Source of the DNA: Liolophura sinensis
Lineage: Eukaryota; Mollusca; Polyplacophora; Chitonida; Chitonidae
Direction of reading: 5' to 3'
DNA length: 64,000 nt
NCBI RefSeq assembly: GCF_032854445.1
Contig: NC_088303.1
Span: forward strand, 20,155,501-20,219,500
The notes under the pieces: model-generated
What the model was told of the DNA's origin: nothing
What the model saw: only the letters and a program-made list of their open reading frames with translations
The model's database searches: none
Position numbers and translations under genes: made by a program
Shown: piece after piece, positions 1-64,000 of the stretch
Position numbering within the stretch: the stretch's first letter is position 1
Layout of the letters: the number at the start of each line of letters is the position of its first letter

Positions 1-666
1 GTGCAAACAAACGGAATCTTGTAAGACACCGCCAAAATGCTCCTGATCGCGAGATTTTCTCAAACATTTGGACATAAGCGTTACGCTTATGATCGTAGGT
101 GTACATAATAGTTCATGTCAGTATTAAGATAAGGCGGGATATATACTGAACCTTGGCCTTTTCTTAGTAAAGACTGCATAAATAAGGGCTTGATAACAGC
201 TGCATACTTTAAGGCTCACCAGTGCCACCGTCATGTTTGTCAATCGAGCATATATTAACATCGAGAAGGGATAATGCTAACTTTGTCTGAGATGTCAGAC
301 CTGTCTTCATGCTACACGTTTGTGAGATACCTGCATGACGAAGGATGGTAGTTTTCCACGGCGTCCACCCAGTTTCCCTAACCCATAAATAAGACCGAAA
401 GTATGGCGTTAAACCACAATCAAATAAAGTAATATCCTACAGAAACACACGGCTGATTTTCCTTAGGGATCACAGGTCATACAGACCGATCGGAAGACAG
501 AGAGTGTAAGCATAAGGCCCTGTTTTACATATACATGTCTACGAGAGTAGGTTTTGAAAGAGAAAATAAGTTGCAAAGAGAGATTATCATCAATCTATGT
601 GTTAACTAATTAAACTTGTAAGACACTAATGAAAAATATCAGTGCTCTTCTATTTTTCTAAGCCAC
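1..666. other. No gene seen, left edge
   Basis: AT-rich sequence without a convincing coding exon or repeat. It lies downstream of the donor site of the small exon at 667-927 on the minus strand, so it is probably intron of that gene. Later exons of the gene would lie further left, outside the window. Confidence 0.5.
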
Positions 667-927
667 TTAGGACTCACCACATTTGTCATAAATACTGCCA
701 ATGGAAACATAACCGCTGGCGATGATGAAGTTGTTCCAACTTTTTTCGGCCTCGTCGTACGGGTCATAATCTGGGTCTCCGGGCTTGTGCACCTTCTCGA
801 TCGTCTGCTTCTCTCGATTGTTGGCTGCCAGAATCTCGGCCGTTGGCGGGTGACGAAACATCGCCAAGTACACCGTGAAGACGGTAAAACCAGCAGCTGT
901 TAGCCCGACAACCACTTTTTTACCCAT
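667..927 (-). CDS. 5' exon of a small single-pass membrane protein, unrecognised
   Basis: I do not recognise this protein. The frame starts MGKKVVVGLTAAGFTVFTVY, a short basic N-terminus followed by a hydrophobic stretch (about residues 4-24). This looks like a membrane anchor or a mitochondrial/ER signal-anchor. A hydrophilic part follows, with KPGDPDYDPYDEAEKSW near residues 48-64. The open frame runs to a stop at 667, but a good splice donor (TGTG|GTGAGTCC) falls a few codons earlier, so the coding exon may end near 678 and continue beyond the left edge. The codon pattern is plain and non-repetitive, unlike the surrounding DNA, which supports a real exon. The function is not assigned. Confidence 0.5.
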   Translation of the reverse strand: MGKKVVVGLTAAGFTVFTVYLAMFRHPPTAEILAANNREKQTIEKVHKPGDPDYDPYDEAEKSWNNFIIASGYVSIGSIYDKCGES

Positions 928-1784
928 CCTTGTTCAGTCTCACAGCGTGGTGATGAAATCCTGACCAAAAGTTTTTGTCGCTGACATTTTCACTTGTATT
1001 TGATTAGAAACATTCTTCACTGCGAAGGCATGCCTTTCAGAGGAAAAAATGGACAGTTTCAGGCACCGAAACACAGAATAATGGTTCCTTGTGACGATTG
1101 TCTGTATGTTGGTTAGCATTTCGGTCGGCCGTCTCGGATGTTACATGTCAGTAACTGATTTAAATTTAAAACTGCACCGTATCATTCATGTACTCAGTAT
1201 TGTCATGTTATCAGCACGCTTCCTAGGGTCAGTTCGTACGATGTCAACATTTATAGGCTTGTTCTGTATGAGATATAAGGGCAAACGGCTGACTGCAACC
1301 GCCTTCACCACACAGCTGTCGGCTCTTCTGACTGAATAATTCGCGACGGAAACACTCGACTCTTGTTTCTGTACCCAGGGACGGAAACTTTCCGGTGCTA
1401 TTAAATAACAGCAGTTTGCATGGTTCCCGAATCTCTGATGTCGAGCATGAGTGGAGAACATTGCCTGCCAGCTGATAGGAGAGATCAAAGTCTGTGCCAC
1501 TAGGTCAGTAACTTAATAGGTTGTAGAGCTGATTAGTCCAGGGTCGATGGATTGACATAGGTATGGTATGCAGGTCAAAGATTCGGACAGCAGATGTCCA
1601 TATGGATGAGTGGTGATCTCATGCCTCAGCCATATCCCTGACAAAGTCAAGTGGCAGTGGCTAAGGGCTATAACTCCATGGTTAAATGATTTGTCCCAAG
1701 TGGCTGGGAGATATGTACGGATATGTCTGTCACCATAGGAAAAAGTGTGTCCCACTGGCTGAAATCGCCATGGTTTAGAGATAT
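928..1784. other. Intergenic, no gene seen
   Basis: Upstream side of the small membrane-protein exon, so it would include its promoter. Short open frames on both strands overlap each other and show no family motif. From about 1,540 the sequence grades into the minisatellite that follows. Confidence 0.45.
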
Positions 1785-2740
1785 GTTTCCATGGCTGGGG
1801 ATATCGCCAGGCAGAGGGATATGTCATCTGGATGAGGGATATGTCACCGTGGCTGAGGGATATATGTTACCTGGGTGCGGGATATGTCACCTAAGTGAGG
1901 GATATGTTACCTGGGTTAGGAATTTGTCACCGTGTCTAGGGGATATGTCGCCTGGATGAGGGATATGTCACCATGGGTGAGGGATATATGTTACCTGGGT
2001 GAGGGATATGTCACCTGGGTGTTGAATTTGTCACCGTGGGTGAGGATATGTCACCGTGGCTAAGGGCTATATCATTGTGGCTGAGGGGTTTGTCACGCGA
2101 GTAAGAGGTATGTCACCTGGGTGAAGGATATGTCGCTTAGGTGAGGGATGTGTCCACAAGTCTGAGGTATGTCATGACTGAGGGATGTTTGAGGCATATC
2201 TCGCCGAGGTGAGAGATATGCCGCCTGGGTGAGGCATTGGTCGTATGGGTGTAGGATATGTCACCGTGGCTGAGGAATATGTCGCCTGGGTGAGGGACAT
2301 GTCACCGTGGCTGAGGGATATGTTACTTGGGTGAAGGATATGTCACCTGAGTGAGGGATATGTCGCCTGGGTGAGGGATATGTCACCGTGGCTGAGGGAT
2401 ATGTTACCAGGGTGAGGGATTTGTCACCGTGGGTAAGGGATATGTCGCCTTTGTGAGGGATATGTCACTGTGGCTGAGGAATTTGTCATCGTGGGTGAGG
2501 GAGATGTGGTCTCGGTAAGGGATATGTCACCATGGCTGAGGGATATGTCAACGTGGCTGAGGGCTTCATCAACGTGGCTGAGGGTTATGTCACCCGAGTA
2601 AGGGATCTGTGACCTGGGTGAAGGATATGTCACCGTGGCTGAGGGATACGTTACCTGGGTGAGCGATATGTCACCATTTGTTAAATATCTCTGAAAACTG
2701 ACTGGAGAATATGTCGCCATGGGTAATGGATATGTCAGGG
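1785..2740. repeat. Minisatellite, ~21-23 bp unit
   Basis: Tandem array with a unit close to GAGGGATATGTCACCGTGGCT, alternating 'accgtggct' and 'acctgggt' variants. Copies are diverged (gcctgggt, accatggg and similar). Open frames on both strands here are only translations of the array. Confidence 0.9.
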
Positions 2741-3483
2741 ATATAAAGGACAATACAAATTCAATAGTAATAATAAATGCATTAACGTCAACAGCAATAT
2801 TTACCGGTAGCTAAAGCTTGTCTTCCTGACAATGGAAGTAGACGTTGCCCTACGTCATTTAGTTTGCCCTCTTATCCCAGCACTATGCCAGCGTCAAACT
2901 ATACTCCACTCAATCTGCATGGTGTGGATGGCTATTAGAATAACCATATATATCTTCATTCACAATTCTATCAATTTTCTTTCTAATTTATTTATTTCCA
3001 CTGTGTTTTACCTTGCAGTGTGTATTATTTCACTTATTTGACATATATACTAACCAGTGTGATCAGCCCAACAAAACGAACTTTGGGGGCAAAAAGCTAC
3101 ATCCAATTAGTCAGTCAGAGTTGGGTTCGAACACGAAATCTCAAGGGGTAACTGGACCAACTGGGGACTTTGCTCATGGGTGCTTACCGCGCATTCAGAT
3201 TGGTTAATTAGTTATCTTCATGTAGATTTCATCTGGTCTAAAGAAAACATGGACATTTTTGTAACATGACCATCTCTAAATGTCGCTCAGTTTTTTTATT
3301 ATTGTAGAATTAAACATTTTACCTTGGATGTTTTATGCATACAGACATGGCATAAACTAACTGTGCACATGTAATTCATTCCGCTGAACAGTCCGAACAA
3401 GATGAACACTACTGACTGACTACTAACGTAGATACGGTGACGTTAACATATCACATGAACGTTTTTGTTTCACCATGTAAGAG
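2741..3483. other. Intergenic, no gene seen
   Basis: No exon with splice sites or family motif found. A segment near 3,110-3,160 contains a box-B-like GGTTCGAACACGAAATC and could be the remnant of a tRNA-derived SINE, but the rest of the element is not recognisable. Confidence 0.4.
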
Positions 3484-3745
3484 TGTATGTATGTATGTAT
3501 GTATGTATGTATGTATGTGTGTATGTATGTATGTATGTATGTATGTATGTATGTATGTATGTATGTATGTATGTCCATATCGCCAAACTGCTGCCACCGC
3601 TGAAGTATCCTGCCGAAGACACCAGACATGACGCCACTCCCAGTCCGTTATACTGACACCGGGCCAACCAGTCCTGTTTCCTTGCTCTAGCCTCTCAGTG
3701 CTGAGCGCCAAGCGAGGTAGCAACAAGTGCCATATGTAAAGTCTT
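3484..3745 (-). mobile_element. SINE family 2 copy with (CATA)n tail
   Basis: Minus-strand copy of the second SINE family. Its body (3,640-3,740) matches the plus-strand copy at 7.3-7.6 kb: 'tgctctaacctctcagtg', 'aaggaaacaggactggttgg' and the 'gtgtctt..gcatgatacttcag' block. The 3' tail is a long ATAC/GTAT tetranucleotide run at about 3,484-3,574. The tRNA-like head is missing. Confidence 0.7.
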
Positions 3746-3984
3746 TGGTATGACAGTTATTGCTTAGTGATGATTTACTGCGTACATTGTACATAATGAC
3801 AATCTTTCAACCCAAACGTTTTCGATCCACAAACCAACATTTGATAAAACTTACAGCGGCGTCATGTATGAGCGTTTCAGTCAGAACTGAGAACATTATT
3901 TCACAATCGTATCGACAGTTCACAGTTTAAATTTTAGTTCGTTTATGTGAAGTCCTTAAATCTGTCCATGAGCCAAGTTTTTGT

Positions 3985-4235
3985 TCAGGAAGTACAGCTT
4001 GATGAATCTCCATGGCTTCTCGCTTCGTCTTTCCTATCCTCGGGTATTGGCGGCAGGCGTCCACTTTCTCTATAGGCGCCAATGTTGTCTATAACAGATA
4101 CCATATCGAGGAGATCGTCTTGCGTCACACACGTGTCAATGGTTGATCCGGAACTGACGTGTTCGTCACTAGGCACCACCGCTCGGCGTTTGTTGGGCCG
4201 ATCAAGATTCCGAGGGTGAACACACGTCTGGATGC
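3985..4235 (-). CDS. SHFL-like copy A, terminal exon
   Basis: Acceptor TTATAG|GCATC at 4235, stop TGA at 3985-3987. Encodes [17 protein letters not shown], then [12 protein letters not shown] and an acidic, Ser-rich end. The first two bases complete a Ser codon split with exon 6147-6391. The SSGST block is the best-conserved C-terminal signature of SHFL. Confidence 0.85.
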
Positions 4236-5442
4236 CTATAACATGTGGGAGCGGGAATTATGTTATAACTAATACTTGTTTGATTTTTGCTATTGCATGT
4301 GCATAGCTCGGATATCAGTTAACAACTTTAGGCAGTTAAAATAAACTTGGCTTTAAATTTTCCAGAAAAAATACACTATAATTCAAAAGAACAGAGTTTT
4401 GTTGAACGCAAATCACCCAAAATTCAACGTATTCCGAAAATGCAGACGAAACCAGATTAACATGGACGTTTGAAACCTATTATATACGTATTATACCCAT
4501 TTGATGTTAAACTCTCCATCTTTTAATGTAGTGGCCATTGATCTTAATGGTAACGGTAAGAATCCGATCCTTTCTCCATGCAGGCGTGGCCTATTCAGGA
4601 ATTTTAACGAAACACGCCTAACCCTAACGCTAACCATATCTGCTAACCCTAACCCTAAAAAACATATTTTCAGTGATGATGTTTTCCATTATAATATTCA
4701 TGAATAGGCCACGCCTACCTGGAGAAAAGGTTGGAATCTTACTATTACCTTTCTTTCAATTGGGTGAAACCTCGCTCTCGTTTGAGGAGATCGGCTCTTG
4801 ACCACTGAGGTCATGCGCTTCAATTGTGAGCAGCTTTAAATCATGCGGTTATAATCTGGCGTTATGCAGGCGAAGTGCGTTTCTAGCGTCACCCATAAAC
4901 GTGAAGTCGGCGTATAAAAGTCTCTTCTCACCATCTGATTTACTTGTTTATCTTTGCAAATAATTCTAACACCTCAGCAGATTATTTGTAAGTACAGACA
5001 TAATGCAGTATATTTTCCCCGGAATAACGACTCGGGCTGCAGATCGCCTTTACCACTAATCTCATGTACATATATACTGCAGGAGCACTATGTGTATGCG
5101 TTAATCCGTTGTAATCAGAAAGATATGCAGGAAAGAACACCACTTGCCTTAATTACTTAGGTGGGGAAAGTTGTAAGCGATATTATACAGTTATTACATT
5201 TAAACATGAAGAATAATATTGGAAACAATATGACAGATCGTTAGCAATATCAGTACTTGATAAAATACGTGCAGAAATATTACCTATGATTCACCTTATG
5301 CCAGCTACATGGGAAGGTCTGGTAGAAACCTGCGGATGGTCGTGGGTTTCTCCCGGACTGTGCCTGGTTTCCTCCCATCATAATGCTGGCCGCCGTCGTA
5401 TAAGTGAAACAGTCTTGAATACGGCATAAAACACCAATCAAA

Positions 5443-5473
<31 letters not shown>

Positions 5474-8400
5474 AAATACATTTATGCGAGCTGTCCGAAA
5501 TGTCGCGTACCAACATGTTGCATGTTTGGAAATACAAACTGCTATATGCAAAGTGAATGAAGTTCCCTACTGCAATTTCGGCCTCAGTGAGCAATTTACA
5601 ACCTTGTAGTTATAGAAACAGATTAGGGTTAAGTGTCGAGGCCTTTGGGGTCACATGATTTAAAGGAAACTGTCGTTCAAATCCATGCCACGTCCATTGG
5701 ATCAACTGGACATATTCATCTGAAGGGTTTTTACGAGCATAAACAGTTTAGTATCTGGCGAACCAAGCGGATTTCTTCAAGCTCTACAAAAGTGAAGAAT
5801 ACAAATGCAAACTAATGAAAACATTTAAAGGTGGAGAAAACATAAAAATGGCGTAAAGTTCGGATGAAAATTTACGAAAAGTTTGTCGTAAATATGCCCT
5901 TCAATATTTTTTCGATTTTTCTTTAAAGAGAAAAAAGACACTTGAAAATATCTTTTGAATGTTAGCTGAATGCTATATACAGTTTTGTGTAATTATGTTA
6001 TAAATGAGGATGTAACACATGTTTCACACAAATAAGTTTTGACGCCCTTTCGCCTGATTTTGGCGGCATTTTTATGTGTTCTTTCTCTTGTCATGTTTGA
6101 GCTGATTTAATTGTTGGAGGCGTATTTTCTAAAAGATGGTACTTACTGTAATTGACTCCTGGTGGTAAGACCCCTGTGATGGAGCCACCTTGTCCCCGGC
6201 CACGCCCTCGTCTCCTCCCCCATGAGTTCACAGCCCGATAGACGCAGTCCGGGGCGTTACACAGGTGTCTGTCGGCGGTATTATTCCTCCGCTGGGAATT
6301 CTGACCGTATGTAGGGGGGATAATTCTGCACGGAAACACGTTGCTACCGCAGGCGTGACACGGGCTTGATGTGATCCGCTGACAAAACCCTCTAACAAAC
6401 AAACATGAGGGGACAGCTGATAACGAAGGAATGAGTGTCACATATTAACCGCCCATTGGTTTCTTGGTGACTATGAAAACACTGTGATAATGATGCAAAT
6501 GGTAAATGGATAAGCAAACGTCATTCACGTGGGGGCCTCCGTGATTCAGTTGGTTAGCCCGCTAGCACAGCGCAATGACCCAGAAGCCTGTCACCAATGC
6601 TCTCGCTGTGAGTTCAAGTCCAGCAACAACAACGTCCTCTTAATATGAGCAGTTCAATAGTTCATTATCATGACAAAATTGCATGCAATAATATTTACAT
6701 GATATTTCGAAACGCATTGAAAGGGTTAATTTTTTGTCTGAGTTAATTAAGTGGGCCAAACACATTTCAAGTCTGCAGGTACCATAGCCTAAATTCGAAA
6801 AGTAGGCCTATGCATGTAAACACTTTGTGACTGGAACTCACAGAAAACCATATATTGAATTACCTTTGGCTAAAACGGAAAATAAAAGTTTGTAATTCAA
6901 CTATCAACATGAACGTCGCGAAAAAAGTCTCACCCAAACACTTTGCCACAATCACAGCGGAACTCTGCCCAGCCCCACTCCCTCTCACGGTCCAAAGCAT
7001 CGTACTTCTTCTTACAGCGGAAACATTTCGCTACCTGTCAGGAAAACGCATCTGTATTGGTTCATGCACTTGGAAGCAGCCAAGGGCGTCATATACAGTG
7101 GGTATTGACGATACCCTTGCTTAGATTTGCAGTAGCAATTTTTGCACAACTGAATCTGACGGCATATCGTATTTTTGCAGTCAGCTCTGATATGTAATGA
7201 AACCATTACCTAAACAGTTTTCAGTGATTTGCGAAGGGCACGATTTGCTAATAGAGTTCTAGCCTGCCTCTGAATGCATCGGCTGCGGCTTTAAGTCAGG
7301 ACAGACCGCTTTGGTGGCTTAATGGTTAGAGCGTCCGCCTCGAAGCCAGAAGACCCTGGGATCAAACCTGGGTCGGATTATACCAAAGACTTCAAAAATT
7401 GTACAAGCAGCTGTCTCGCTTGGTGCTCAACACTGAGAGGTTAGAGCAAGGAAACAGGACTGGTTGGCCCTGTGTCAGTTTAAAAAAAAGTGGTTGGGGT
7501 GACATGTCTGGTGTCTTTGGCATGATACTTCAGTGGCGGCAGCACTTTAGTCAAACCTCTAGAATACATACATACATAAAGTCAGGATATTTGCCAGGTG
7601 CCTCCACACCAAAACCTCTTCGCTGTTAATTACAGGTGAAACATTCTTAAGCACGGCGTTAAACATAAATCAAACAAATACATTTCCTGAAATAACACTT
7701 AAGCTTTCTTGGAGTTTTATGGGGCATTTTATTTCAGTTCCGAAATTGTTGAAAATCTGTGTTTTTGCCATAGCTGCAATTGGAAAACGAAGAGTCGATG
7801 TGTTCGTGACCATTGATGGTTGCGTTTTTGAATTTACAAGTAGATCACACCAATCTGCCTAGGGATTTACCCGTGAATGCATGTCACATCCTGGTATTGT
7901 CATTTCCGGTGGTTCCGTTTTCTCGAATCAGATAAATATATAAAATTAGGAAACGGTTTGCGATACGTTTTTTTGTTTCGCGACACAGTTAAGGAACATT
8001 GATCAAAGTGTAAGATAGTTCTTGGAAACAATCAGCAGAATATCGAAAAGGTGGAGAAAACTTACAAATGAAATAAAGTTTAAATTAAACAGTTTGAAAG
8101 TTAGTTATAAAGATGGCCTTATATATTTGTTTCCATTTTTTAATGAGAAAAAGACATTTGAAAATAATTTTTGTATGGTGGGTATCTCAACCTCTTCGTA
8201 TGTACTGTCATAACAATGTCCTAAATGAGGATGTAAGGTATGGTTAATAAATATATTTCTGCTAGAATGTGGTCTTTTCAGCCAACAAGTATGTTCAACC
8301 TAAATTTTAATCATATTTATATTCATAAATATTATCATACTTAAGACAAAATGTATGTCTTTGGATTTAAACAACAAATTTACATTGAAACAAATTTATT

Positions 8401-11260
8401 CAACATGCATCACATCCTTATTTAAAACTTTATGGTGCAAAGACGATATATATCAAGAGTTTGTCCCACATACACACCATACAAAAATATTTTCAATTAC
8501 CATTTCGTCTGAAAGAAAAAATCGGAAAAGACCATATTTATATTAATGACTTTACACGCTCTTTCATATGATATTTGCATCATTTGAGGTTTTCTTCTCC
8601 ATTAACGTTTTGTTCCAAAAGTTGTTACACTCATTGTTAATTTATGGATTCCTTAAAACTACACGTATGTGGTGTTCACTAAAGACAACACAGAAATATA
8701 AAAAAAATCTACAAATATGTAAATAAACATAAAAAGGTAATTACAAAATCATTGTTTGTATATTTGAAATGTTACCATTTTTCTCCTGGGTACTTTTTTC
8801 CACCATGACCGGTCACATTTTGGACAAGAAAACTGTCGAGTAGTTTTGTTAATGTGTCGTCCATCAGGCTCGACTATCGACCATTCATTGGCTAAATCCA
8901 ACCCTTCTTGGACACGTGACTCAAAGTCCTGAGTACAAACATCATTCGATTAGCATTATACAGTCACACTTTAAGCAGTCACCTGAAATCACGTGTGCAC
9001 GAATGCAGTCTGGAGTCACCTTTCGAAATATCATATGTTACGATTTACGTAAACTGGGTTCGTAGTGACACATTTGACGTGATTTGATATTTCCTCCTCA
9101 TTTATACCTGCTTCTGACAATAAGGTCATCATCAGTAGCAATATCCGAATTCTTTCTAGATAAAAACTTAAAGTGAGTGCAATTCAGTTAAAAGAAACTA
9201 CCAAAGCCTTTTTAATTACTTATTTATTGATCTGATTGCTGTTTAAGGTCCTACTGAAGAATTTGGTCACTTTGTTAGAAGGTGGGACTAAAGGTGAGTA
9301 ACCTATCGAGTTTGGACATATCGCTGACCAACTTTCTAAAGTATACATTCCAATATCCATATCATACTGGGAGAAGATGAGTGGTCTTTAACCAACGTAA
9401 GGTTGCACAAATAGTCCCACGCGCATCGTCGATCACCTGTTGTCACCAAAGCACCGCAAAGAGTTAGACAGAGTAATCCAAAAATTCTCTGCCCAGTTCC
9501 AAGAACTCAATGCCCTACCACGAATTGCATGTATTCAGCACGAGTTCCATAGATAGAAGATTTACATTTAATCAGAGCACATAATCAAGGACACAAAAAG
9601 ATATCAAACAGTGTACGTGAGCCGTGTGTGTTATCCGATCTGTGAGAAAAGCCAGACGGTTCTGTGTTGATCCATGAGAATGCGACAACAACCTGCGAAA
9701 CATGGACAGGTTGTAAATAGTTATCACTTGGGTGATGAAGTTTTCACCTCAGTGAAACAGTGTTTCCAAGGTGAAAACCAAAACCAAGTTTTAAAATCGC
9801 TAATCAAGGCACGGGCAAAGAGTCGTGAACGACAGCAAAAACAACCAAACACCACATCTCCAACTTCATTCATTTTTCAATTCTGTTTTACATGCTTAGG
9901 CTACAATCCACATACACCACATTAGAGCAGATTGTTTTAATAAGCTGCCTCAGTCAATTCCTCAGTGATAAGGTAATATATAGGCCTACATTTTACCACA
10001 GTGAATATTAAACTACATGTACCAGAATAGTATTCTCAATTCTGTTACTGGGTGATGGCATGTGGGGTATCCACTACTCTACACACAAAACATATTTCAC
10101 CTATCTGACAAAAATTCAACCGATTCATTTGCGTAGTTCTGTACTTTTTCTCTTTTGAAGAAGTTTAAAGAATTCCAAGAAAAGTATGAAAGTATGAAAA
10201 GAAAAACGCCAGCTAACTTGATAACTTGGCCAGATAACGAGGCTTCAGGAATTGAAACATGGCTAACAAGTAATTTTGGGAATGTTTTTTAACGTAATTA
10301 TTTCACTTCAAATCCTCACATTCTGGTTAGCTAGACTAAGGCCTCCACTTTGACAGTTCTTGTTACCTAACAGATCATGTTCACCAATCAGAGTAATCAA
10401 AGTGCTTGATCCATGTTTGTAGTTTATTCCAGATAAGATCTGAAACGGTTTAAAAGTGTGTATAGATGTTAACTTGTTTTGCAGTGTTGACAGCGTTAAA
10501 GATCATGACCATTAGTTTCCTCGAAGTGTCCATAAAGTTTCACAAGTGCAGGTATCGCCTCATCATATGTATCGCCTCAAGTACAGGTATCACCTCATCA
10601 CATGTATCACCTCAAACACAGCTATGGCCTCAAGCACAGATTTCACCTCAAGCATAGATATCACCTCAAGAAGGGGTTTCACCTCAGCCACAAGTATCAC
10701 CTCAAGCACTGCTAGCACCTAAAGAACAGCTATCACGTCAAGTACATGTATCACCCCAAGAACATGTATCATCTCAAGCAAAGCTATCACCTCAAGTACA
10801 GTTAACACATCAAACACAGCTATCACCTCAAGCACAGGTATCGCCTCAAGCACAGATATCACCTCAATCAGGTATCACCTCAAGCATAGGTGTCACCTCA
10901 AGCATAGGTGTCACCTCAAGCACAGATATCACCTCAATCAGGTATCACCTCAAGCATAGGTGTCACCTCAAGCACGGGTTTCACCTTAAGCACAGGTATC
11001 ACCTCAAGAACACGTATCACCTCAAGCACAGGTATCACGTCAAGCACAGTTATCAGATAATGTGCAGGCATCATATTAAGTACAGCTAGGTATCACCTCA
11101 AGTCAAGGTATCACCTTAAGTACAGGTATCGCCTCAAATAATGGCATCACCTGACGTACAGGTATCACTTCATGTACAGATATCACCTCAAGAAAACTGT
11201 ACAGGTATCACCTCACTGCAACAGTTATGACTGGCTTTCAGAAAACATCGTTCTTTATAT

Positions 11261-11291
<31 letters not shown>

Positions 11292-12089
11292 TTTGATTGG
11301 TGTTTTACGCCGTACTCAAGAATATGTCACTTATTAGACGGTTACCGGCATTATGGTGGGAGGAAACCGGGCAGAGCCCGGGGAAACCCACGACCATCCG
11401 CAGGTGAGAGACCCCAGGGTCATTACGCTGCGTCCTTCTTTATAGGTTTCGGTATAGCGCATTCATGTTTGTTTCACGTTCATCAGGTAACCATAGTTAT
11501 TAAATTCAATAACTAACGAACATGTGGAAAGTATTACACGAATTTTCGAACTGACCATTGGAATTCCACTACACCTAAACTACAGAATTTGGAGATTTTG
11601 ATTTTTGAATATTACTGGGCATATTTCAGTTTTAAGGATATCTAGAACACCTCTTGACCAAACTTCCGCATTTTGCCTCGTCTGTAGGCCAAAATGTTGA
11701 TCAGTCAGTCATGTGAATATTTATCTTCTGAAAGTTAAAGACTAGTGATTTCCAAAATAAACTTTCAAATCTTATCCAGCTTTTATATTGGTAAAAATAT
11801 AGAGAAATTTAAAAAAAAAAACGTTTCTCAAAATACTATTTTTAAAATTTTTATTGTCCAAGTGCATAGTTTATTATTTAAAGTAATAAAGCTTTCTCAC
11901 AGATTTTTAATGTTCATATTCATTTAAAGGTAACTGAAAAGCTTCAAAAAGATTGATTTTCCTTTACTAATAGCCTTAAAAGTAAAAGAAAGACATTAAT
12001 CATCAGGAACAGGTAAAACAGAAGAGCATGGGGGAAATACATTTTCATGTGACAAGACATCTATTTATCACACTAGAGGAACATTAGCA

Positions 12090-12160
<71 letters not shown>

Positions 12161-13316
12161 GTATGATATATATATATCGAATAATGTTCGACAGTGGAGA
12201 CAGGGTTAATCAATATACCAAAATAACCCCTTATAAATAAGTAGACAAAAAATCCATCCTAACCTAAACATATCATGCATTTGTTATTCCTAATGTGATT
12301 CGAGACTGAACTTTCAGTCATTCAAGGAAACATGGCGCAAATAAAAGATACAGAAGCTGTCATCTATCAACTTCTTTACCGAATCGTCTGTCTGATGGGT
12401 GCAACATAACTGTCTTACCTGTGCATCAGCTCCTTTCTCACCAAGCAGCTGGCGTAATTCATGTGGCTCGGCTGCATGAGAAGAAAGAAAACAAATCGGG
12501 AAAAAGAAAGTAGTGATTAACTAGAAATACATAGAATTTTATTTGATTGCATTTGCATTGAACATTAAAGATGGAATGGCTTTTGTCTGTTCTTGTTCCA
12601 GGTAAATGTATTTCAAATAAATGAAAATTGATTAAGATTTAATGTCACGCAATATTTTAGCCACATCGTAGCGAAAACATATTATACAAGCAGGTTACGG
12701 TTTCCGTCATCAGAGTAAGTTGTAGTTATTGTAGTTAAATATAGTTACACAATTAGAGCTGTAAAATAACTGAAATACAGCCTACTGCAAACCCCCGCCG
12801 AACAACGTTAAGATCCGCACAGTGAACAGTTTAGTACATGTTTAATACCATGTTTAATACCATACTGGAACACAATCTGGGGCTTATAAGCGCAAAATGA
12901 TGTTTTAAACACCGTGGACACACTCTGTTAACCGCGCCCTCGGAGAGGGGTTTTGTTAGTTAGTCAAACTCTACAACAGGCTTGCCTATATAGGGGCTGC
13001 GGTGCTATTCTTTTCACCTCAATGGCCCCACGGAGCGCAAGGTATTTCGATTAGGTAAAAGGCGTCCTTACTCATTCAGTGATACAGATCACAAGCCCTG
13101 AGTAAATATACACATTAAAAGCTTGAATCCAGTTTTTCTGGCTCTGCGGTGATACATCATGTGGAAAATGTGTGGTGTGAAAGAACTGACAGCATTTAAC
13201 TCACAACAAAATACATAGTTCACCACTGCGGTAGAGTCCCATTGCTTTTCGTCCAGTAAGATTCGAACTTCCCAGTCTGTGAATCGACCATGAAAAAGCT
13301 CCCGTATCTTCCGAAT
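3985..13316 (-). CDS. SHFL-like: Shiftless-like antiviral RNA-binding protein, copy A (5' end not located)
   Basis: Homologue of vertebrate SHFL/C19orf66 (Shiftless), an RNA-binding zinc-ribbon protein known to block programmed -1 ribosomal frameshifting and to restrict viruses. Exons in order: 13205-13316, 12419-12471, 8776-8928, 6934-7034, 6147-6391, 3985-4235. All junctions are GT-AG and phase-consistent. Recognisable blocks are [17 protein letters not shown] (first CxxC and WW), a second CxxC with [26 protein letters not shown], and the tail [11 protein letters not shown], which parallels the vertebrate HISSGSTVATC. The Cys pairs needed for zinc binding are kept. The first coding exon, expected to be very short as in copy B, was not found upstream of 13,316. 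Introns carry SINEs and a minisatellite. Antiviral activity in this animal is inferred from the family. Confidence 0.85.
5305..5478 (+). mobile_element. SINE family 1, 5'-truncated
   Basis: Carries the 3' body ('aacctgcggatggtcgtggg', 'aatgctggccgccgtcgtat', 'caccaatcaaata') and ends in an (AAAT)n tail at 5,440-5,478. The tRNA-like head is absent. Lies in intron 5 of SHFL-like copy A. Confidence 0.85.
5815..6060 (+). repeat. Dispersed ~230-bp repeat, copy 1
   Basis: Shares blocks with 8,040-8,280: 'aggtggagaaaac', 'aagacacttgaaaat' and 'aaatgaggatgtaa', in the same order and spacing. Both copies lie in introns of SHFL-like copy A. No coding capacity or known family recognised. Confidence 0.5.
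6147..6391 (-). CDS. SHFL-like copy A, penultimate exon
   Basis: Acceptor TTGTTAG|AGGG and donor ATTACA|GTAAGT. Encodes [20 protein letters not shown], then a CNAPDC pair and a basic Gly/Arg run ([13 protein letters not shown]). The equivalent of the vertebrate segment with SPCYGC. Paralogous to exon 24167-24396; 245 nt here against 230 nt there, with identical phases. Confidence 0.88.
6531..6640 (+). mobile_element. SINE family 1, tRNA-like head only
   Basis: Head 'ggggcctccgtgattcagtt' with A-box-like and B-box-like (gagttcaagtcc) pol III promoter motifs, followed by unrelated sequence. A 3'-truncated copy. Confidence 0.75.
6934..7034 (-). CDS. SHFL-like copy A, zinc-ribbon exon
   Basis: Acceptor CTGACAG|GTAG and donor TTTGG|GTGAGAC. 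Encodes [14 protein letters not shown] and [15 protein letters not shown], two metal-binding CxxC/CxC knuckles. Exactly 101 nt, the same length and phase as exon 28078-28178 of copy B. The family normally has a CRKCRKRYEPVP type motif here, which fits. Confidence 0.9.
7308..7600 (+). mobile_element. SINE family 2, near full length
   Basis: tRNA-like head 'ggtggcttaatggttagagc' with a B-box-like stretch, body with 'gagaggttagagcaaggaaa' and 'ggcatgatacttcagtgg', and an ATAC tetranucleotide end. Typical of mollusc SINEs. Followed at 7,628-7,683 by a fragment of the family 1 3' end. Confidence 0.8.
7628..7683 (+). mobile_element. SINE family 1 3'-end fragment
   Basis: Only the last ~55 bases of the family ('gtgaaacattcttaagcacg', 'atcaaacaaata') are present, abutting the SINE family 2 copy. 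Confidence 0.55.
7684..8775. other. Intron of SHFL-like copy A
   Basis: AT-rich intron sequence between exons 8776-8928 and 6934-7034. Holds the second copy of the dispersed repeat and short random open frames. Nothing else recognised. Confidence 0.6.
8040..8280 (+). repeat. Dispersed ~230-bp repeat, copy 2
   Basis: Diverged partner of 5,815-6,060. See that entry for shared blocks. Confidence 0.5.
8776..8928 (-). CDS. SHFL-like copy A, CxxC/WW exon
   Basis: Acceptor TACTCAG|GACTTT and donor AAAATG|GTAACA; 153 nt in phase 0. Encodes [16 protein letters not shown] followed by [19 protein letters not shown]. Matches the vertebrate RQFACSSCDHVWWRRVP block. Copy B's equivalent is exon 28489-28620. 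Confidence 0.9.
8929..10539. other. Intron of SHFL-like copy A
   Basis: No coding exon with family motif or paired splice sites seen. Open frames near 9,674-9,925 and 10,466-10,657 show no recognisable domain, and the second runs into the minisatellite. Confidence 0.5.
10540..11215. repeat. Minisatellite, ~18 bp unit
   Basis: Array with unit close to TATCACCTCAAGCACAGG, more than 30 imperfect copies, inside an intron of SHFL-like copy A. Confidence 0.92.
11252..11425 (-). mobile_element. SINE family 1, truncated
   Basis: Reverse copy starting with an (ATTT)n tail and 'gattggtgttttacgccgta', continuing to 'cccacgaccatccgcagg'. The 5' half is missing. Confidence 0.85.
11426..12418. other. Intron of SHFL-like copy A
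   Basis: AT-rich non-coding sequence with a (TA)n microsatellite at 12,092-12,158. Nothing else recognised. Confidence 0.6.
12092..12158. repeat. (TA)n microsatellite
   Basis: About 33 uninterrupted TA units. Confidence 0.95.
12419..12471 (-). CDS. SHFL-like copy A, small exon 3
   Basis: Acceptor CATGCAG|CCGAG and donor GCACAG|GTAAGAC; 53 nt encoding [18 protein letters not shown] after the split Ser codon. It aligns with exon 37408-37442 of copy B (EPKEVRDTIYQ) and keeps the same entry and exit phases. Confidence 0.78.
13205..13316 (-). CDS. SHFL-like copy A, N-terminal helical exon
   Basis: Acceptor TTCCAG|ATTCGG and donor TTGTT|GTGAGT; 112 nt, exactly as in copy B exon 37680-37791. Encodes [17 protein letters not shown] and [10 protein letters not shown]. 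Corresponds to the vertebrate RRLREKFHGKVSS region. Confidence 0.82.
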
Positions 13317-13659
13317 CTGGAAAGGATTAACTTCTATGAAAAGCAGCCCAATAATCAATTTGTGCCTGGGATAAACCTATTTCTGTGGGTTATGTTTCTT
13401 CACTTGTTCTGCAAAGCCCATCAAAAGATGTAAAGTTAATACTGAATTGTTTTTTCGGCATTAGACCAAAGCATACATTTACTCGTAAAATACGCTTTTG
13501 GAGAAAGCTCTTCACTTTTCGCTCCTTTGACAGCAATGAACACTTTGCAGAATCCACGCAGTAACAAAAATCCAACACCCAAACCAGTTAACAAGCCTGC
13601 ATGCGTGATAACGGTTGTGCACTACTACAAAGTTACCTCCCTGGATTGTTGACTTTTCT

Positions 13660-13860
13660 TACCAACGGCTCTTATTATTGAGCCCGGAGGTACCAAACAT
13701 GGTACATACACACTTTAAGGCATGCCATACCTGATGGTACCAGTAGTTCCAAGGTACGACGCTAGGGGTCGCATATGCAGGTGAACATTGAACCGGTAGC
13801 TGTGCCCGTACAGCTGTTATTATTGTATCTACATGTACCAAACGTAGTATATGCAATTGG
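13660..13860 (-). repeat. Dispersed ~135-bp repeat unit, inverted copy
   Basis: On the minus strand carries 'cctagcgtcgtaccttggaa', 'ctactggtaccatcagg' and 'ggcatgcc', matching two tandem plus-strand units at 16,615-16,870. The copies bracket the solo LTR and the dead LINE in opposite orientation. Family not recognised. Confidence 0.65.
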
Positions 13861-14276
13861 AGGACAACAACTTTGAGCTACTGTGTCTTGAAATTCAGTC
13901 ACTTGGTCGATCATTAATTCTTGGTACACCATACTTTCCTCCACAAAGTAGTCCGCAAACATATGATAGTTTAAAGGGTGTCACACGTTATATGCTTCTA
14001 GTAATACTGTTCTAGTCGATGACTTGTTAAATAATAACTCAAAGTTTGTCTTGCCTATTATGACACGTCTTAATCTGGTGAATGTAATTCGTGAACCTCC
14101 CCTAATTTACCCAGCATTCATCAACACTTATTCACCCAATCATCACTACTGAATGCATTAAATTTACTGATTGTGGAGGCTTTGATGTGACGGACGAAAT
14201 AAGTGACCACAGAGGCATGTATTGCGAAGTAGGTTTTAGCTACAAAATTAATCGGGCTTATCAAAGAGATGTAAGG
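13861..14276. other. No gene seen
   Basis: Between the inverted repeat unit and the solo LTR. The missing first exon of SHFL-like copy A could lie in this area or further right, but I could not identify an ATG-plus-donor that fits. Confidence 0.4.
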
Positions 14277-14280
14277 TTAT

Positions 14281-15289
14281 TGTTATGTATGACTATTTAA
14301 CGTCTTCATGTACTGTTTGTCTGCGGACCTTTGTGAAAGCATAACAGGCCCTGTTATATATGTACAGCGCGGACCTGGCCGAAAGCACCTTGTTCAATGC
14401 TCTGTTTATTTAACTGACTGTTCATTGGCTGTTAAACTCTGTGTTTAAAAATAGTTGAATCCACCTGGCACGTATATAAGCCGTGTTTTCTGTGCAGAGG
14501 AGAGGTATTTTTGCTGCATCCACTGGGAGCCAGGAGAGTGTGAGACGCTCTCGTATCGAGTCCATTATTTTGATATGAGCTGGTGATGCCAGTTTCATTT
14601 GGGAGGACAGATTTTTATGCCGGCACCGTTTGTGTACCACTGATGTCTGGTTTATGTGAATTTCTGCGGAAGTCACGTTTATTGGTGTTCGGATCTTTAT
14701 TATGATTATACAGTGTGGACTGTGTAATTTGTTTAACACGCTGACCTCACCTGACCGACAAGGTCGTCAAGGACTCTAAACTGAAGTTTTCAGTTTTGCA
14801 AAGGACGCTCGTTCTGCCACAAGGTGACATTACTCTACGTCTCTCAACGGCTCGTTTGTGAGCTTCTGCGGGAGCTGTGACTGATCTGAAGTGGATTATA
14901 CCTCCATGCCTGTATTTACCCTGTGTTGTGCTCTGCGGGTGTGACGTCATTCAAAGGCTTGACTGTTCCAGTTCTGTGTAACCTGTGTACTGTGTTCGCG
15001 TTCGCTAACCTGGCGAAGTAGGCTACCTGTCTGGGACAATTTGTGACTTGTGTGAATTGTGTGTTTATCCCATGGTCTTTACGTTGGATCTCCTGGAACA
15101 CGTTCCTTGGGATACAAAGGTGAACTGGAAACTTTTAAAGACCGGTAATACTGATGTGTATGTTTTTTATGTTGTTGTTGTTGAACTGTCTGTAAAACTG
15201 TACGTCTCATTTTATATATAAAGCATTGTTTACATTGTAATATTGAGTCACTGAGTCTGTTTTCTGTTGCCGTTTTCAATACTGTAACA
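14281..15289 (+). mobile_element. Solo LTR, probably Ty3-like
   Basis: A 1,009-bp segment beginning TGTTATG and ending CTGTAACA, so the ends form a TGTTA/TAACA inversion. It is flanked by a 4-bp repeat TTAT (14,277-14,280 and 15,290-15,293). It holds a TATA box (GTATATAAG near 14,473), a CCAAT-like box, a CRE-like TGACGTCA near 14,943 and an A/T-rich end. No gag or pol follows, so it is a solo LTR. The Ty3-type assignment is an inference from ends and duplication length. Confidence 0.7.
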
Positions 15290-15429
15290 TTATACAAAAT
15301 TTAATACTTTGTTGGGTCCAGTCGGCTTGGGAGGCTATTTCCAGGATTGTCCAGATGTAGATGACATGTGTACGAAATGCACAGACAAATTGCACAGCAG
15401 TGCATAGCTAAGCAGACCTAAATCAGGAG

Positions 15430-16600
15430 TTGCCCCTCTTTCTGTAGTTGTAACCATTTCATTCCGAACAATGTGTTTCACAAGCATCAGTCAGGATTTC
15501 GGCCCCCCCATTCCACTGTATACCAGCTAAAAGAATTCTATCAGAGTTTGTGCCAAGGATTAGAAAACGGTGATTTCAAAGGTATGGGATTTCTTGATAT
15601 ATCAAAAGCATTTGATAGTGGATGGCATAAAGGTTTAATATATAAACTTCGTCAAAATGGTATTGAATATAATTTGTTAGTATGGTTTAGAAGTTATTTC
15701 ACAAACCGAAAAACAAAAGGTTATCTTATAACATGTCAGGCCCGACTCTAGGTCAACAAACGCTGGGATACCCCCACGGCTCTGGGACCTCTTCTTTTTT
15801 TGGTATACGCTAATGGTATTGCTGATAATATAATAATTATGTCTGGTCTATTTGCCAATTACACCTCAATGCAAAACTCCTCACCAAACGTTCTTGATCT
15901 CGAAATGATATTAAATCAGGAAGACAATCGTGAATTTGTCTAGGCAATGGAGGATACAATTCAATGCATTAAAATCAGTATTTATACCGTTTTCCAACAA
16001 GCTTTTTCAAAGGCCAGTAGAAATATTTCCTGACGATACCGCAATTAATCAATCCTCAAAGCACAAACACCTGGAAGTTTTTCTGCGCGCAAATTGCAAA
16101 TGGGATTCCCATATTTAATTTTTATGATCAAAGTTGCATAAAAAAGAATAGAGATACTTTGAAGGATAAAGTATCAAAATCAGTGAAGAAGCATTAGTAA
16201 GGTTGTATTTAACATATATTAGGCCTATATTAGAATATTCAAACTGCCCTCGGGAAATGACCTATCATTTAAAACAACTGCAACTCTCCGCTGAATGTTC
16301 ACTGGTCTCCCGATTTATACAAATGAAGAATATCACTATTACGAAACTGGGTGGAAAAATTGGTCGACAGAAAATAGCTAAGTTATAAATACTGTACAAG
16401 ATCCACCAGGTAATGATCCTGATTTCCTCATCGACATAAAGCCGCCTTTGCTAGGAGATGTTAATCCATATAACATGAGAAACAGATCAAATTATACCAA
16501 CCCAGCATGCCGCTTGGAACTACCAAAAAACTCATTTTTACAAGCAACATTACGCGACTGGAACGAATTAAGCGCTGAAGCTAAACAAAGCCCTACGTTG
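15430..16600 (+). pseudogene. Dead LINE reverse transcriptase fragment
   Basis: Broken frames give QSGFRPPHST, GFLDISKAFDSGWHKGL (RT motif A with the first catalytic Asp), NGIEYNLLVWFRSY, GPLLFLVY and, further on, MYLTYIRPILEYSNC and MRNRSNYTNPACR, in the usual order for a jockey/RTE-like non-LTR element. The catalytic box is changed from the expected FADD to FANY, and there are several stops and shifts. No poly(A) tail or target duplication identified. Confidence 0.85.
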
Positions 16601-16614
16601 ATTTCCACATGCAC

Positions 16615-16870
16615 ATGCGACCCTAGCGTCGTATCTTGGAACTACTGGTACCTTCACGTGCGGCATGCCCTAAAATTTGCCTCTACCACATTTGGTACCT
16701 CTAGGTGCAATAATAAGAGCTGTACAGGCCCAGCTTTCAGTTCGATGTTCATCTGCACATGCGCCCCTAGCGTCGTATCTTGGAACTACTGGTACCATCA
16801 GATGCGGCATTTCACAGAGTGTACATGGAGCACGTTTGGTACTTGTAGGTGCAATATTAAGAGTAGAATA
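16615..16870 (+). repeat. Dispersed repeat, two tandem ~135-bp units
   Basis: Units share 'cctagcgtcgtatcttggaa', 'ctactggtacc' and 'gcaataataagagctgtac'. See 13,660-13,860 for the inverted partner. Confidence 0.7.
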
Positions 16871-17201
16871 ATACAATAAATATTTGAAGTTAGTTCCCAG
16901 CTCCCAGTTCGACAGTCAGCTTTGAATATCAATCCAGAAAACGGGAGCTAAGCTGACATCTCAATGTCGGACCAGGAACTCGCAACTGGGAGCTAACTTC
17001 ACTGATATGTTTACATTTTGATACGCTGTAAAATTAAACGCAGTCTTACACACACACGTATTTGTAAATTCAACAGACGGAGTATGAAGGACTTGTGTCA
17101 CGGAACGTCGGGATAAGGAAGAGAATACTGGGCTGTAGACTGAATACTTGAAAAAACTTGAATATTCAGGTATCATCACAATGTACACACAGTGGGGAAA
17201 A

Positions 17202-17377
17202 ATGTTCGGTATAAGTACGTGAACGCATTGCTCGTTTTCACAAGCCGGATACATTCGCCTGCACAAATACACGTGTTACAAGTATCAAAAATGTTCGGTA
17301 TAAGTACGTGAACGCATTGCTCGTTTTCACAAGCCGGATACATTCGCCTGCACAAATACACGTGTTACAAGTATCAA
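17202..17377. repeat. 88-bp tandem duplication
   Basis: Two essentially identical copies (17,202-17,289 and 17,290-17,377), each beginning AATGTTCGGTATAAGTACG. Recent duplication; no coding content. Confidence 0.9.
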
Positions 17378-18154
17378 ACCATGAATATATGTGTAGTAGG
17401 CATACATTGACAACTTTTCTATAGTAGGCAGGCCTGTTCTAACTGCAGGTATAAAATACACATTCTTTGCTCTGTATGTATATGATGTATACGGAGTCCC
17501 ATATTACAGGGAAATCCACTAGTACACCCATGGTAGAGCGTTTCACTCGGTGGGCATGCCATAACCCAAAATATACCGTGTATGCCGCCGTCTCCCGCGC
17601 TTCCCCGAACACCTTGCCCTAACAAGTATAAGATAAGAATAGGGTATTTATCAGTAGCTACGTATAGTTTGGTTCCTAGCTTCGGGTTTGACGTCGCTCT
17701 CAAGAGCGCATCCGTCACAACACGACGACATTCTATCACTAGTATCCTTACACATTATGGACAGCACTGCGTACTTAACCGCTTAACCGATACTGTCTCT
17801 CCCCATAGGGCAGACCGTCAGTGTGCCCTTCTGTCACGTCTCGTGACTCTGGACAGCAACAGAGGCACGTATGAGTGTGACAATTTGTAGTTTACCTGTC
17901 TCTGTTTCTCTTCTTGTGCCTCAGCCATTCCTCGCCTGCTGGTTGGTATATATACTTTACCTGTCCGGTCCCGCCACCTCCCGAATGTAGGCCGGTCTTG
18001 TGATATCGATCACACGCCCCAGTTCTGACATGAGTTTTATGCAAGCTGCGATCGTGTAATTATTACTCCTGTGCAGACCTTATGCTAACCAGATTTATCT
18101 TTTTTTTTTAGAATTAAGTCTTTGTTTTCTTAGAATGAGATTTTTTGACTCCGG
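17378..18154. other. No gene seen
   Basis: Open frames on both strands (17,419-17,890) overlap and carry no domain or splice support. Confidence 0.45.
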
Positions 18155-18159
18155 GCCTG

Positions 18160-18400
18160 GAATTTATTTATTTATTTATTTAATCGTTTTACGCGGTACT
18201 CACAAATATTTCACATTATAAGACTGTGGCCAGCATTATGGTGGTAGGAAACCACGTAAAGCCCGGGGGAAAGCCATGAACAACCGCTAGGTTGATGCTA
18301 GGCCTTCCCACATATACACCCGGGGAGGAGGTCAGCATGAGCTGGATTTGAACTCACAACGCTGATGAGAGGTTCCTAGATCATTGCGCTGCACTAGCAT
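18160..18400 (-). mobile_element. SINE family 1, near full length
   Basis: Reverse copy from an (ATTT)n tail through 'ggccagcattatggtgg' to a degenerate tRNA-like head ('ttgaactcacaacgctgatg'). Confidence 0.8.
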
Positions 18401-18444
18401 CATGACCTGGAAAGAAATATTGTAAGACTGTGTTACAAAATAAT

Positions 18445-18612
18445 TTTTTATTTGACTTTATTGGTGTTTTACGACGTACCCTACTCAAAAATACTTCAGT
18501 CATACAACGGCAGCCAGCGTTATGGTGGGAGGAAATCGGCAAGAGCCCGGGACAAGCTGACAGATGTTCCAACGTACGATCGGAGAGGAAGCCAGCATGA
18601 GCTGACAACTCT
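18445..18612 (-). mobile_element. SINE family 1, truncated
   Basis: Second reverse copy only 40 bp away: 'attggtgttttacgacgtac' to 'gagaggaagccagcatgagc', head missing. Confidence 0.8.
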
Positions 18613-20450
18613 TCAGAAGGGAAAGAAGTGACGGGGTTATAGTTTCTTCCTCTAATTAAAATTATAATGATTTTTAGTTATGTACAATAATGCAGTCACA
18701 CCTTACCTAGTGTACATGGGATAGCCTGGTAGCGGATCAAATAATATACTAATCTCCCAACCTCAAGGAGAGTGCTTAAAGCGATGAGGTAAGGGGGTCT
18801 CTGTACAAAGATTAACATGCAGGATGGCTGCCAGTATCAAGTGACTGAAAGCTATGCAGATAGGATCGATTGACTTCAATACATTCTCGTTGTTGTTGTT
18901 TTTAACAGTCCAATGACCATGCTACATGAGCAGACTTGACCGTGGGTATACCAGGTATTGCCATGCGTGATAGCGTAAGATTACGCGGGAAATTAGGCCA
19001 TGTTACTGTGACAACGAAGATCAACATGTTACGCGTGAGTAGTGTTCAGTCAATATACTTGACCTTCTTTCTGGTTGGTTTATTTTCTGAAATCATATAC
19101 ATGTACTGGAACGATGCTGACCTAATCGCGGATCTAGGCCGAGGAAAGACTCACTTCGCCAGATACCTGTTAAATCTCCTCTCTAGCTAAATGGACGACG
19201 CCATGATACCATGTTTTTCCCTTAACACAACTCCATCTGTTGCCAAATGGACTACGCCTGTCAAGTAAACTGCGACGATTTCTTCTAACACGAACCCATC
19301 TTCAGTCATATGGACTCGTCCCCTATGTGTATATTTAGTGTTTTCCTTCGATATTTTTACGTTCTTTATACCAATAAACCTGGCGGCGTTTATAAATGAA
19401 AATATTCACCAATGTGATACATAGTTTGACTCAAGTATAAACCAGTCCTGATTTTAGTAGTATGCCTATTTTGTTTAAAAGGCGGTCAAATGAGTGTCAC
19501 GAAATCCGTACGAAAATGTCCAACCGTTCCGCAGCAACAAACACACACATGGAAAGGTCAGAGACCGTGAAAGATAGCCTTTATTCGTAAAAGCCTCTTT
19601 TCACGCAAGTGGGACTATATAACAAAATAGGCCCTACAAAAAATACGCACAACTACATGGCTATAATTCTGAGATCGGTAGTGATCTCAAATTAGTGAAC
19701 GGGAGAGCAGGCCAGCAGATCTGTGTTTCTGAAAGCTAAAATGGGAATGGAAAGAAAAATTCTCAGGTCTAAACATTTTAGAATGCACTACAAATCTAGG
19801 CATTATAAAAATTTGCTGTCCCGATTAAGACAAAATAGTACAATTCAAAGAAAATCCTACATGGCATTAAAACATTGACAATAATTCTTTCGATGATTAA
19901 GACAAGTATTTTCAAGCTTTTTAAAAATCACAAACTATCACATTTTTTAACATAATTGCGCGAAAAATGACCTTTATGGGATTCTAAAAGTATACATTTA
20001 TAAATTTCTGTTCTGTACATTTCCAGGTACATTCAAAAGTCTTTTACTTCCAAACCGTTGCATGGCATTGCTGGATCATATTTGTTAATGACGCTTTCTA
20101 AACAGAATTGCACCAATCCACGAATGCTTTAGAAAACAAGTACAGATATATTCGTCTTTAAACATATTGTCACAGGGGAAATGTAGCTTAATACACATTT
20201 CTCCTGGGTACATGCTTGTTTCATCGTGCATAGCCCTTATCTGAGACTTTCCTATTATTTCGCATTATTGTCACCTGCGTTACAAGCACTTGAGCGGTAC
20301 AGACTTTAAAATTAGGCTGAAAAAACATTGTATAGTTTCCTAGTGTCTAGGTGCGAGAGTTTCTTGATATTTCTAGGCTAATTTTGCATTTCCTTTATTC
20401 TATATATATATACTGTCTAATGTGATCAGCCAACAATAGACATTTGTTAG
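18613..20450. other. No gene seen
   Basis: Non-coding by my reading. The minus-strand first exon of SHFL-like copy A may still hide here. Nothing else recognised. Confidence 0.45.
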
Positions 20451-20454
20451 TTTT

Positions 20455-20640
20455 AATCCCGAAAAGCCTTTCCTTGGTTCTCTCCGGCCGTACGTGGGGA
20501 AGGTCTTCAGCAACCTGCGGATGGTCGTGAGTTTTCCCTGGGCTGTGCCCGGTTTCCTCCCACCATTATGCTGGCCGCCACTGGATAAGTGAAATATTCT
20601 TGAGTACGGCGTAAAACACCAATCAAATAAATAAATAATT
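20455..20640 (+). mobile_element. SINE family 1, 5'-truncated
   Basis: 'ctctccggccgtacgtgggg' to an (AAAT)n tail. Confidence 0.85.
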
Positions 20641-21845
20641 TTCATTGGTTGATGTATGCACGATCTAACAATTTAGGGCAATACCCCGATCCGTAAGCCT
20701 ATAATGCTCGTACGCAAGCGTTTTTGACTGCTACCATCGTTAATTTAGTTTTTGGTTGCTAATATTTCGCAACTTTTTTGTTTGATAGGCACCAAATAGT
20801 CAGATTTCGCAGATCTGTTTTATAGCCGCAGATTAATATTTTCCACGTTCTTATCAGCCGAAAACACATTTGTATCAAATATCACAGTGGGAGAGAAAAT
20901 ATACAATGGCATGTCATTAATATGATAATAAATAGTAATGGGGCGAAAGCTGAGCCCTTAAGAAGACGACGACGCTGATCCGTGGACCACATGGAAGAAT
21001 CCGTCGACATGCTTGAATACAGCTGTCTCTCAAAAAAAAAAATAATAATTTGTTTCGAACATGACGAAAAAGTCACGACCTCAGTTACAATATAAACACT
21101 AACTCCATATATTCTTGATGTATGTGTTTTAGAAAGTTTGAGTTGCATCCGGGTCTGTTAATTTTATCAGAAAGTCTGTTGTCTAATTGATGATAGAATG
21201 TAACAATATTCTGTCATATTCAACATAATACCCTGTTAGTCTGATAGAATCTTTATGTTGAATTACAGTATATGTTGGTTGTATTTAACAGAACAATCTG
21301 CTGCAATAACAGAATACATTCCAGCATCACTCAGACAAGAGATTATCTGTTAAAATTAACGGATTAATATTTTTAGTCTGACGTGAACAAGTTTTAATAA
21401 CTAATATAAAATTGACTTCTTAAGCACCGATTATCAATTGATTCTGGTACAGGTTATAAACTTTCACTTCTGAAAGATATTATGTAACAATGAACAGAAA
21501 CATCTGACCACCTAATGCATAGCATTTTATAACGTTATACATTGCGTATACAAAAATTACATTAAAAAGGCACAGTAGATAATGGCGATTAAACTTATCA
21601 AGTCACGAATCTTGATCAGTAAGACTATATAAACTGACTACCAAAACTATATTTCATGTATATTCTACAAAACAACAGGCTGTAAGTAACAAATTCGAAC
21701 CACACAAGTCGTCCAGAAACCTCCCCAAATTACTACCAGTCATCGTAGTCCACACGCGGTGTCAGCTGCTGTCAGACCCCGTGTCGTCAGAGACGTCGCA
21801 CAGATCGTACAAAGACTGCTAGATGCAACAGAATAGGAATTTTCC
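20641..21845. other. Downstream flank of SHFL-like copy B, no gene seen
   Basis: AT-rich with scattered A tracts. This would hold the 3' UTR of copy B and the intergenic space to copy A. Confidence 0.5.
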
Positions 21846-21967
21846 CTAGTCGGTATCTGGACGAAACGAAGCGACCGTGGATCCAGAGCTGACGTGGATA
21901 TTGCTGGGATAAAGCACGTTGTTCGCTTTAGCTTTCAAGCAGGTCTTCGGTGGTGGTTTGTCGATAT
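21846..21967 (-). CDS. SHFL-like copy B, terminal exon
   Basis: Acceptor ATCCAG|ATATCG, stop TAG at 21846-21848. Encodes IDKPPPKTCLKAKANN then VLYPSNIHVSSGSTVA and a short tail SFRPDTD. About half the length of copy A's terminal exon, so the acidic tail after SSGST is lost or truncated. Confidence 0.85.
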
Positions 21968-24900
21968 CTGGATAATGTATTACCATTAAAACAAAGAAAT
22001 GAGTCTTTAATCACGTGGTTGATTTTCTTGAAAGTTTCTACATCATTACGCATATGTAATATACGTAATGATATTATCCAACAAGTAAAAAGCTCTGTTG
22101 AAATTAGTATCTCAATCACACCTACAGTATAGATGGCGTGTACATGTATTTGCCTTTGCATTTATTGGTAGAAGAATTTGATTTATTTATTTGATTTATG
22201 TTTTACGCCGTACTCAAAAATATTTCACTTATGCAACAACGGCCAGCATTTTGGTGGGAGGAAACCGGGCAGAGCCCGGATGAAAAACCCACGATCATCC
22301 GTAGATTGCTGACAAACCTTCCCACTTATAGCCGGAGAGGAAAGTCAGCATGAGCTGGACTTGAAGTCTCAGCGACCGCATTGGTCAGAGGCCTCTGGGT
22401 CATTACGCTGCTCTAGCGCGCTAAACCAACTGAGCCACGGAGGCCCCTTAGAAGAATTTGACGTGCAACAGATTGACCATATGTAACCAATGTGTGGGAC
22501 ATTCGGTTGACTTATTTGCAACAATACCAACTGATTGTTCTTGATTCACAGTTCGGAAAGGTATATTCAGCGCATTTACATATATGAGCAAACCCATGCA
22601 TATCTGTCTTCAATATATATATACCTAACATGAGCCGTTTGACTTAGAAAAGATAACATCAGCCATTTTACGTAACATATTTTGCTCTGGGAAGTTTCAA
22701 ATTTGTACGCTTACTAAATTACACGTGTCAAAAGATATATTCATGTTTGTTTTGCAATATCTTTTATACTGCATTATTAAAATTAACTGATGTCAAGTGG
22801 TGATAGGAAAGGGTTTCCAATCAGTCGAGGAATAGAATGACTTTCCTCAGAACGCGTGCCCTTTTAAACACATTAAAAACTTTAAAAAGCATTATAATAC
22901 ACTGTTTCCTCACTGTAGAATAATGTACCAACTACAATTTGATTTCTGTCCTCTTCTGAGTTGGGCTTTTGAAGAACTTGCAATTTATGACTTATATCTC
23001 CAGTTGCTTGATGAATACGTATACCTATGAACGTATACCATGGACTTCGTCTAAACAGCCATGTTGAAATTACTTAAACTGGCTCTTGCTCGACTCGGGG
23101 GCCTCCGTGGCTCGGTTGGTTAGCACGTTAGCGCAGCATAATGACCCAGGAGTCACTCACCAATGCGGTTGCTGTGAGTTCAAGTCCTCTCCGGCCGTGC
23201 GTGGGAAGGTCTGTCAACAACCTGCGGATGGTCGTGGGTTTCCCTCGGGCTCTGCCCGGTTTCCACCCACCGTAATGCTGGCCGCCGTCGCATAAGTGAA
23301 ATATTCTTGAGTACGGCGTAAAACACCAATCAAATAAATAAATAAATAAATCTTGCTCGGCTCGAGTCGGCTACACTTGGTACTCTCCAGAAAAGATTAA
23401 TATGCGGATAATGTTTATTACTCCACGGAGATGTACATCGTTAATACGGTGATGGACAATGTTTTTGGGAGCCCCAGTCTTAATCATTATTTTAATGATC
23501 TTGGTCGGGCGACATGATGATGAATGAAGTACATTAGAACCATGCAGATAAACTTGTTGTTTTTTTTTCTTTTTTTTGGCGTACTTATTCCAAGACCTTA
23601 GCGTACTCTAGACCAGAACTGGCGAGATATATCGAGAGCGGTTAATTGTTGAATTAAGGGGAGCGTATCATTGCCAACCGATCTCAGAACTACAGCAAAC
23701 CAAACAACCCTTAAAAAACGTGCCATTTATATGGATAAGTACCCTTAACTTACAAGAAAGGTAATTTGGTGGGGCCCTAAGTTAAATCCACCTACACTGA
23801 TATGAAATGTTTAAGCATACGGTAAGCAAAGTTAATGAAACACGAGTTTGAAACTCCTTCTGTAACTGAAGCTCAAACTAAAGACATTTCAATCAGTATT
23901 CACAACAAGAAAATATGTATGTTAAACATGTTAAAGATTTCCCGGTTGATAGCTTGACATAATTATGAGAATTTAGGCGTTTAGATTCTTTAGAATCGTT
24001 TATCTGATGATGATGAAAATGTTTCTTTTGATGAACGAATGATTTTGCTAATCACAACTCAATGGTGACATTTATCATTGGATGAAATAACATATATGAA
24101 TGGAACCGATAAAGTATATTATATCAGTCATTTTGCAGTCTAAGATCTTTTGGTGAGCAGTCTTACCAGTTTTCCTCCCATCAGTCGAGCTGGAGTGGGA
24201 ACCCTCCTTATTGTGCCGCCCCTCTATTTTTCCGCGGCTATGCGGCTGAGCGTGAGGACAGTTTGGGGCATCACAGCAGTGCTGATTCTTACTCTGTCTT
24301 GGGCCTTGGCCACGACTGGGGGGAAGGATGGCTGTAGGAAACACCTGGGCATCACATTTGTAACACGGACTACTATTTATTCGCTGACAAAAACCACTGC
24401 AAGAAATGAACATTTGATCATCACAGAGGTAGCCATCTACAAATTTGATATACAAACTGATGAAATAGCCTGCTGTGTTGGACCTTGTATTAACCATTGG
24501 CTTTCGCTAGAAACCTGACAAATGTACAAACTTAAAGTCACAGTGAAATCAATGAATGGTGGATTTGAAACTGCCTAGAATAAAGGTTTAGACGAACGAA
24601 TCAACAGGGTCTCCCATACTACCTGATTAGACAAACTAGCAATGATGAAGCTGGATCATTAAAGAATTAAATAGCAAATTCTTTTAAATGGTCACAGCAC
24701 TTTGATATGGCGCTTTTGTCTATGGCAAGCCGTTTCGTGATTTCTTCTCAAAATGTACATATGTATACACATGCCTTATCCCTGGTTAGCCATACCCTTA
24801 ACCAAATAGTTTTAGTGCTTCAGCCATGCACAGTCGCTCAGACGTGTATTTTGTGGTGTGACTTTGGTTTTATTTATTTGATTTATTTGATTGGTGTTTT

Positions 24901-27900
24901 ACGCCGTACTCAAGAATATTTCACTTCGCAGTCTGCTGGAAGACCTTCCGACGTACGGCCGGACTTTGGGTTAAGAAAGAAACGATTTCATGCCGTGATA
25001 TAACATAGTATGTATCACATTGTTGACGGAAAGAGTATGTTCCCTTTTGACTGCAAGGCCACACCAAAGCAAGAAATTGCTTAACTCTATCTCAAATTCT
25101 CCACCTGTCAAAGCTCTTTTAAGGAAAAGACCTTCAAACTTTGAAATAACCACTAAATAGACCACTTAAAACTATGCATTAATATACTTTCATTTATATA
25201 TTTAGATTTTAGTGAAAAGAGTGAAAGACGTTCAAACATTTGAATTTTAAGGTTCCTACTATCAAAGTGTAGGAACTCTGACCTCACAAGAAGTTTTTCC
25301 AACTCTAATCACGACAATCACATTTCACATTTCGCGTATGTTTCGCGACTTGTATCGAAATCGATCGAATCCCAGTTCTGTCGATGTTGACAAAAATGGA
25401 CATATGCTGTCCAGGCTTTCCTTTCCCATGCAGAAAGGCGGTTCTAAGGGCACATTAAAACAGCATTAGTTTTGCTGTCCACAATACAATCCGAACCGGA
25501 ATCCACTTTCACGCCAGTTTATATTCCAAAATACCTAATACTCCTTTCTTTTTCTCACAGCATTGTCCTGGCCAACGGAATATTGTCTCATGCAGGACAT
25601 TATTTTAACTGTAATTGTAATTCTTTATTTGTTTATTGAGGATTTCCCACAGCTCTATAGACACGAGGGGATCTCCTCAACAATAAAATCAACGTATATT
25701 CATAAAATAACATAGACAACAAAGAGAACAAATGACGTGTACATGTACAGAATAAGGTGATGGGAACAAAGAAAAATCAAAATCAAATCATATTACTGCT
25801 GGGCTTGGATGGTGAATCTATTGGACTTGATTATAATATTATGTACAGATTTTAAGATCAATTGATTATTATTCACGCTTAGTTCAGGTGAACCAAATAA
25901 GAGTATGGTACAAATGTGTTCAGAACAACTAGTCAAAAATACAGAAGGGTGAACTCCAGGAGATATAATTCTAAAGAAACTTTTTAGCATGTGCTTTCTA
26001 TGAGTGACATAGGCAGGCTAGTCAAGGAAATAATGAGATGCATTTTCACATTTATGTTTACATTCACTACATGACTGATCGTCGATAATGTTATATTTAA
26101 AGAGGTCACCGTGAAGATCGCTCAGTCCCATTCTCATTCTACAGAGCACAATAGAGGGAAAGGTGTCAAATGAACTATACACAGATGTTAGATCACGGAA
26201 GAGAAAAGAAAATCTGAGTTCGGCATTTAAATGATCGAAAGTGGTGTATATTTCTGTGATTGTAGGCATTTGTTTCGCTGTTATACCTTTGAGTTAGTAA
26301 GGTCTTTAGGTATGGAGGAGAGAGCCCATTGATGATTTTATGAAAAAACAGAATGCACTTGGATCTACGCCGACTGTATAAAGGTTCAAATTTACGTTCA
26401 TTTAAAAAAGATTTATATGAAGTTCGACGTAATCCCGCTGTACATAACAATGCTGCTCGGCGTTGGACATTTTCCAATGAGCTTGATATTCAAACGCTGC
26501 AGTTGTCAAATAGAAAATCTCCATATTCAATACAAGACCGTATCAAGCCAAAAGTACAGTGTGATCATACACTTTCTAGTAAGTGTTCGCCTGGCCCGAC
26601 TAATCATACTCAATTTCATATTACTTTTCTTAACTATAGCTCTTACATGCTCAGTCCATTTACTTTCACTATTTTCAGACATACGGAAAAAGATATTTCC
26701 GTCGCATGACCACACACTCTGCGGATTGCCTTGCCTTTTCAAGCTAGGCAAGGCCAAACGACGCTTTGTCAGATCTTCATTCACAAAAATAGATGAAAGA
26801 GCAGGAGTATTTCGAAACACTTTCGTGCAGATATTTTAGCCAACAGATTTAACATTGTTTTAACCATCGAAACCAAAGAACATTAGAACATTCTGTTAGG
26901 TATCAGAACATAGCCTTAGAAATGTACATCACTTATGCACTACACCGAGTAAGCTATCGGGACAGTGCCTTAACCATTATAATATTGTGTTATCCGAGGA
27001 TCAGATCATTATCCTAACCACCACAACATTGTCTTATCACCATAACAGTCATTACAATGTTGCCTTACTCTTAACCAAAACATTGTCTCATTCATGGAAT
27101 TTCAGAACATGGCTCAACCTAAAAGCCGGTCTAAGCTCTGGTCTGTCGGTCTGGGATCCGGTCTGGACATTGAGGTAAACGGCAATGAGAATAGACTCAA
27201 AACCGATATAGATCGAATGCTACTGATTTTCTCTATTCAGTGCTGTATAATATGTCACATCGGAGAACATCTGAACATTGCTTTAGCCATCTGCATACTA
27301 TTCAAATCATCACAATGTTGTCTTATTCATGAGATCATTGCTCCAGACACAATATCATTGTCTTATCCATCGGAAAAATTGCCTTCGCCATCAGAACATG
27401 GTCTTAGCCATAAGAACATTGTCTTAGCCATCATGCGATCAGAACATTGTCTTAGCCATAAGTACATTGTAATAGCCATAAGAACATTGTCTTCCGCATC
27501 AATCAGAACAGAGGTTAACTATCAGAACTTAGCCATAAGAACATTGTCTTAGCCACAAGGACATTGTCTTTGCCGTCGATCAGAAGACTGTCTTAGTCAT
27601 AAAACATTGTCTTCACCATCAATCAGAACACCGTTTTAACTATCGAAACTTTGTTTTAGCCATCATATATTTAGAACTTTGTCTTAGACATACGAACAAT
27701 GTCTTAGTCATCCTACGATCAGAACATTGTCTTAGCCACAAGACCATTGCCTTAGATATAAGAACATTGTCTTTGCTGTCGATAAGAACACTGTTTTTGC
27801 CCTCAGAATGTTTTCTTTAAATATTGTGTTAGCCATCAAACGATCAGAACATAGCCATAAGAACGTTGCCTTAGTCATAAAAACATTCTCTTAGCCCTCA

Positions 27901-30900
27901 TACAGTTATCTTAAAATATTTTCTCAGCCATAATACCATCAGAACATTGTCTTAGCCACAAGAACATGGTTTTAGCCATCATGCGATGAGAACATTACCA
28001 TAAGAATATTGTCTCAGCCTTCATACGATAAGAGCATTGTATCAGCCGTCAGAACATTAAGAACAGAAATGTTTTACGTGAAGCTACGTCCACAGTCACA
28101 ACGGAATCTAGCTACCCCCCATTCGTACTCCGTCGGCACAGGATCATACCTCTCTTCGCACGTTTTGCACTTCGATACCTGTTGAAAAGGTGAAAATAAC
28201 CGAGTTTAAACTTGCTAGACTTAAAAGCGTGGTTACCAATTGCTGGCATTTAACGTGTGTAAAGAGACACACGAGAGAAACATCATCAAGTCGTCCAATA
28301 TCTTTTCCTATAAGCCGGACAGCTATTTTTAAATATGTAAAAAATTTATTTGTCGTTAAACAACAAACAAGGAAATTAAACACTTCCGTCATAGGCCTAA
28401 ATGTACATTAAATAATGCTCACGGGACTGACATTTTCTACACATGATGATCGTTCAGCATACCTACTCCTTAGTTCACTGATACTGACCGGTTTTCGGTT
28501 AGACACCCTATCCCACCAAACTTTGTCGCAGCCCTCACAGGCAAACTGACGAAGAGAGCGTGGAATCTGTACTTCTTGGATGCTTGAAATCTTCGCCTCC
28601 TCACTTCGGGGTAGAGAAATCTGAGAGAAACAAATTAGTGTTGGAAGTCAAAGAAAGCTGGCTAAGTAAATCTGGTGTTCACATTTCTTTGAACAGCTAC
28701 GAAGGCAATGAATACTTTACAAGCTCAGTTTGAACAGTGCTCAGTACCTGCATAAATTTACACGCGATGGCCATCCAATGCTAACATGGCCTCCTTCTTT
28801 GTCAAATGTCTGAGTATCATTACATACTGCCTTGATAATAATTAATTCATGCACTAACTCGCTTATGTGATGTCCTGAGTCTTGTTACATTGTAGCCACT
28901 TTAAGAAACACTAGCTGTTTCTAAACATTTCCAATGACTGCTCTTGTTCCGCACTCCATAAATTTTGTTTGAGGGGGTATATAATTTATAAAAGAACAAT
29001 GGATACCGGTATGGTGATAAATTAAGACCACCTACGTTATATCCGGATGCTTACTGCTCAATGCAAAGACGGCAGGGTAAATTTCCTGTGTGGATTTCTC
29101 CCATCTTGTAATACTAAACAAACAGCTTTAATTCTTTCCGTACACATTTTCTAAAACCCCACGGAAACGTATTGTTGCCACTTACTGTTACTTGCGTATG
29201 TGATTGTAAAGTCCTACTTAACCCATACCAAGTTCCACGTACATTTTAGCTAATTGTAAGTCCTACACACTAAGTTCAATGTACATTGTAGCTGATTGTA
29301 ACTCCACCAGAGCCCACACCAAGTTCAATGTACACTGTAGCTGATTGTAACTCCTACATAATCCATACCAATTTCCACGTACATTCTAGCTGATTGTAAC
29401 TTCTACATAACCCATACCAAGTTCCGCATACACTGTAGCTGATTGTAACTCCTACATAACCCATACCAAGTTACACGTACATTCTACCTGATTGGAACTC
29501 CTACAAAACCCATACCAAGTTTCAACGCACATTGTAGCTGATTGTGACTCCTCCATAACCCATACCAAGTTCCACGTACATTCCAGATGACTGTAACTCC
29601 TACATAACCCATACCAAGTTCCACGTACATTGTAGCTGATTGTAACTCCTACATTACCCTTACCAAGTTCCACTTACATTCTAGTTGATTGTAGCTCCTA
29701 CATAACCCATACCAAGTTCCACGTACACTGTAGCTGATTGTAACCGCTACATAGCCCATACCAAGTTTCACATACACTGTAGCTGATTGTAACTCCTACA
29801 TAACCCATACCACGTTCCACGTACACTGTAGCTGATTGTAACTTCTACAGAAACCATACCAAGTTCCATGTACACTGTAGCTGATTGTAACCGCTGCATT
29901 ACCCATATCAAGTTCCACGTACATTCTAGCTGATTGTAACTCCTACATTACCCATACCAAGTTCAACGTACATTGTAGCTGATTGTAACTCCTCCATAAC
30001 CCATACCAAGTTCCACGTACATTCTAGCTGACTGTAACTCCTCCATAACCCATACCAAGTTCCACGTACATTCTAGCTGATTGTAACTCCTACATTACCC
30101 ATACCAAGTTCCACGTACATTCTAGCTGATTGTAACTCCTACATAACCAATACCAAGTTCCACGAACACAGTAGCTGATTGTAACCGCTACCTAGCCCAT
30201 ACCAAGTTCCACATACACTGTAGCTGATTGTAACTCCTACATAACCCATACCACGTTCCACGTACACTATAGCTGATTGTAACTCCTACAGAAACCATAC
30301 CAAGTTCCATGTACACTGTAGCTGATTGTAACCGCTACATTACCCATACCAAGTTCCACGTACATTCTAGCTGACTGTAACTCCTACATAACCCACACCA
30401 AGTTCCGCGTACACTGTAGCTGATTGTAACTCCTACATAACCCATACCAAGTTCCACGTACATTCTAGCTGACTGTAACTCCTACATAACCCATACCAAG
30501 TTACACGTACATTCTAGCTGACTGTAACTCCTCCATAGCCCATACCAAGTTCCACGTACATTCTAGCTGATTGTAACTCCTACATAACCCATACCAAGTT
30601 ACACGTACATTGTAGCTGACTGTAACTCCTACATTACCCATACCAAGTTCCACGTACATTCTAGCTGACTGTATCTCCTACATAACCCACACCAAGTTCC
30701 ACGTACACTGTAGCTGATTGTAACTCCTATATTACCCATACCAAGTTCCACGTACCATTGTAGCTGATTGTAACTCCTACATTACCCATACCAAGTTCCC
30801 CGTACATTGTAGCTGATTGTAACTCCTACATAACCCATACCAAGCTCCACGAACATTCTAGCTGATTGTAACTTCTACATTACCCTTACCAAGTTATTAC

Positions 30901-33900
30901 GTACACTGTAGCTGATTGTAACTCCTCCATAACACATACCAAGTTCCACGTACATTGTAGCTTATTGTAACTCCTACATAATCCATACCAAGTTCCGCGT
31001 ACACTGTAGTTGATTGTAACCGCTACATACCCATACCAAGTTCCCACGTACACTGTAGCTGATTGTAACTCCTACAGAAATCATACCAAGTTCCATGTAC
31101 ATTCTAGCTGATTGTAACCGCTGCATTACCCATACCAAGTTCCACGTACATTGTAGCTGATTGTAACTCCTACATAACCCACACCAAGTTCCACATACAC
31201 TGTAGCTGATTGTAACTCCTACATTATTCATACCAAGTTCCACGTACACTGTAGCTGATTGTAGCCGCTACATAGCCCATACCAAGTTCCACATACACAT
31301 ACTGATTGTAACTTTTACATTACCCATATTAAGTTCCACGTACATTCTAGCTGATTGTAACTCCTCCACAACCCATACTGAGTTCAAAGTAAATTGTAGC
31401 TGATTGTAACCGCTACATAGCCCATACCAAGTTCCACATACACTGTAGCTGATTGTAACTCCTACATAACCCATACCACGTTCACGTACACTGTAGCTGA
31501 TTATAACTCAGGGTTCATACACTCATTCACAGATGAAATTCCAGGAGTTTTCCAGGTGTGTCACAGTAATTTTCCAGGAGTGATAATTGTTCACTTTGGC
31601 CGAAGTCAAACCAAACCACATTTCAGTTAGTTGTCCGGAGTTATGCCTTCATCATCAAAAGGACTTCCACAGACCAGTTCAGTTTAAGAATGAAGGATTG
31701 TGAAATTCACTTATATAACAAAACACTGCTGTGCATAGAACAGTTTAGGGAGATTAACCCCTTATAAATTGGAGGTAAAAAATGATATTTAACTTCAACA
31801 CTATTTGACCTGTCAGTCAAACACCAAATTACATTCTTTCAAGAAATCATTGCCTATCATTCCCTTCTCATTTGCACAATAATACTATGTAAGGGGAAGG
31901 CAGTAATGCCCCTGCATGGTAAACATATGTATGGTTTGACAACACATACCTTTTCCTACCACCATTTCAAAAGAGGTGGATCTCCCTAACCTGTTGAATG
32001 ATGTCACATTTCACAGAGCTCTCCAACCCAACCAATGCGCAAGTCTGAATTCTTAAACTGAACCGTCTATTCTAAAACTTATAACAGCCAGGACCAATCC
32101 AGGCATCAAAACGTTTTTTGTGATCCCAGATCACAAAATTATAAACTGTGAAATTTTGATATCTACATTTGAATTTGAAGTCAAGTAGTGATAGTATATT
32201 TAACTGCCCTGCTGTTTAGTATTTTCACAAGGGAGACAATCTCACAAGTTTATGATACTTTATTCATGCAACAATATTGTTTTGCATCATAAAAAGTAGG
32301 AGTACATGACAGAGACAGTCAAACTGATTTCCCTGATCATGACAAGATGTCCAACAGCAGTCACTTTTTTAACTCTTGCAGTCTCTCATCCAAGGTAGAA
32401 GCAATGGTGGCAAGTTCTCGTTTCTTCTGCTTCGCTGTTCTTCGCAAACTGTTGGACTTTCTAACAAAGTCCAACTGCCCTGTCTCTTCTGCTTTTTCTG
32501 CAAATTTAACTGCAGATTGTGTCAAGGATTCAATGTCTCTTTCAATGCGCTTACGCTTTGTTTTCAGTTCATCTATTGTGTCCAGAACATGCTTTCTTTA
32601 GGCAAGTTTTCTGCATTAAGTTTCTCTTCCCTCTTGGAATCTAAGTACAAGGAATACTTCTGTCTAGTCAGAAGAACAGTACGTCAACATTTCCTTTGTT
32701 ACTTCAATGTTTTTCAATCCGCCGATTCCCTTGAGGTGATCACACACAAGTCGTTCAAGATACAACAGTTTGTTCAATCATGTTTTCTGTTTCAATCTGT
32801 CGGTTCACTGAGAAGCCTCTTTCGACCGTCGCTTGTCCATGCGACAGGAGAAGAAGGTTTTTCATAACAATTCACAAAGGTGCCATTCGCTGATTTAGGG
32901 CAACAGATTCAAACATCAGGGCATCTAGTCTACTCTCAGGTTTATGTGGGTCAAAGTTGGAAAATGTTGACATGTTACCAATAACAGTTGTTTCCAGAAA
33001 ATTCTTCAAACTGTAGGAGTACATTGTCGCATGCAGATGCTCCTCCACGCATTTGGTTGGCGTCCAGTAATGTGGCCAACAGTTTTTTCATGTTAGTGAT
33101 GCACACGGTTTTGTTTGTTGCCATTTGTCTTGGGTCCAAACAAGAAATTTGCAAAGTAAAGAGGTATTTAAGAGGAGATTTTTCAAGGAGCTTGCTAACA
33201 AGTTTGATAAGAAACCCTTTGCATTGCATGCGTAGCTCAAGGATCTCTCTGTCACTAACTTTAGGCCAGAGGAAGAGCTCTTGATTTTCTTGAGCTCCTT
33301 TTCTGCCGCAAACCCGAGATCAACATCAGTGTAGCTCTTGTGAAGATCTTTGTCTTCAAGATTGACCTTAACAAGTTTGTTTACCGTGCTTATGTCCACA
33401 TCTTCTTTGAGGAACCTTTTCATTAAAGATCGTATCAGACGAAACAAATCCTCAGCCAGGAATGGTAGCATTGGTTTGTCAGTTTGGTATTGTGTCAAAA
33501 ATAGCTGAATAGTTTTGGCAATAGACAAAAATGACAAAAGTTTTACAACAATAATCTTGTCTTTGGTTGCATCTGATACAGTCTTGTATGAAACTGTCTT
33601 TGGGTTGTCACAATGTCCTTTATTAACCTGTTTCACATACTTCTGAATGTTAAGCCATATGGAGAGTGCTCGTTCAACCACAGGAACATTCTCCACCCAT
33701 CTGTGGGGGCAAAATTTCATTGGGAAAGTGGTTGATTCTGTACATTTAATGAAATCTTCCCTTCGTGCAGGCGTGTCCTTGAATAACGTGTAAAGGCCTC
33801 TCAACACATCCTGAATCTGCCAACCAGATGCACTTGCACCATCCTCAAATGCTCCATGTACGATATGAAGCCCACAGCTCCCAACATTCAGAAGAAAGTG

Positions 33901-36900
33901 GTCATAAGTGGAAGAGATCTTGGTTTGGAACATGCGATGAAATTTCCTGTTGACGGAAGGTCCATCCATGGACAGCTGTAGAAGTCTTCTCATATTGAGC
34001 CCGTCCGTGCCAGTTTCAAAGTGTTCGATCATGTCCTCAGCTGTGGCATGTCCCATGAATAGAGAGGTGAAGTAATGGGTGCCAACCTGAAAAGAGAAAA
34101 GGATTAAACTTAAATAAATCATCATATATCAAAAGATTTATTTTCCTAGCATGATGAGCAACACATGCAAGGCTAGCACCAAATACTAAAGCTGTCCCAT
34201 GTGCTCAAACAATGATAATGTAACTGGTTCAATTGTGTTAATACATTTAATTAAAAATACACATGCAAAGCGAGGCAAAAGTCAGCTTTTATTTTCTTTC
34301 TTGATTTTGAGCCATTGATAGTTAATATCTTATTTTTCATGACCTGTTCAACAAAAAACAAATAAGCTAGATACGATTATTATTGAGTATTAATCATGAA
34401 TTTTGGCCTAAAATACATATAAACTTAGAGAAAAGGAAATTATAAAAATTCTAGAATAATGACAAAATCCTCCATGTATTTTAATTATTTAGCTAAAGTG
34501 AAGTTGGCGGATCTATTCCCCAATTTGGACCGTGGGAATCACAGCCGTCCAATGAAGAAGCAGCTTTTCAATATGTACTTAAAGAGAAGCAGCTCTTCCG
34601 GTGACGTCAAGGATCAGTCGATCCATAAACTTTACAAATCCCAATTATTTTAACAAAGATAAAAATACAGGAGATAGGGGCACGAGAAACAAGGGATATT
34701 AATTATCAATGGCCGTGTCAGATCTGTATTATGGCTGTTCTAAATATATGACAGCTCGACAGTCTGGCATAAAAGGGGAAAAGTCCCTGACAAGAGGCCT
34801 ACACTTCTGCAGGCTGGCTAGACGTAATGGTTAAAATGGCTCGCAATAAAAAAAAAATCAATTCTAGTACATGTACATACCAGTCCTTCATCCCAAATCC
34901 TGGCGTGTATGTCCATTTGCTTATTTCTAGTCACCTTGTTTAAACTTTCGTCGAAGAGGAGGACGTAACCGTCTGCGTCTGAGATTTTTTTTGACAGTCT
35001 GTGTTTCAGGTATGGCGCGATTCCGAATGTACATAAATACGCACATTTCCTCTCGCCACAAGCAAACTGTTTGGCTATATCAGAGTCTGGGAACATTTCT
35101 GCAAACAGGTGCTGGGTATCTGCACAGGATTTGAAGGAGTAATGAGATGCGATCACTTTTAGTGTCCACAATATTTCCGCGTGCAAACATTCCGACTTTG
35201 TTACAAAACTAGGCACGGAAGTCGAAGTTGGTCTACCGGTACTTGAGGCTGCAGAGGTCGTAGGGAGATCTTCACATGACTGTGCTGTTATTGTGGCAGT
35301 TGTGCGTTTAGGTTGAAAAAAGTCTCTAATGACAAATCCAGAAGATAATTCCTCGAGACGTTGTGGTGTTTCTGTCCCTTGGCATGACTGCGCAATGCTG
35401 GTTCTCCCATGTTTGATACGTCAATCGATTTAACGCAGATCTTGCATTTGGCGCTTAATTTGTTTCCTGGGTCCGACTCCAGCCATCTGGCGTACTCAGC
35501 CTGTTTCAGCCAACGTGGGTTGAATAAACATTTGCCTGGAGGCATGATGACAAATAGCCCGTGACCCACTTCAGTAATCAGAACAAAGAAACGGAGAAAT
35601 TTGGCGGGACCTCGAGACAGAAAGTAAAGCCAACTGTCGTTAAAAGTTAGAACGCTTTACGGTTTATATATAACATACGTTAATGTCGTAAAAATGCAAA
35701 GTTATCTCCCTTGCACAAACAGCGTTAGATTACCGACCGGCTAGTTTTTTTATATTTATCAGAATTTCAGGACTTTCCAGGAGTTTTTATTTAAATTCCA
35801 GGACTTTCAGGAGTTTCCAGGTCGGATTTTTTTTCAAGGAGTTTCCAGGACTTTCCAGAAGGCGTGCGAACCCTGTACATAACCCATACCAAGTTCCATG
35901 TACATTGTAGCTGATTGTAGCCGCTACATAGCCCATACCAAGTTCCACATACACTGTAGCTGATTGTAACTCCTACATAACCCATGCCACGTTCCACGTA
36001 CATTCTAGCTGACTGTAACTCCTACATAACCATACCACGTTCCACATACACTGTAGCTGATTGTAACTTCTACAGAAACCAATACCAAGTTCCATGTACA
36101 CTGTAGCTGATTGTGACCGCTACATTACCCATACCAAGTTCCACGTACATTGTAGCTGATTGTAACTCCCACAAAACCCATACCAACTTCCAGGTACATT
36201 CTAGCTGATTGTAACTTTTACATTACCCATATTAAGTTCCACGTACATTCTAGCTGATTGTAACTCCTCCACAACCCATACTAAGTTCAACGTACATTGT
36301 AGCAGATTGTAACTCCTACATAACCCATACCAAGTTCCACGTACATTGTAGCTGATTGTAACCGCTACATAGCCCATACCAAGTTCCACATACACTGTAG
36401 CTGATTGTAACTCCTACATAACCCATGCCACGTTCCACGTACACTGTAGCTGATTGTAACTTCTACAGAAACCATACCAAGTTCCATGTACACTGTAGCT
36501 GATTGTAACTCCTCCATAACCCATACCAAGTTACACGTACATTCTAGCTGACTGTAACTCCTCCATAACCCATACCAAGTTCCACGTACATTCTAGCTGA
36601 TTGTAACTTTTACATTACCCATATTAAGTTCCACGTACATTCTAGCTGATTGTAACTCCTACATTACCCATACCAAGTTCCACGTACATTCTAGCTGACT
36701 GTAACTCCTCCACAACCCAGACCAAGTTCCACGTACACAGTAGCTGATTGTAACCGCTACATAGCCCATACCAAGTTCCACATACATTGTAGCTGATTGT
36801 AACTCCTACATAACCCATGCCACGTTCCACGTACACTGTAGCTGATTGTAACTCCTACAGAAACCATACCAATTTCCACGTACACTGTAGCTGATTGTAA

Positions 36901-39657
36901 CTGCTACATTACCCATACCAAGTTCCACGCACATTGTAGCTGATTGTAACTCCTACATAACCCATACCAAGTTCTCTACGAACAGTATAGCAGATAGTAA
37001 CATCTGCGTGGGTGAAAGTAAGTCCTATAGGCATGAAGCAGTTACACGTATATGAATAATATCTCCTGTCTTGGTGATATGAAAGTTTATTTCACCCCTT
37101 GGCACCAATATATTTCCAAAGTTACCAAAGTTTTACATAATCTTTATTTTCATTCAGAATCAGTGAAACATGCGCGTAATGTGTCAAGCAATGGACGTTT
37201 ATGTGACGATGCGAAACGTTGTAGTCGTCTTTCGGCATATACAGCTGATATGCTACCTGCCACAAGCCACAAATGTCTAAAAACTTTCATTGCTACAATA
37301 CAGTGAAGAATACGTAGTGACCACGACCACATTATGTCAGGGGACTATGGGAATAAACACACAGCTCGTGTATTAAGGACTCCGTACAAACGTATGAGCA
37401 TGTGTACCTGATAGATAGTGTCCCGGACTTCTTTTGGTTCATCTGAAAAAGTACGAAAATAATTCGTTGACTTAGGGAAATTAGACCTACCTCTTTTGGA
37501 TAACCACAGAACCGATGAAGGGCCCAATCAAGCTTGACAATTAAGCCATGTTTCATATAAAAAATTGGAATTTATTAAAAAAAAAGCCTAGAAAAGGAAT
37601 ATCACTGCACATCTCAGAGGTAGTTGATACATTTTTGTCACGTATTAAATTCTCTGGAAAGAATTATCATTGGACTTACGGTTCATGATAAATTTGACCG
37701 TCTCATCATCATCAAATTTGAATTTCTTGAGCAAGGTCAAAATTTCTTCCTCCTCGTACTGTCCACGGAAGAGTTTCCCCACAGCCAGCGCCTGACAATG
37801 AATATGTAACTTTACCATCTTGTAATAAACTTCCAACGTTATACACTCAGGGAAAAATGGCAACATATTAAATTATATAGGCCTATTCATACATTATTTG
37901 GTACATATTCAATTGAGAACTTAGTGTTGTAGGTTGTTTAGGAAACGAGTCTTGTGATTATAGACATAGAACGAACCTTTATGGTTTAAGAGTGGTATAC
38001 GCATGTCGGGACTTCCCGTTTAGATTATATAGGCTTAAATCGAGTTATACGGCTAAAAAATATCCTTATGTTAATGTATTTGATTGTTTTCTTATTTCTT
38101 ATATAATGGATCTTCTATATTTCTTTTTTATCTATCTTTTTAATGTTTAACGTAAAACACAACACTTCCCGTTTTTTGTTTTGCTAAATATACACTAGAA
38201 CGCTTACTTGTTTCTCAAAAATACCTGCGGTACTAAAATTATAACCAGCAGGGGTTTCACTAGAACACGCAACTCCATGGTTCGAGAACTTGAGATCTTC
38301 GTTTCCAGAAAAAAGCTATAATTCCCTGTCGCTTAGTTAATGTAGTCAGTTACTATCATCATGGGAAACCAGAAATTTGATCGAAACATCCCCAGTTTAA
38401 ACCAAAACCTGCTTTACCTTGATATCAATACCAAATGTGAAATCTTTAACTAAAGTGGTATGACTTCTGTTGCGATCATTCAAATCACGAGTAACCGTGC
38501 TTAGTTGCCAGCTCTATAGTGTGGGGCTAGGCCTACGTGACCACATTTTTTACATGTATTAGCTGAGTGCTTCACGCTGCCACGGGATTGGTCATTTGTC
38601 ATTATAGACATTTACGCAGTCACTCCTGCGACCACAAGTCCTGATTGTTCAGCGGCGTACAACTTCACTTCATTGGCCATGCTGTTTAGCTTATCCCTGT
38701 CCAAACGTACAATGGCGTACTACTTCCCTTTATTAGCCCATGTTTTTTATTTTACACCTGTCCTGACAGTACAATGGCGTACAACTTCATATTATTAACC
38801 AGGTTATTTAGCGTATATACCTGTCTTGACAATACAATGGCGTGTACTAGGTTTCTGAATTGGCTATGTTTTGTTTAAATATGTCCTCATAGTACAATGG
38901 CATTAGCTGGCTTCTATTCCCGTTGCAGATCATATTGCTTTGCATGTTGTATATTAGCCTCAATGTACCACTGCAGACTTAGGACTATGCCTAGATTTTA
39001 CGTGACTCGTGACGTGATTGTCAGGTACAATGTACATCATAAAGTGAGATAACAGGTGCTTGCGTGTCGCCCTACTTAGACAGTATTGTACAGTTTATAC
39101 ATAGCAAGTATGCAGAGAGTAAAACACATACCGATCCATTTTCTGACACTAGTACATAAAACGACGCAAACTACCATTATAACCCAAACCGAAAGTAAAT
39201 TATTATTTATATTTTAACTTCAACAACGTACATTTGACGCAAACAATATAGTGATGCATGTGTTTGTTACAGACCAGGTTCCATACAGAGGTATATTGCT
39301 AGAATCTAACAATTTCCGGTGAAATAGGCTCCCATGGCAATTAGCAATGATCAAATAAATTAACGCCTTGTGTCCTTGAGAGATTGGATATAAATTTGTA
39401 GACCAGAGGCCAATTTCACAAAACTGCGTAAGTCAAAATTTCGTGCCTTTGCTAGTAAAAGACGTTGTCTAGGTTATAGTGCCGTAAGAGGGCGTCATTT
39501 AAGAGAAAAGTTACGAAAATTTGATATAGCCTTCGACGTTTCGTGAAAGTCGGCCTAGTTTTACTCCCAGGCCTACAACGGTCGATATTTCTATTTTGGC
39601 TGTACCGTTATTTACCTGCTGTCTGTTTTCTTCCGACTCGGTCCCAGCAGACGCCAT
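21846..39657 (-). CDS. SHFL-like: Shiftless-like antiviral RNA-binding protein, copy B (complete model)
   Basis: Second, apparently complete SHFL/C19orf66 homologue, lying head-to-tail upstream of copy A. Exons: 39616-39657 (start MASAGTESEENRQQ), 37680-37791, 37408-37442, 28489-28620, 28078-28178, 24167-24396, 21846-21967. Every junction is GT-AG and in phase. About 257 codons are predicted, near the vertebrate length. Key blocks: LRQFACEGCDKVWWDRV, VSKCKTCEERYDPVP, EWGVARFRCDCG, GFCQRINSSPCYKC, and VLYPSNIHVSSGSTVA, the last almost the vertebrate VLHPSNPHISSGSTVA. Paired CxxC residues for zinc are kept. Intron 3 is about 8.9 kb and contains a 49-bp minisatellite split by a hAT transposon. 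Role in blocking -1 frameshifting is known for vertebrate SHFL and only inferred here. Confidence 0.9.
22175..22446 (-). mobile_element. SINE family 1, full length
   Basis: Reverse copy with tail, body and complete tRNA-like head ending 'aactgagccacggaggcccc'. Confidence 0.93.
22447..23097. other. Intron of SHFL-like copy B, nothing recognised
   Basis: Non-coding AT-rich sequence between two full-length SINE copies in opposite orientation. Confidence 0.5.
23098..23353 (+). mobile_element. SINE family 1, full length
   Basis: Head 'gggggcctccgtggctcggt', B-box-like 'gagttcaagtcc', full body and (AAAT)n tail. A good reference copy for the family. Confidence 0.93.
24167..24396 (-). CDS. SHFL-like copy B, exon 6
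   Basis: Acceptor TTGCAG|TGG and donor AAACTG|GTAAGAC. Encodes GFCQRINSSPCYKCDAQVFP, then HCCDAPNCPHAQPHSRG. Matches exon 6147-6391 of copy A, with the same split codons at both ends. Confidence 0.9.
24868..24972 (-). mobile_element. SINE family 1, internally deleted
   Basis: 3' end 'gattggtgttttacgccgta' joined after a deletion to 'agaccttccgacgtacggcc'. Confidence 0.75.
24973..25600. other. Intron of SHFL-like copy B, no gene seen
   Basis: Non-coding sequence between a SINE and the LINE fragment. Confidence 0.5.
25600..26830 (-). pseudogene. Non-LTR retrotransposon, 3' coding fragment
   Basis: Frames on the minus strand carry KWTEHVRAIVKKSNMKLSM, then MENVQRRAALLCTAGLRRTS and, in another frame, NAELRFSFLFRDLTSVYSS with a CSECKHKCENASHYFLD end. 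This is the typical C-terminal part of a LINE RT protein with its Cys-rich tail. Frame changes and stops show it is dead. Confidence 0.85.
26870..28065. repeat. Minisatellite, ~20 bp unit
   Basis: Irregular array with unit close to AACATTGTCTTAGCCATAAG, broken by short unrelated stretches. It ends about 12 bp from the donor site of exon 28078-28178. Confidence 0.88.
28078..28178 (-). CDS. SHFL-like copy B, zinc-ribbon exon
   Basis: Acceptor CAACAG|GTATCG and donor CTTCAC|GTAAAAC; 101 nt as in copy A. Encodes VSKCKTCEERYDPVP and YEWGVARFRCDCGRSF. Confidence 0.92.
28489..28620 (-). CDS. SHFL-like copy B, CxxC/WW exon
   Basis: Acceptor TCTCAG|ATTTC and donor AAACCG|GTCAGT; 132 nt, phase 0. Encodes SIQEVQIPRS and LRQFACEGCDKVWWDRV. 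Confidence 0.92.
28621..29224. other. Intron 3 of SHFL-like copy B, nothing recognised
   Basis: Non-coding sequence before the 49-bp array. Confidence 0.5.
29225..31508. repeat. Minisatellite, ~49 bp unit, left block
   Basis: Unit built from 'gtagctgattgtaactcct', 'acataacccataccaag' and 'ttccacgtacatt'. More than 40 copies with many single-base variants. Open frames read through it on the minus strand only because stops are rare in the unit. The block continues at 35,876 after the hAT insertion. Confidence 0.95.
32360..35569 (-). pseudogene. hAT transposase, frameshifted
   Basis: N-terminal BED-like zinc finger (AKCKICVKSID with a following SHAKGQKHH), then a DADGYVLLFDESLNK block typical of hAT catalytic cores. 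A clean splice (EGL|GTATGT to CAG|VGTHYF) leads to the long exon 33088-34092 with LLQLSMDGPSVN, and a C-terminal dimerisation motif QATVERGFSVNRQ. Frameshifts near 35,350 and 33,230 and a stop near 32,770 break it. The mobile element inserted in intron 3 of SHFL-like copy B. Confidence 0.85.
33088..34092 (-). CDS. hAT transposase, main catalytic exon
   Basis: Longest intact frame of the transposase, about 335 codons, opening after acceptor TTTTCAG|GTTGG with VGTHYFTSLFMGHATAEDM. It contains LQLSMDGPSVNRKF and FCPHRWVENVPVVERAL, both usual in hAT proteins. The frame runs off after LSYACNAKGF, where the neighbouring frame (MQCKGFLIKLVSKLL) continues the family sequence. It is therefore part of the pseudogene. 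Confidence 0.8.
   Translation of the reverse strand, partial: FQVGTHYFTSLFMGHATAEDMIEHFETGTDGLNMRRLLQLSMDGPSVNRKFHRMFQTKISSTYDHFLLNVGSCGLHIVHGAFEDGASASGWQIQDVLRGLYTLFKDTPARREDFIKCTESTTFPMKFCPHRWVENVPVVERALSIWLNIQKYVKQVNKGHCDNPKTVSYKTVSDATKDKIIVVKLLSFLSIAKTIQLFLTQYQTDKPMLPFLAEDLFRLIRSLMKRFLKEDVDISTVNKLVKVNLEDKDLHKSYTDVDLGFAAEKELKKIKSSSSGLKLVTERSLSYACNAKGFLSNLLASSLKNLLLNTSLLCKFLVWTQDKWQQTKPCASLT
35876..36990. repeat. Minisatellite, ~49 bp unit, right block
   Basis: Same unit as 29,225-31,508, resumed after the hAT element. Confidence 0.95.
37408..37442 (-). CDS. SHFL-like copy B, small exon 3
   Basis: Acceptor TTTTCAG|ATGAACC and donor TATCAG|GTACAC; 35 nt encoding EPKEVRDTIYQ after a split His codon. 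Phases match exon 12419-12471 of copy A. Confidence 0.75.
37680..37791 (-). CDS. SHFL-like copy B, exon 2
   Basis: Acceptor TTGTCAG|GCGCTG and donor ATGAACC|GTAAGT; 112 nt. Encodes ALAVGKLFRGQYEEEEIL and DDDETVKFIMN, with KLFRG aligned to the vertebrate KFHG. Confidence 0.87.
37866..39615. other. Intron 1 of SHFL-like copy B, no feature seen
   Basis: Non-coding. A loosely repeated 'gtacaatggcgtacaacttc' motif occurs near 38,640-38,900. Confidence 0.5.
39616..39657 (-). CDS. SHFL-like copy B, first coding exon
   Basis: ATG at 39657, donor CAGCAG|GTAAAT. Encodes MASAGTESEENRQQ, phase 0 into exon 2. Chosen because it supplies an in-frame ATG and a good donor directly upstream of exon 2. Confidence 0.72.
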
Positions 39658-40068
39658 ACTATTTATCTTCTTAAATTAACTACAAGGTACAAGTACTATC
39701 AATTTGTTTCATTCCAGTACTGGTCTGCTTACATCCATGAACAGCACGTCCACGAGGAGAACAGACATCTATGAGCAGGCCGGAATATTAAAACTGGTTC
39801 CTTTACCAGTAATTTGACAAGGTACCAGCCCACTGCCTACTGCAGGTCTGCGATATACAGTATGTGCAGGGCTACACATGCAATTTTCATATCCACAATG
39901 AAATCACTGAGCACTTTAAATGTTTTGACATCAGATGAGATAAAACATACGAATATACTTTTCCCAGTAAGCCTTCCATGGTGCCTCTTAGATAATTATT
40001 AAATAGCTGATAACTAACAACTCCATCGACACGCGAACATGTATTAAGACGGCTAGTGATGGGACCTT

Positions 40069-41945
40069 CATATAAGTATACCATAAATCAACATCCCCGA
40101 GGAGAAAACTGCGTGGCTATTTTATACCTTTGTACCAAAAACAAAATATTGGCTAATTTATCTTACAAAAGGTGTAAAATACAAAATCCACGAGAAGGAC
40201 AGTGGCTAATTTACCTCGCTGCTAGTGTCAAGTACACCATTCACGAAGAGGACGGTGACTGATTTATCTTTCTACAAATGTAGAGTAGGCTACGACATCC
40301 ACGAGGAGGACGGTGACTGATTTATCTTTCTGTACCAGCAGGCATAAAGTTCAACATCCACGAGGAGGACGGTGGCTAATTTATCTCTCTGTATATGTAG
40401 GTATGAAGTCCAACATCCACGAGGAGGACGGTGAGTGATTTATCTTTCTGTACATGCAGGCATAAAGTTCAACATCCACGAGGAGGACGGTGGCTAATTT
40501 ATCTCTCTGTATATGTAGGTATGAAGTCCAACATCCACGAGGAGGACGGTGACTGATTTATCTTTCTACAAATGTAGAGTACGACATCCACGAAGAGGAC
40601 GGTGACTGATTTATCTTTCTACAAATGTAGAGTACGACATCCACGAGGAGGACGGTGACTGATTTATCTTTCTGTACATGCAGGCATAAAGTTCAACATC
40701 CACGAGGAGGACGGTGGCTAATTTATCTCTCTGTATATGTAAGTATGAAGTCCAACATCCACGAGGAGGACGGTGACTAATTTATCTGTCTGTACATGTA
40801 GGTATGAAGTCCAACATCCACGAGGAAGACGGTGAGTGATTTATCTTTCTGTACATGTAGGTATGAAGTTCAACATCCACGAGGAAGACGGTGACTAATT
40901 TATCTGTCTGTACATGTAGGTATAAAGTACGACATCCACGAGGAGGACGGTGACTCATTTATCTTTCTGTACATGCAGGTATAAAGTTCAACATCCACGA
41001 GGAGGATGGTGACTAATTTATCTTTCTGTACATTTACATATGAAGTTCAACATCCACGAGGAGGACGGTGACTGATTTATCTTTCTACAAATGTAGAGTA
41101 CGACATCCACGAAGAGGACGGTGACTGATTTATCTTTCTACAAATGTAGAGTACGACATCCACGAGGAGGACGGTGACTGATTTATCTTTCTGTACATGC
41201 AGGCATAAAGTTCAACATCCACGAGGAGGACGGTGGCTAATTTATCTCTCTGTATATGTAAGTATGAAGTCCAACATCCACGAGGAGGACGGTGAGTGAT
41301 TTATCTTTCTGTACATGCAGGTATAGAGTTCAACATCCACGAGGAGGACGGTGACTCATTTATCTTTCTGTACATGTAGGTATGAAGTTCAACATCCACG
41401 AGGAAGACGGTGACTAATTTATCTGTCTGTACATGTAGGTATAAAGTACGACATCCACGAGGAGGACGGTGACTCATTTATCTTTCTGTACATGCAGGTA
41501 TAAAGTTCAACATCCACGAGGAGGATGGTGACTAATTTATCTTTCTGTACATTTACATATGAAGTTCAACATCCACGAGGAGGACGGTGACTCATTTATC
41601 TTTCTGTACATGTAGGTATGAAGTTCAACATCCACGAGGAGGACGGTGACTGACTTATCTTTCTGTACATGCAGGTATAGAGTTCAACATCCACGAGGAG
41701 GACGGTGACTAATTTATCTTTCTGTACATGCAGGTATGAAGTTCAACATCCACGAGGAGGACGGTGACTGACTTATCTTTCTGTACATGTAGGTATGAAG
41801 TTCAACATCCACGAGGAGGACGGCGACTGACTTATCTTTCTGTACATGCAGGTATAGAGTTCGACATCCACGAGGAGGACGGTGACTAATTTATCTTTCT
41901 GTACATGTAGGTATGAAGTTCAACATCCACGAGGAGGACGGCTTT
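40069..41945. repeat. Minisatellite, ~59 bp unit
   Basis: About 30 copies with core 'caacatccacgaggaggacg', then 'gtgactgatttatctttctg' and 'tacatgcaggtataaag'. Several higher-order blocks are repeated exactly. The inverse complement of the same family forms the 63.1-63.6 kb array. Confidence 0.95.
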
Positions 41946-42096
41946 ACTCCATAACACATGTACTTATTCACCCTTTTCTCTTATATATGTACATATATAA
42001 ACAGTTTCCAGCCTTAAACACTGTGTCTTTGACCTCTGACCTAGCCGTTGAACCAAGTTTGTTTTCTTTTACCGCGGAACCTTGCATCTTTATAAC

Positions 42097-42356
42097 TATT
42101 TATTTATTTATTTGATTGGTGTTTTACGCCATACTCGAGAATATTTTATTTATACGGCGGCCAACATTATGGTGGGAGGAAACCGGTCAGAGCTCGGGGA
42201 AAACCCACGACCATCCGCAAGCTGCTGACAGACCTTCCCACGTACGGCCGGAGAGGAAGCCAGCATGAGCTGGAATTGAACTGACAGCGACCGCATTGGT
42301 GAGAGGTTTCTGGGTCATTACGCTAGCGCGCTAACCAACTGAGCCACGGAGGCCCC
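42097..42356 (-). mobile_element. SINE family 1, full length
   Basis: Reverse copy, (ATTT)n tail to head 'aactgagccacggaggcccc'. Lies between the minisatellite and the left end of the 20-kb element. Confidence 0.93.
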
Positions 42357-42491
42357 CTGCATCCTTGTATATCAGGTTTCTCTGAGGGAGTGGAGTTGTA
42401 ATTATTTTATAGCTTGAGAATCCTTTAATTGAAAACAGCAAAGTGAAAATAAAATTAGTAGTCTAATAGGTTTTTCATATGTACCATAAAG

Positions 42492-42548
42492 TCACTATTT
42501 ATTTATTTATTGTTACCCGCCATACTCATCCACTTTATGCATGTAGTG
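42492..42548 (-). mobile_element. SINE family 1 3'-end fragment
   Basis: Short reverse fragment: (ATTT)n followed by 'cgccatactcatccactt'. Confidence 0.5.
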
Positions 42549-42593
42549 TAATACCTTACCGTCCAATATACATCTATATAACCCTTATACAAT

Positions 42594-42599
42594 CATAGC
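42594..42599. other. 6-bp target site duplication, left copy
   Basis: CATAGC directly before the left TIR; identical to 62,976-62,981. Confidence 0.85.
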
Positions 42600-42950
42600 A
42601 GTAGTAGAGAATGTGGCTTATGTTCATTATTGAGGAGGAGGTTTGAGGAGGAGGTTTTGAGTGTGGTGGTGACGTCACACCTGCCAGCCCGAAGGGCTGG
42701 TAGGTGTGACGTCACCCCTCAGTTGTGGGTTTTTTCCACGGCGCGGGGTGTATGTGTGTATAGACGAGTGTGATATAGTGTATAGTATAACAGTATAGGG
42801 AAAAAAGAGAGAAAAAAAAGAGGCAAAACGTCGGCTTGTAAAGTCGAGTGGGACAGCTCGAAAAGAGCTCCCGGGCGCCAAAACGGGCCAATGGGCGAGC
42901 CGGATTTGCCCCAAAACTGCCCAATGGAGGGCCCGCAAAACGGACCTTTC
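42600..42950 (+). repeat. Left terminal inverted repeat
   Basis: Begins AGTAGTAGAGAATG, then GAGGAGGAGGTTT repeats, a CRE-bearing palindrome, a 'ccacggcgcggggtgtatgt' block, a TATA-like AT stretch, and a CCAAT-rich block (GGGCCAATGGG, CTGCCCAATGG). Matches the reverse complement of 62,590-62,975 apart from one replaced block of about 40 bp. Confidence 0.9.
42668..42717. promoter_or_regulatory. Palindrome with two CRE sites
   Basis: Near-perfect inverted repeat whose arms carry TGACGTCACACCTGCCAGCC and its complement around a GAA loop. Each arm holds the consensus cAMP-response element TGACGTCA. Only one arm is kept in the right TIR (near 62,876). A second, shorter copy lies at 42,977-43,010. 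Confidence 0.7.
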
Positions 42951-44004
42951 CGTGGGGAGACGGGGAAAAAATGAACCCAGCCCAAAGGGCTGGTAGGTGT
43001 GACGTCACCCCTTCGATGGGGAGTTTGGTGGGTTTTTTCTACGCCGCGGGGCGTATATGTGTATACTAGCGTTATGTATTGACGCACCGGCTGGCTGGCG
43101 ACAATGTATACAATGTATACAAGGCGCAGCCGATCGAAAACCACGTGTCCAAACAAAAACCACGTGTCAAAACAAAGCACAGCTGACAACAGTGTTGGCC
43201 TGACTGCAGGCTGACTGGTGGGTAGGATCGCTCAGCGTGTCTTTGCAACACTGTTCGCCCAGGAAGGCTCACTGCTGCAGGCAGAGGGTCGGTGCTATGA
43301 ACCGTAGACCCTGTCGGTGGGATTTTTTTTTGGGTGATCTGCCTGTCTGTCTACCTGCTGGTTGTGGTAGGGATGGATGGATCGACACCACACCCAAACA
43401 TGCACGTACACTGGAGACTCTACTCTACTCTATACTATATATAGGCGGTGTAGTGGAATAGAGCACAGTAGAGTATAGGGGGAAAAAAAGAGAAAAAACT
43501 TGGATCAGAAAATCTCGAAGCTTATAAGAAACTTGGAGGAGATCAATGTGATGGTATTTCACACATATTTTCAGCATCCATATTTTCACCAACATCCACA
43601 TAGTTAAGCAAGATATGTAACAGCCATTTCTTAAACGGTTAAATTCAATTATTCTTTATCCACTAATCTTAACACACATATACACAAGACAACCAAATGA
43701 CCATGAAGGAGAAAACGACAACTACCAGGTTATATTAAAAAATTCTTTTTTTCAATGTTTTATTCTTTTCTATCAACAATCTGAAATACAAAAGGATATA
43801 CCGAAACATAAACTTGCAGTACTTGCTATGGGGAACCTAACAGAGCCCATACGTGTAAATGATAAAAATGATATTGAAAATAAATGATAAATGGGTGCAC
43901 TGAACAGCTAATTTGACTTTGAAAAGACCGGTCAAAGCAGGTGTCCAAAATGTCTGGCTCTATTAGTAGAGATTGCCAAATGACCATCGAAGAGAAAACG
44001 ACAA
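42951..44004. other. Element interior next to left TIR, no gene seen
   Basis: Holds a second partial copy of the TIR module (to about 43,050), a GC-rich stretch to 43,400 and a third short fragment near 43,460-43,500. A segment at 43,693-43,735 duplicates the stretch at 43,977-44,013 just beyond the A1CF-like stop codon. Confidence 0.55.
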
Positions 44005-44123
44005 CTACCAGTAGGTCATCCATGGCTTTTCACATGATCTGTTGGAAGCGTTCCACAGGTGGGTCGGGTGGTTGGCATAGCTCGGCTGGGTGTAAGGACA
44101 TGGTGGGCTAATGTACTCTAGGG
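44005..44123 (-). CDS. A1CF-like, terminal exon
   Basis: Acceptor GCTGCAG|CCCTAG and stop TAG at 44005-44007. Encodes ALEYISPPCPYTQPSYANHP and ends CEKPWMTYW. Phase fits the donor at 44609. Part of it is copied, inverted, at 54,447-54,521. Confidence 0.65.
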
Positions 44124-47100
44124 CTGCAGCACAAAACAATAAACTCTGACAATTCTAGTTATGCAAATAGTTACTTTCCTGGCTAATATTCATTCAAAAT
44201 ATACTTGGGTAACCGCATGCATGTATGTATGTGAGTGTTTAACCATTCATTCTTCAAACGAGTTGCTAACACACAGAATACCTGATGCATGTCACAAGTG
44301 CTTACATAACGGCAAACAGCTCAGCTACGAATAGTAATTTTCAGCAATTAAGTTTTTTGCAGCATGTCTTATTACATATGATCCAGTAAAGAAGTTTTTT
44401 TATACTTTTCATATACTGTTACAAACATGTAACATGAGATAGCTCTTACTTTCTTAAATCAAGAAGCAAAGCTGGTTCAGGAAAGAAAGAAGACATCAAA
44501 GCATACAATGCCCACTTATTCACTGATGTATCACAAGTGAAAAAGGGTAAAGCTTGGGCGGTGAAGCATTTGTTTGTCTTTCCTTTTTTATCTGGACACT
44601 AACTTTACCTTCAAGAGGCACACCTAACTGCATCAAAGTGTACTCTGCTGCAAAAACCTTTGCCCCCTCAACAGTAGAACACAGTTTATTTGGGGTAAAT
44701 GGGTTACGATTTGGAAACTGAGTACCGAGAGCTGGTATGGTGATCTGAAAGACAAATGTACTTTACCATAGATTAACAATGTAAATGCCTAACATCAACT
44801 TCTACATATACTTATACATGTATAAATCCCAACCACGACATTCTTTTTTCGATTTACTTCAGATCAATTATTTTTATAAGATAATTTACTTCTTATTCTT
44901 TCTGGTACACATGGACATGATTAATTGTATAAATAAATAATAAAAAAAGTTACATTCCAGCAAAAGAACTTGATTCTTATCTCTTCAAACAAGTTTCTTA
45001 TCAACATTTTGTTGAAACCTATGGTAGTACCTTGTACAAAAAGAGCTCTAAGAGCTGTTGGGCACCACTTCCATCCCTTCCCATGAGAGAATGAAGCTGG
45101 TATACAGGACTTCCCCATCCATTCTTCTGGCAAAGGTCATCGAGCACCTATAGTGAACATCGTTACATGCATGACACTCTTGATTTACTGAAGCCTCACT
45201 AGGGCAATCGGACTATAAATTAAAGGTAATTAGTAAAACAAAAAATTCTTCCACAAAACAAAATCATGGTCAAAGGTTAAACACAGAGCCTTGCATTATG
45301 ACAACTTTCAATGATAACAAAACAGCCAATTCTTTTTTTTTTTTTTTTTTTTTTTTAGCTATTAACACACCTGATTAACGAAATTTAATTCAAAACTCAT
45401 TACATGTATAGGAAATATTAGATAAGAATTAGTTTCTAAGTATGTTACCTGTTACTTCAAAGTTTAAACAAACACCCATCTTCAACGAAACTGAACTAAC
45501 TCACCTTCTGGTTAATTGCACAATTGGTTCATGTCTTTTAGTATGGCGTAGGCAGATTATAGATTTTAAGACTGCGTAATCCTTTAAGCATGCTCCAGAA
45601 TAAGTTGCAATGCGCAACTTTTTAATGGGATATGGGACCGGAAACCTTCTGCATTGACAACGATACACACCTCTGCTGGATGTTTCCTAAAGCCCCACCC
45701 CCTCATCATCCCTGGGCCTCGCACAGGGCTTCTGAGGCGGATTATAGATTTTAAGACTGCGTAATCCTTTAAGCATGCTCCAGAATAAGTTGCAATGCGC
45801 AACTTTTTAATGGGATATGGGACCGGAAACCTTCTGCATTGACAACGATACACACCTCTGCTGGATGTTTCCTAAAGCCCCACCCCCTCATCATCCCTGG
45901 GCCTCGCACAGGGCTTCTGAGGCGGATTATAGATTTTAAGACTGCGTAATCCTTTAAGCATGCTCCAGAATAAGTTGCAATGCGCAACTTTTTAATGGGA
46001 TATGGGACCGGAAACCTTCTGCATTGACAACGATACACACCTCTGCTGGATGTTTCCTAAAGCCCCACCCCCTCATCATCCCGCAGCCTCGCACAGGGCT
46101 TCTGAGGCGGATTATAGATTTTAAGACTGCGTAATCCTTTAAGCATTCTTCAGAATAAGTTGCAATGTGCAACTTTTTAATGGGATATGGGATCGGAAAC
46201 CTTCTGCATTGACAACGATACACACCTCTGCTGGATGTTTCCTAAAGCCCCACCCCCTCATCATCATCCCTCGGCCTCGCACAGGGCTTCTGATGCCCAT
46301 GGGACCTCGCTCTGCCAACGCCCTGCTAACAGTACAAAAAGCACAAATATTCAAGCTATTTCATGGTAAAAATTATGTGACTGAGCTTTCTTAAAGTTTC
46401 TTCTTCCTGCTTTTCCTGCTGAGATGTTCCCATAAAATCAAATATATTGAGCTATTCAGGTCCGGTTGATGAAACTTAATGCTTCTTTGTATACTTACAT
46501 GTAAGAAGCTCATAAAACGTTTTTTTGAGGACATTGCATGGATAACACATAAATGCAACTTCTTTCACATCAAATGACTCTATCAGCCACAATGGTAAAA
46601 CCACTAAATATGGTAGTGTACCTTTCCTACATGTATGCTGTTGAATGGAAAGCTACAGAGTGACAATTAAAGAATATAGGTCACAGGTGGTACGAAGTTC
46701 ACATTAATTCTTGGCAAAAAGCAAGCCCCTACCATTCAATAAAATCGCCTGTTTTCAATAAAGCTATGCCTTGCACAGTCTTGCAAATATTTCTGCTCCA
46801 TGTGAAGCACCTTCCAACTGAAATCCGTCATTACCTCATTTTGGATTTCAGTTGCCAAAGTAGACTTACCCATGTCATTTTTCTAGTTCTCACTCTGTAC
46901 TCTGTATCCATTAGCATATCAGCAGGAGAGCTACAATACTGTACTTTGTAAAACCCACTTACATATGCTTATTTACAGTTACAGTTATTACAGACAAATC
47001 ATAAGGTAAAATTTAATCTTAGGTTATCTAAGATTTCATCTTAGATGATCACAACTGAAATGATTTAAAACCAAAGACAAATATCCTGTTCCTGGTCTGA

Positions 47101-50100
47101 AGCACACAAATGACAGAGCATCTGACACTTCTGAGAACCCTGATATTAAACAGACAAACTGGACACACACGGTGGAATATGACAACCTATGCTCTTAATT
47201 CTGCAAATATTGTTCTAAGCTAACCGATTTTTTATAAAAATTCCAAGAATACAACTCTATTCTGACTGCAAGATCATCTGCTGTGCTGGATTCTCATCTG
47301 TATTCTTACAGTCATGGAAAAAATAATTAGACCATTCATATTTTCTTTGGTTTCTTGTTCATTTTAATGCCTGGCAACCCTAAAGGTGTATTAACCGAAG
47401 ATTACAATGAATACGACAAAAATCCAGCTGATTCCATAATACTTTGTTGTATTTGATATGCTTTAAGGTCAGTTGTATTCCTAGGGTGTATGCGAGGCAA
47501 TTTCATGCTTTCCATTTACATGCAGACTTACATAAAGAGTGGTTTCCTGTTTACATGTAGGCTTACATAAATAGGGGTCTCTTGTTTATATATTAAGACG
47601 CAGCACAACTCGGTAGTTGTCAGCTCTCATAATGCCTAAAACGAAAGAATTATGTGGAGCCAGAAAGGCAGCCATCTTGGCACAGCTGGATACTGGATTG
47701 AGCGAGCGACAAGTGGCCAAAAAACTGAAGATCTCTAAGACAACAGTTCATTACACCAAGAAAAAGCAAGCCGAACATGGTACTACAAAACTGCTAGCTG
47801 GTCGAGGCAGGAAACGTCTTTCTACCCCACGAGATGACCGAGCACTCATCCGGTCCAGGATCAAGAATCGTCGTCAGACCTCCAGAGACCTTAGAAATGA
47901 GTGGGCATTGTCAACAAATGTGACTTGTTCAGCAAGAACAGTTCGAAACCGACTTCTTGAAGCTGGCCTAAAGTCGCACAGGGCACGGAAGAAGCCCTTC
48001 ATCAACGAGAGGCAGCGGAAGGCCCGCTTGCGTTTTGCGATGGATCACTAGAATTGGACTGTTGATGATTGGGCTAAAGTTCTCTTCAGTGATGAATCCA
48101 ATTTTGAGTTGATGCCTACTCCAGCCAACTTACTGGTTAGGAGGAAGCCTGGGGAAGCCTACAAACCAGACTGCCTTGCTCCTACTGTAAAGCATGGGGG
48201 TGGATCAGTGATGATCTGGGGTTGTTTCAGTATGGGTGGAACAGGACAGATGCAGTTGTGTGAAGGGAGAATGAACCAAGTCACATACAGAGCTACTCTT
48301 GAAAACAGTCTTCTTCCATCAGCTGCTCAACTCTTTCCTGGCTCGAATGACTGGATTTTCCAACAAGACAATGCCCCTTGCCACACGGCAAGGTCAGTTA
48401 AAACCTGGATAGAGAACCGGAACATTCGAACCCTGAATTGGCCTGCTCAGTCACCTGATCTGAATCCAATTGAAAACCTGTGGAATATTATCAAGTTCAA
48501 AATGGAGAACCACAAGCCCAAAAACAAAGCAAATTTGTTCGAATTTTTGCAACAGGAATGGGCTGCTGTGACCGCAGGGCAATGTAACAAACTGGTGGAG
48601 AGCATGCCAAGGCGCATGGCTGCAGTCATCAAAAACAATGGGCATGCAATCAAGTACTAACTCCCGTGTGAGACTGAGAGTCATGTGACTACGTGACTAG
48701 GAGACAGGAGAAAAAATGAAATGCCAAAATGTTTTTGAGAATACAGTTGCCACATCTACAGATGTATGAACTTAAGTGATTTTGGTCATTGTCAAGAAAG
48801 TCATAGAGAACTGATAGATATCACCTCTTAAATAAAACCCTTATGAACTATTTCTGTTTTCATCACTTTCTTTGCCCAAACAAATGTTCCTTCAGTTGTG
48901 CAAGGTTTTAAAATGAACAAGAAATGGGAGAAAGCAAGGGTGGTCTAATAATTTTTTCCGTGACTGTATATTGGGTGAACAGAGTTGTGGATTTCAGGCC
49001 AAAATAGTTCTTACCTTGCGGGTGGTGGAGACATCGGGTTGTAATACAATGGAGGCGAGTAACTAGGATCATTGCCATAGCCCTGAAAAAGTTGTCACAG
49101 TATCAAGTACACTTGTCATACAACCAAAGCATGCATAAGCCCCTACCTTAACATACGAGGAACTCTTACCCTGACATAACAGAGCCCACTACCCTGACAT
49201 ATGAGGAACTCTTATCAGTAAAATTCAATTATTTACCTGATATAAATATATATAAATAATTTAACTAGGATCAAAATCATAGCCATAGCCCTGAAAAATT
49301 TGTCACAGTATCAAGTACACTTGTCATACAACCAAAGCATGCATGAAAGCAGATTCGCTCAAAGGGTTGAACAGCTGACTTGCTTCCACTGTAGGTACTT
49401 GACCTATAAATTCATGTACAAATCCAGCCAGATATATGAGAACCCCCTACCTTAACATATGAGGAACTCTTACCCTGACGTAACAGAGCCCACAACCCTA
49501 ACATACGAGGAACTCTTACCCTGACATAACAGAGCCCACTACCCTGACATATGAGGAACTCTTACCCTGACATAACAGAACCCCCTATCCTACCACATGA
49601 GGAACTCTTACCCTGACATATGATACTTCTTTCTGCTTCCAAGATTCCAACGCTTCCTGGCCTCTGTTGTATGTTCTATCAACCTCACCCAAGTGGCAGT
49701 CCTGATTAGCCTGCAATAAAGAATTTTCATCAGTGGTAAAATTCAATTATTTACCTGATACAAATATATATAAATAACTTAACTAGGATCAAAATCACAG
49801 CCATAGCCCTGAAAAATTTGTCACAGTATCAAGTACACTTGTCATACAACCAAAGCATGCATGAAAGCAGATTCGCTCAAAGGGTTGAACAGCTGACTTG
49901 CTTCCACTGTAGGTACTTGACCTATAAATTCATGTACAAATCCAGGTCTTACTCCAATTTCCTCCATCCATAAACCTGATCGTGGTGGAATAATGTGACA
50001 ATTCTTGAATATAGTATTATACACTGATTAAAAAAAAAGTTATTATTAAAGATTTTTAGCATGTAGTTCTAATCATTTTTTAATCAACGGCCTGAAAGGC

Positions 50101-53100
50101 TAAGGCATTATACTACACATGAGGCCTTCAATATTTCTACACACTGGAAAATTTCAACATCATAAGCCATCAGTGGCATTCCCTACCCTTGCATACCGGA
50201 TCTGAAACCCCTATGCTTACATACCAGAAACTCTTATGCTGACATATGAGAACCCCTTACCCTTCCACTCGTGGCCCAGGTGAGTATAATTACTTGTGTA
50301 GTTCTGAGTGGATTGTCTCCCTAATAGTTAGTTTCTCTTCATTGTGAAGGGGAATATACCTTCAATGGTTGACACAACAAATAATGTTATCCTACCACAT
50401 GAGGAACTCTTACCCTGACATATGATACTTCTTTCTGCTTCCAAGATTTCAACGCTTCCGGGCCTCTGTTGTATGCTCTATCAACCTCACCCAAGTGGCA
50501 GTCCTGATTAGCCTGCAATAAAGAATTTTCATCAGTAGTAAAATTCAATTATTTACCTGATATAAATATATATAAATAATTTGGTTTTTATATGCAAAGC
50601 TTACTTCACACACACCTGACATATGAGAACCTCCTACCCAGATATATGAGAACCCCCTACCTTAACATATGAGGAACTCTTACCCTGACATAACAGAGCC
50701 CACTACCCTAACATGCAAGGAACTCTTACCCTGACATAACAGAGCCCACTACCCTGACATATGAGGAACTCTTACCCTGACATATGAGAACCTCCTACCC
50801 AGATATATGAGAACCCCCTACAGATATATGAGAACAACCTACCTTAACATACGAGGAACTCTTACCCTGACATAACAGAACCCCCTAGCCTACCATATGA
50901 GGAACTCTTACCTTAACATATGATACTTCTTTCTGCTTCCAAGACTCCAATGCTTCCTGGCCTCTGTTGTATGCTCTATCAACCTCACCCAAGTGGCAGT
51001 CCTGATTAACCCGCAATAAAGAATTTTCATCAGTAGTAAAATTCAATTATTTACCTGATATAAATATATATAAATAATTTGGTTTTTATATGCAAAGCTT
51101 ACTTCACACATACACGACAGATGAGTTTACAATGGTGAAAGAAAGCTGATGGGGGAAAAATGTGGACAGGTCCCGGTTTCCGACCAAATACCTTCCACAA
51201 ACTCTCAATTTGAAAACATTTGAACTCTTCCAACTTAACACAGTTTACTCCACATACTATGTTACAAACAAACTTAACCTATGGAAGACGATGATCGCTG
51301 GGCTGTCCTGAATTACACATTTGAGACGATTTTCACGATGTGGCAGCAACATTGACCAAATGATTTCTTACCTGCTCTCTTCCTTTTGCCCATGCAACCT
51401 CAATGTAAGCACCTTCAACATTCATTCCTAGAGAGAAATATACATGACTTATTATATAACGCCTTCTCACCTTGATCTTCCTTTAATTTTATTTCTTGAA
51501 AGAATGAGGACGTAGTACAAATGCTACACATCAGTTAAAAAAGTGTTTCAGATACAGTCTACCTAGAGTTTCTCCCAAAGAAAACTTCTTATTTTCTCAA
51601 AAAATTCCTGGCAAAATGGTCCCGGGATCTTGGGTTCAATATTCAGCCTATTACATGTAACTGTTGAAACAACTTCCCTCTTTTAAACATTTGATCATTT
51701 AATGTTCAACAGCTTCTTTTCATGCTGAATGATTTATTGATTGGCCCGTTTTTACGCTGTACTCAAGAATATTTCACTTATACGACAGTGATCAGCATTA
51801 TAGCATGAGGAAACCAGGCAGAGCCTGGTGGAAACCCACAACCATTCACAGTTTGCTGGCAGACCTTCCCATCCATGTTGAATGAGGGGTGATATTAAGT
51901 TAATAATAAGCTACCATAAAAGCCAATTTATACAGAAATTTATCCAAACAAATATTCTAGAGAATGCCCACACCTTATGTTTTGAAGTGTGAATTTATAC
52001 TGTATGTGCTCTTCTGTAAATATATGTAAGTCTGTCCCATAAATGTGAGCCATTTCCTGTATGTAGTTGGAGTATCAAACATCCTATAGGCAAGCGATGT
52101 GTCAGTTATTCACTGTTTCATCTTAATTACTTGAGTTAGCATGTTTTCCAAATATTCTCCCTTAGATGTTGGTGGATATTCTATCATGTAATTTTCTGTA
52201 AACATCAATCAAGTGAAAAACTAGTTAAAACATACTAATGTGCCACATGCGACTGACAAACGAAAATGAACTTTTACTTATCAGAAACAGAACTATCCGA
52301 ATGGAAATATATCACACTCTATAAATGCACACAAAAACTACATTCGCCTACCGATAGAAAAAATATACTTCCGTTAATGCATTTGTATTTATCCAAAACC
52401 AATCAACACAACTCCAAAATAAATAATTTTTCTCACCATTAAGTTTAGTCATGGCCATGATAGCAGCATCTCTGTCTCTAAAATGAATGAATGCATAATC
52501 TCTTATCTTCTTTACTCTTTCCACAGCGTTGTCTCTTCCCACAACTTGACTGCACAGCTTTCTAATTTTGTCTTCTGTAGTTGTCGACATAAGGTTCCCC
52601 ACGTGCAAAACCACCTTCTGTAATACAAATATGCACAACATAAATATTATTCCAGTCATACAAATATGCACAATATTAATGTAAAAGATGACGACGCATC
52701 AGTGCTTTTCAGCCATAAGTGACTATATTAATTATCACCACAGCCTCCCATACAAAAGAAATCACTTGTTGCAAGAAATGTTGCGCGCACACCACCCTCT
52801 CATGACAGAAAATGCAACAAATGCTGCATGCGCGCACACCACCTTCTCGTGACGGAAAATGAAAGAGCAGACGATAAGAAATTTCAAGAAGTTACGCGAC
52901 ATTTTACACATATCCACCCACACAAAATACCCCTCTCATACAGAAAATTTTTTAGTTCAATTATAACTTTTCAAATAACGGCTTACATAAAGGTCAAATT
53001 TGTTTGGACTGTGATGCCTACTCGTGAATTTTACAACTAACCAACCGATATTTCCGACGTCTGGTGCCGTCTACATTGGCAATTAAATGTGTTTTAATTT

Positions 53101-53553
53101 GCAACGAAGAGACAACCAAAAAAGTTTCTATAGTGGAAATTACATGACTTACAGGAGAGTTGCGAACACACAAGAGCTGGCCTTTACGAATTTCGTAGTT
53201 GTGAAGCTCCTTTACCGCTTGATTCGCGTGTTCTTTGTTAGTGTATTTAACGAATCCATATCCTCTATGGGGTCCAGAGCGGCGGTTCATTACGAGTTTC
53301 AGTTCGTAAATCTTTCCTATCTTCTCAAATACTGGAACGAGCTCGTCTTCGTAACAGTCTTTTGGAATACCTCCGACGAAAATTTCACAACCCTTTAAAG
53401 GAGCCGGGCTTTCCCAGTCGGAGGTGGATCGCCGTACTTTCTTTCCCATTTTTCTTGCCGTATGGTGTATCCTGTTCTCGCCATAAGTTTCAGCAAGGCT
53501 TCGTTTGGCTCCCGGGTCACACGACGTGGCAAAGCCTCCTCCGCGGACGCCAT
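44005..53553 (-). CDS. A1CF-like: A1CF/RBM46/RBM47-like RNA-binding protein, RRM2 missing, frame broken near start
   Basis: Exons read: 53153-53553, 52437-52617, 51372-51427, one or more of three 90-nt copies (50912-51001, 50414-50503, 49612-49701), 49015-49082, 45031-45147, 44609-44744, 44005-44123. Contains the family N-terminal box (LLKLMARTGYTIRQEKWERK), RRM1 (CEIFVGGIPKDCYEDELVPV), the third RRM (VERVKKIRDYAFIHF) and a C-terminal dsRBD (DLCQKNGWGSPVYQLHS; NPFTPNKLCSTV). Relatives edit, stabilise or regulate mRNAs in the nucleus and cytoplasm. Oddities: the middle RRM is absent, a frameshift separates the N-terminal box from RRM1, and 49015-49082 does not join 45031-45147 in phase, so an exon is missing or lost. 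A Tc1 copy and a 185-bp array sit in that intron. The gene lies wholly inside the 20-kb element. Confidence 0.85.
44609..44744 (-). CDS. A1CF-like, dsRBD second half
   Basis: Acceptor CTTTCAG|ATCACC, donor GAAG|GTAAAG. Encodes ITIPALGTQFPNRNPFTP and EYTLMQLGVPLE, matching the C-terminal part of the A1CF double-stranded RNA-binding domain. Confidence 0.88.
45031..45147 (-). CDS. A1CF-like, dsRBD first half
   Basis: Acceptor CTATAG|GTGCTC, donor TACAAG|GTACTA; 117 nt in phase 0. Encodes VLDDLCQKNGWGSPVYQLHS and QLLELFLYK, very close to the A1CF pattern. Confidence 0.88.
45552..46297. repeat. Four tandem 185-bp repeats
   Basis: Period 185 bp, starting at about 45,552, 45,737, 45,922 and 46,107; the first three are nearly identical and the fourth is diverged. 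The recurrent 89-codon minus-strand frame (MYRCQCRRFPVPYPIKK) is a by-product of the array, as it spans the unit boundary. Confidence 0.93.
46298..47308. other. Intron of A1CF-like gene, no exon found
   Basis: Non-coding by reading. A phase-correcting exon between 49015-49082 and 45031-45147 would be expected in the 45.2-49.0 kb interval but was not recognised. Confidence 0.45.
47309..48966 (+). mobile_element. Tc1/mariner transposon
   Basis: A 1,658-bp element with TIRs CAGTCATGGAAAAAATAATT and (inverted) CAGTCACGGAAAAAATTATT, flanked by TA on both sides. Encodes a plus-strand DD34E transposase. Inserted in an intron of the A1CF-like gene, in the opposite orientation to it. Confidence 0.95.
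47632..48660 (+). pseudogene. Tc1-type transposase with one in-frame stop
   Basis: Starts MPKTKELCGARKAAILAQL; ISKTTVHYTKKK is the first helix-turn-helix and SARTVRNRLLEAGLKSHRAR the second. Catalytic triad: Asp in LFSDESNF, Asp in FQQDNAPCH, Glu in SPDLNPIENLW, with the DD34E spacing. A single TAG at 48049-48051 (between FAMDH and NWTVDDW) interrupts the frame; the reading frame is otherwise kept, so the copy is young. The family normally makes a protein of about 340 residues, which fits. Confidence 0.95.
49015..49082 (-). CDS. A1CF-like, Tyr/Pro-rich exon
   Basis: Acceptor TTTCAG|GGCTAT, donor CGCAAG|GTAAGA. Encodes GYGNDPSYSPPLYYNPMSPP, a low-complexity linker as in relatives. Two damaged partial copies of its first ~25 bases with the acceptor lie near 49,265-49,305 and 49,790-49,830. 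Confidence 0.75.
49612..49701 (-). CDS. A1CF-like, duplicated 90-nt exon, copy 3
   Basis: Acceptor AATCAG|GACTGC, donor GTCAGG|GTAAGAG. Encodes DCHLGEVDRTYNRGQEALES then WKQKEVSYVR. Intact frame and splice sites. Confidence 0.72.
50414..50503 (-). CDS. A1CF-like, duplicated 90-nt exon, copy 2
   Basis: Same length, phase and splice sites as copies 1 and 3; differs at a few residues (DRAYNRGPEALKSWKQK). Confidence 0.72.
50912..51001 (-). CDS. A1CF-like, duplicated 90-nt exon, copy 1
   Basis: Donor GTTAAG|GTAAGAG. Encodes DCHLGEVDRAYNRGQEALES and WKQKEVSYVK. Nearest to the RRM exons. Confidence 0.75.
51372..51427 (-). CDS. A1CF-like, end of third RRM
   Basis: Acceptor CTCTAG|GAATG, donor GAGCAG|GTAAGA. 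Encodes MNVEGAYIEVAWAKGREQ, matching the family pattern of a (G)K.(L/I)DG..IEV..AKP ending. Confidence 0.9.
51728..51885 (-). mobile_element. SINE family 1, diverged fragment
   Basis: 'attggcccgtttttacgctg' to 'agaccttcccatcc'; older than the other copies. Confidence 0.7.
52437..52617 (-). CDS. A1CF-like, RRM3-type exon
   Basis: Acceptor ATTACAG|AAGGTG, donor AATG|GTGAGA. Encodes KVVLHVGNLMSTTTEDKI and VERVKKIRDYAFIHFRDRDA. By content this is the third RRM of the family (the KKIRDYAF.HF signature is RRM3-specific), yet it follows RRM1 directly. Confidence 0.92.
53153..53553 (-). CDS. A1CF-like, first exon with RRM1 and an apparent frameshift
   Basis: ATG at 53553 opens MASAEEALPRRVTREPNE and LLKLMARTGYTIRQEKWERK followed by YGDPPPTG, the conserved A1CF/RBM46 N-terminus, but this frame stops at 53395. 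RRM1 is in another frame, which has its own ATG at 53449 (MGKKVRRSTSDWESP). The break sits at CCGACTGGGAAAG, where relatives read PPPGW; loss of a 4-base CTGG repeat would explain it. If real, initiation at 53449 would still make RRM1 intact. Donor TCTCCT|GTAAGT. Confidence 0.82.
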
Positions 53554-53639
53554 ACCTACACCCTACTGCACCCTGCTGGTCTCACTGCTGACGAACTAGA
53601 AGTAGGCAAACTGGACTTTGCCACGCACGTGCGTGGACT

Positions 53640-54121
53640 TAGAAGAGCCCTACAGCGCCATCTATGATGTCCAATAATTATTGTTTTATTCAAATTTACA
53701 TAGAAAAGGCATCAAATCCAGAGAATATGACCACAGAAACATGTAAGGCAACATATAGGTAAAAAAATAAGCTGATAACTTGGAGGGACACGGTTATGTA
53801 GCACTCGCTGTGCCACTGCGAAAGCAGTTCACCCGTGAGTCTCAAGTATCGAAAATTGAACTGTTCATAGTACGAAATGTGAGAAGAGCCCTACAGCGCC
53901 ATCTATGATGACCAATAATTATTGTTTTATTCCAATTTACATAGAAAAGACACCAAATCCAGAGAATATGACCACAGAAATGTGTAAGGCAATATATAGG
54001 TGAAAAAATAAGCTGATAACTTGGAGGCATACGGTTATGTAGCACTCGCTGTGCCACTGCGAAAAGCAGTTCACCTGCGAGTCTCAAGTATCGAAAATTG
54101 AACCATTCATAGTACGAAATA
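53640..54121. repeat. ~240-bp tandem duplication
   Basis: Two copies (about 53,640-53,880 and 53,880-54,121) each beginning AGAAGAGCCCTACAGCGCCA. Lies just upstream of the A1CF-like start, so it may carry promoter sequence. Confidence 0.9.
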
Positions 54122-54389
54122 TGGCATGTGTTTATACTTCAGTGAGTGTTCGGCTATACCAACTATCTGGGTGATTGAAAATGACCCAAATCCAATCTAC
54201 TATCGCTGACATCGATTTGACAACAGGCATTGTCCTGTGTAATATTCAAAAATAGAAAAAACAAATTTTGTTTTCGCGTGGTTCTAGCTTCTGCATTGTC
54301 TTCTAGAACAGCTTATCATGTTCCAGGCAAACTTTCGCACTGCGACGTCCAATGAGCGAGGGACATGACAGACCAATGAGCGCGACAAG

Positions 54390-54530
54390 GAGCAAAACGT
54401 TGGCTTGTAAAGTCGAGTGGAGCAGCTCCAACAGCTCCATGCTATGCCGGCTATGCCAACCACCCCGACCCACCTGTGGAACACTTCCAACAGATCATGT
54501 GATCAGCCATGGATGACCTACGGTACATGT
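54390..54530 (+). repeat. TIR-module fragment joined to an inverted copy of the A1CF-like last exon
   Basis: 54,394-54,430 matches the TIR block ('ggcttgtaaagtcgagtgg'). 54,447-54,521 matches, in the opposite orientation to the gene, codons of its last exon (YANHPTHLWN to CEKPWMT), with 'ccacctgtggaac' and 'aacagatcatgtga'. A gene fragment fused to element sequence. Confidence 0.8.
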
Positions 54531-55477
54531 ATATTGATCCGGCATTTCAATCTTTCAGACATGGATATACATGTATAACTTAGATTAGGGCCTGTAAACT
54601 AAACACCTGCCTAAACATGGCCCGCATGAGAAAGGTTTGTATTATAATGTGTTATAATAAAGACCGTATATTTTGACAAATAGAGTTAATTTTTTTTTTT
54701 TCTTTTTTCATTTTGAAATTTCAGTTTAATTTTCTATCATCTGTATCGATCAATTATACTGCTGGTTTAATATACAGAACCTGTTAAGTATACAGAACCT
54801 GTTAAGTATACATGACACGTCTGAGTAAAAGTCAGACTTACCTGGTGACGACACCCGCCTTGATTACTATAGGCTTGATTCTGGGATCGACCATGGCTGT
54901 AAGGAATCAGTGACAAATCCGAACGTTATCTGAAGACGCCGCGTTTGGGCTTACTCTTCAGGAGATGCACTTACAATTTCTGCTTTTCTGACTGCTGTTG
55001 TTGTAGAGATGAAAGCGGCTTCTGCAAGATGGCAACAGTACCGAACAGCAGACGTTCATGATAAGACCGGAAGTACATCAACAACAGACGGAGCAGTTAC
55101 CTCCCGTATTCCATATTATACTGATAGAGTAAAGCGTCGGCAGAGGCCCACTGCATCCACACGTGAACAAATACATATACATGGGAAATGAAAACCATTA
55201 CTGAAAACAGAGCTAAAGAAATACTGATTTCTGGACTTCTGATAACGTTTGTTTCACCCATAGAGTACATATAAAAGTGTACTTGTTTGGGTGTTTATTA
55301 AGTCTCGGATTAAGGCAGTCTATCTTAATCCCAGATTGAACTCACTTGAACTCTTTGATAATTCCTGGTACAAATTATCCAGTTTCTGAGTTAAGAAAAC
55401 AAGTTTTTAGAACTATAATCTATATGTTAATCTACTACATGTATATGACATGTGACCCAAGAACCTCTCCACACTGG
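54531..55477. other. Element interior, no gene seen
   Basis: AT-rich; short random open frames only. Confidence 0.5.
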
Positions 55478-55672
55478 GGTCGCTGTGAGTCCAGTTCATG
55501 CTGGCTTCCTTTCGTGCCGTACATGGGGAGGTCTGTCAGCAACCTGCCCATGGTTGTGGGTGTCCTCTGGGCTATGCACAAATTCCTCCCACCAAAATGT
55601 TGGTCGCCTTTGTATAAGTAAACATTTCTTGAGTATGACGTACACCACCATTGCCCAATCAAATCAATAAAT
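55478..55672 (+). mobile_element. SINE family 1, diverged fragment
   Basis: 'gtgagtccagttcatgctgg' to 'aatcaaatcaataaatgaat'. Confidence 0.75.
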
Positions 55673-55809
55673 GAATAGTAAGCAAGGCAGGGATGTCCAT
55701 ACCACGACCATGTTTAAACTTCCAAAGATAATTTGCTCATTCCTGTAATGTTGTGTTGGTGTTAAAAAGTGTTCATAATAATAAAATAAAAAATAAAAAA
55801 AGAACTTAC

Positions 55810-56265
55810 CTGGCTGTGTTCCCCACGTTGATGGACACGCCAGTCCCACAATCGGTAAAAAGTTTTACCACAGGCAATCGCACACACGCTCGTCGTTTTT
55901 TTCCATGCTCCCGCTGGCAGCGCACCAAATGCTCCCGTCGGGAAAACGCCCGCCCGCAGGTTGGGCAGGTGAATCCTTTTTTCTGGGGTTGGTGGTGTGT
56001 ATGGTGGTGAGGGGTGGTGGTGCGTCTGCTGGTGACGCAGCCAGTCATCCCACCGACTGAAGTCCCTGGCGCACGTCATGCAGGTAAACGGCTTCTTCTT
56101 CTTCCCTTCACCTGCATGATTTCCATCTCCATCTCCATCTCCAACCATTCTCGCGCGCGGATAGGTCCGTTTTGGGGGCCATCCATTGATCCGTTTTGGG
56201 GGCAAATCCCGCTCACCCATTGGTTCGTTTTTGGCGACAAAGAGCTCTTTTCGAGCAGTCCCCAC
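55810..56265 (-). CDS. C2H2 zinc-finger exon with shifted middle finger
   Basis: Finger 1 FTCMTCARDFSRWDDWLRHQ and finger 3 (VCAIACGKTFYRLWDWRVHQ) lie in one frame. The finger between them, FTCPTCGRAFSRREHLVRCQ, is only open in a neighbouring frame, so two compensating shifts flank it. The exon ends at a good donor (AGCCAG|GTAAGT, last base 55810). The upstream ATG at 56265 falls in a TIR-derived CCAAT module; an ATG at 56148 (MVGDGDGDG) is the likelier start. DNA binding is inferred from the C2H2 pattern. It may be a decaying gene. Confidence 0.6.
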
Positions 56266-56310
56266 TCAACTTAACAAGCCGACGTTTTGCCTCTTTTTTT
56301 CACTCCCACT
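56148..56310 (-). promoter_or_regulatory. TIR-derived promoter module upstream of the C2H2 exon
   Basis: Reads, on the minus strand, 'ggcaaaacgtcggcttgtta', a shortened hairpin CTCGAAAAGAGCTC and several CCAAT boxes (AACCAATGGGTG, GATCAATGG). Same order as in the TIR. Confidence 0.65.
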
Positions 56311-56805
56311 ACCACCACTGCCCCTATACTATACTCTATTATACTACACTCCACTCTAGTATACACACCCCGTCGTGGAAAAAAACACACCACCACTACC
56401 TGACACACACCTGACACGTCACAGGTGTGACGTCACTCCATGCGCAAATAAGGCAAACACAACAGAGCAGATTAAAATGACTGCATCTTGGGAAGGGCAG
56501 CCCAAATTACCAAAAAGCTCCTGATTAACCTTTGAATGACGAAGGCAATTCAAGAATGAAAAACCATTTATGCGCATGTCTCATAAATTCTTGAATAATG
56601 TTGAGTCGTACATGTAGCGATTGGACCATATGTGATATAGGGGACAAAAAAAAATAAATCTGTACTCCCACTTCACTGCCAAATGTTAACAAGAATGTGG
56701 AATAACCCACCTTCCAGCTACAGGTTTTCAAATGACTTAATGCTTGAATTAAAAAGTATACATATGTAAAAATAAAACAAGCATCATTACGTTGTCTTTT
56801 TTTAC

Positions 56806-56851
56806 CTGAGACACGCGTAGTGATACATGACCTAACCACTCCCATCACCAT
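56806..56851 (-). CDS. Short leader exon, copy 2
   Basis: Encodes MVMGVVRSCITTRVS before donor TCTCAG|GTAAAA. Nearly identical to the exon at 57673-57733. Later exons not identified. Confidence 0.4.
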
Positions 56852-57672
56852 CCGCCCACGCTAAATAGTCCCCCTTACATAACTCGTTCTCGCGCGCTTA
56901 TCTACATGGAGTAGAAAAAAAACACATCCAAATGTCACCTACATAATTACACGCAGTAGACCATATCACTTCAACGAATCGTCAATAACCTAAAAATTTT
57001 TTATACATAATACATAGGAACCATCCAGATAGGTAGGTAGCCGTGGTTTGTCAGCTGTGGTTGATCATGCGTGGTTAATCACAGCCCGACTGGTTGGTAA
57101 CACTGTATACAAGACCGTCTACGTGAACAGCACGGTCGGTTGGATGCTATGCCTGCCTGGCTGACAACAATGTTTAGGCAGGCTGGCAGGTTGGTCGTCG
57201 CTCAACAACCGTGCGGCTCGCCGGACCGATTTCGTTGACGTCCGCGCTCCGCCACAGGCCAGGTGGCACGTTTGCCGGATTCTCTGGTCGGGGGAGACCC
57301 CTAACAGATACACTACAACGTGTGCGTTACACTGAATCCTTATCCATTAAAATCCATATCACTGCTTTGATATAGGATATACTCCTACTGTGGCTTGTTG
57401 CAAGCAAAAGTGTAAGTATATCTGTCAAAAAAATACCCAATATTGGGAAAAAATATTTCCCAACAACCCTTATCAAGGCTAAAACCCAACAGCTCTTGTC
57501 AGGGCTAATCATTTACCTATCATTTACCACCATGTATCGGAGTAGACGGGGGCCTGGGAATGTGGTGTGAATATCTGTGGTGAGGTTTGGAGCAGCTTGT
57601 CGTCTATGGCTAATAAAAAAATGCACCAACCTGTATGGTTCTCAAAAAATACGACGCGCCATTTTTTTGTAC
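56852..57672. other. Element interior, no gene seen
   Basis: Contains the upstream part of leader copy 2 (GTTATGTAAGGGGGACTATT on the minus strand), and a GC-rich block 57,040-57,300 with inverted CAGGCTGGCAGG-like motifs. No exon recognised. Confidence 0.45.
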
Positions 57673-57733
57673 CTGGGACACGCGTAGTGATACATAACCG
57701 CACCACGCCCATCTCCATCCGCGCACGCGACAT
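57673..57733 (-). CDS. Short leader exon, copy 1
   Basis: Encodes MSRARMEMGVVRLCITTRVP before donor TCCCAG|GTACAA. It lies downstream of a TIR-type promoter module (57,750-57,925). Paralogue of 56806-56851, sharing 'gtatcactacgcgtgtc'. Confidence 0.42.
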
Positions 57734-57739
57734 AGTCCC

Positions 57740-57925
57740 CTTACATAAGCGAAAATAGTCCCCTTACATAACCGATTGGTCTATTTTTTCTTACGTAACC
57801 CCCTTCTCGCGCCGATTAGTCTGTTTTGTGGGCCCTCCATTGGTTCGTTTTGGGGTAAATCCCGTTCACCCATTGGTCTGTTTTTGGCGACCAAGAGCTG
57901 GCCCACTTAACTTTACAAGCCTATT
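57740..57925 (-). promoter_or_regulatory. TIR-derived promoter module upstream of leader exon 1
   Basis: On the minus strand: AACAGACCAATGGGTGAAC, AACGAACCAATGGAGGGCC, AGACTAATCGG, then GTTACGTAAGAAAAAATAGA. Two good CCAAT boxes and the same spacing as in the TIR. Confidence 0.65.
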
Positions 57926-57994
57926 TAGTGTGCGAGCCAAACATATGATATCTGACAGTGTGCTGATATAACACAAAACTTGTTTAGATTTCGA

Positions 57995-58050
57995 CCGCGG
58001 CCCGGACAGGAAGCCAGCATGAGTTGGACTTGAACTCTCAGTGATTGCAT
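57995..58050 (-). mobile_element. SINE family 1 fragment
   Basis: 'gacaggaagccagcatgagt' and 'ttgaactctcagtgattgca' only. Confidence 0.6.
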
Positions 58051-58249
58051 TCGATATCTATTTAACAAATGTTTTCTGTATTGTTTTATTTTCACGTGAC
58101 AATTGTGTTAGATAGTCCATTTGCTTTTTTTTTGTTTCAGATTTAATGCCGAACGCAACAATACTGTACATATGTACGATGTCGGGTCGACTGTGCCTTT
58201 TTCTTCTGTTGTTAAACACTTTCATGGCAGAAAATGACCCTGAACAAAA

Positions 58250-58792
58250 GAAGGTATCTACTCTAATAAAACCGAATTGAGATACATGTGAAATTTCATA
58301 ACCCTTCTGATCAGACAACTCTTCTTGGCGGGGGTTATAAACCTTGTGGTCAGGCAATTCTTTTTGCCTGCTATCATAACCATTGTGGGTAGACAGTTCT
58401 TCTTGGCGGCGATTATAACCCTTGCGATCAGGCAGTTCGTTATACCCGCAGTTATAATCCTTGTCATCCAGAAATCTTCCTGATCATGGTTATAACCCGC
58501 ATGATGACGCAGATCTTCTTGGCGGCGGTTACAATCCTTGTAATCAGGCAATTCCTTATAACCATGATTACTACCCTGAAAATCAGGCAAGTTTTCATAA
58601 CCGTCCTTGTGATTTGGCAATTCGCCATAGGTGGAATCGATTGTGGTGTCGTGTCCTTTGGCGATTGGATAGAGAACGACCAGTGCAAGGCCGATTATAA
58701 TTATCGACATAATGCACGAAAACAGGAACAAACCGGTTAGATTTTCGAAAAAGAATAGTTCCAGCAAACCAGCAAAAGGAACGAGCTTGCCG
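58250..58792 (-). CDS. Membrane protein exon with Tyr/Asn/Glu-rich tandem repeats, frameshifted
   Basis: Acceptor CGTGCAG|CGGC at 58792. A hydrophobic segment (LFLFSCIMSIIIIGLALVVL) is followed by a hydrophilic tail of about 13-17-residue repeats on the theme GYNRRQEELPDHK (for example YKELPDYKDCNRRQEDL). The frame shifts by one base near 58,465, after GYNHDQEDF; the repeats resume in the next frame (GYNELPDRKGYNRRQEEL, then KVYNPRQEELSDQKGYE) down to about 58,285. I do not recognise a family. Regular Tyr suggests a signalling or adhesive tail, but this is a guess. The upstream exon was not found. Confidence 0.55.
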
Positions 58793-58991
58793 CTGCACGA
58801 AGGGATAAAAGTAAAATGAGAAGTTGTTAGACAAAAGTCCACTAAATTTTTTTAATACATAATACATAGGAGCTATCGGGATAGATATCAACCCTAGCCT
58901 GACACACTGACACACTGACCCAGTCCATATAAAAAAGAAAACACAAAAACCGGGGATGGATTCCATAGTAAGGTAACAGTATTATTATTAT

Positions 58992-59289
58992 TTACAGCAA
59001 TGTACAGGTATGTAACACAGAGCGTTGATAGACCTCTGTGTGGTTGGGAGGGAGTCGCACTTCGTACATTAACGTGGGACGAACAATCTCTACGTAATAC
59101 GCTTGAATAGGTCGGGAATCCTCGACATGCTGACAGACGTCTTCAGTGTACACTCGCAGCACCTGCAGTCGGCTCTCGTTCACCCTACCATCCGCAAACA
59201 TACTATGTAGTACCCTGGTGTAGCTTTGCAGGTCGGTGACGACAGCTACCCAGTCTTTCCATTGCGGCGTTGTACGGAGCTTCGCCAGG
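58992..59289 (-). CDS. Alternative terminal exon of the PC4-like gene
   Basis: Acceptor TTTCTAG|CCTGG, stop TAA at 58992. If joined to the donor at 59743 (GA|GTGAGTG) the phase gives DLAKLRTTPQWKDWVAVVTD, then MFADGRVNESRLQVLRVY and a C-terminus HTEVYQRSVLHTCTLL. About 98 codons, no stop, no known domain. It competes with exon 59535-59631 for the same donor. Confidence 0.6.
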
Positions 59290-59534
59290 CTAGAAAAGAC
59301 ATAAAGAAGACACCGTCGTCATTCTAATGCCGTCACCGACCGAACCCTATCCACATCAATCAAAACAATAGATAGATAGATAGACTATCCCTTCACCAAC
59401 AGGTAAAGACAATAACCAACACAAAAGACCAGGGTCGTCAACCTGAAAACTTTTTTTATTTATTTTTTTCGAACTCGAACAGTGAACACGAATGAACGAA
59501 TAAATACATGTTGTAAGTGTCCATTATTTTGTTG

Positions 59535-59631
59535 TCATGGTGAGAAATGTCTCGTGATGACGATTGTATCGCCAATATGAAAGTCCCGACATTGGTCAAT
59601 GTTTATAACGCGCACCACCGTAGTCATCTCC
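59535..59631 (-). CDS. Short terminal exon with RHIM-like motif
   Basis: Acceptor TTTACAG|GGAGAT in phase with the donor at 59743, stop TGA at 59535. Encodes EMTTVVRVINIDQCRDFHIG then DTIVITRHFSP. The order hydrophobic-x-hydrophobic, Cys, FHIGD, hydrophobic strand resembles the RIP homotypic interaction motif core ((I/V)Q(I/V/L)G followed by D/N and beta residues), except that His replaces Gln. RHIM motifs build amyloid-like signalling fibres in cell death and innate immunity, and some animal viruses carry them. Homology is tentative. Confidence 0.5.
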
Positions 59632-59742
59632 CTGTAAAAAACACACATAGGTAAACACAAAACGAGAATGTATGAAGGGAAAAAAAACAAACAAAAAAAA
59701 AGCTGGGTAAGGGTGGTGCGGTTAAAACAAAAACACACTCAC

Positions 59743-60665
59743 TCGGTCATCGTAGCCTGGGTGGCCTGGGTAGCCTGGTTGGGCTGGTTGGCTTGGTTGT
59801 TAGGCCGGATTGTAGGCTGCTCGTCAGGTGCGGAGAGGCTGTTGGCTGTCATCAAATACTCCACGTACATCTGGGCGAATGCCGGGTTGGATTTGTTGAT
59901 CGGCGTCTCATTTAAAAACTGTCGCAGTTGATCTTTCACACTCTTCTCCACAGCCCACGGGAGGGAGGCTGCCTTACGGGCCTGGCGCATGAACTTGACC
60001 AACACAGTTCCCTCTTTCAGGTAACGCATACGGGCCTCGTCCGCGATACTCAGGGCCAGCTCTCGGTTCTCCAGCAAGGAAGGTCGGGGAGGAGATGGAT
60101 CACTCGCAGTGTTGGTGGATTGTTGACCGTACACATCGCGCTGTAACTTGCGGAGGTGGGGTTGGAGAGCTACATCGTAAGCTTGCCACAGCAAGGCTTT
60201 TAGCGCCGTCTCAAGCTCAGGGTTTAACGGCTCCGCCTTTTCCACCTTTTCCACTGGGATGTCGGGGATGGTGGGGGTTGCAGTAGCAGCAGTAGTCGCA
60301 TCATCGGCAGTCTCCCCATCAGCAGTCGTCACAGCAGCCGTCACAGCAGCGGTTAAAGCAGCACTCATAGCAGCATTCACCTCACCGCCAGTCTCACCAG
60401 TATCTCCAGTCTCTCCAGTTTCTCCAGTCTCTCCAGTCTCTTCAGTCTTTCCCTCCTCCGTTTCCATCATCTCCATCTCCATCCCCGGCTCTTGGGGCTC
60501 TTGGGGGTCTTGGGGCTCTTGGATGTCGTCGTTATCACCAGCCTCGATCACCACCAGCACCAAGGCGTCGATGTCGGGGATGGCCTGGACTAGTTTTTGC
60601 CAGTAAGTCCAGTACTTTAGCGTGATACCCTCACTCGTCGACCGTTCGGCTGGTAGGCTCGCCAT
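59743..60665 (-). CDS. Element protein, second frame: PC4-like C-half, acidic/Ala linker, helical region
   Basis: Starts MASLPAERSTSEG and overlaps the upstream frame by 49 nt in the -1 frame. Residues about 14-37, ITLKYWTYWQKLVQAIPDID, look like the C-terminal helix region of a PC4/p15 single-stranded-DNA-binding domain whose beta strands are in the upstream frame. Then come an acidic stretch with ETGETG repeats, an Ala/Thr-rich segment, a helical part (LETALKALLWQAYDVAL, MRYLKEGTVLVKFMRQARKA) and a Gln/Thr tail. Donor GA|GTGAGTG at 59743 leads to either of two terminal exons. Not a known Polinton core protein. Confidence 0.65.
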
Positions 60666-61072
60666 TTCTTCACATGAACGTACAGGACACCCTCCGAGTT
60701 CCTCAGCGTGGACAGAAAGTACCCGTTGGAGAGTGGCTCCCGCACAGGTAAACCGGCCTCAGGTAGATCAGCAGCCAGGGTCTTGAGCCGAGTCCACCCC
60801 ACCCCGTCAAGCCTGACGCGTTTGGGTGGAGCGTTCGGGTCTGTCGGTGATTGGCAAATCTCAATCGTCTCGTCTCTACACACCCCCACCCACAGCCAGG
60901 AGGCCAGCTGTAATTTGGCAAGAACCTCGCTGGGTAAGGGCAGGCACACCTTCCTCTTCTTCTCGGGAGGTTGTTGTTGTTCGGCTATGGTGGATAGCCG
61001 GGCAGGTACAGACGCTGAGCGTTTCATCCTGATGGCAGCATGCAGGGGGTTCACGGTGGTGGAGCGTTTCAT
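60617..61072 (-). CDS. Element protein, first frame: nuclear PC4-like protein
   Basis: 151 codons from MKRSTTVNPLHAAIRMKRS. An SV40-type nuclear signal (PPEKKRKV) is near residue 40. One PC4-like unit (WLWVGVCRDETIEICQSP ... RVRLDGVGWTRLKTLAADL) is followed by the beta half of a second (GYFLSTLRNSEGVLYVHVKK). The helix expected next is encoded in the -1 frame by the overlapping ORF, so the two frames look like one protein. PC4-type domains bind single-stranded DNA and act in transcription or replication. The promoter lies about 175 nt upstream. Confidence 0.62.
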   Translation of the reverse strand: MKRSTTVNPLHAAIRMKRSASVPARLSTIAEQQQPPEKKRKVCLPLPSEVLAKLQLASWLWVGVCRDETIEICQSPTDPNAPPKRVRLDGVGWTRLKTLAADLPEAGLPVREPLSNGYFLSTLRNSEGVLYVHVKKWRAYQPNGRRVRVSR

Positions 61073-62800
61073 CTCACCAGGCAGGTAGGCAGGTAGGCAG
61101 GTAGGTAGGTAGGTCGTGTAGCAGTCTCTTCTCTTCTTTCGGCGGGTCAGTAGGTCGGGTCGTCAGCAGGCAGGCAGACAGGCAGGCAGGCCGATAGAGC
61201 GTCAGGTGCGTCTGAGGCTGCCGGTCGCTGTCTTCACCGGCTTTTATCCTATCCACGCGGAAATTCACCACACGCTGATTGGTTCGTTTTTTCTTACGTA
61301 ACCTCTTCTCGCACGCTGATTGGTCCGTTTTGCAGGCCCCCCATTGGGCTGTTTTGGGGCAAATCCGGCTCATCCATTGGTCCGTTTTGACGCCAGGGAG
61401 CTCTTTTCGAGCTGTCCCACTCGACTTTACAAGCCGACGTTTTGCCTCTTTTTTTCTCTCTTTTTTTCCCTATACTGTTATACGGTTATACTGTACACTA
61501 TATCACACTAGTTTATACACACACGCCCCGCGGCGTGGAAAAAACCCACCCAACTTCCCCAGCGATGGAAATTCACCACACGCTGATTGGTTCGTTTTTT
61601 CTTACGTAACCTCTTCTCGCACGCTGATTGGTCCGTTTTGCGGGCCCCCCATTGGGCAGTTTTGGGGCAAATCCGGCTCACCCATTGGCCCGTTTTGGCG
61701 CCCGGGAGCTCTTTTCGAGCTGTCCCACTCGACTTTACAAGCCGGCGTTTTGCCTCTTTTTTTTCTCTCTTTTTCCCTATACTGTTATACTATACACTAT
61801 ATCACACTCGTCTATACACACATACACCCCGCGCCGTGGAAAAAACCCACAACTGAGGGTTGTCTTCACCGGCTTTTATCCTATCCACGCGGAAATTCAC
61901 CACACGCTGATTGGTTCGTTTTTTCTTACGTAACCTCTTCTCGCACGCTGATTGGTCCGTTTTGCAGGCCCCCCATTGGGCTGTTTTGGGGCAAATCCGG
62001 CTCATCCATTGGTCCGTTTTGACGCCAGGGAGCTCTTTTCGAGCTGTCCCACTCGACTTTACAAGCCGACGTTTTGCCTCTTTTTTTCTCTCTTTTTTTC
62101 CCTATACTGTTATACGGTTATACTGTACACTATATCACACTAGTTTATACACACACGCCCCGCGGCGTGGAAAAAACCCACCCAACTTCCCCAGCGATGG
62201 AAATTCACCACACGCTGATTGGTTCGTTTTTTCTTACGTAACCTCTTCTCGCACGCTGATTGGTCCGTTTTGCGGGCCCCCCATTGGGCAGTTTTGGGGC
62301 AGCATGCAGGGGGTTCACGGTGGTGGAGCGTTTCATCTCACCAGGCAGGTAGGCAGGTAGGCAGGTAGGTAGGTAGGTCGTGTAGCAGTCTCTTCTCTTC
62401 TTTCGGCGGGTCAGTAGGTCGGGTCGTCAGCAGGCAGGCAGACAGGCAGGCAGGCCGATAGAGCGTCAGGTGCGTCTGAGGCTGCCGGTCGCTGTCTTCA
62501 CCGGCTTTTATCCTATCCACGCGGAAATTCACCACACGCTGATTGGTTCGTTTTTTCTTACGTAACCTCTTCTCGCACGCTGATTGGTCCGTTTTGCAGG
62601 CCCCCCATTGGGCAGTTTTGGGGCAAATCCGGCTCACCCATTGGCCCGTTTTGGCGCCCGGGAGCTCTTTTCGAGCTGTCCCACTCGACTTTACAAGCCG
62701 GCGTTTTGCCTCTTTTTTTTCTCTCTTTTTCCCTATACTGTTATACTATACACTATATCACACTCGTCTATACACACATACACCCCGCGCCGTGGAAAAA
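61034..62800. repeat. Promoter-proximal direct duplications next to the right TIR
   Basis: The block beginning GCAGCATGCAGGGGGTTCAC at 61,034 recurs at 62,300 (period 1,266 bp), carrying the start codon region, the CAGGCAGGTAGG tracts and the TATA region. Inside it the CCAAT/TIR module is repeated four times (about 61,270; 61,585; 61,905; 62,535). Confidence 0.9.
61241..61390 (-). promoter_or_regulatory. Core promoter of the PC4-like gene
   Basis: On the minus strand: CCAAT boxes (GACCAATGGATG, CCCAATGGGG, GACCAATCAGCG, GAACCAATCAGCG), then a TATA-like GGATAAAAGCC at 61,241-61,249. The predicted start codon is 175 nt further. Exact copies upstream could act as an enhancer. Confidence 0.7.
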
Positions 62801-62975
62801 ACCCACAACTGAGGGTTGTCTTCACCGGCTTTTATCCTATCCACGCGGAAATTCACCACCTTCGGGCTGGCAGGTGTGACGTCACCACCACATCACCACA
62901 CTCAAAACCTCCTCCTCAAACCTCCTCCTCAAACCTCCTCCTCAATAATGAACATAAGCCACATTCTCTACTACT
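62590..62975 (-). repeat. Right terminal inverted repeat
   Basis: Reverse complement of the left TIR from AGTAGTAGAGAATG inwards, with an extra GAGGAGGAGGTTT unit and with the second arm of the CRE palindrome replaced by the 'ccgcgtggataggataaaag' promoter block. Confidence 0.9.
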
Positions 62976-62981
62976 CATAGC
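62976..62981. other. 6-bp target site duplication, right copy
   Basis: CATAGC directly after the right TIR. Confidence 0.85.
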
Positions 62982-63099
62982 CATACAAAGGCTGGTGGAG
63001 TGGAAGACAGCATACACCTCAAATTCAAACCTATGAATGTATGTCTTTGTTATGGAAATGTATCGGTCATAAATTTCACAGAATGTTTTTATGTTAACT

Positions 63100-63600
63100 A
63101 TATTAATAATAAATATACTAGCCACCGACCTCTTCGCGGATGTTGTAGGCCTACTATATGCCTATAGGAAAGTAAATTAGCCACCGCTCTGCTCGTGGGT
63201 GTTGTGGGCCTACTTTATGCCTAGTATAGGAAGATAAATTAGCCACCGCCCTGTTCGTGGATGTTGTAAGCCCACTTTATGCCTAGTGTAGGAAGGTAAA
63301 TTAGCCACCGCCCTGTTCGTGAATGTTGTGGGCCTACTTTATGCCTAACACAGGAAGGTAAATTAGCCCTCGCCCTGTTCGTGGATGTTGTAAGCCTACT
63401 GTATGCCTACCATAGGAAGATAAATTAGCCCCCGCTGTGTTCGTGGATGTTGTGGGCCTGCTTTATGCCTAGTATAGGACGGTAAATTAGCCACCGTCCT
63501 CTTTGTGGATGTTATAAGCCTACTGTATGCCTAGCATAGGAAGATAAATTAGCCACCGCCCTGTTCGTGGATGTTTTGGGCCTACTGTATGCCCAGTATT
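63100..63600. repeat. Minisatellite, ~60 bp unit, inverted relative of the 40-42 kb array
   Basis: About eight copies with 'taaattagccaccgccctgt', 'tcgtggatgttgtgggcc' and 'tactttatgcctagtatagg'. The reverse complement contains the same 'aacatccacgaa.agg.cggt' core as 40,069-41,945. Ends in a short (TA)n run. Confidence 0.93.
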
Positions 63601-63614
63601 ATATATATATATAT

Positions 63615-64000
63615 ATTTCAATATTCCAGGTGCCTTTTTTGTTTTTGCAATTTTCGTCAAAATAAGTTTAAAATGCAATTTTGTGTTACACGGCCCAAAC
63701 TCGGGTATTTTCGGTGATAATCCTACAACTTATTGCTCCAGTGGTTTTCTTCACCCTACAATCACAGTATATTACAGCTACATTTTCTTAAACCAAAGTT
63801 GAATAAATCGCCATGTTTTTCGGCAAAAATAAACCCTTACCATACCCCTGTCATACAGAATGCATTGCAATGGTACTGTGTTTGTGTTCTGTCTTCATCC
63901 CTGGTTACGTTCACTTGAAAATATTTTCGTGTAATTTTGAGAATTACGCCAGTCACATTTACTGATCCACTACACATTTGTTAATCCACTACAAACAGAC
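63615..64000. other. Right edge, no gene seen
   Basis: AT-rich sequence without recognisable exon or repeat. Confidence 0.5.

What the first reader, a model, noticed from the sequence alone, without database searches (positions are those of the whole stretch)
42594..62981. 20,376-bp Polinton-like element carrying cellular-type genes and no polymerase
Seen: inverted termini of about 350 bp beginning AG, perfect 6-bp flanking repeat CATAGC, unrelated sequence outside. Known: Polintons/Mavericks make 6-bp duplications, have long TIRs beginning AG and are 15-25 kb. Inferred: this is a non-autonomous derivative that swapped its replication and capsid genes for others, including an intron-containing RNA-binding protein gene. 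Moving an intron-bearing gene would need DNA-level capture. I know of no described element of this make-up.
Basis: partly seen in the sequence, partly recalled or inferred. Interest (0 to 1): 0.92.

Follow-up and report, generated by a model that had tools for sequence, protein, structure and literature searches.

The report
Gutted Polinton carrying a host gene
In a chiton (a mollusc) a virus-like jumping element has lost its own polymerase, integrase and capsid genes, carries an intron-containing RNA-binding-protein gene instead, and has inserted as a unit at seven or more places in the genome.

Summary
Confirmed and extended. The 20,376-bp unit (42600-62975) has inverted ends starting AGTAGTAG and a perfect 6-bp duplication CATAGC. 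There the TIR forms 18 further inverted pairs 13-25 kb apart; 18 of the 19 pairs have a perfect 6-bp target duplication. Eleven carry a Polinton integrase; all six of these that I examined also hold PolB (one only a quarter) and a capsid-type ORF. Seven others, the window included, carry an intron-bearing, RRM2-less RBM46/A1CF-like gene, with no integrase listed. All seven have different duplications. Three copies compared with the window are collinear over the cargo, introns included, mostly at 91-99% identity. One has identical arms over 396 nt and matches an annotated gene. In that copy the cargo lies between PolB remnants and the integrase 5' end, where full copies have their morphogenesis genes. 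This is a non-autonomous Polinton subfamily that disperses a cellular-type gene at DNA level. Mobilisation in trans is inferred. Capture route, cargo function and packaging are not shown. Maverick cargo genes are known from nematodes; I found no report of a multicopy cargo class stripped of core genes. The window's gene copy has two frame breaks.

The parts
42594..42599 (+). target-site duplication CATAGC, left copy
42600..43081 (+). left TIR arm (AGTAGTAG...) with TIR-like inner block
43072..58870 (.). cargo block shared with elements C437 and C11 (and C406 up to the contig end, window 56740); in C11 its left edge follows PolB remnants and its right edge the integrase 5' end (edges approximate)
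44030..53553 (-). RBM46/A1CF-like gene, start codon to stop codon, nine named exons plus tandem exon copies and one alternative exon; lacks RRM2; two frame breaks (first coding exon, last exon)
53153..53553 (-). first coding exon with RRM1, GT donor; frame break inside
52437..52617 (-). RRM3 exon, AG/GT
52131..52195 (-). alternative exon as in P0010
51372..51427 (-). exon e3
49612..51013 (-). three tandem copies of a 33-aa exon with intronic 23/46-bp minisatellite; the first copy has a non-AG acceptor
49015..49082 (-). exon e5
45550..46323 (-). exon e6 and three tandem partial copies (185-bp units)
45031..45147 (-). DSRM exon e7
44609..44744 (-). DSRM exon e8
44030..44123 (-). last exon e9; frame break inside
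47307..48968 (+). Tc1-type transposon nested in an intron; the intron runs on without it in cargo copies C406 and C437
54392..54525 (+). scar: TIR-like fragment next to an inverted fragment of the gene's last exon; the exon fragment recurs in C406, C437 and C11
54841..54894 (-). possible exon resembling the N-terminus of tubulin cofactor A (18 aa, E 1, tentative)
55777..56088 (-). decayed copy of the Polinton left-end C2H2 zinc-finger gene
56148..56384 (.). internal TIR-like (promoter-like, inferred) module
57774..57921 (.). second internal TIR-like module
58903..59142 (-). remnant of the integrase ORF (residues 1-74 of 477)
59742..60665 (-). ORF308, right-end Polinton ORF found in 16 of 19 TIR pairs; precedes the integrase in full copies
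60620..61069 (-). ORF150, right-end ORF with no recognisable domain
61229..62975 (-). right TIR plus tandem array of TIR-like blocks rich in CCAAT boxes
62976..62981 (+). target-site duplication CATAGC, right copy

Best explanation
A non-autonomous Polinton (Maverick) subfamily of the chiton Liolophura sinensis. SHOWN: it keeps the Polinton ends and right-end ORFs; a block of about 15 kb stands (read in one copy, C11) between remnants of PolB's 3' end and the integrase 5' end; the block holds an intron-bearing, RRM2-less RBM46/A1CF-like gene, start to stop in the four copies read; seven TIR pairs with this gene have seven different target duplications. INFERRED: an ancestral Polinton took up genomic DNA at DNA level (introns kept); PolB decayed; the units are copied and integrated in trans by polymerase and integrase of the TIR-sharing full copies, which act on the TIRs and make the 6-bp staggered insertion. 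Near-normal genome length would suit packaging, but packaging is not shown.
For: TIR pairs and TSDs in 18 of 19, incl. 7 of 7 cargo pairs: CATAGC, TTCACA, TGCACA, AAGGAT, GACGTT, AACTTA, GACCGG. Gene in 7 of 19 pairs, integrase in 11 of 19, no pair with both, one with neither (both searches scored only part of their candidates). Full copy C1 encodes PolB (E 1.6e-9), an rve+chromo integrase, an Adeno_IVa2-type ATPase and a weak S273R-type protease match. Core genes are in 6 of 6 examined integrase-bearing copies (C8:51456327 seen only over its left 10 kb; C10:4835855 with a quarter of PolB); PolB, capsid-type and ATPase genes are in 0 of 3 of window, C437 and C406 (C406 cut off by its contig end); C11 keeps two PolB pieces next to the cargo. 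Cargo collinear incl. introns, with the same inverted last-exon scar. C406 left flank unrelated. C11 arms identical over 396 nt. 16 of 27 RBM46-like places have ORF308 within 25 kb, chance about 0.008 each.
Against: No activity or particle was observed. The C2 pair lacks a TSD. 11 of 27 gene-like places have no ORF308 match within 25 kb, so not all copies are shown to travel this way. The PF03175 genome search put none of its 82 matches inside the pairs (91 of 144 candidates scored), although the C1 copy's PolB does match that model; I take it as a miss. Four of the seven cargo pairs were not read through: their lack of integrase rests on a capped list. The window's own gene has two frame breaks. 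Core genes may have been lost after, not before, some insertions.
Confidence: 0.87

Rival explanations
1. The cargo-bearing elements moved while still autonomous (PolB and integrase in cis), and lost the core genes after insertion.
For: C11 keeps two PolB pieces and a long left zinc-finger gene.
Against: Window, C406, C437 and C11 share cargo sequence, the same last-exon scar and only an N-terminal integrase stub; the four cargo pairs not read through have no listed integrase match (capped list).
Confidence: 0.1
2. The gene family spread by ordinary segmental duplication, and Polintons merely landed nearby.
For: Many gene-like places lie on one contig (C3), and 11 of 27 have no ORF308 match within 25 kb.
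Against: In C437 and C11 homology to the window runs from TIR to TIR; all seven cargo pairs have different perfect TSDs; the C406 left flank is unrelated.
Confidence: 0.03
3. A host gene copy was pasted into a resident Polinton in situ; the window unit itself never moved with the gene.
For: From the window alone this cannot be told apart (inference, no call).
Against: Collinear units at other sites with their own TSDs.
Confidence: 0.02
4. Coincidence: two unrelated repeats around a native gene.
For: Matching flanking hexamers arise by chance at about 0.0004.
Against: 18 of 19 pairs have TSDs.
Confidence: 0.001

Closest known systems
Polinton/Maverick self-synthesising elements
   Same: TIRs beginning AG, 6-bp TSD, 13-25 kb; TIR-sharing copies encode PolB, rve integrase, packaging ATPase, a protease-like stretch and ORFs that look like the Polinton capsid pair (the capsid call is recalled, no model hit)
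   Different: the window class has none of the core genes and carries a cellular-type multi-exon gene
Maverick cargo genes wosp and krma of nematodes (Widen; seen here only as a passage of meeting report PMC10680173)
   Same: a Maverick acquires host-type genes as cargo and spreads them
   Different: by recall those elements keep their own core genes; here the cargo class is separate from integrase-bearing copies, and transfer between species was not tested
Pack-MULE and Helitron gene capture (passages of PMC6431247)
   Same: DNA-level capture of host sequence
   Different: mostly gene fragments; different termini and enzymes (recalled); here a gene from start to stop in a ~20-kb virus-like element
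Ginger2 transposons (passages of PMC2836005)
   Same: integrase-type transposase, 6-bp targets
   Different: TGTNR termini and AT-rich RTATAY targets; here AGTAG termini and mixed targets

Membership tests
Polinton/Maverick | long TIRs beginning AG | tested here: met
   AGTAGT... at both ends of all 19 pairs; that AG is the family's start is recalled
Polinton/Maverick | 6-bp target-site duplication | tested here: met
   window CATAGC; 18 of 19 pairs
Polinton/Maverick | protein-primed PolB in the element itself | tested here: not met
   none in the window element; present in TIR-sharing copies. So it is a non-autonomous derivative, not a full Polinton
Polinton/Maverick | RVE integrase in the element itself | tested here: not met
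   only residues 1-74 of the 477-aa ORF remain; 11 of 19 TIR pairs have it
Polinton/Maverick | capsid, ATPase and protease genes | tested here: not met
   absent in the window; ATPase and, weakly, protease recognised in copy C1
Polinton/Maverick | shares ends and genes with full members of the family | tested here: met
   TIR ends of the paired copies 87-97% identical to the window TIR over the aligned part; ORF308 in 16 of 19 pairs
RBM46/A1CF/RBM47 gene family | RRM1, RRM2, RRM3 and DND1-type DSRM | tested here: inconclusive
   RRM1, RRM3 and DSRM present; RRM2 motif absent in all 13 L. sinensis rows (some are isoforms of one locus) but present in 103 of 107 other listed rows; an RRM2-less offshoot
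Ginger2 | TGTNR termini, RTATAY targets | tested here: not met
   AGTAG termini; targets; definition passages

The most novel reading that the evidence does not exclude
These are natural 'gutless' virus genomes: helper-dependent Polintons that keep only ends, right-end genes and near-normal length (cargo pairs 17-21 kb, integrase-bearing ones 13-25 kb), are replicated and packaged by their full siblings, and use the freed space to carry a germline-type RNA-binding gene within and perhaps between animals, a eukaryotic counterpart of phage satellites.
Probability: 0.25. Interest if true: 0.95.

Novelty: new variant of a known kind. Interest (0 to 1): 0.83.

Why it matters
It shows in one genome, with likely helpers and cargo copies side by side, a DNA-level route by which an intron-bearing gene becomes a dispersed family. 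It makes testable how virus-like transposons capture genes and whether satellites of Polintons exist in animals. It also warns that an annotated multicopy 'RBM46' family in a chiton genome is at least partly transposon cargo.

Tried and rejected
Bcl-2-like protein at 58992-59318 (Pfam E 0.026): rejected, the ORF overlaps the N-terminal part of the integrase ORF. PC4-like reading of ORF150 and a RHIM-like reading of 59538-59738: recalled ideas, no Pfam or PDB support. AlphaFold models of ORF150 and ORF308 had pLDDT 41 and 43, so no fold search was run. Viral-contig scans with ORF150, ORF308 and P0002 found no relatives. Tubulin cofactor A: tblastn with a recalled sequence found nothing at E 0.01; the 21-aa stretch aligned to the right N-terminus but at E 1, below a designed protein, so it stays tentative. 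The native RRM2-containing gene was sought with P0017 but the search did not complete. The tree used two mis-phased exons of the window copy; only its grouping of the L. sinensis rows is used, and identities come. Selection: pN/pS 0.57-2.05 in five of six pairs of four copies, and 10 replacement to 0 silent changes in the sixth; coding exons no better conserved than introns (minisatellite, exon-6 array and Tc1 left out), so no purifying selection was seen.

Papers: only PMC12441733 was read whole; PMC10680173, PMC6431247, PMC2836005 and PMC11068029 were seen as passages; the rest as search listings.
Full report
Observation. The inverted ends, their start with AG and the CATAGC duplication are exactly where stated. 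The element is 42600-62975, 20,376 bp. The right end is more complex than described: a tandem array of TIR-like blocks, with further TIR-like blocks inside the element at 56148-56384 and 57774-57921. CCAAT boxes are dense in the right array (10.9 per kb against 1.8 in 1-42000), which suggests promoters (inference).

Gene content. On the minus strand from 53553 to 44030 lies a gene that runs from start to stop codon with RRM1, RRM3 and a DND1-type DSRM. The splice sites that I read are GT/AG except the acceptor of the first copy of a repeated exon. This copy has two frame breaks. A Tc1-type transposon sits in one intron. Other recognisable ORFs are Polinton right-end genes (ORF150, ORF308), the 5' stub of the integrase ORF and a decayed zinc-finger gene of the Polinton left end.

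Host and gene family. A protein search listed 13 rows from the chiton Liolophura sinensis, some of them isoforms, 83.7-96.8% identical to the window's exons; all 13 lack the RRM2 motif, which 103 of 107 other listed proteins have. The window's assembly has 632 contigs and 609,464,459 bases, as the published L. sinensis assembly has 632 scaffolds and 609.5 Mb; its C1 is 96,433,062 bp, the length of scaffold_1, and C2, C3, C4, C7, C8, C11 and C12 also agree exactly with table lengths, while C6, C10 and C13 are 3-6 kb shorter than the nearest entries.

The family in the genome. The window lies at G000:C9:20155501-20219500. The 361-bp TIR query gave 97 matches with 40 of 191 candidates scored, so counts are lower bounds; the window's own right end, for one, is not in that list. 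I paired the listed ends into 18 inverted pairs 13-25 kb apart, 19 with the window; two ends stayed single. Perfect 6-bp TSDs flank 18 of 19: 8 of 8, 9 of 10, 1 of 1. The pair without one is C2:12757008; at C13 the TSD fits the outer of two right ends. Integrase matches fall in 11 of 19 pairs (150 of 983 candidates scored, further matches not listed). The RNA-binding gene falls in 7 of 19 (107 of 231 candidates scored). No pair has both; C6:37375230 has neither. For the pieces that I read, tblastn agrees: no P0007 match in C1, C7:20987474, C10:4835855, C4:17768492, C12 or the left 10 kb of C8:51456327, and no integrase beyond the N-terminal stub in window, C437 or C11. An eighth cargo element lies at the end of contig C406, with only its left end held.

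Full copies. The pair C1:90154990-90172231 encodes PolB, an integrase with chromodomain, a packaging ATPase and a stretch matching the S273R protease at E 3e-4. Two ORFs look to me like the Polinton major and minor capsid proteins (recalled, no model hit). tblastn with its proteins finds the core set in C7:20987474, C4:17768492 and C12, in C10:4835855 with a quarter of PolB, and PolB and the capsid-type ORF in the left 10 kb of C8:51456327. Against this, a genome search with the PF03175 model listed 82 matches, none inside the pairs; since the C1 polymerase does match that model, I take this as a miss of the first look.

Cargo copies. The gene runs from first to last exon in the four copies read: window, C406, C437 and C11. 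For the other four places inside TIR pairs, exons up to about residue 355 of 384 are listed. C437 and C11 are collinear with the window from TIR to TIR; C406 is collinear with window 43072-43366 and 43581-56740, where its contig ends, and has the right-end ORFs at its left end instead. Outside the minisatellite and TIR arrays the longer cargo blocks are 91-99% identical, introns included. All four hold an inverted fragment of the gene's last exon upstream of the gene. C406 and C437 run through the Tc1 site without Tc1. The left flank of C406 matches the window's left flank only by short repeats. In C11 the left end keeps a long zinc-finger gene and two pieces of PolB, and the cargo begins about 170 bp after the second piece; on the right it ends where the integrase ORF begins. 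So there the cargo stands where full copies have capsid-type, ATPase and integrase genes. C11's arms are identical over 396 nt, the window's 97.7% over 346. The annotated protein P0004, listed on a contig of C11's length, matches the C11 first exon without a difference over its first 113 residues.

How it works. Shown: structure, shared ends, separate insertions. Inferred: the full copies supply integrase and polymerase in trans, as the cargo class has neither. Whether the DNA is packaged is open. The cargo shows no purifying selection: pN/pS 0.57-2.05 in five of six pairs of four copies, the sixth (window and C406) with 10 replacement and no silent changes; exons are as diverged as or more diverged than introns (identity to the window in exons and introns: C406 98.87 and 98.85%, P 1; C437 97.91 and 98.67%, P 0.07; C11 97.21 and 98.65%, P 0.0015). 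It may be passive freight or a gene under changing selection.

How far it reaches. Of 27 RBM46-like places that I took from the 109 matches, 16 have an ORF308 match within 25 kb, against a chance of about 0.008 each, using 97 places from the 128 matches. The other 11 may be older, decayed or native; the native RRM2-bearing gene was not located because that search did not complete.

Known or new. Maverick cargo genes are known in nematodes (passage). My searches of the paper library listed no paper whose title or shown abstract start describes a Polinton class that has lost its core genes and carries a multi-exon host gene in many copies; most subscription papers and preprints are not held. I therefore call it a new variant of a known kind.

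Noticed in passing
L051/L052 (C11:26114754-26134353) and the window: Coding exons of the cargo gene differ more than introns between the window and C11 (P 0.0015), mostly by amino-acid changes; gene conversion or diversifying selection could explain it.
   Followed up: partly
window 49612-51013 and P0003-P0014, P0023: A 33-aa exon is repeated 0 to 4 times among the family's annotated proteins and three times in the window, embedded in a 23/46-bp intronic minisatellite.
   Followed up: partly
L044:3457-7590 (C1 copy): The Polinton polymerase ORF of 1378 aa matches VSR-type endonuclease structures at residues 841-940 (E 3e-4), which looks like an insertion inside the polymerase.
   Followed up: no
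G000:C3:25204109-25208413: Three integrase matches at about 1.9-kb spacing lie next to RBM46-like fragments at C3:25201526-25202755.
   Followed up: no
window 51732-51871 and 55453-55679: Dispersed short repeat, found at eight places in window 1-42594 and in C406; SINE-like by distribution only.
   Followed up: no
window 47307-48968, C406:28205 and C437:14976: Tc1 transposon with one stop in its transposase frame; the same intron in C406 and C437 runs on without it.
   Followed up: partly
window 29272-31509, 35876-37001, 40230-41941, 63119-63599: Large tandem arrays with 49-, 59- and 62-bp units surround the element.
   Followed up: no
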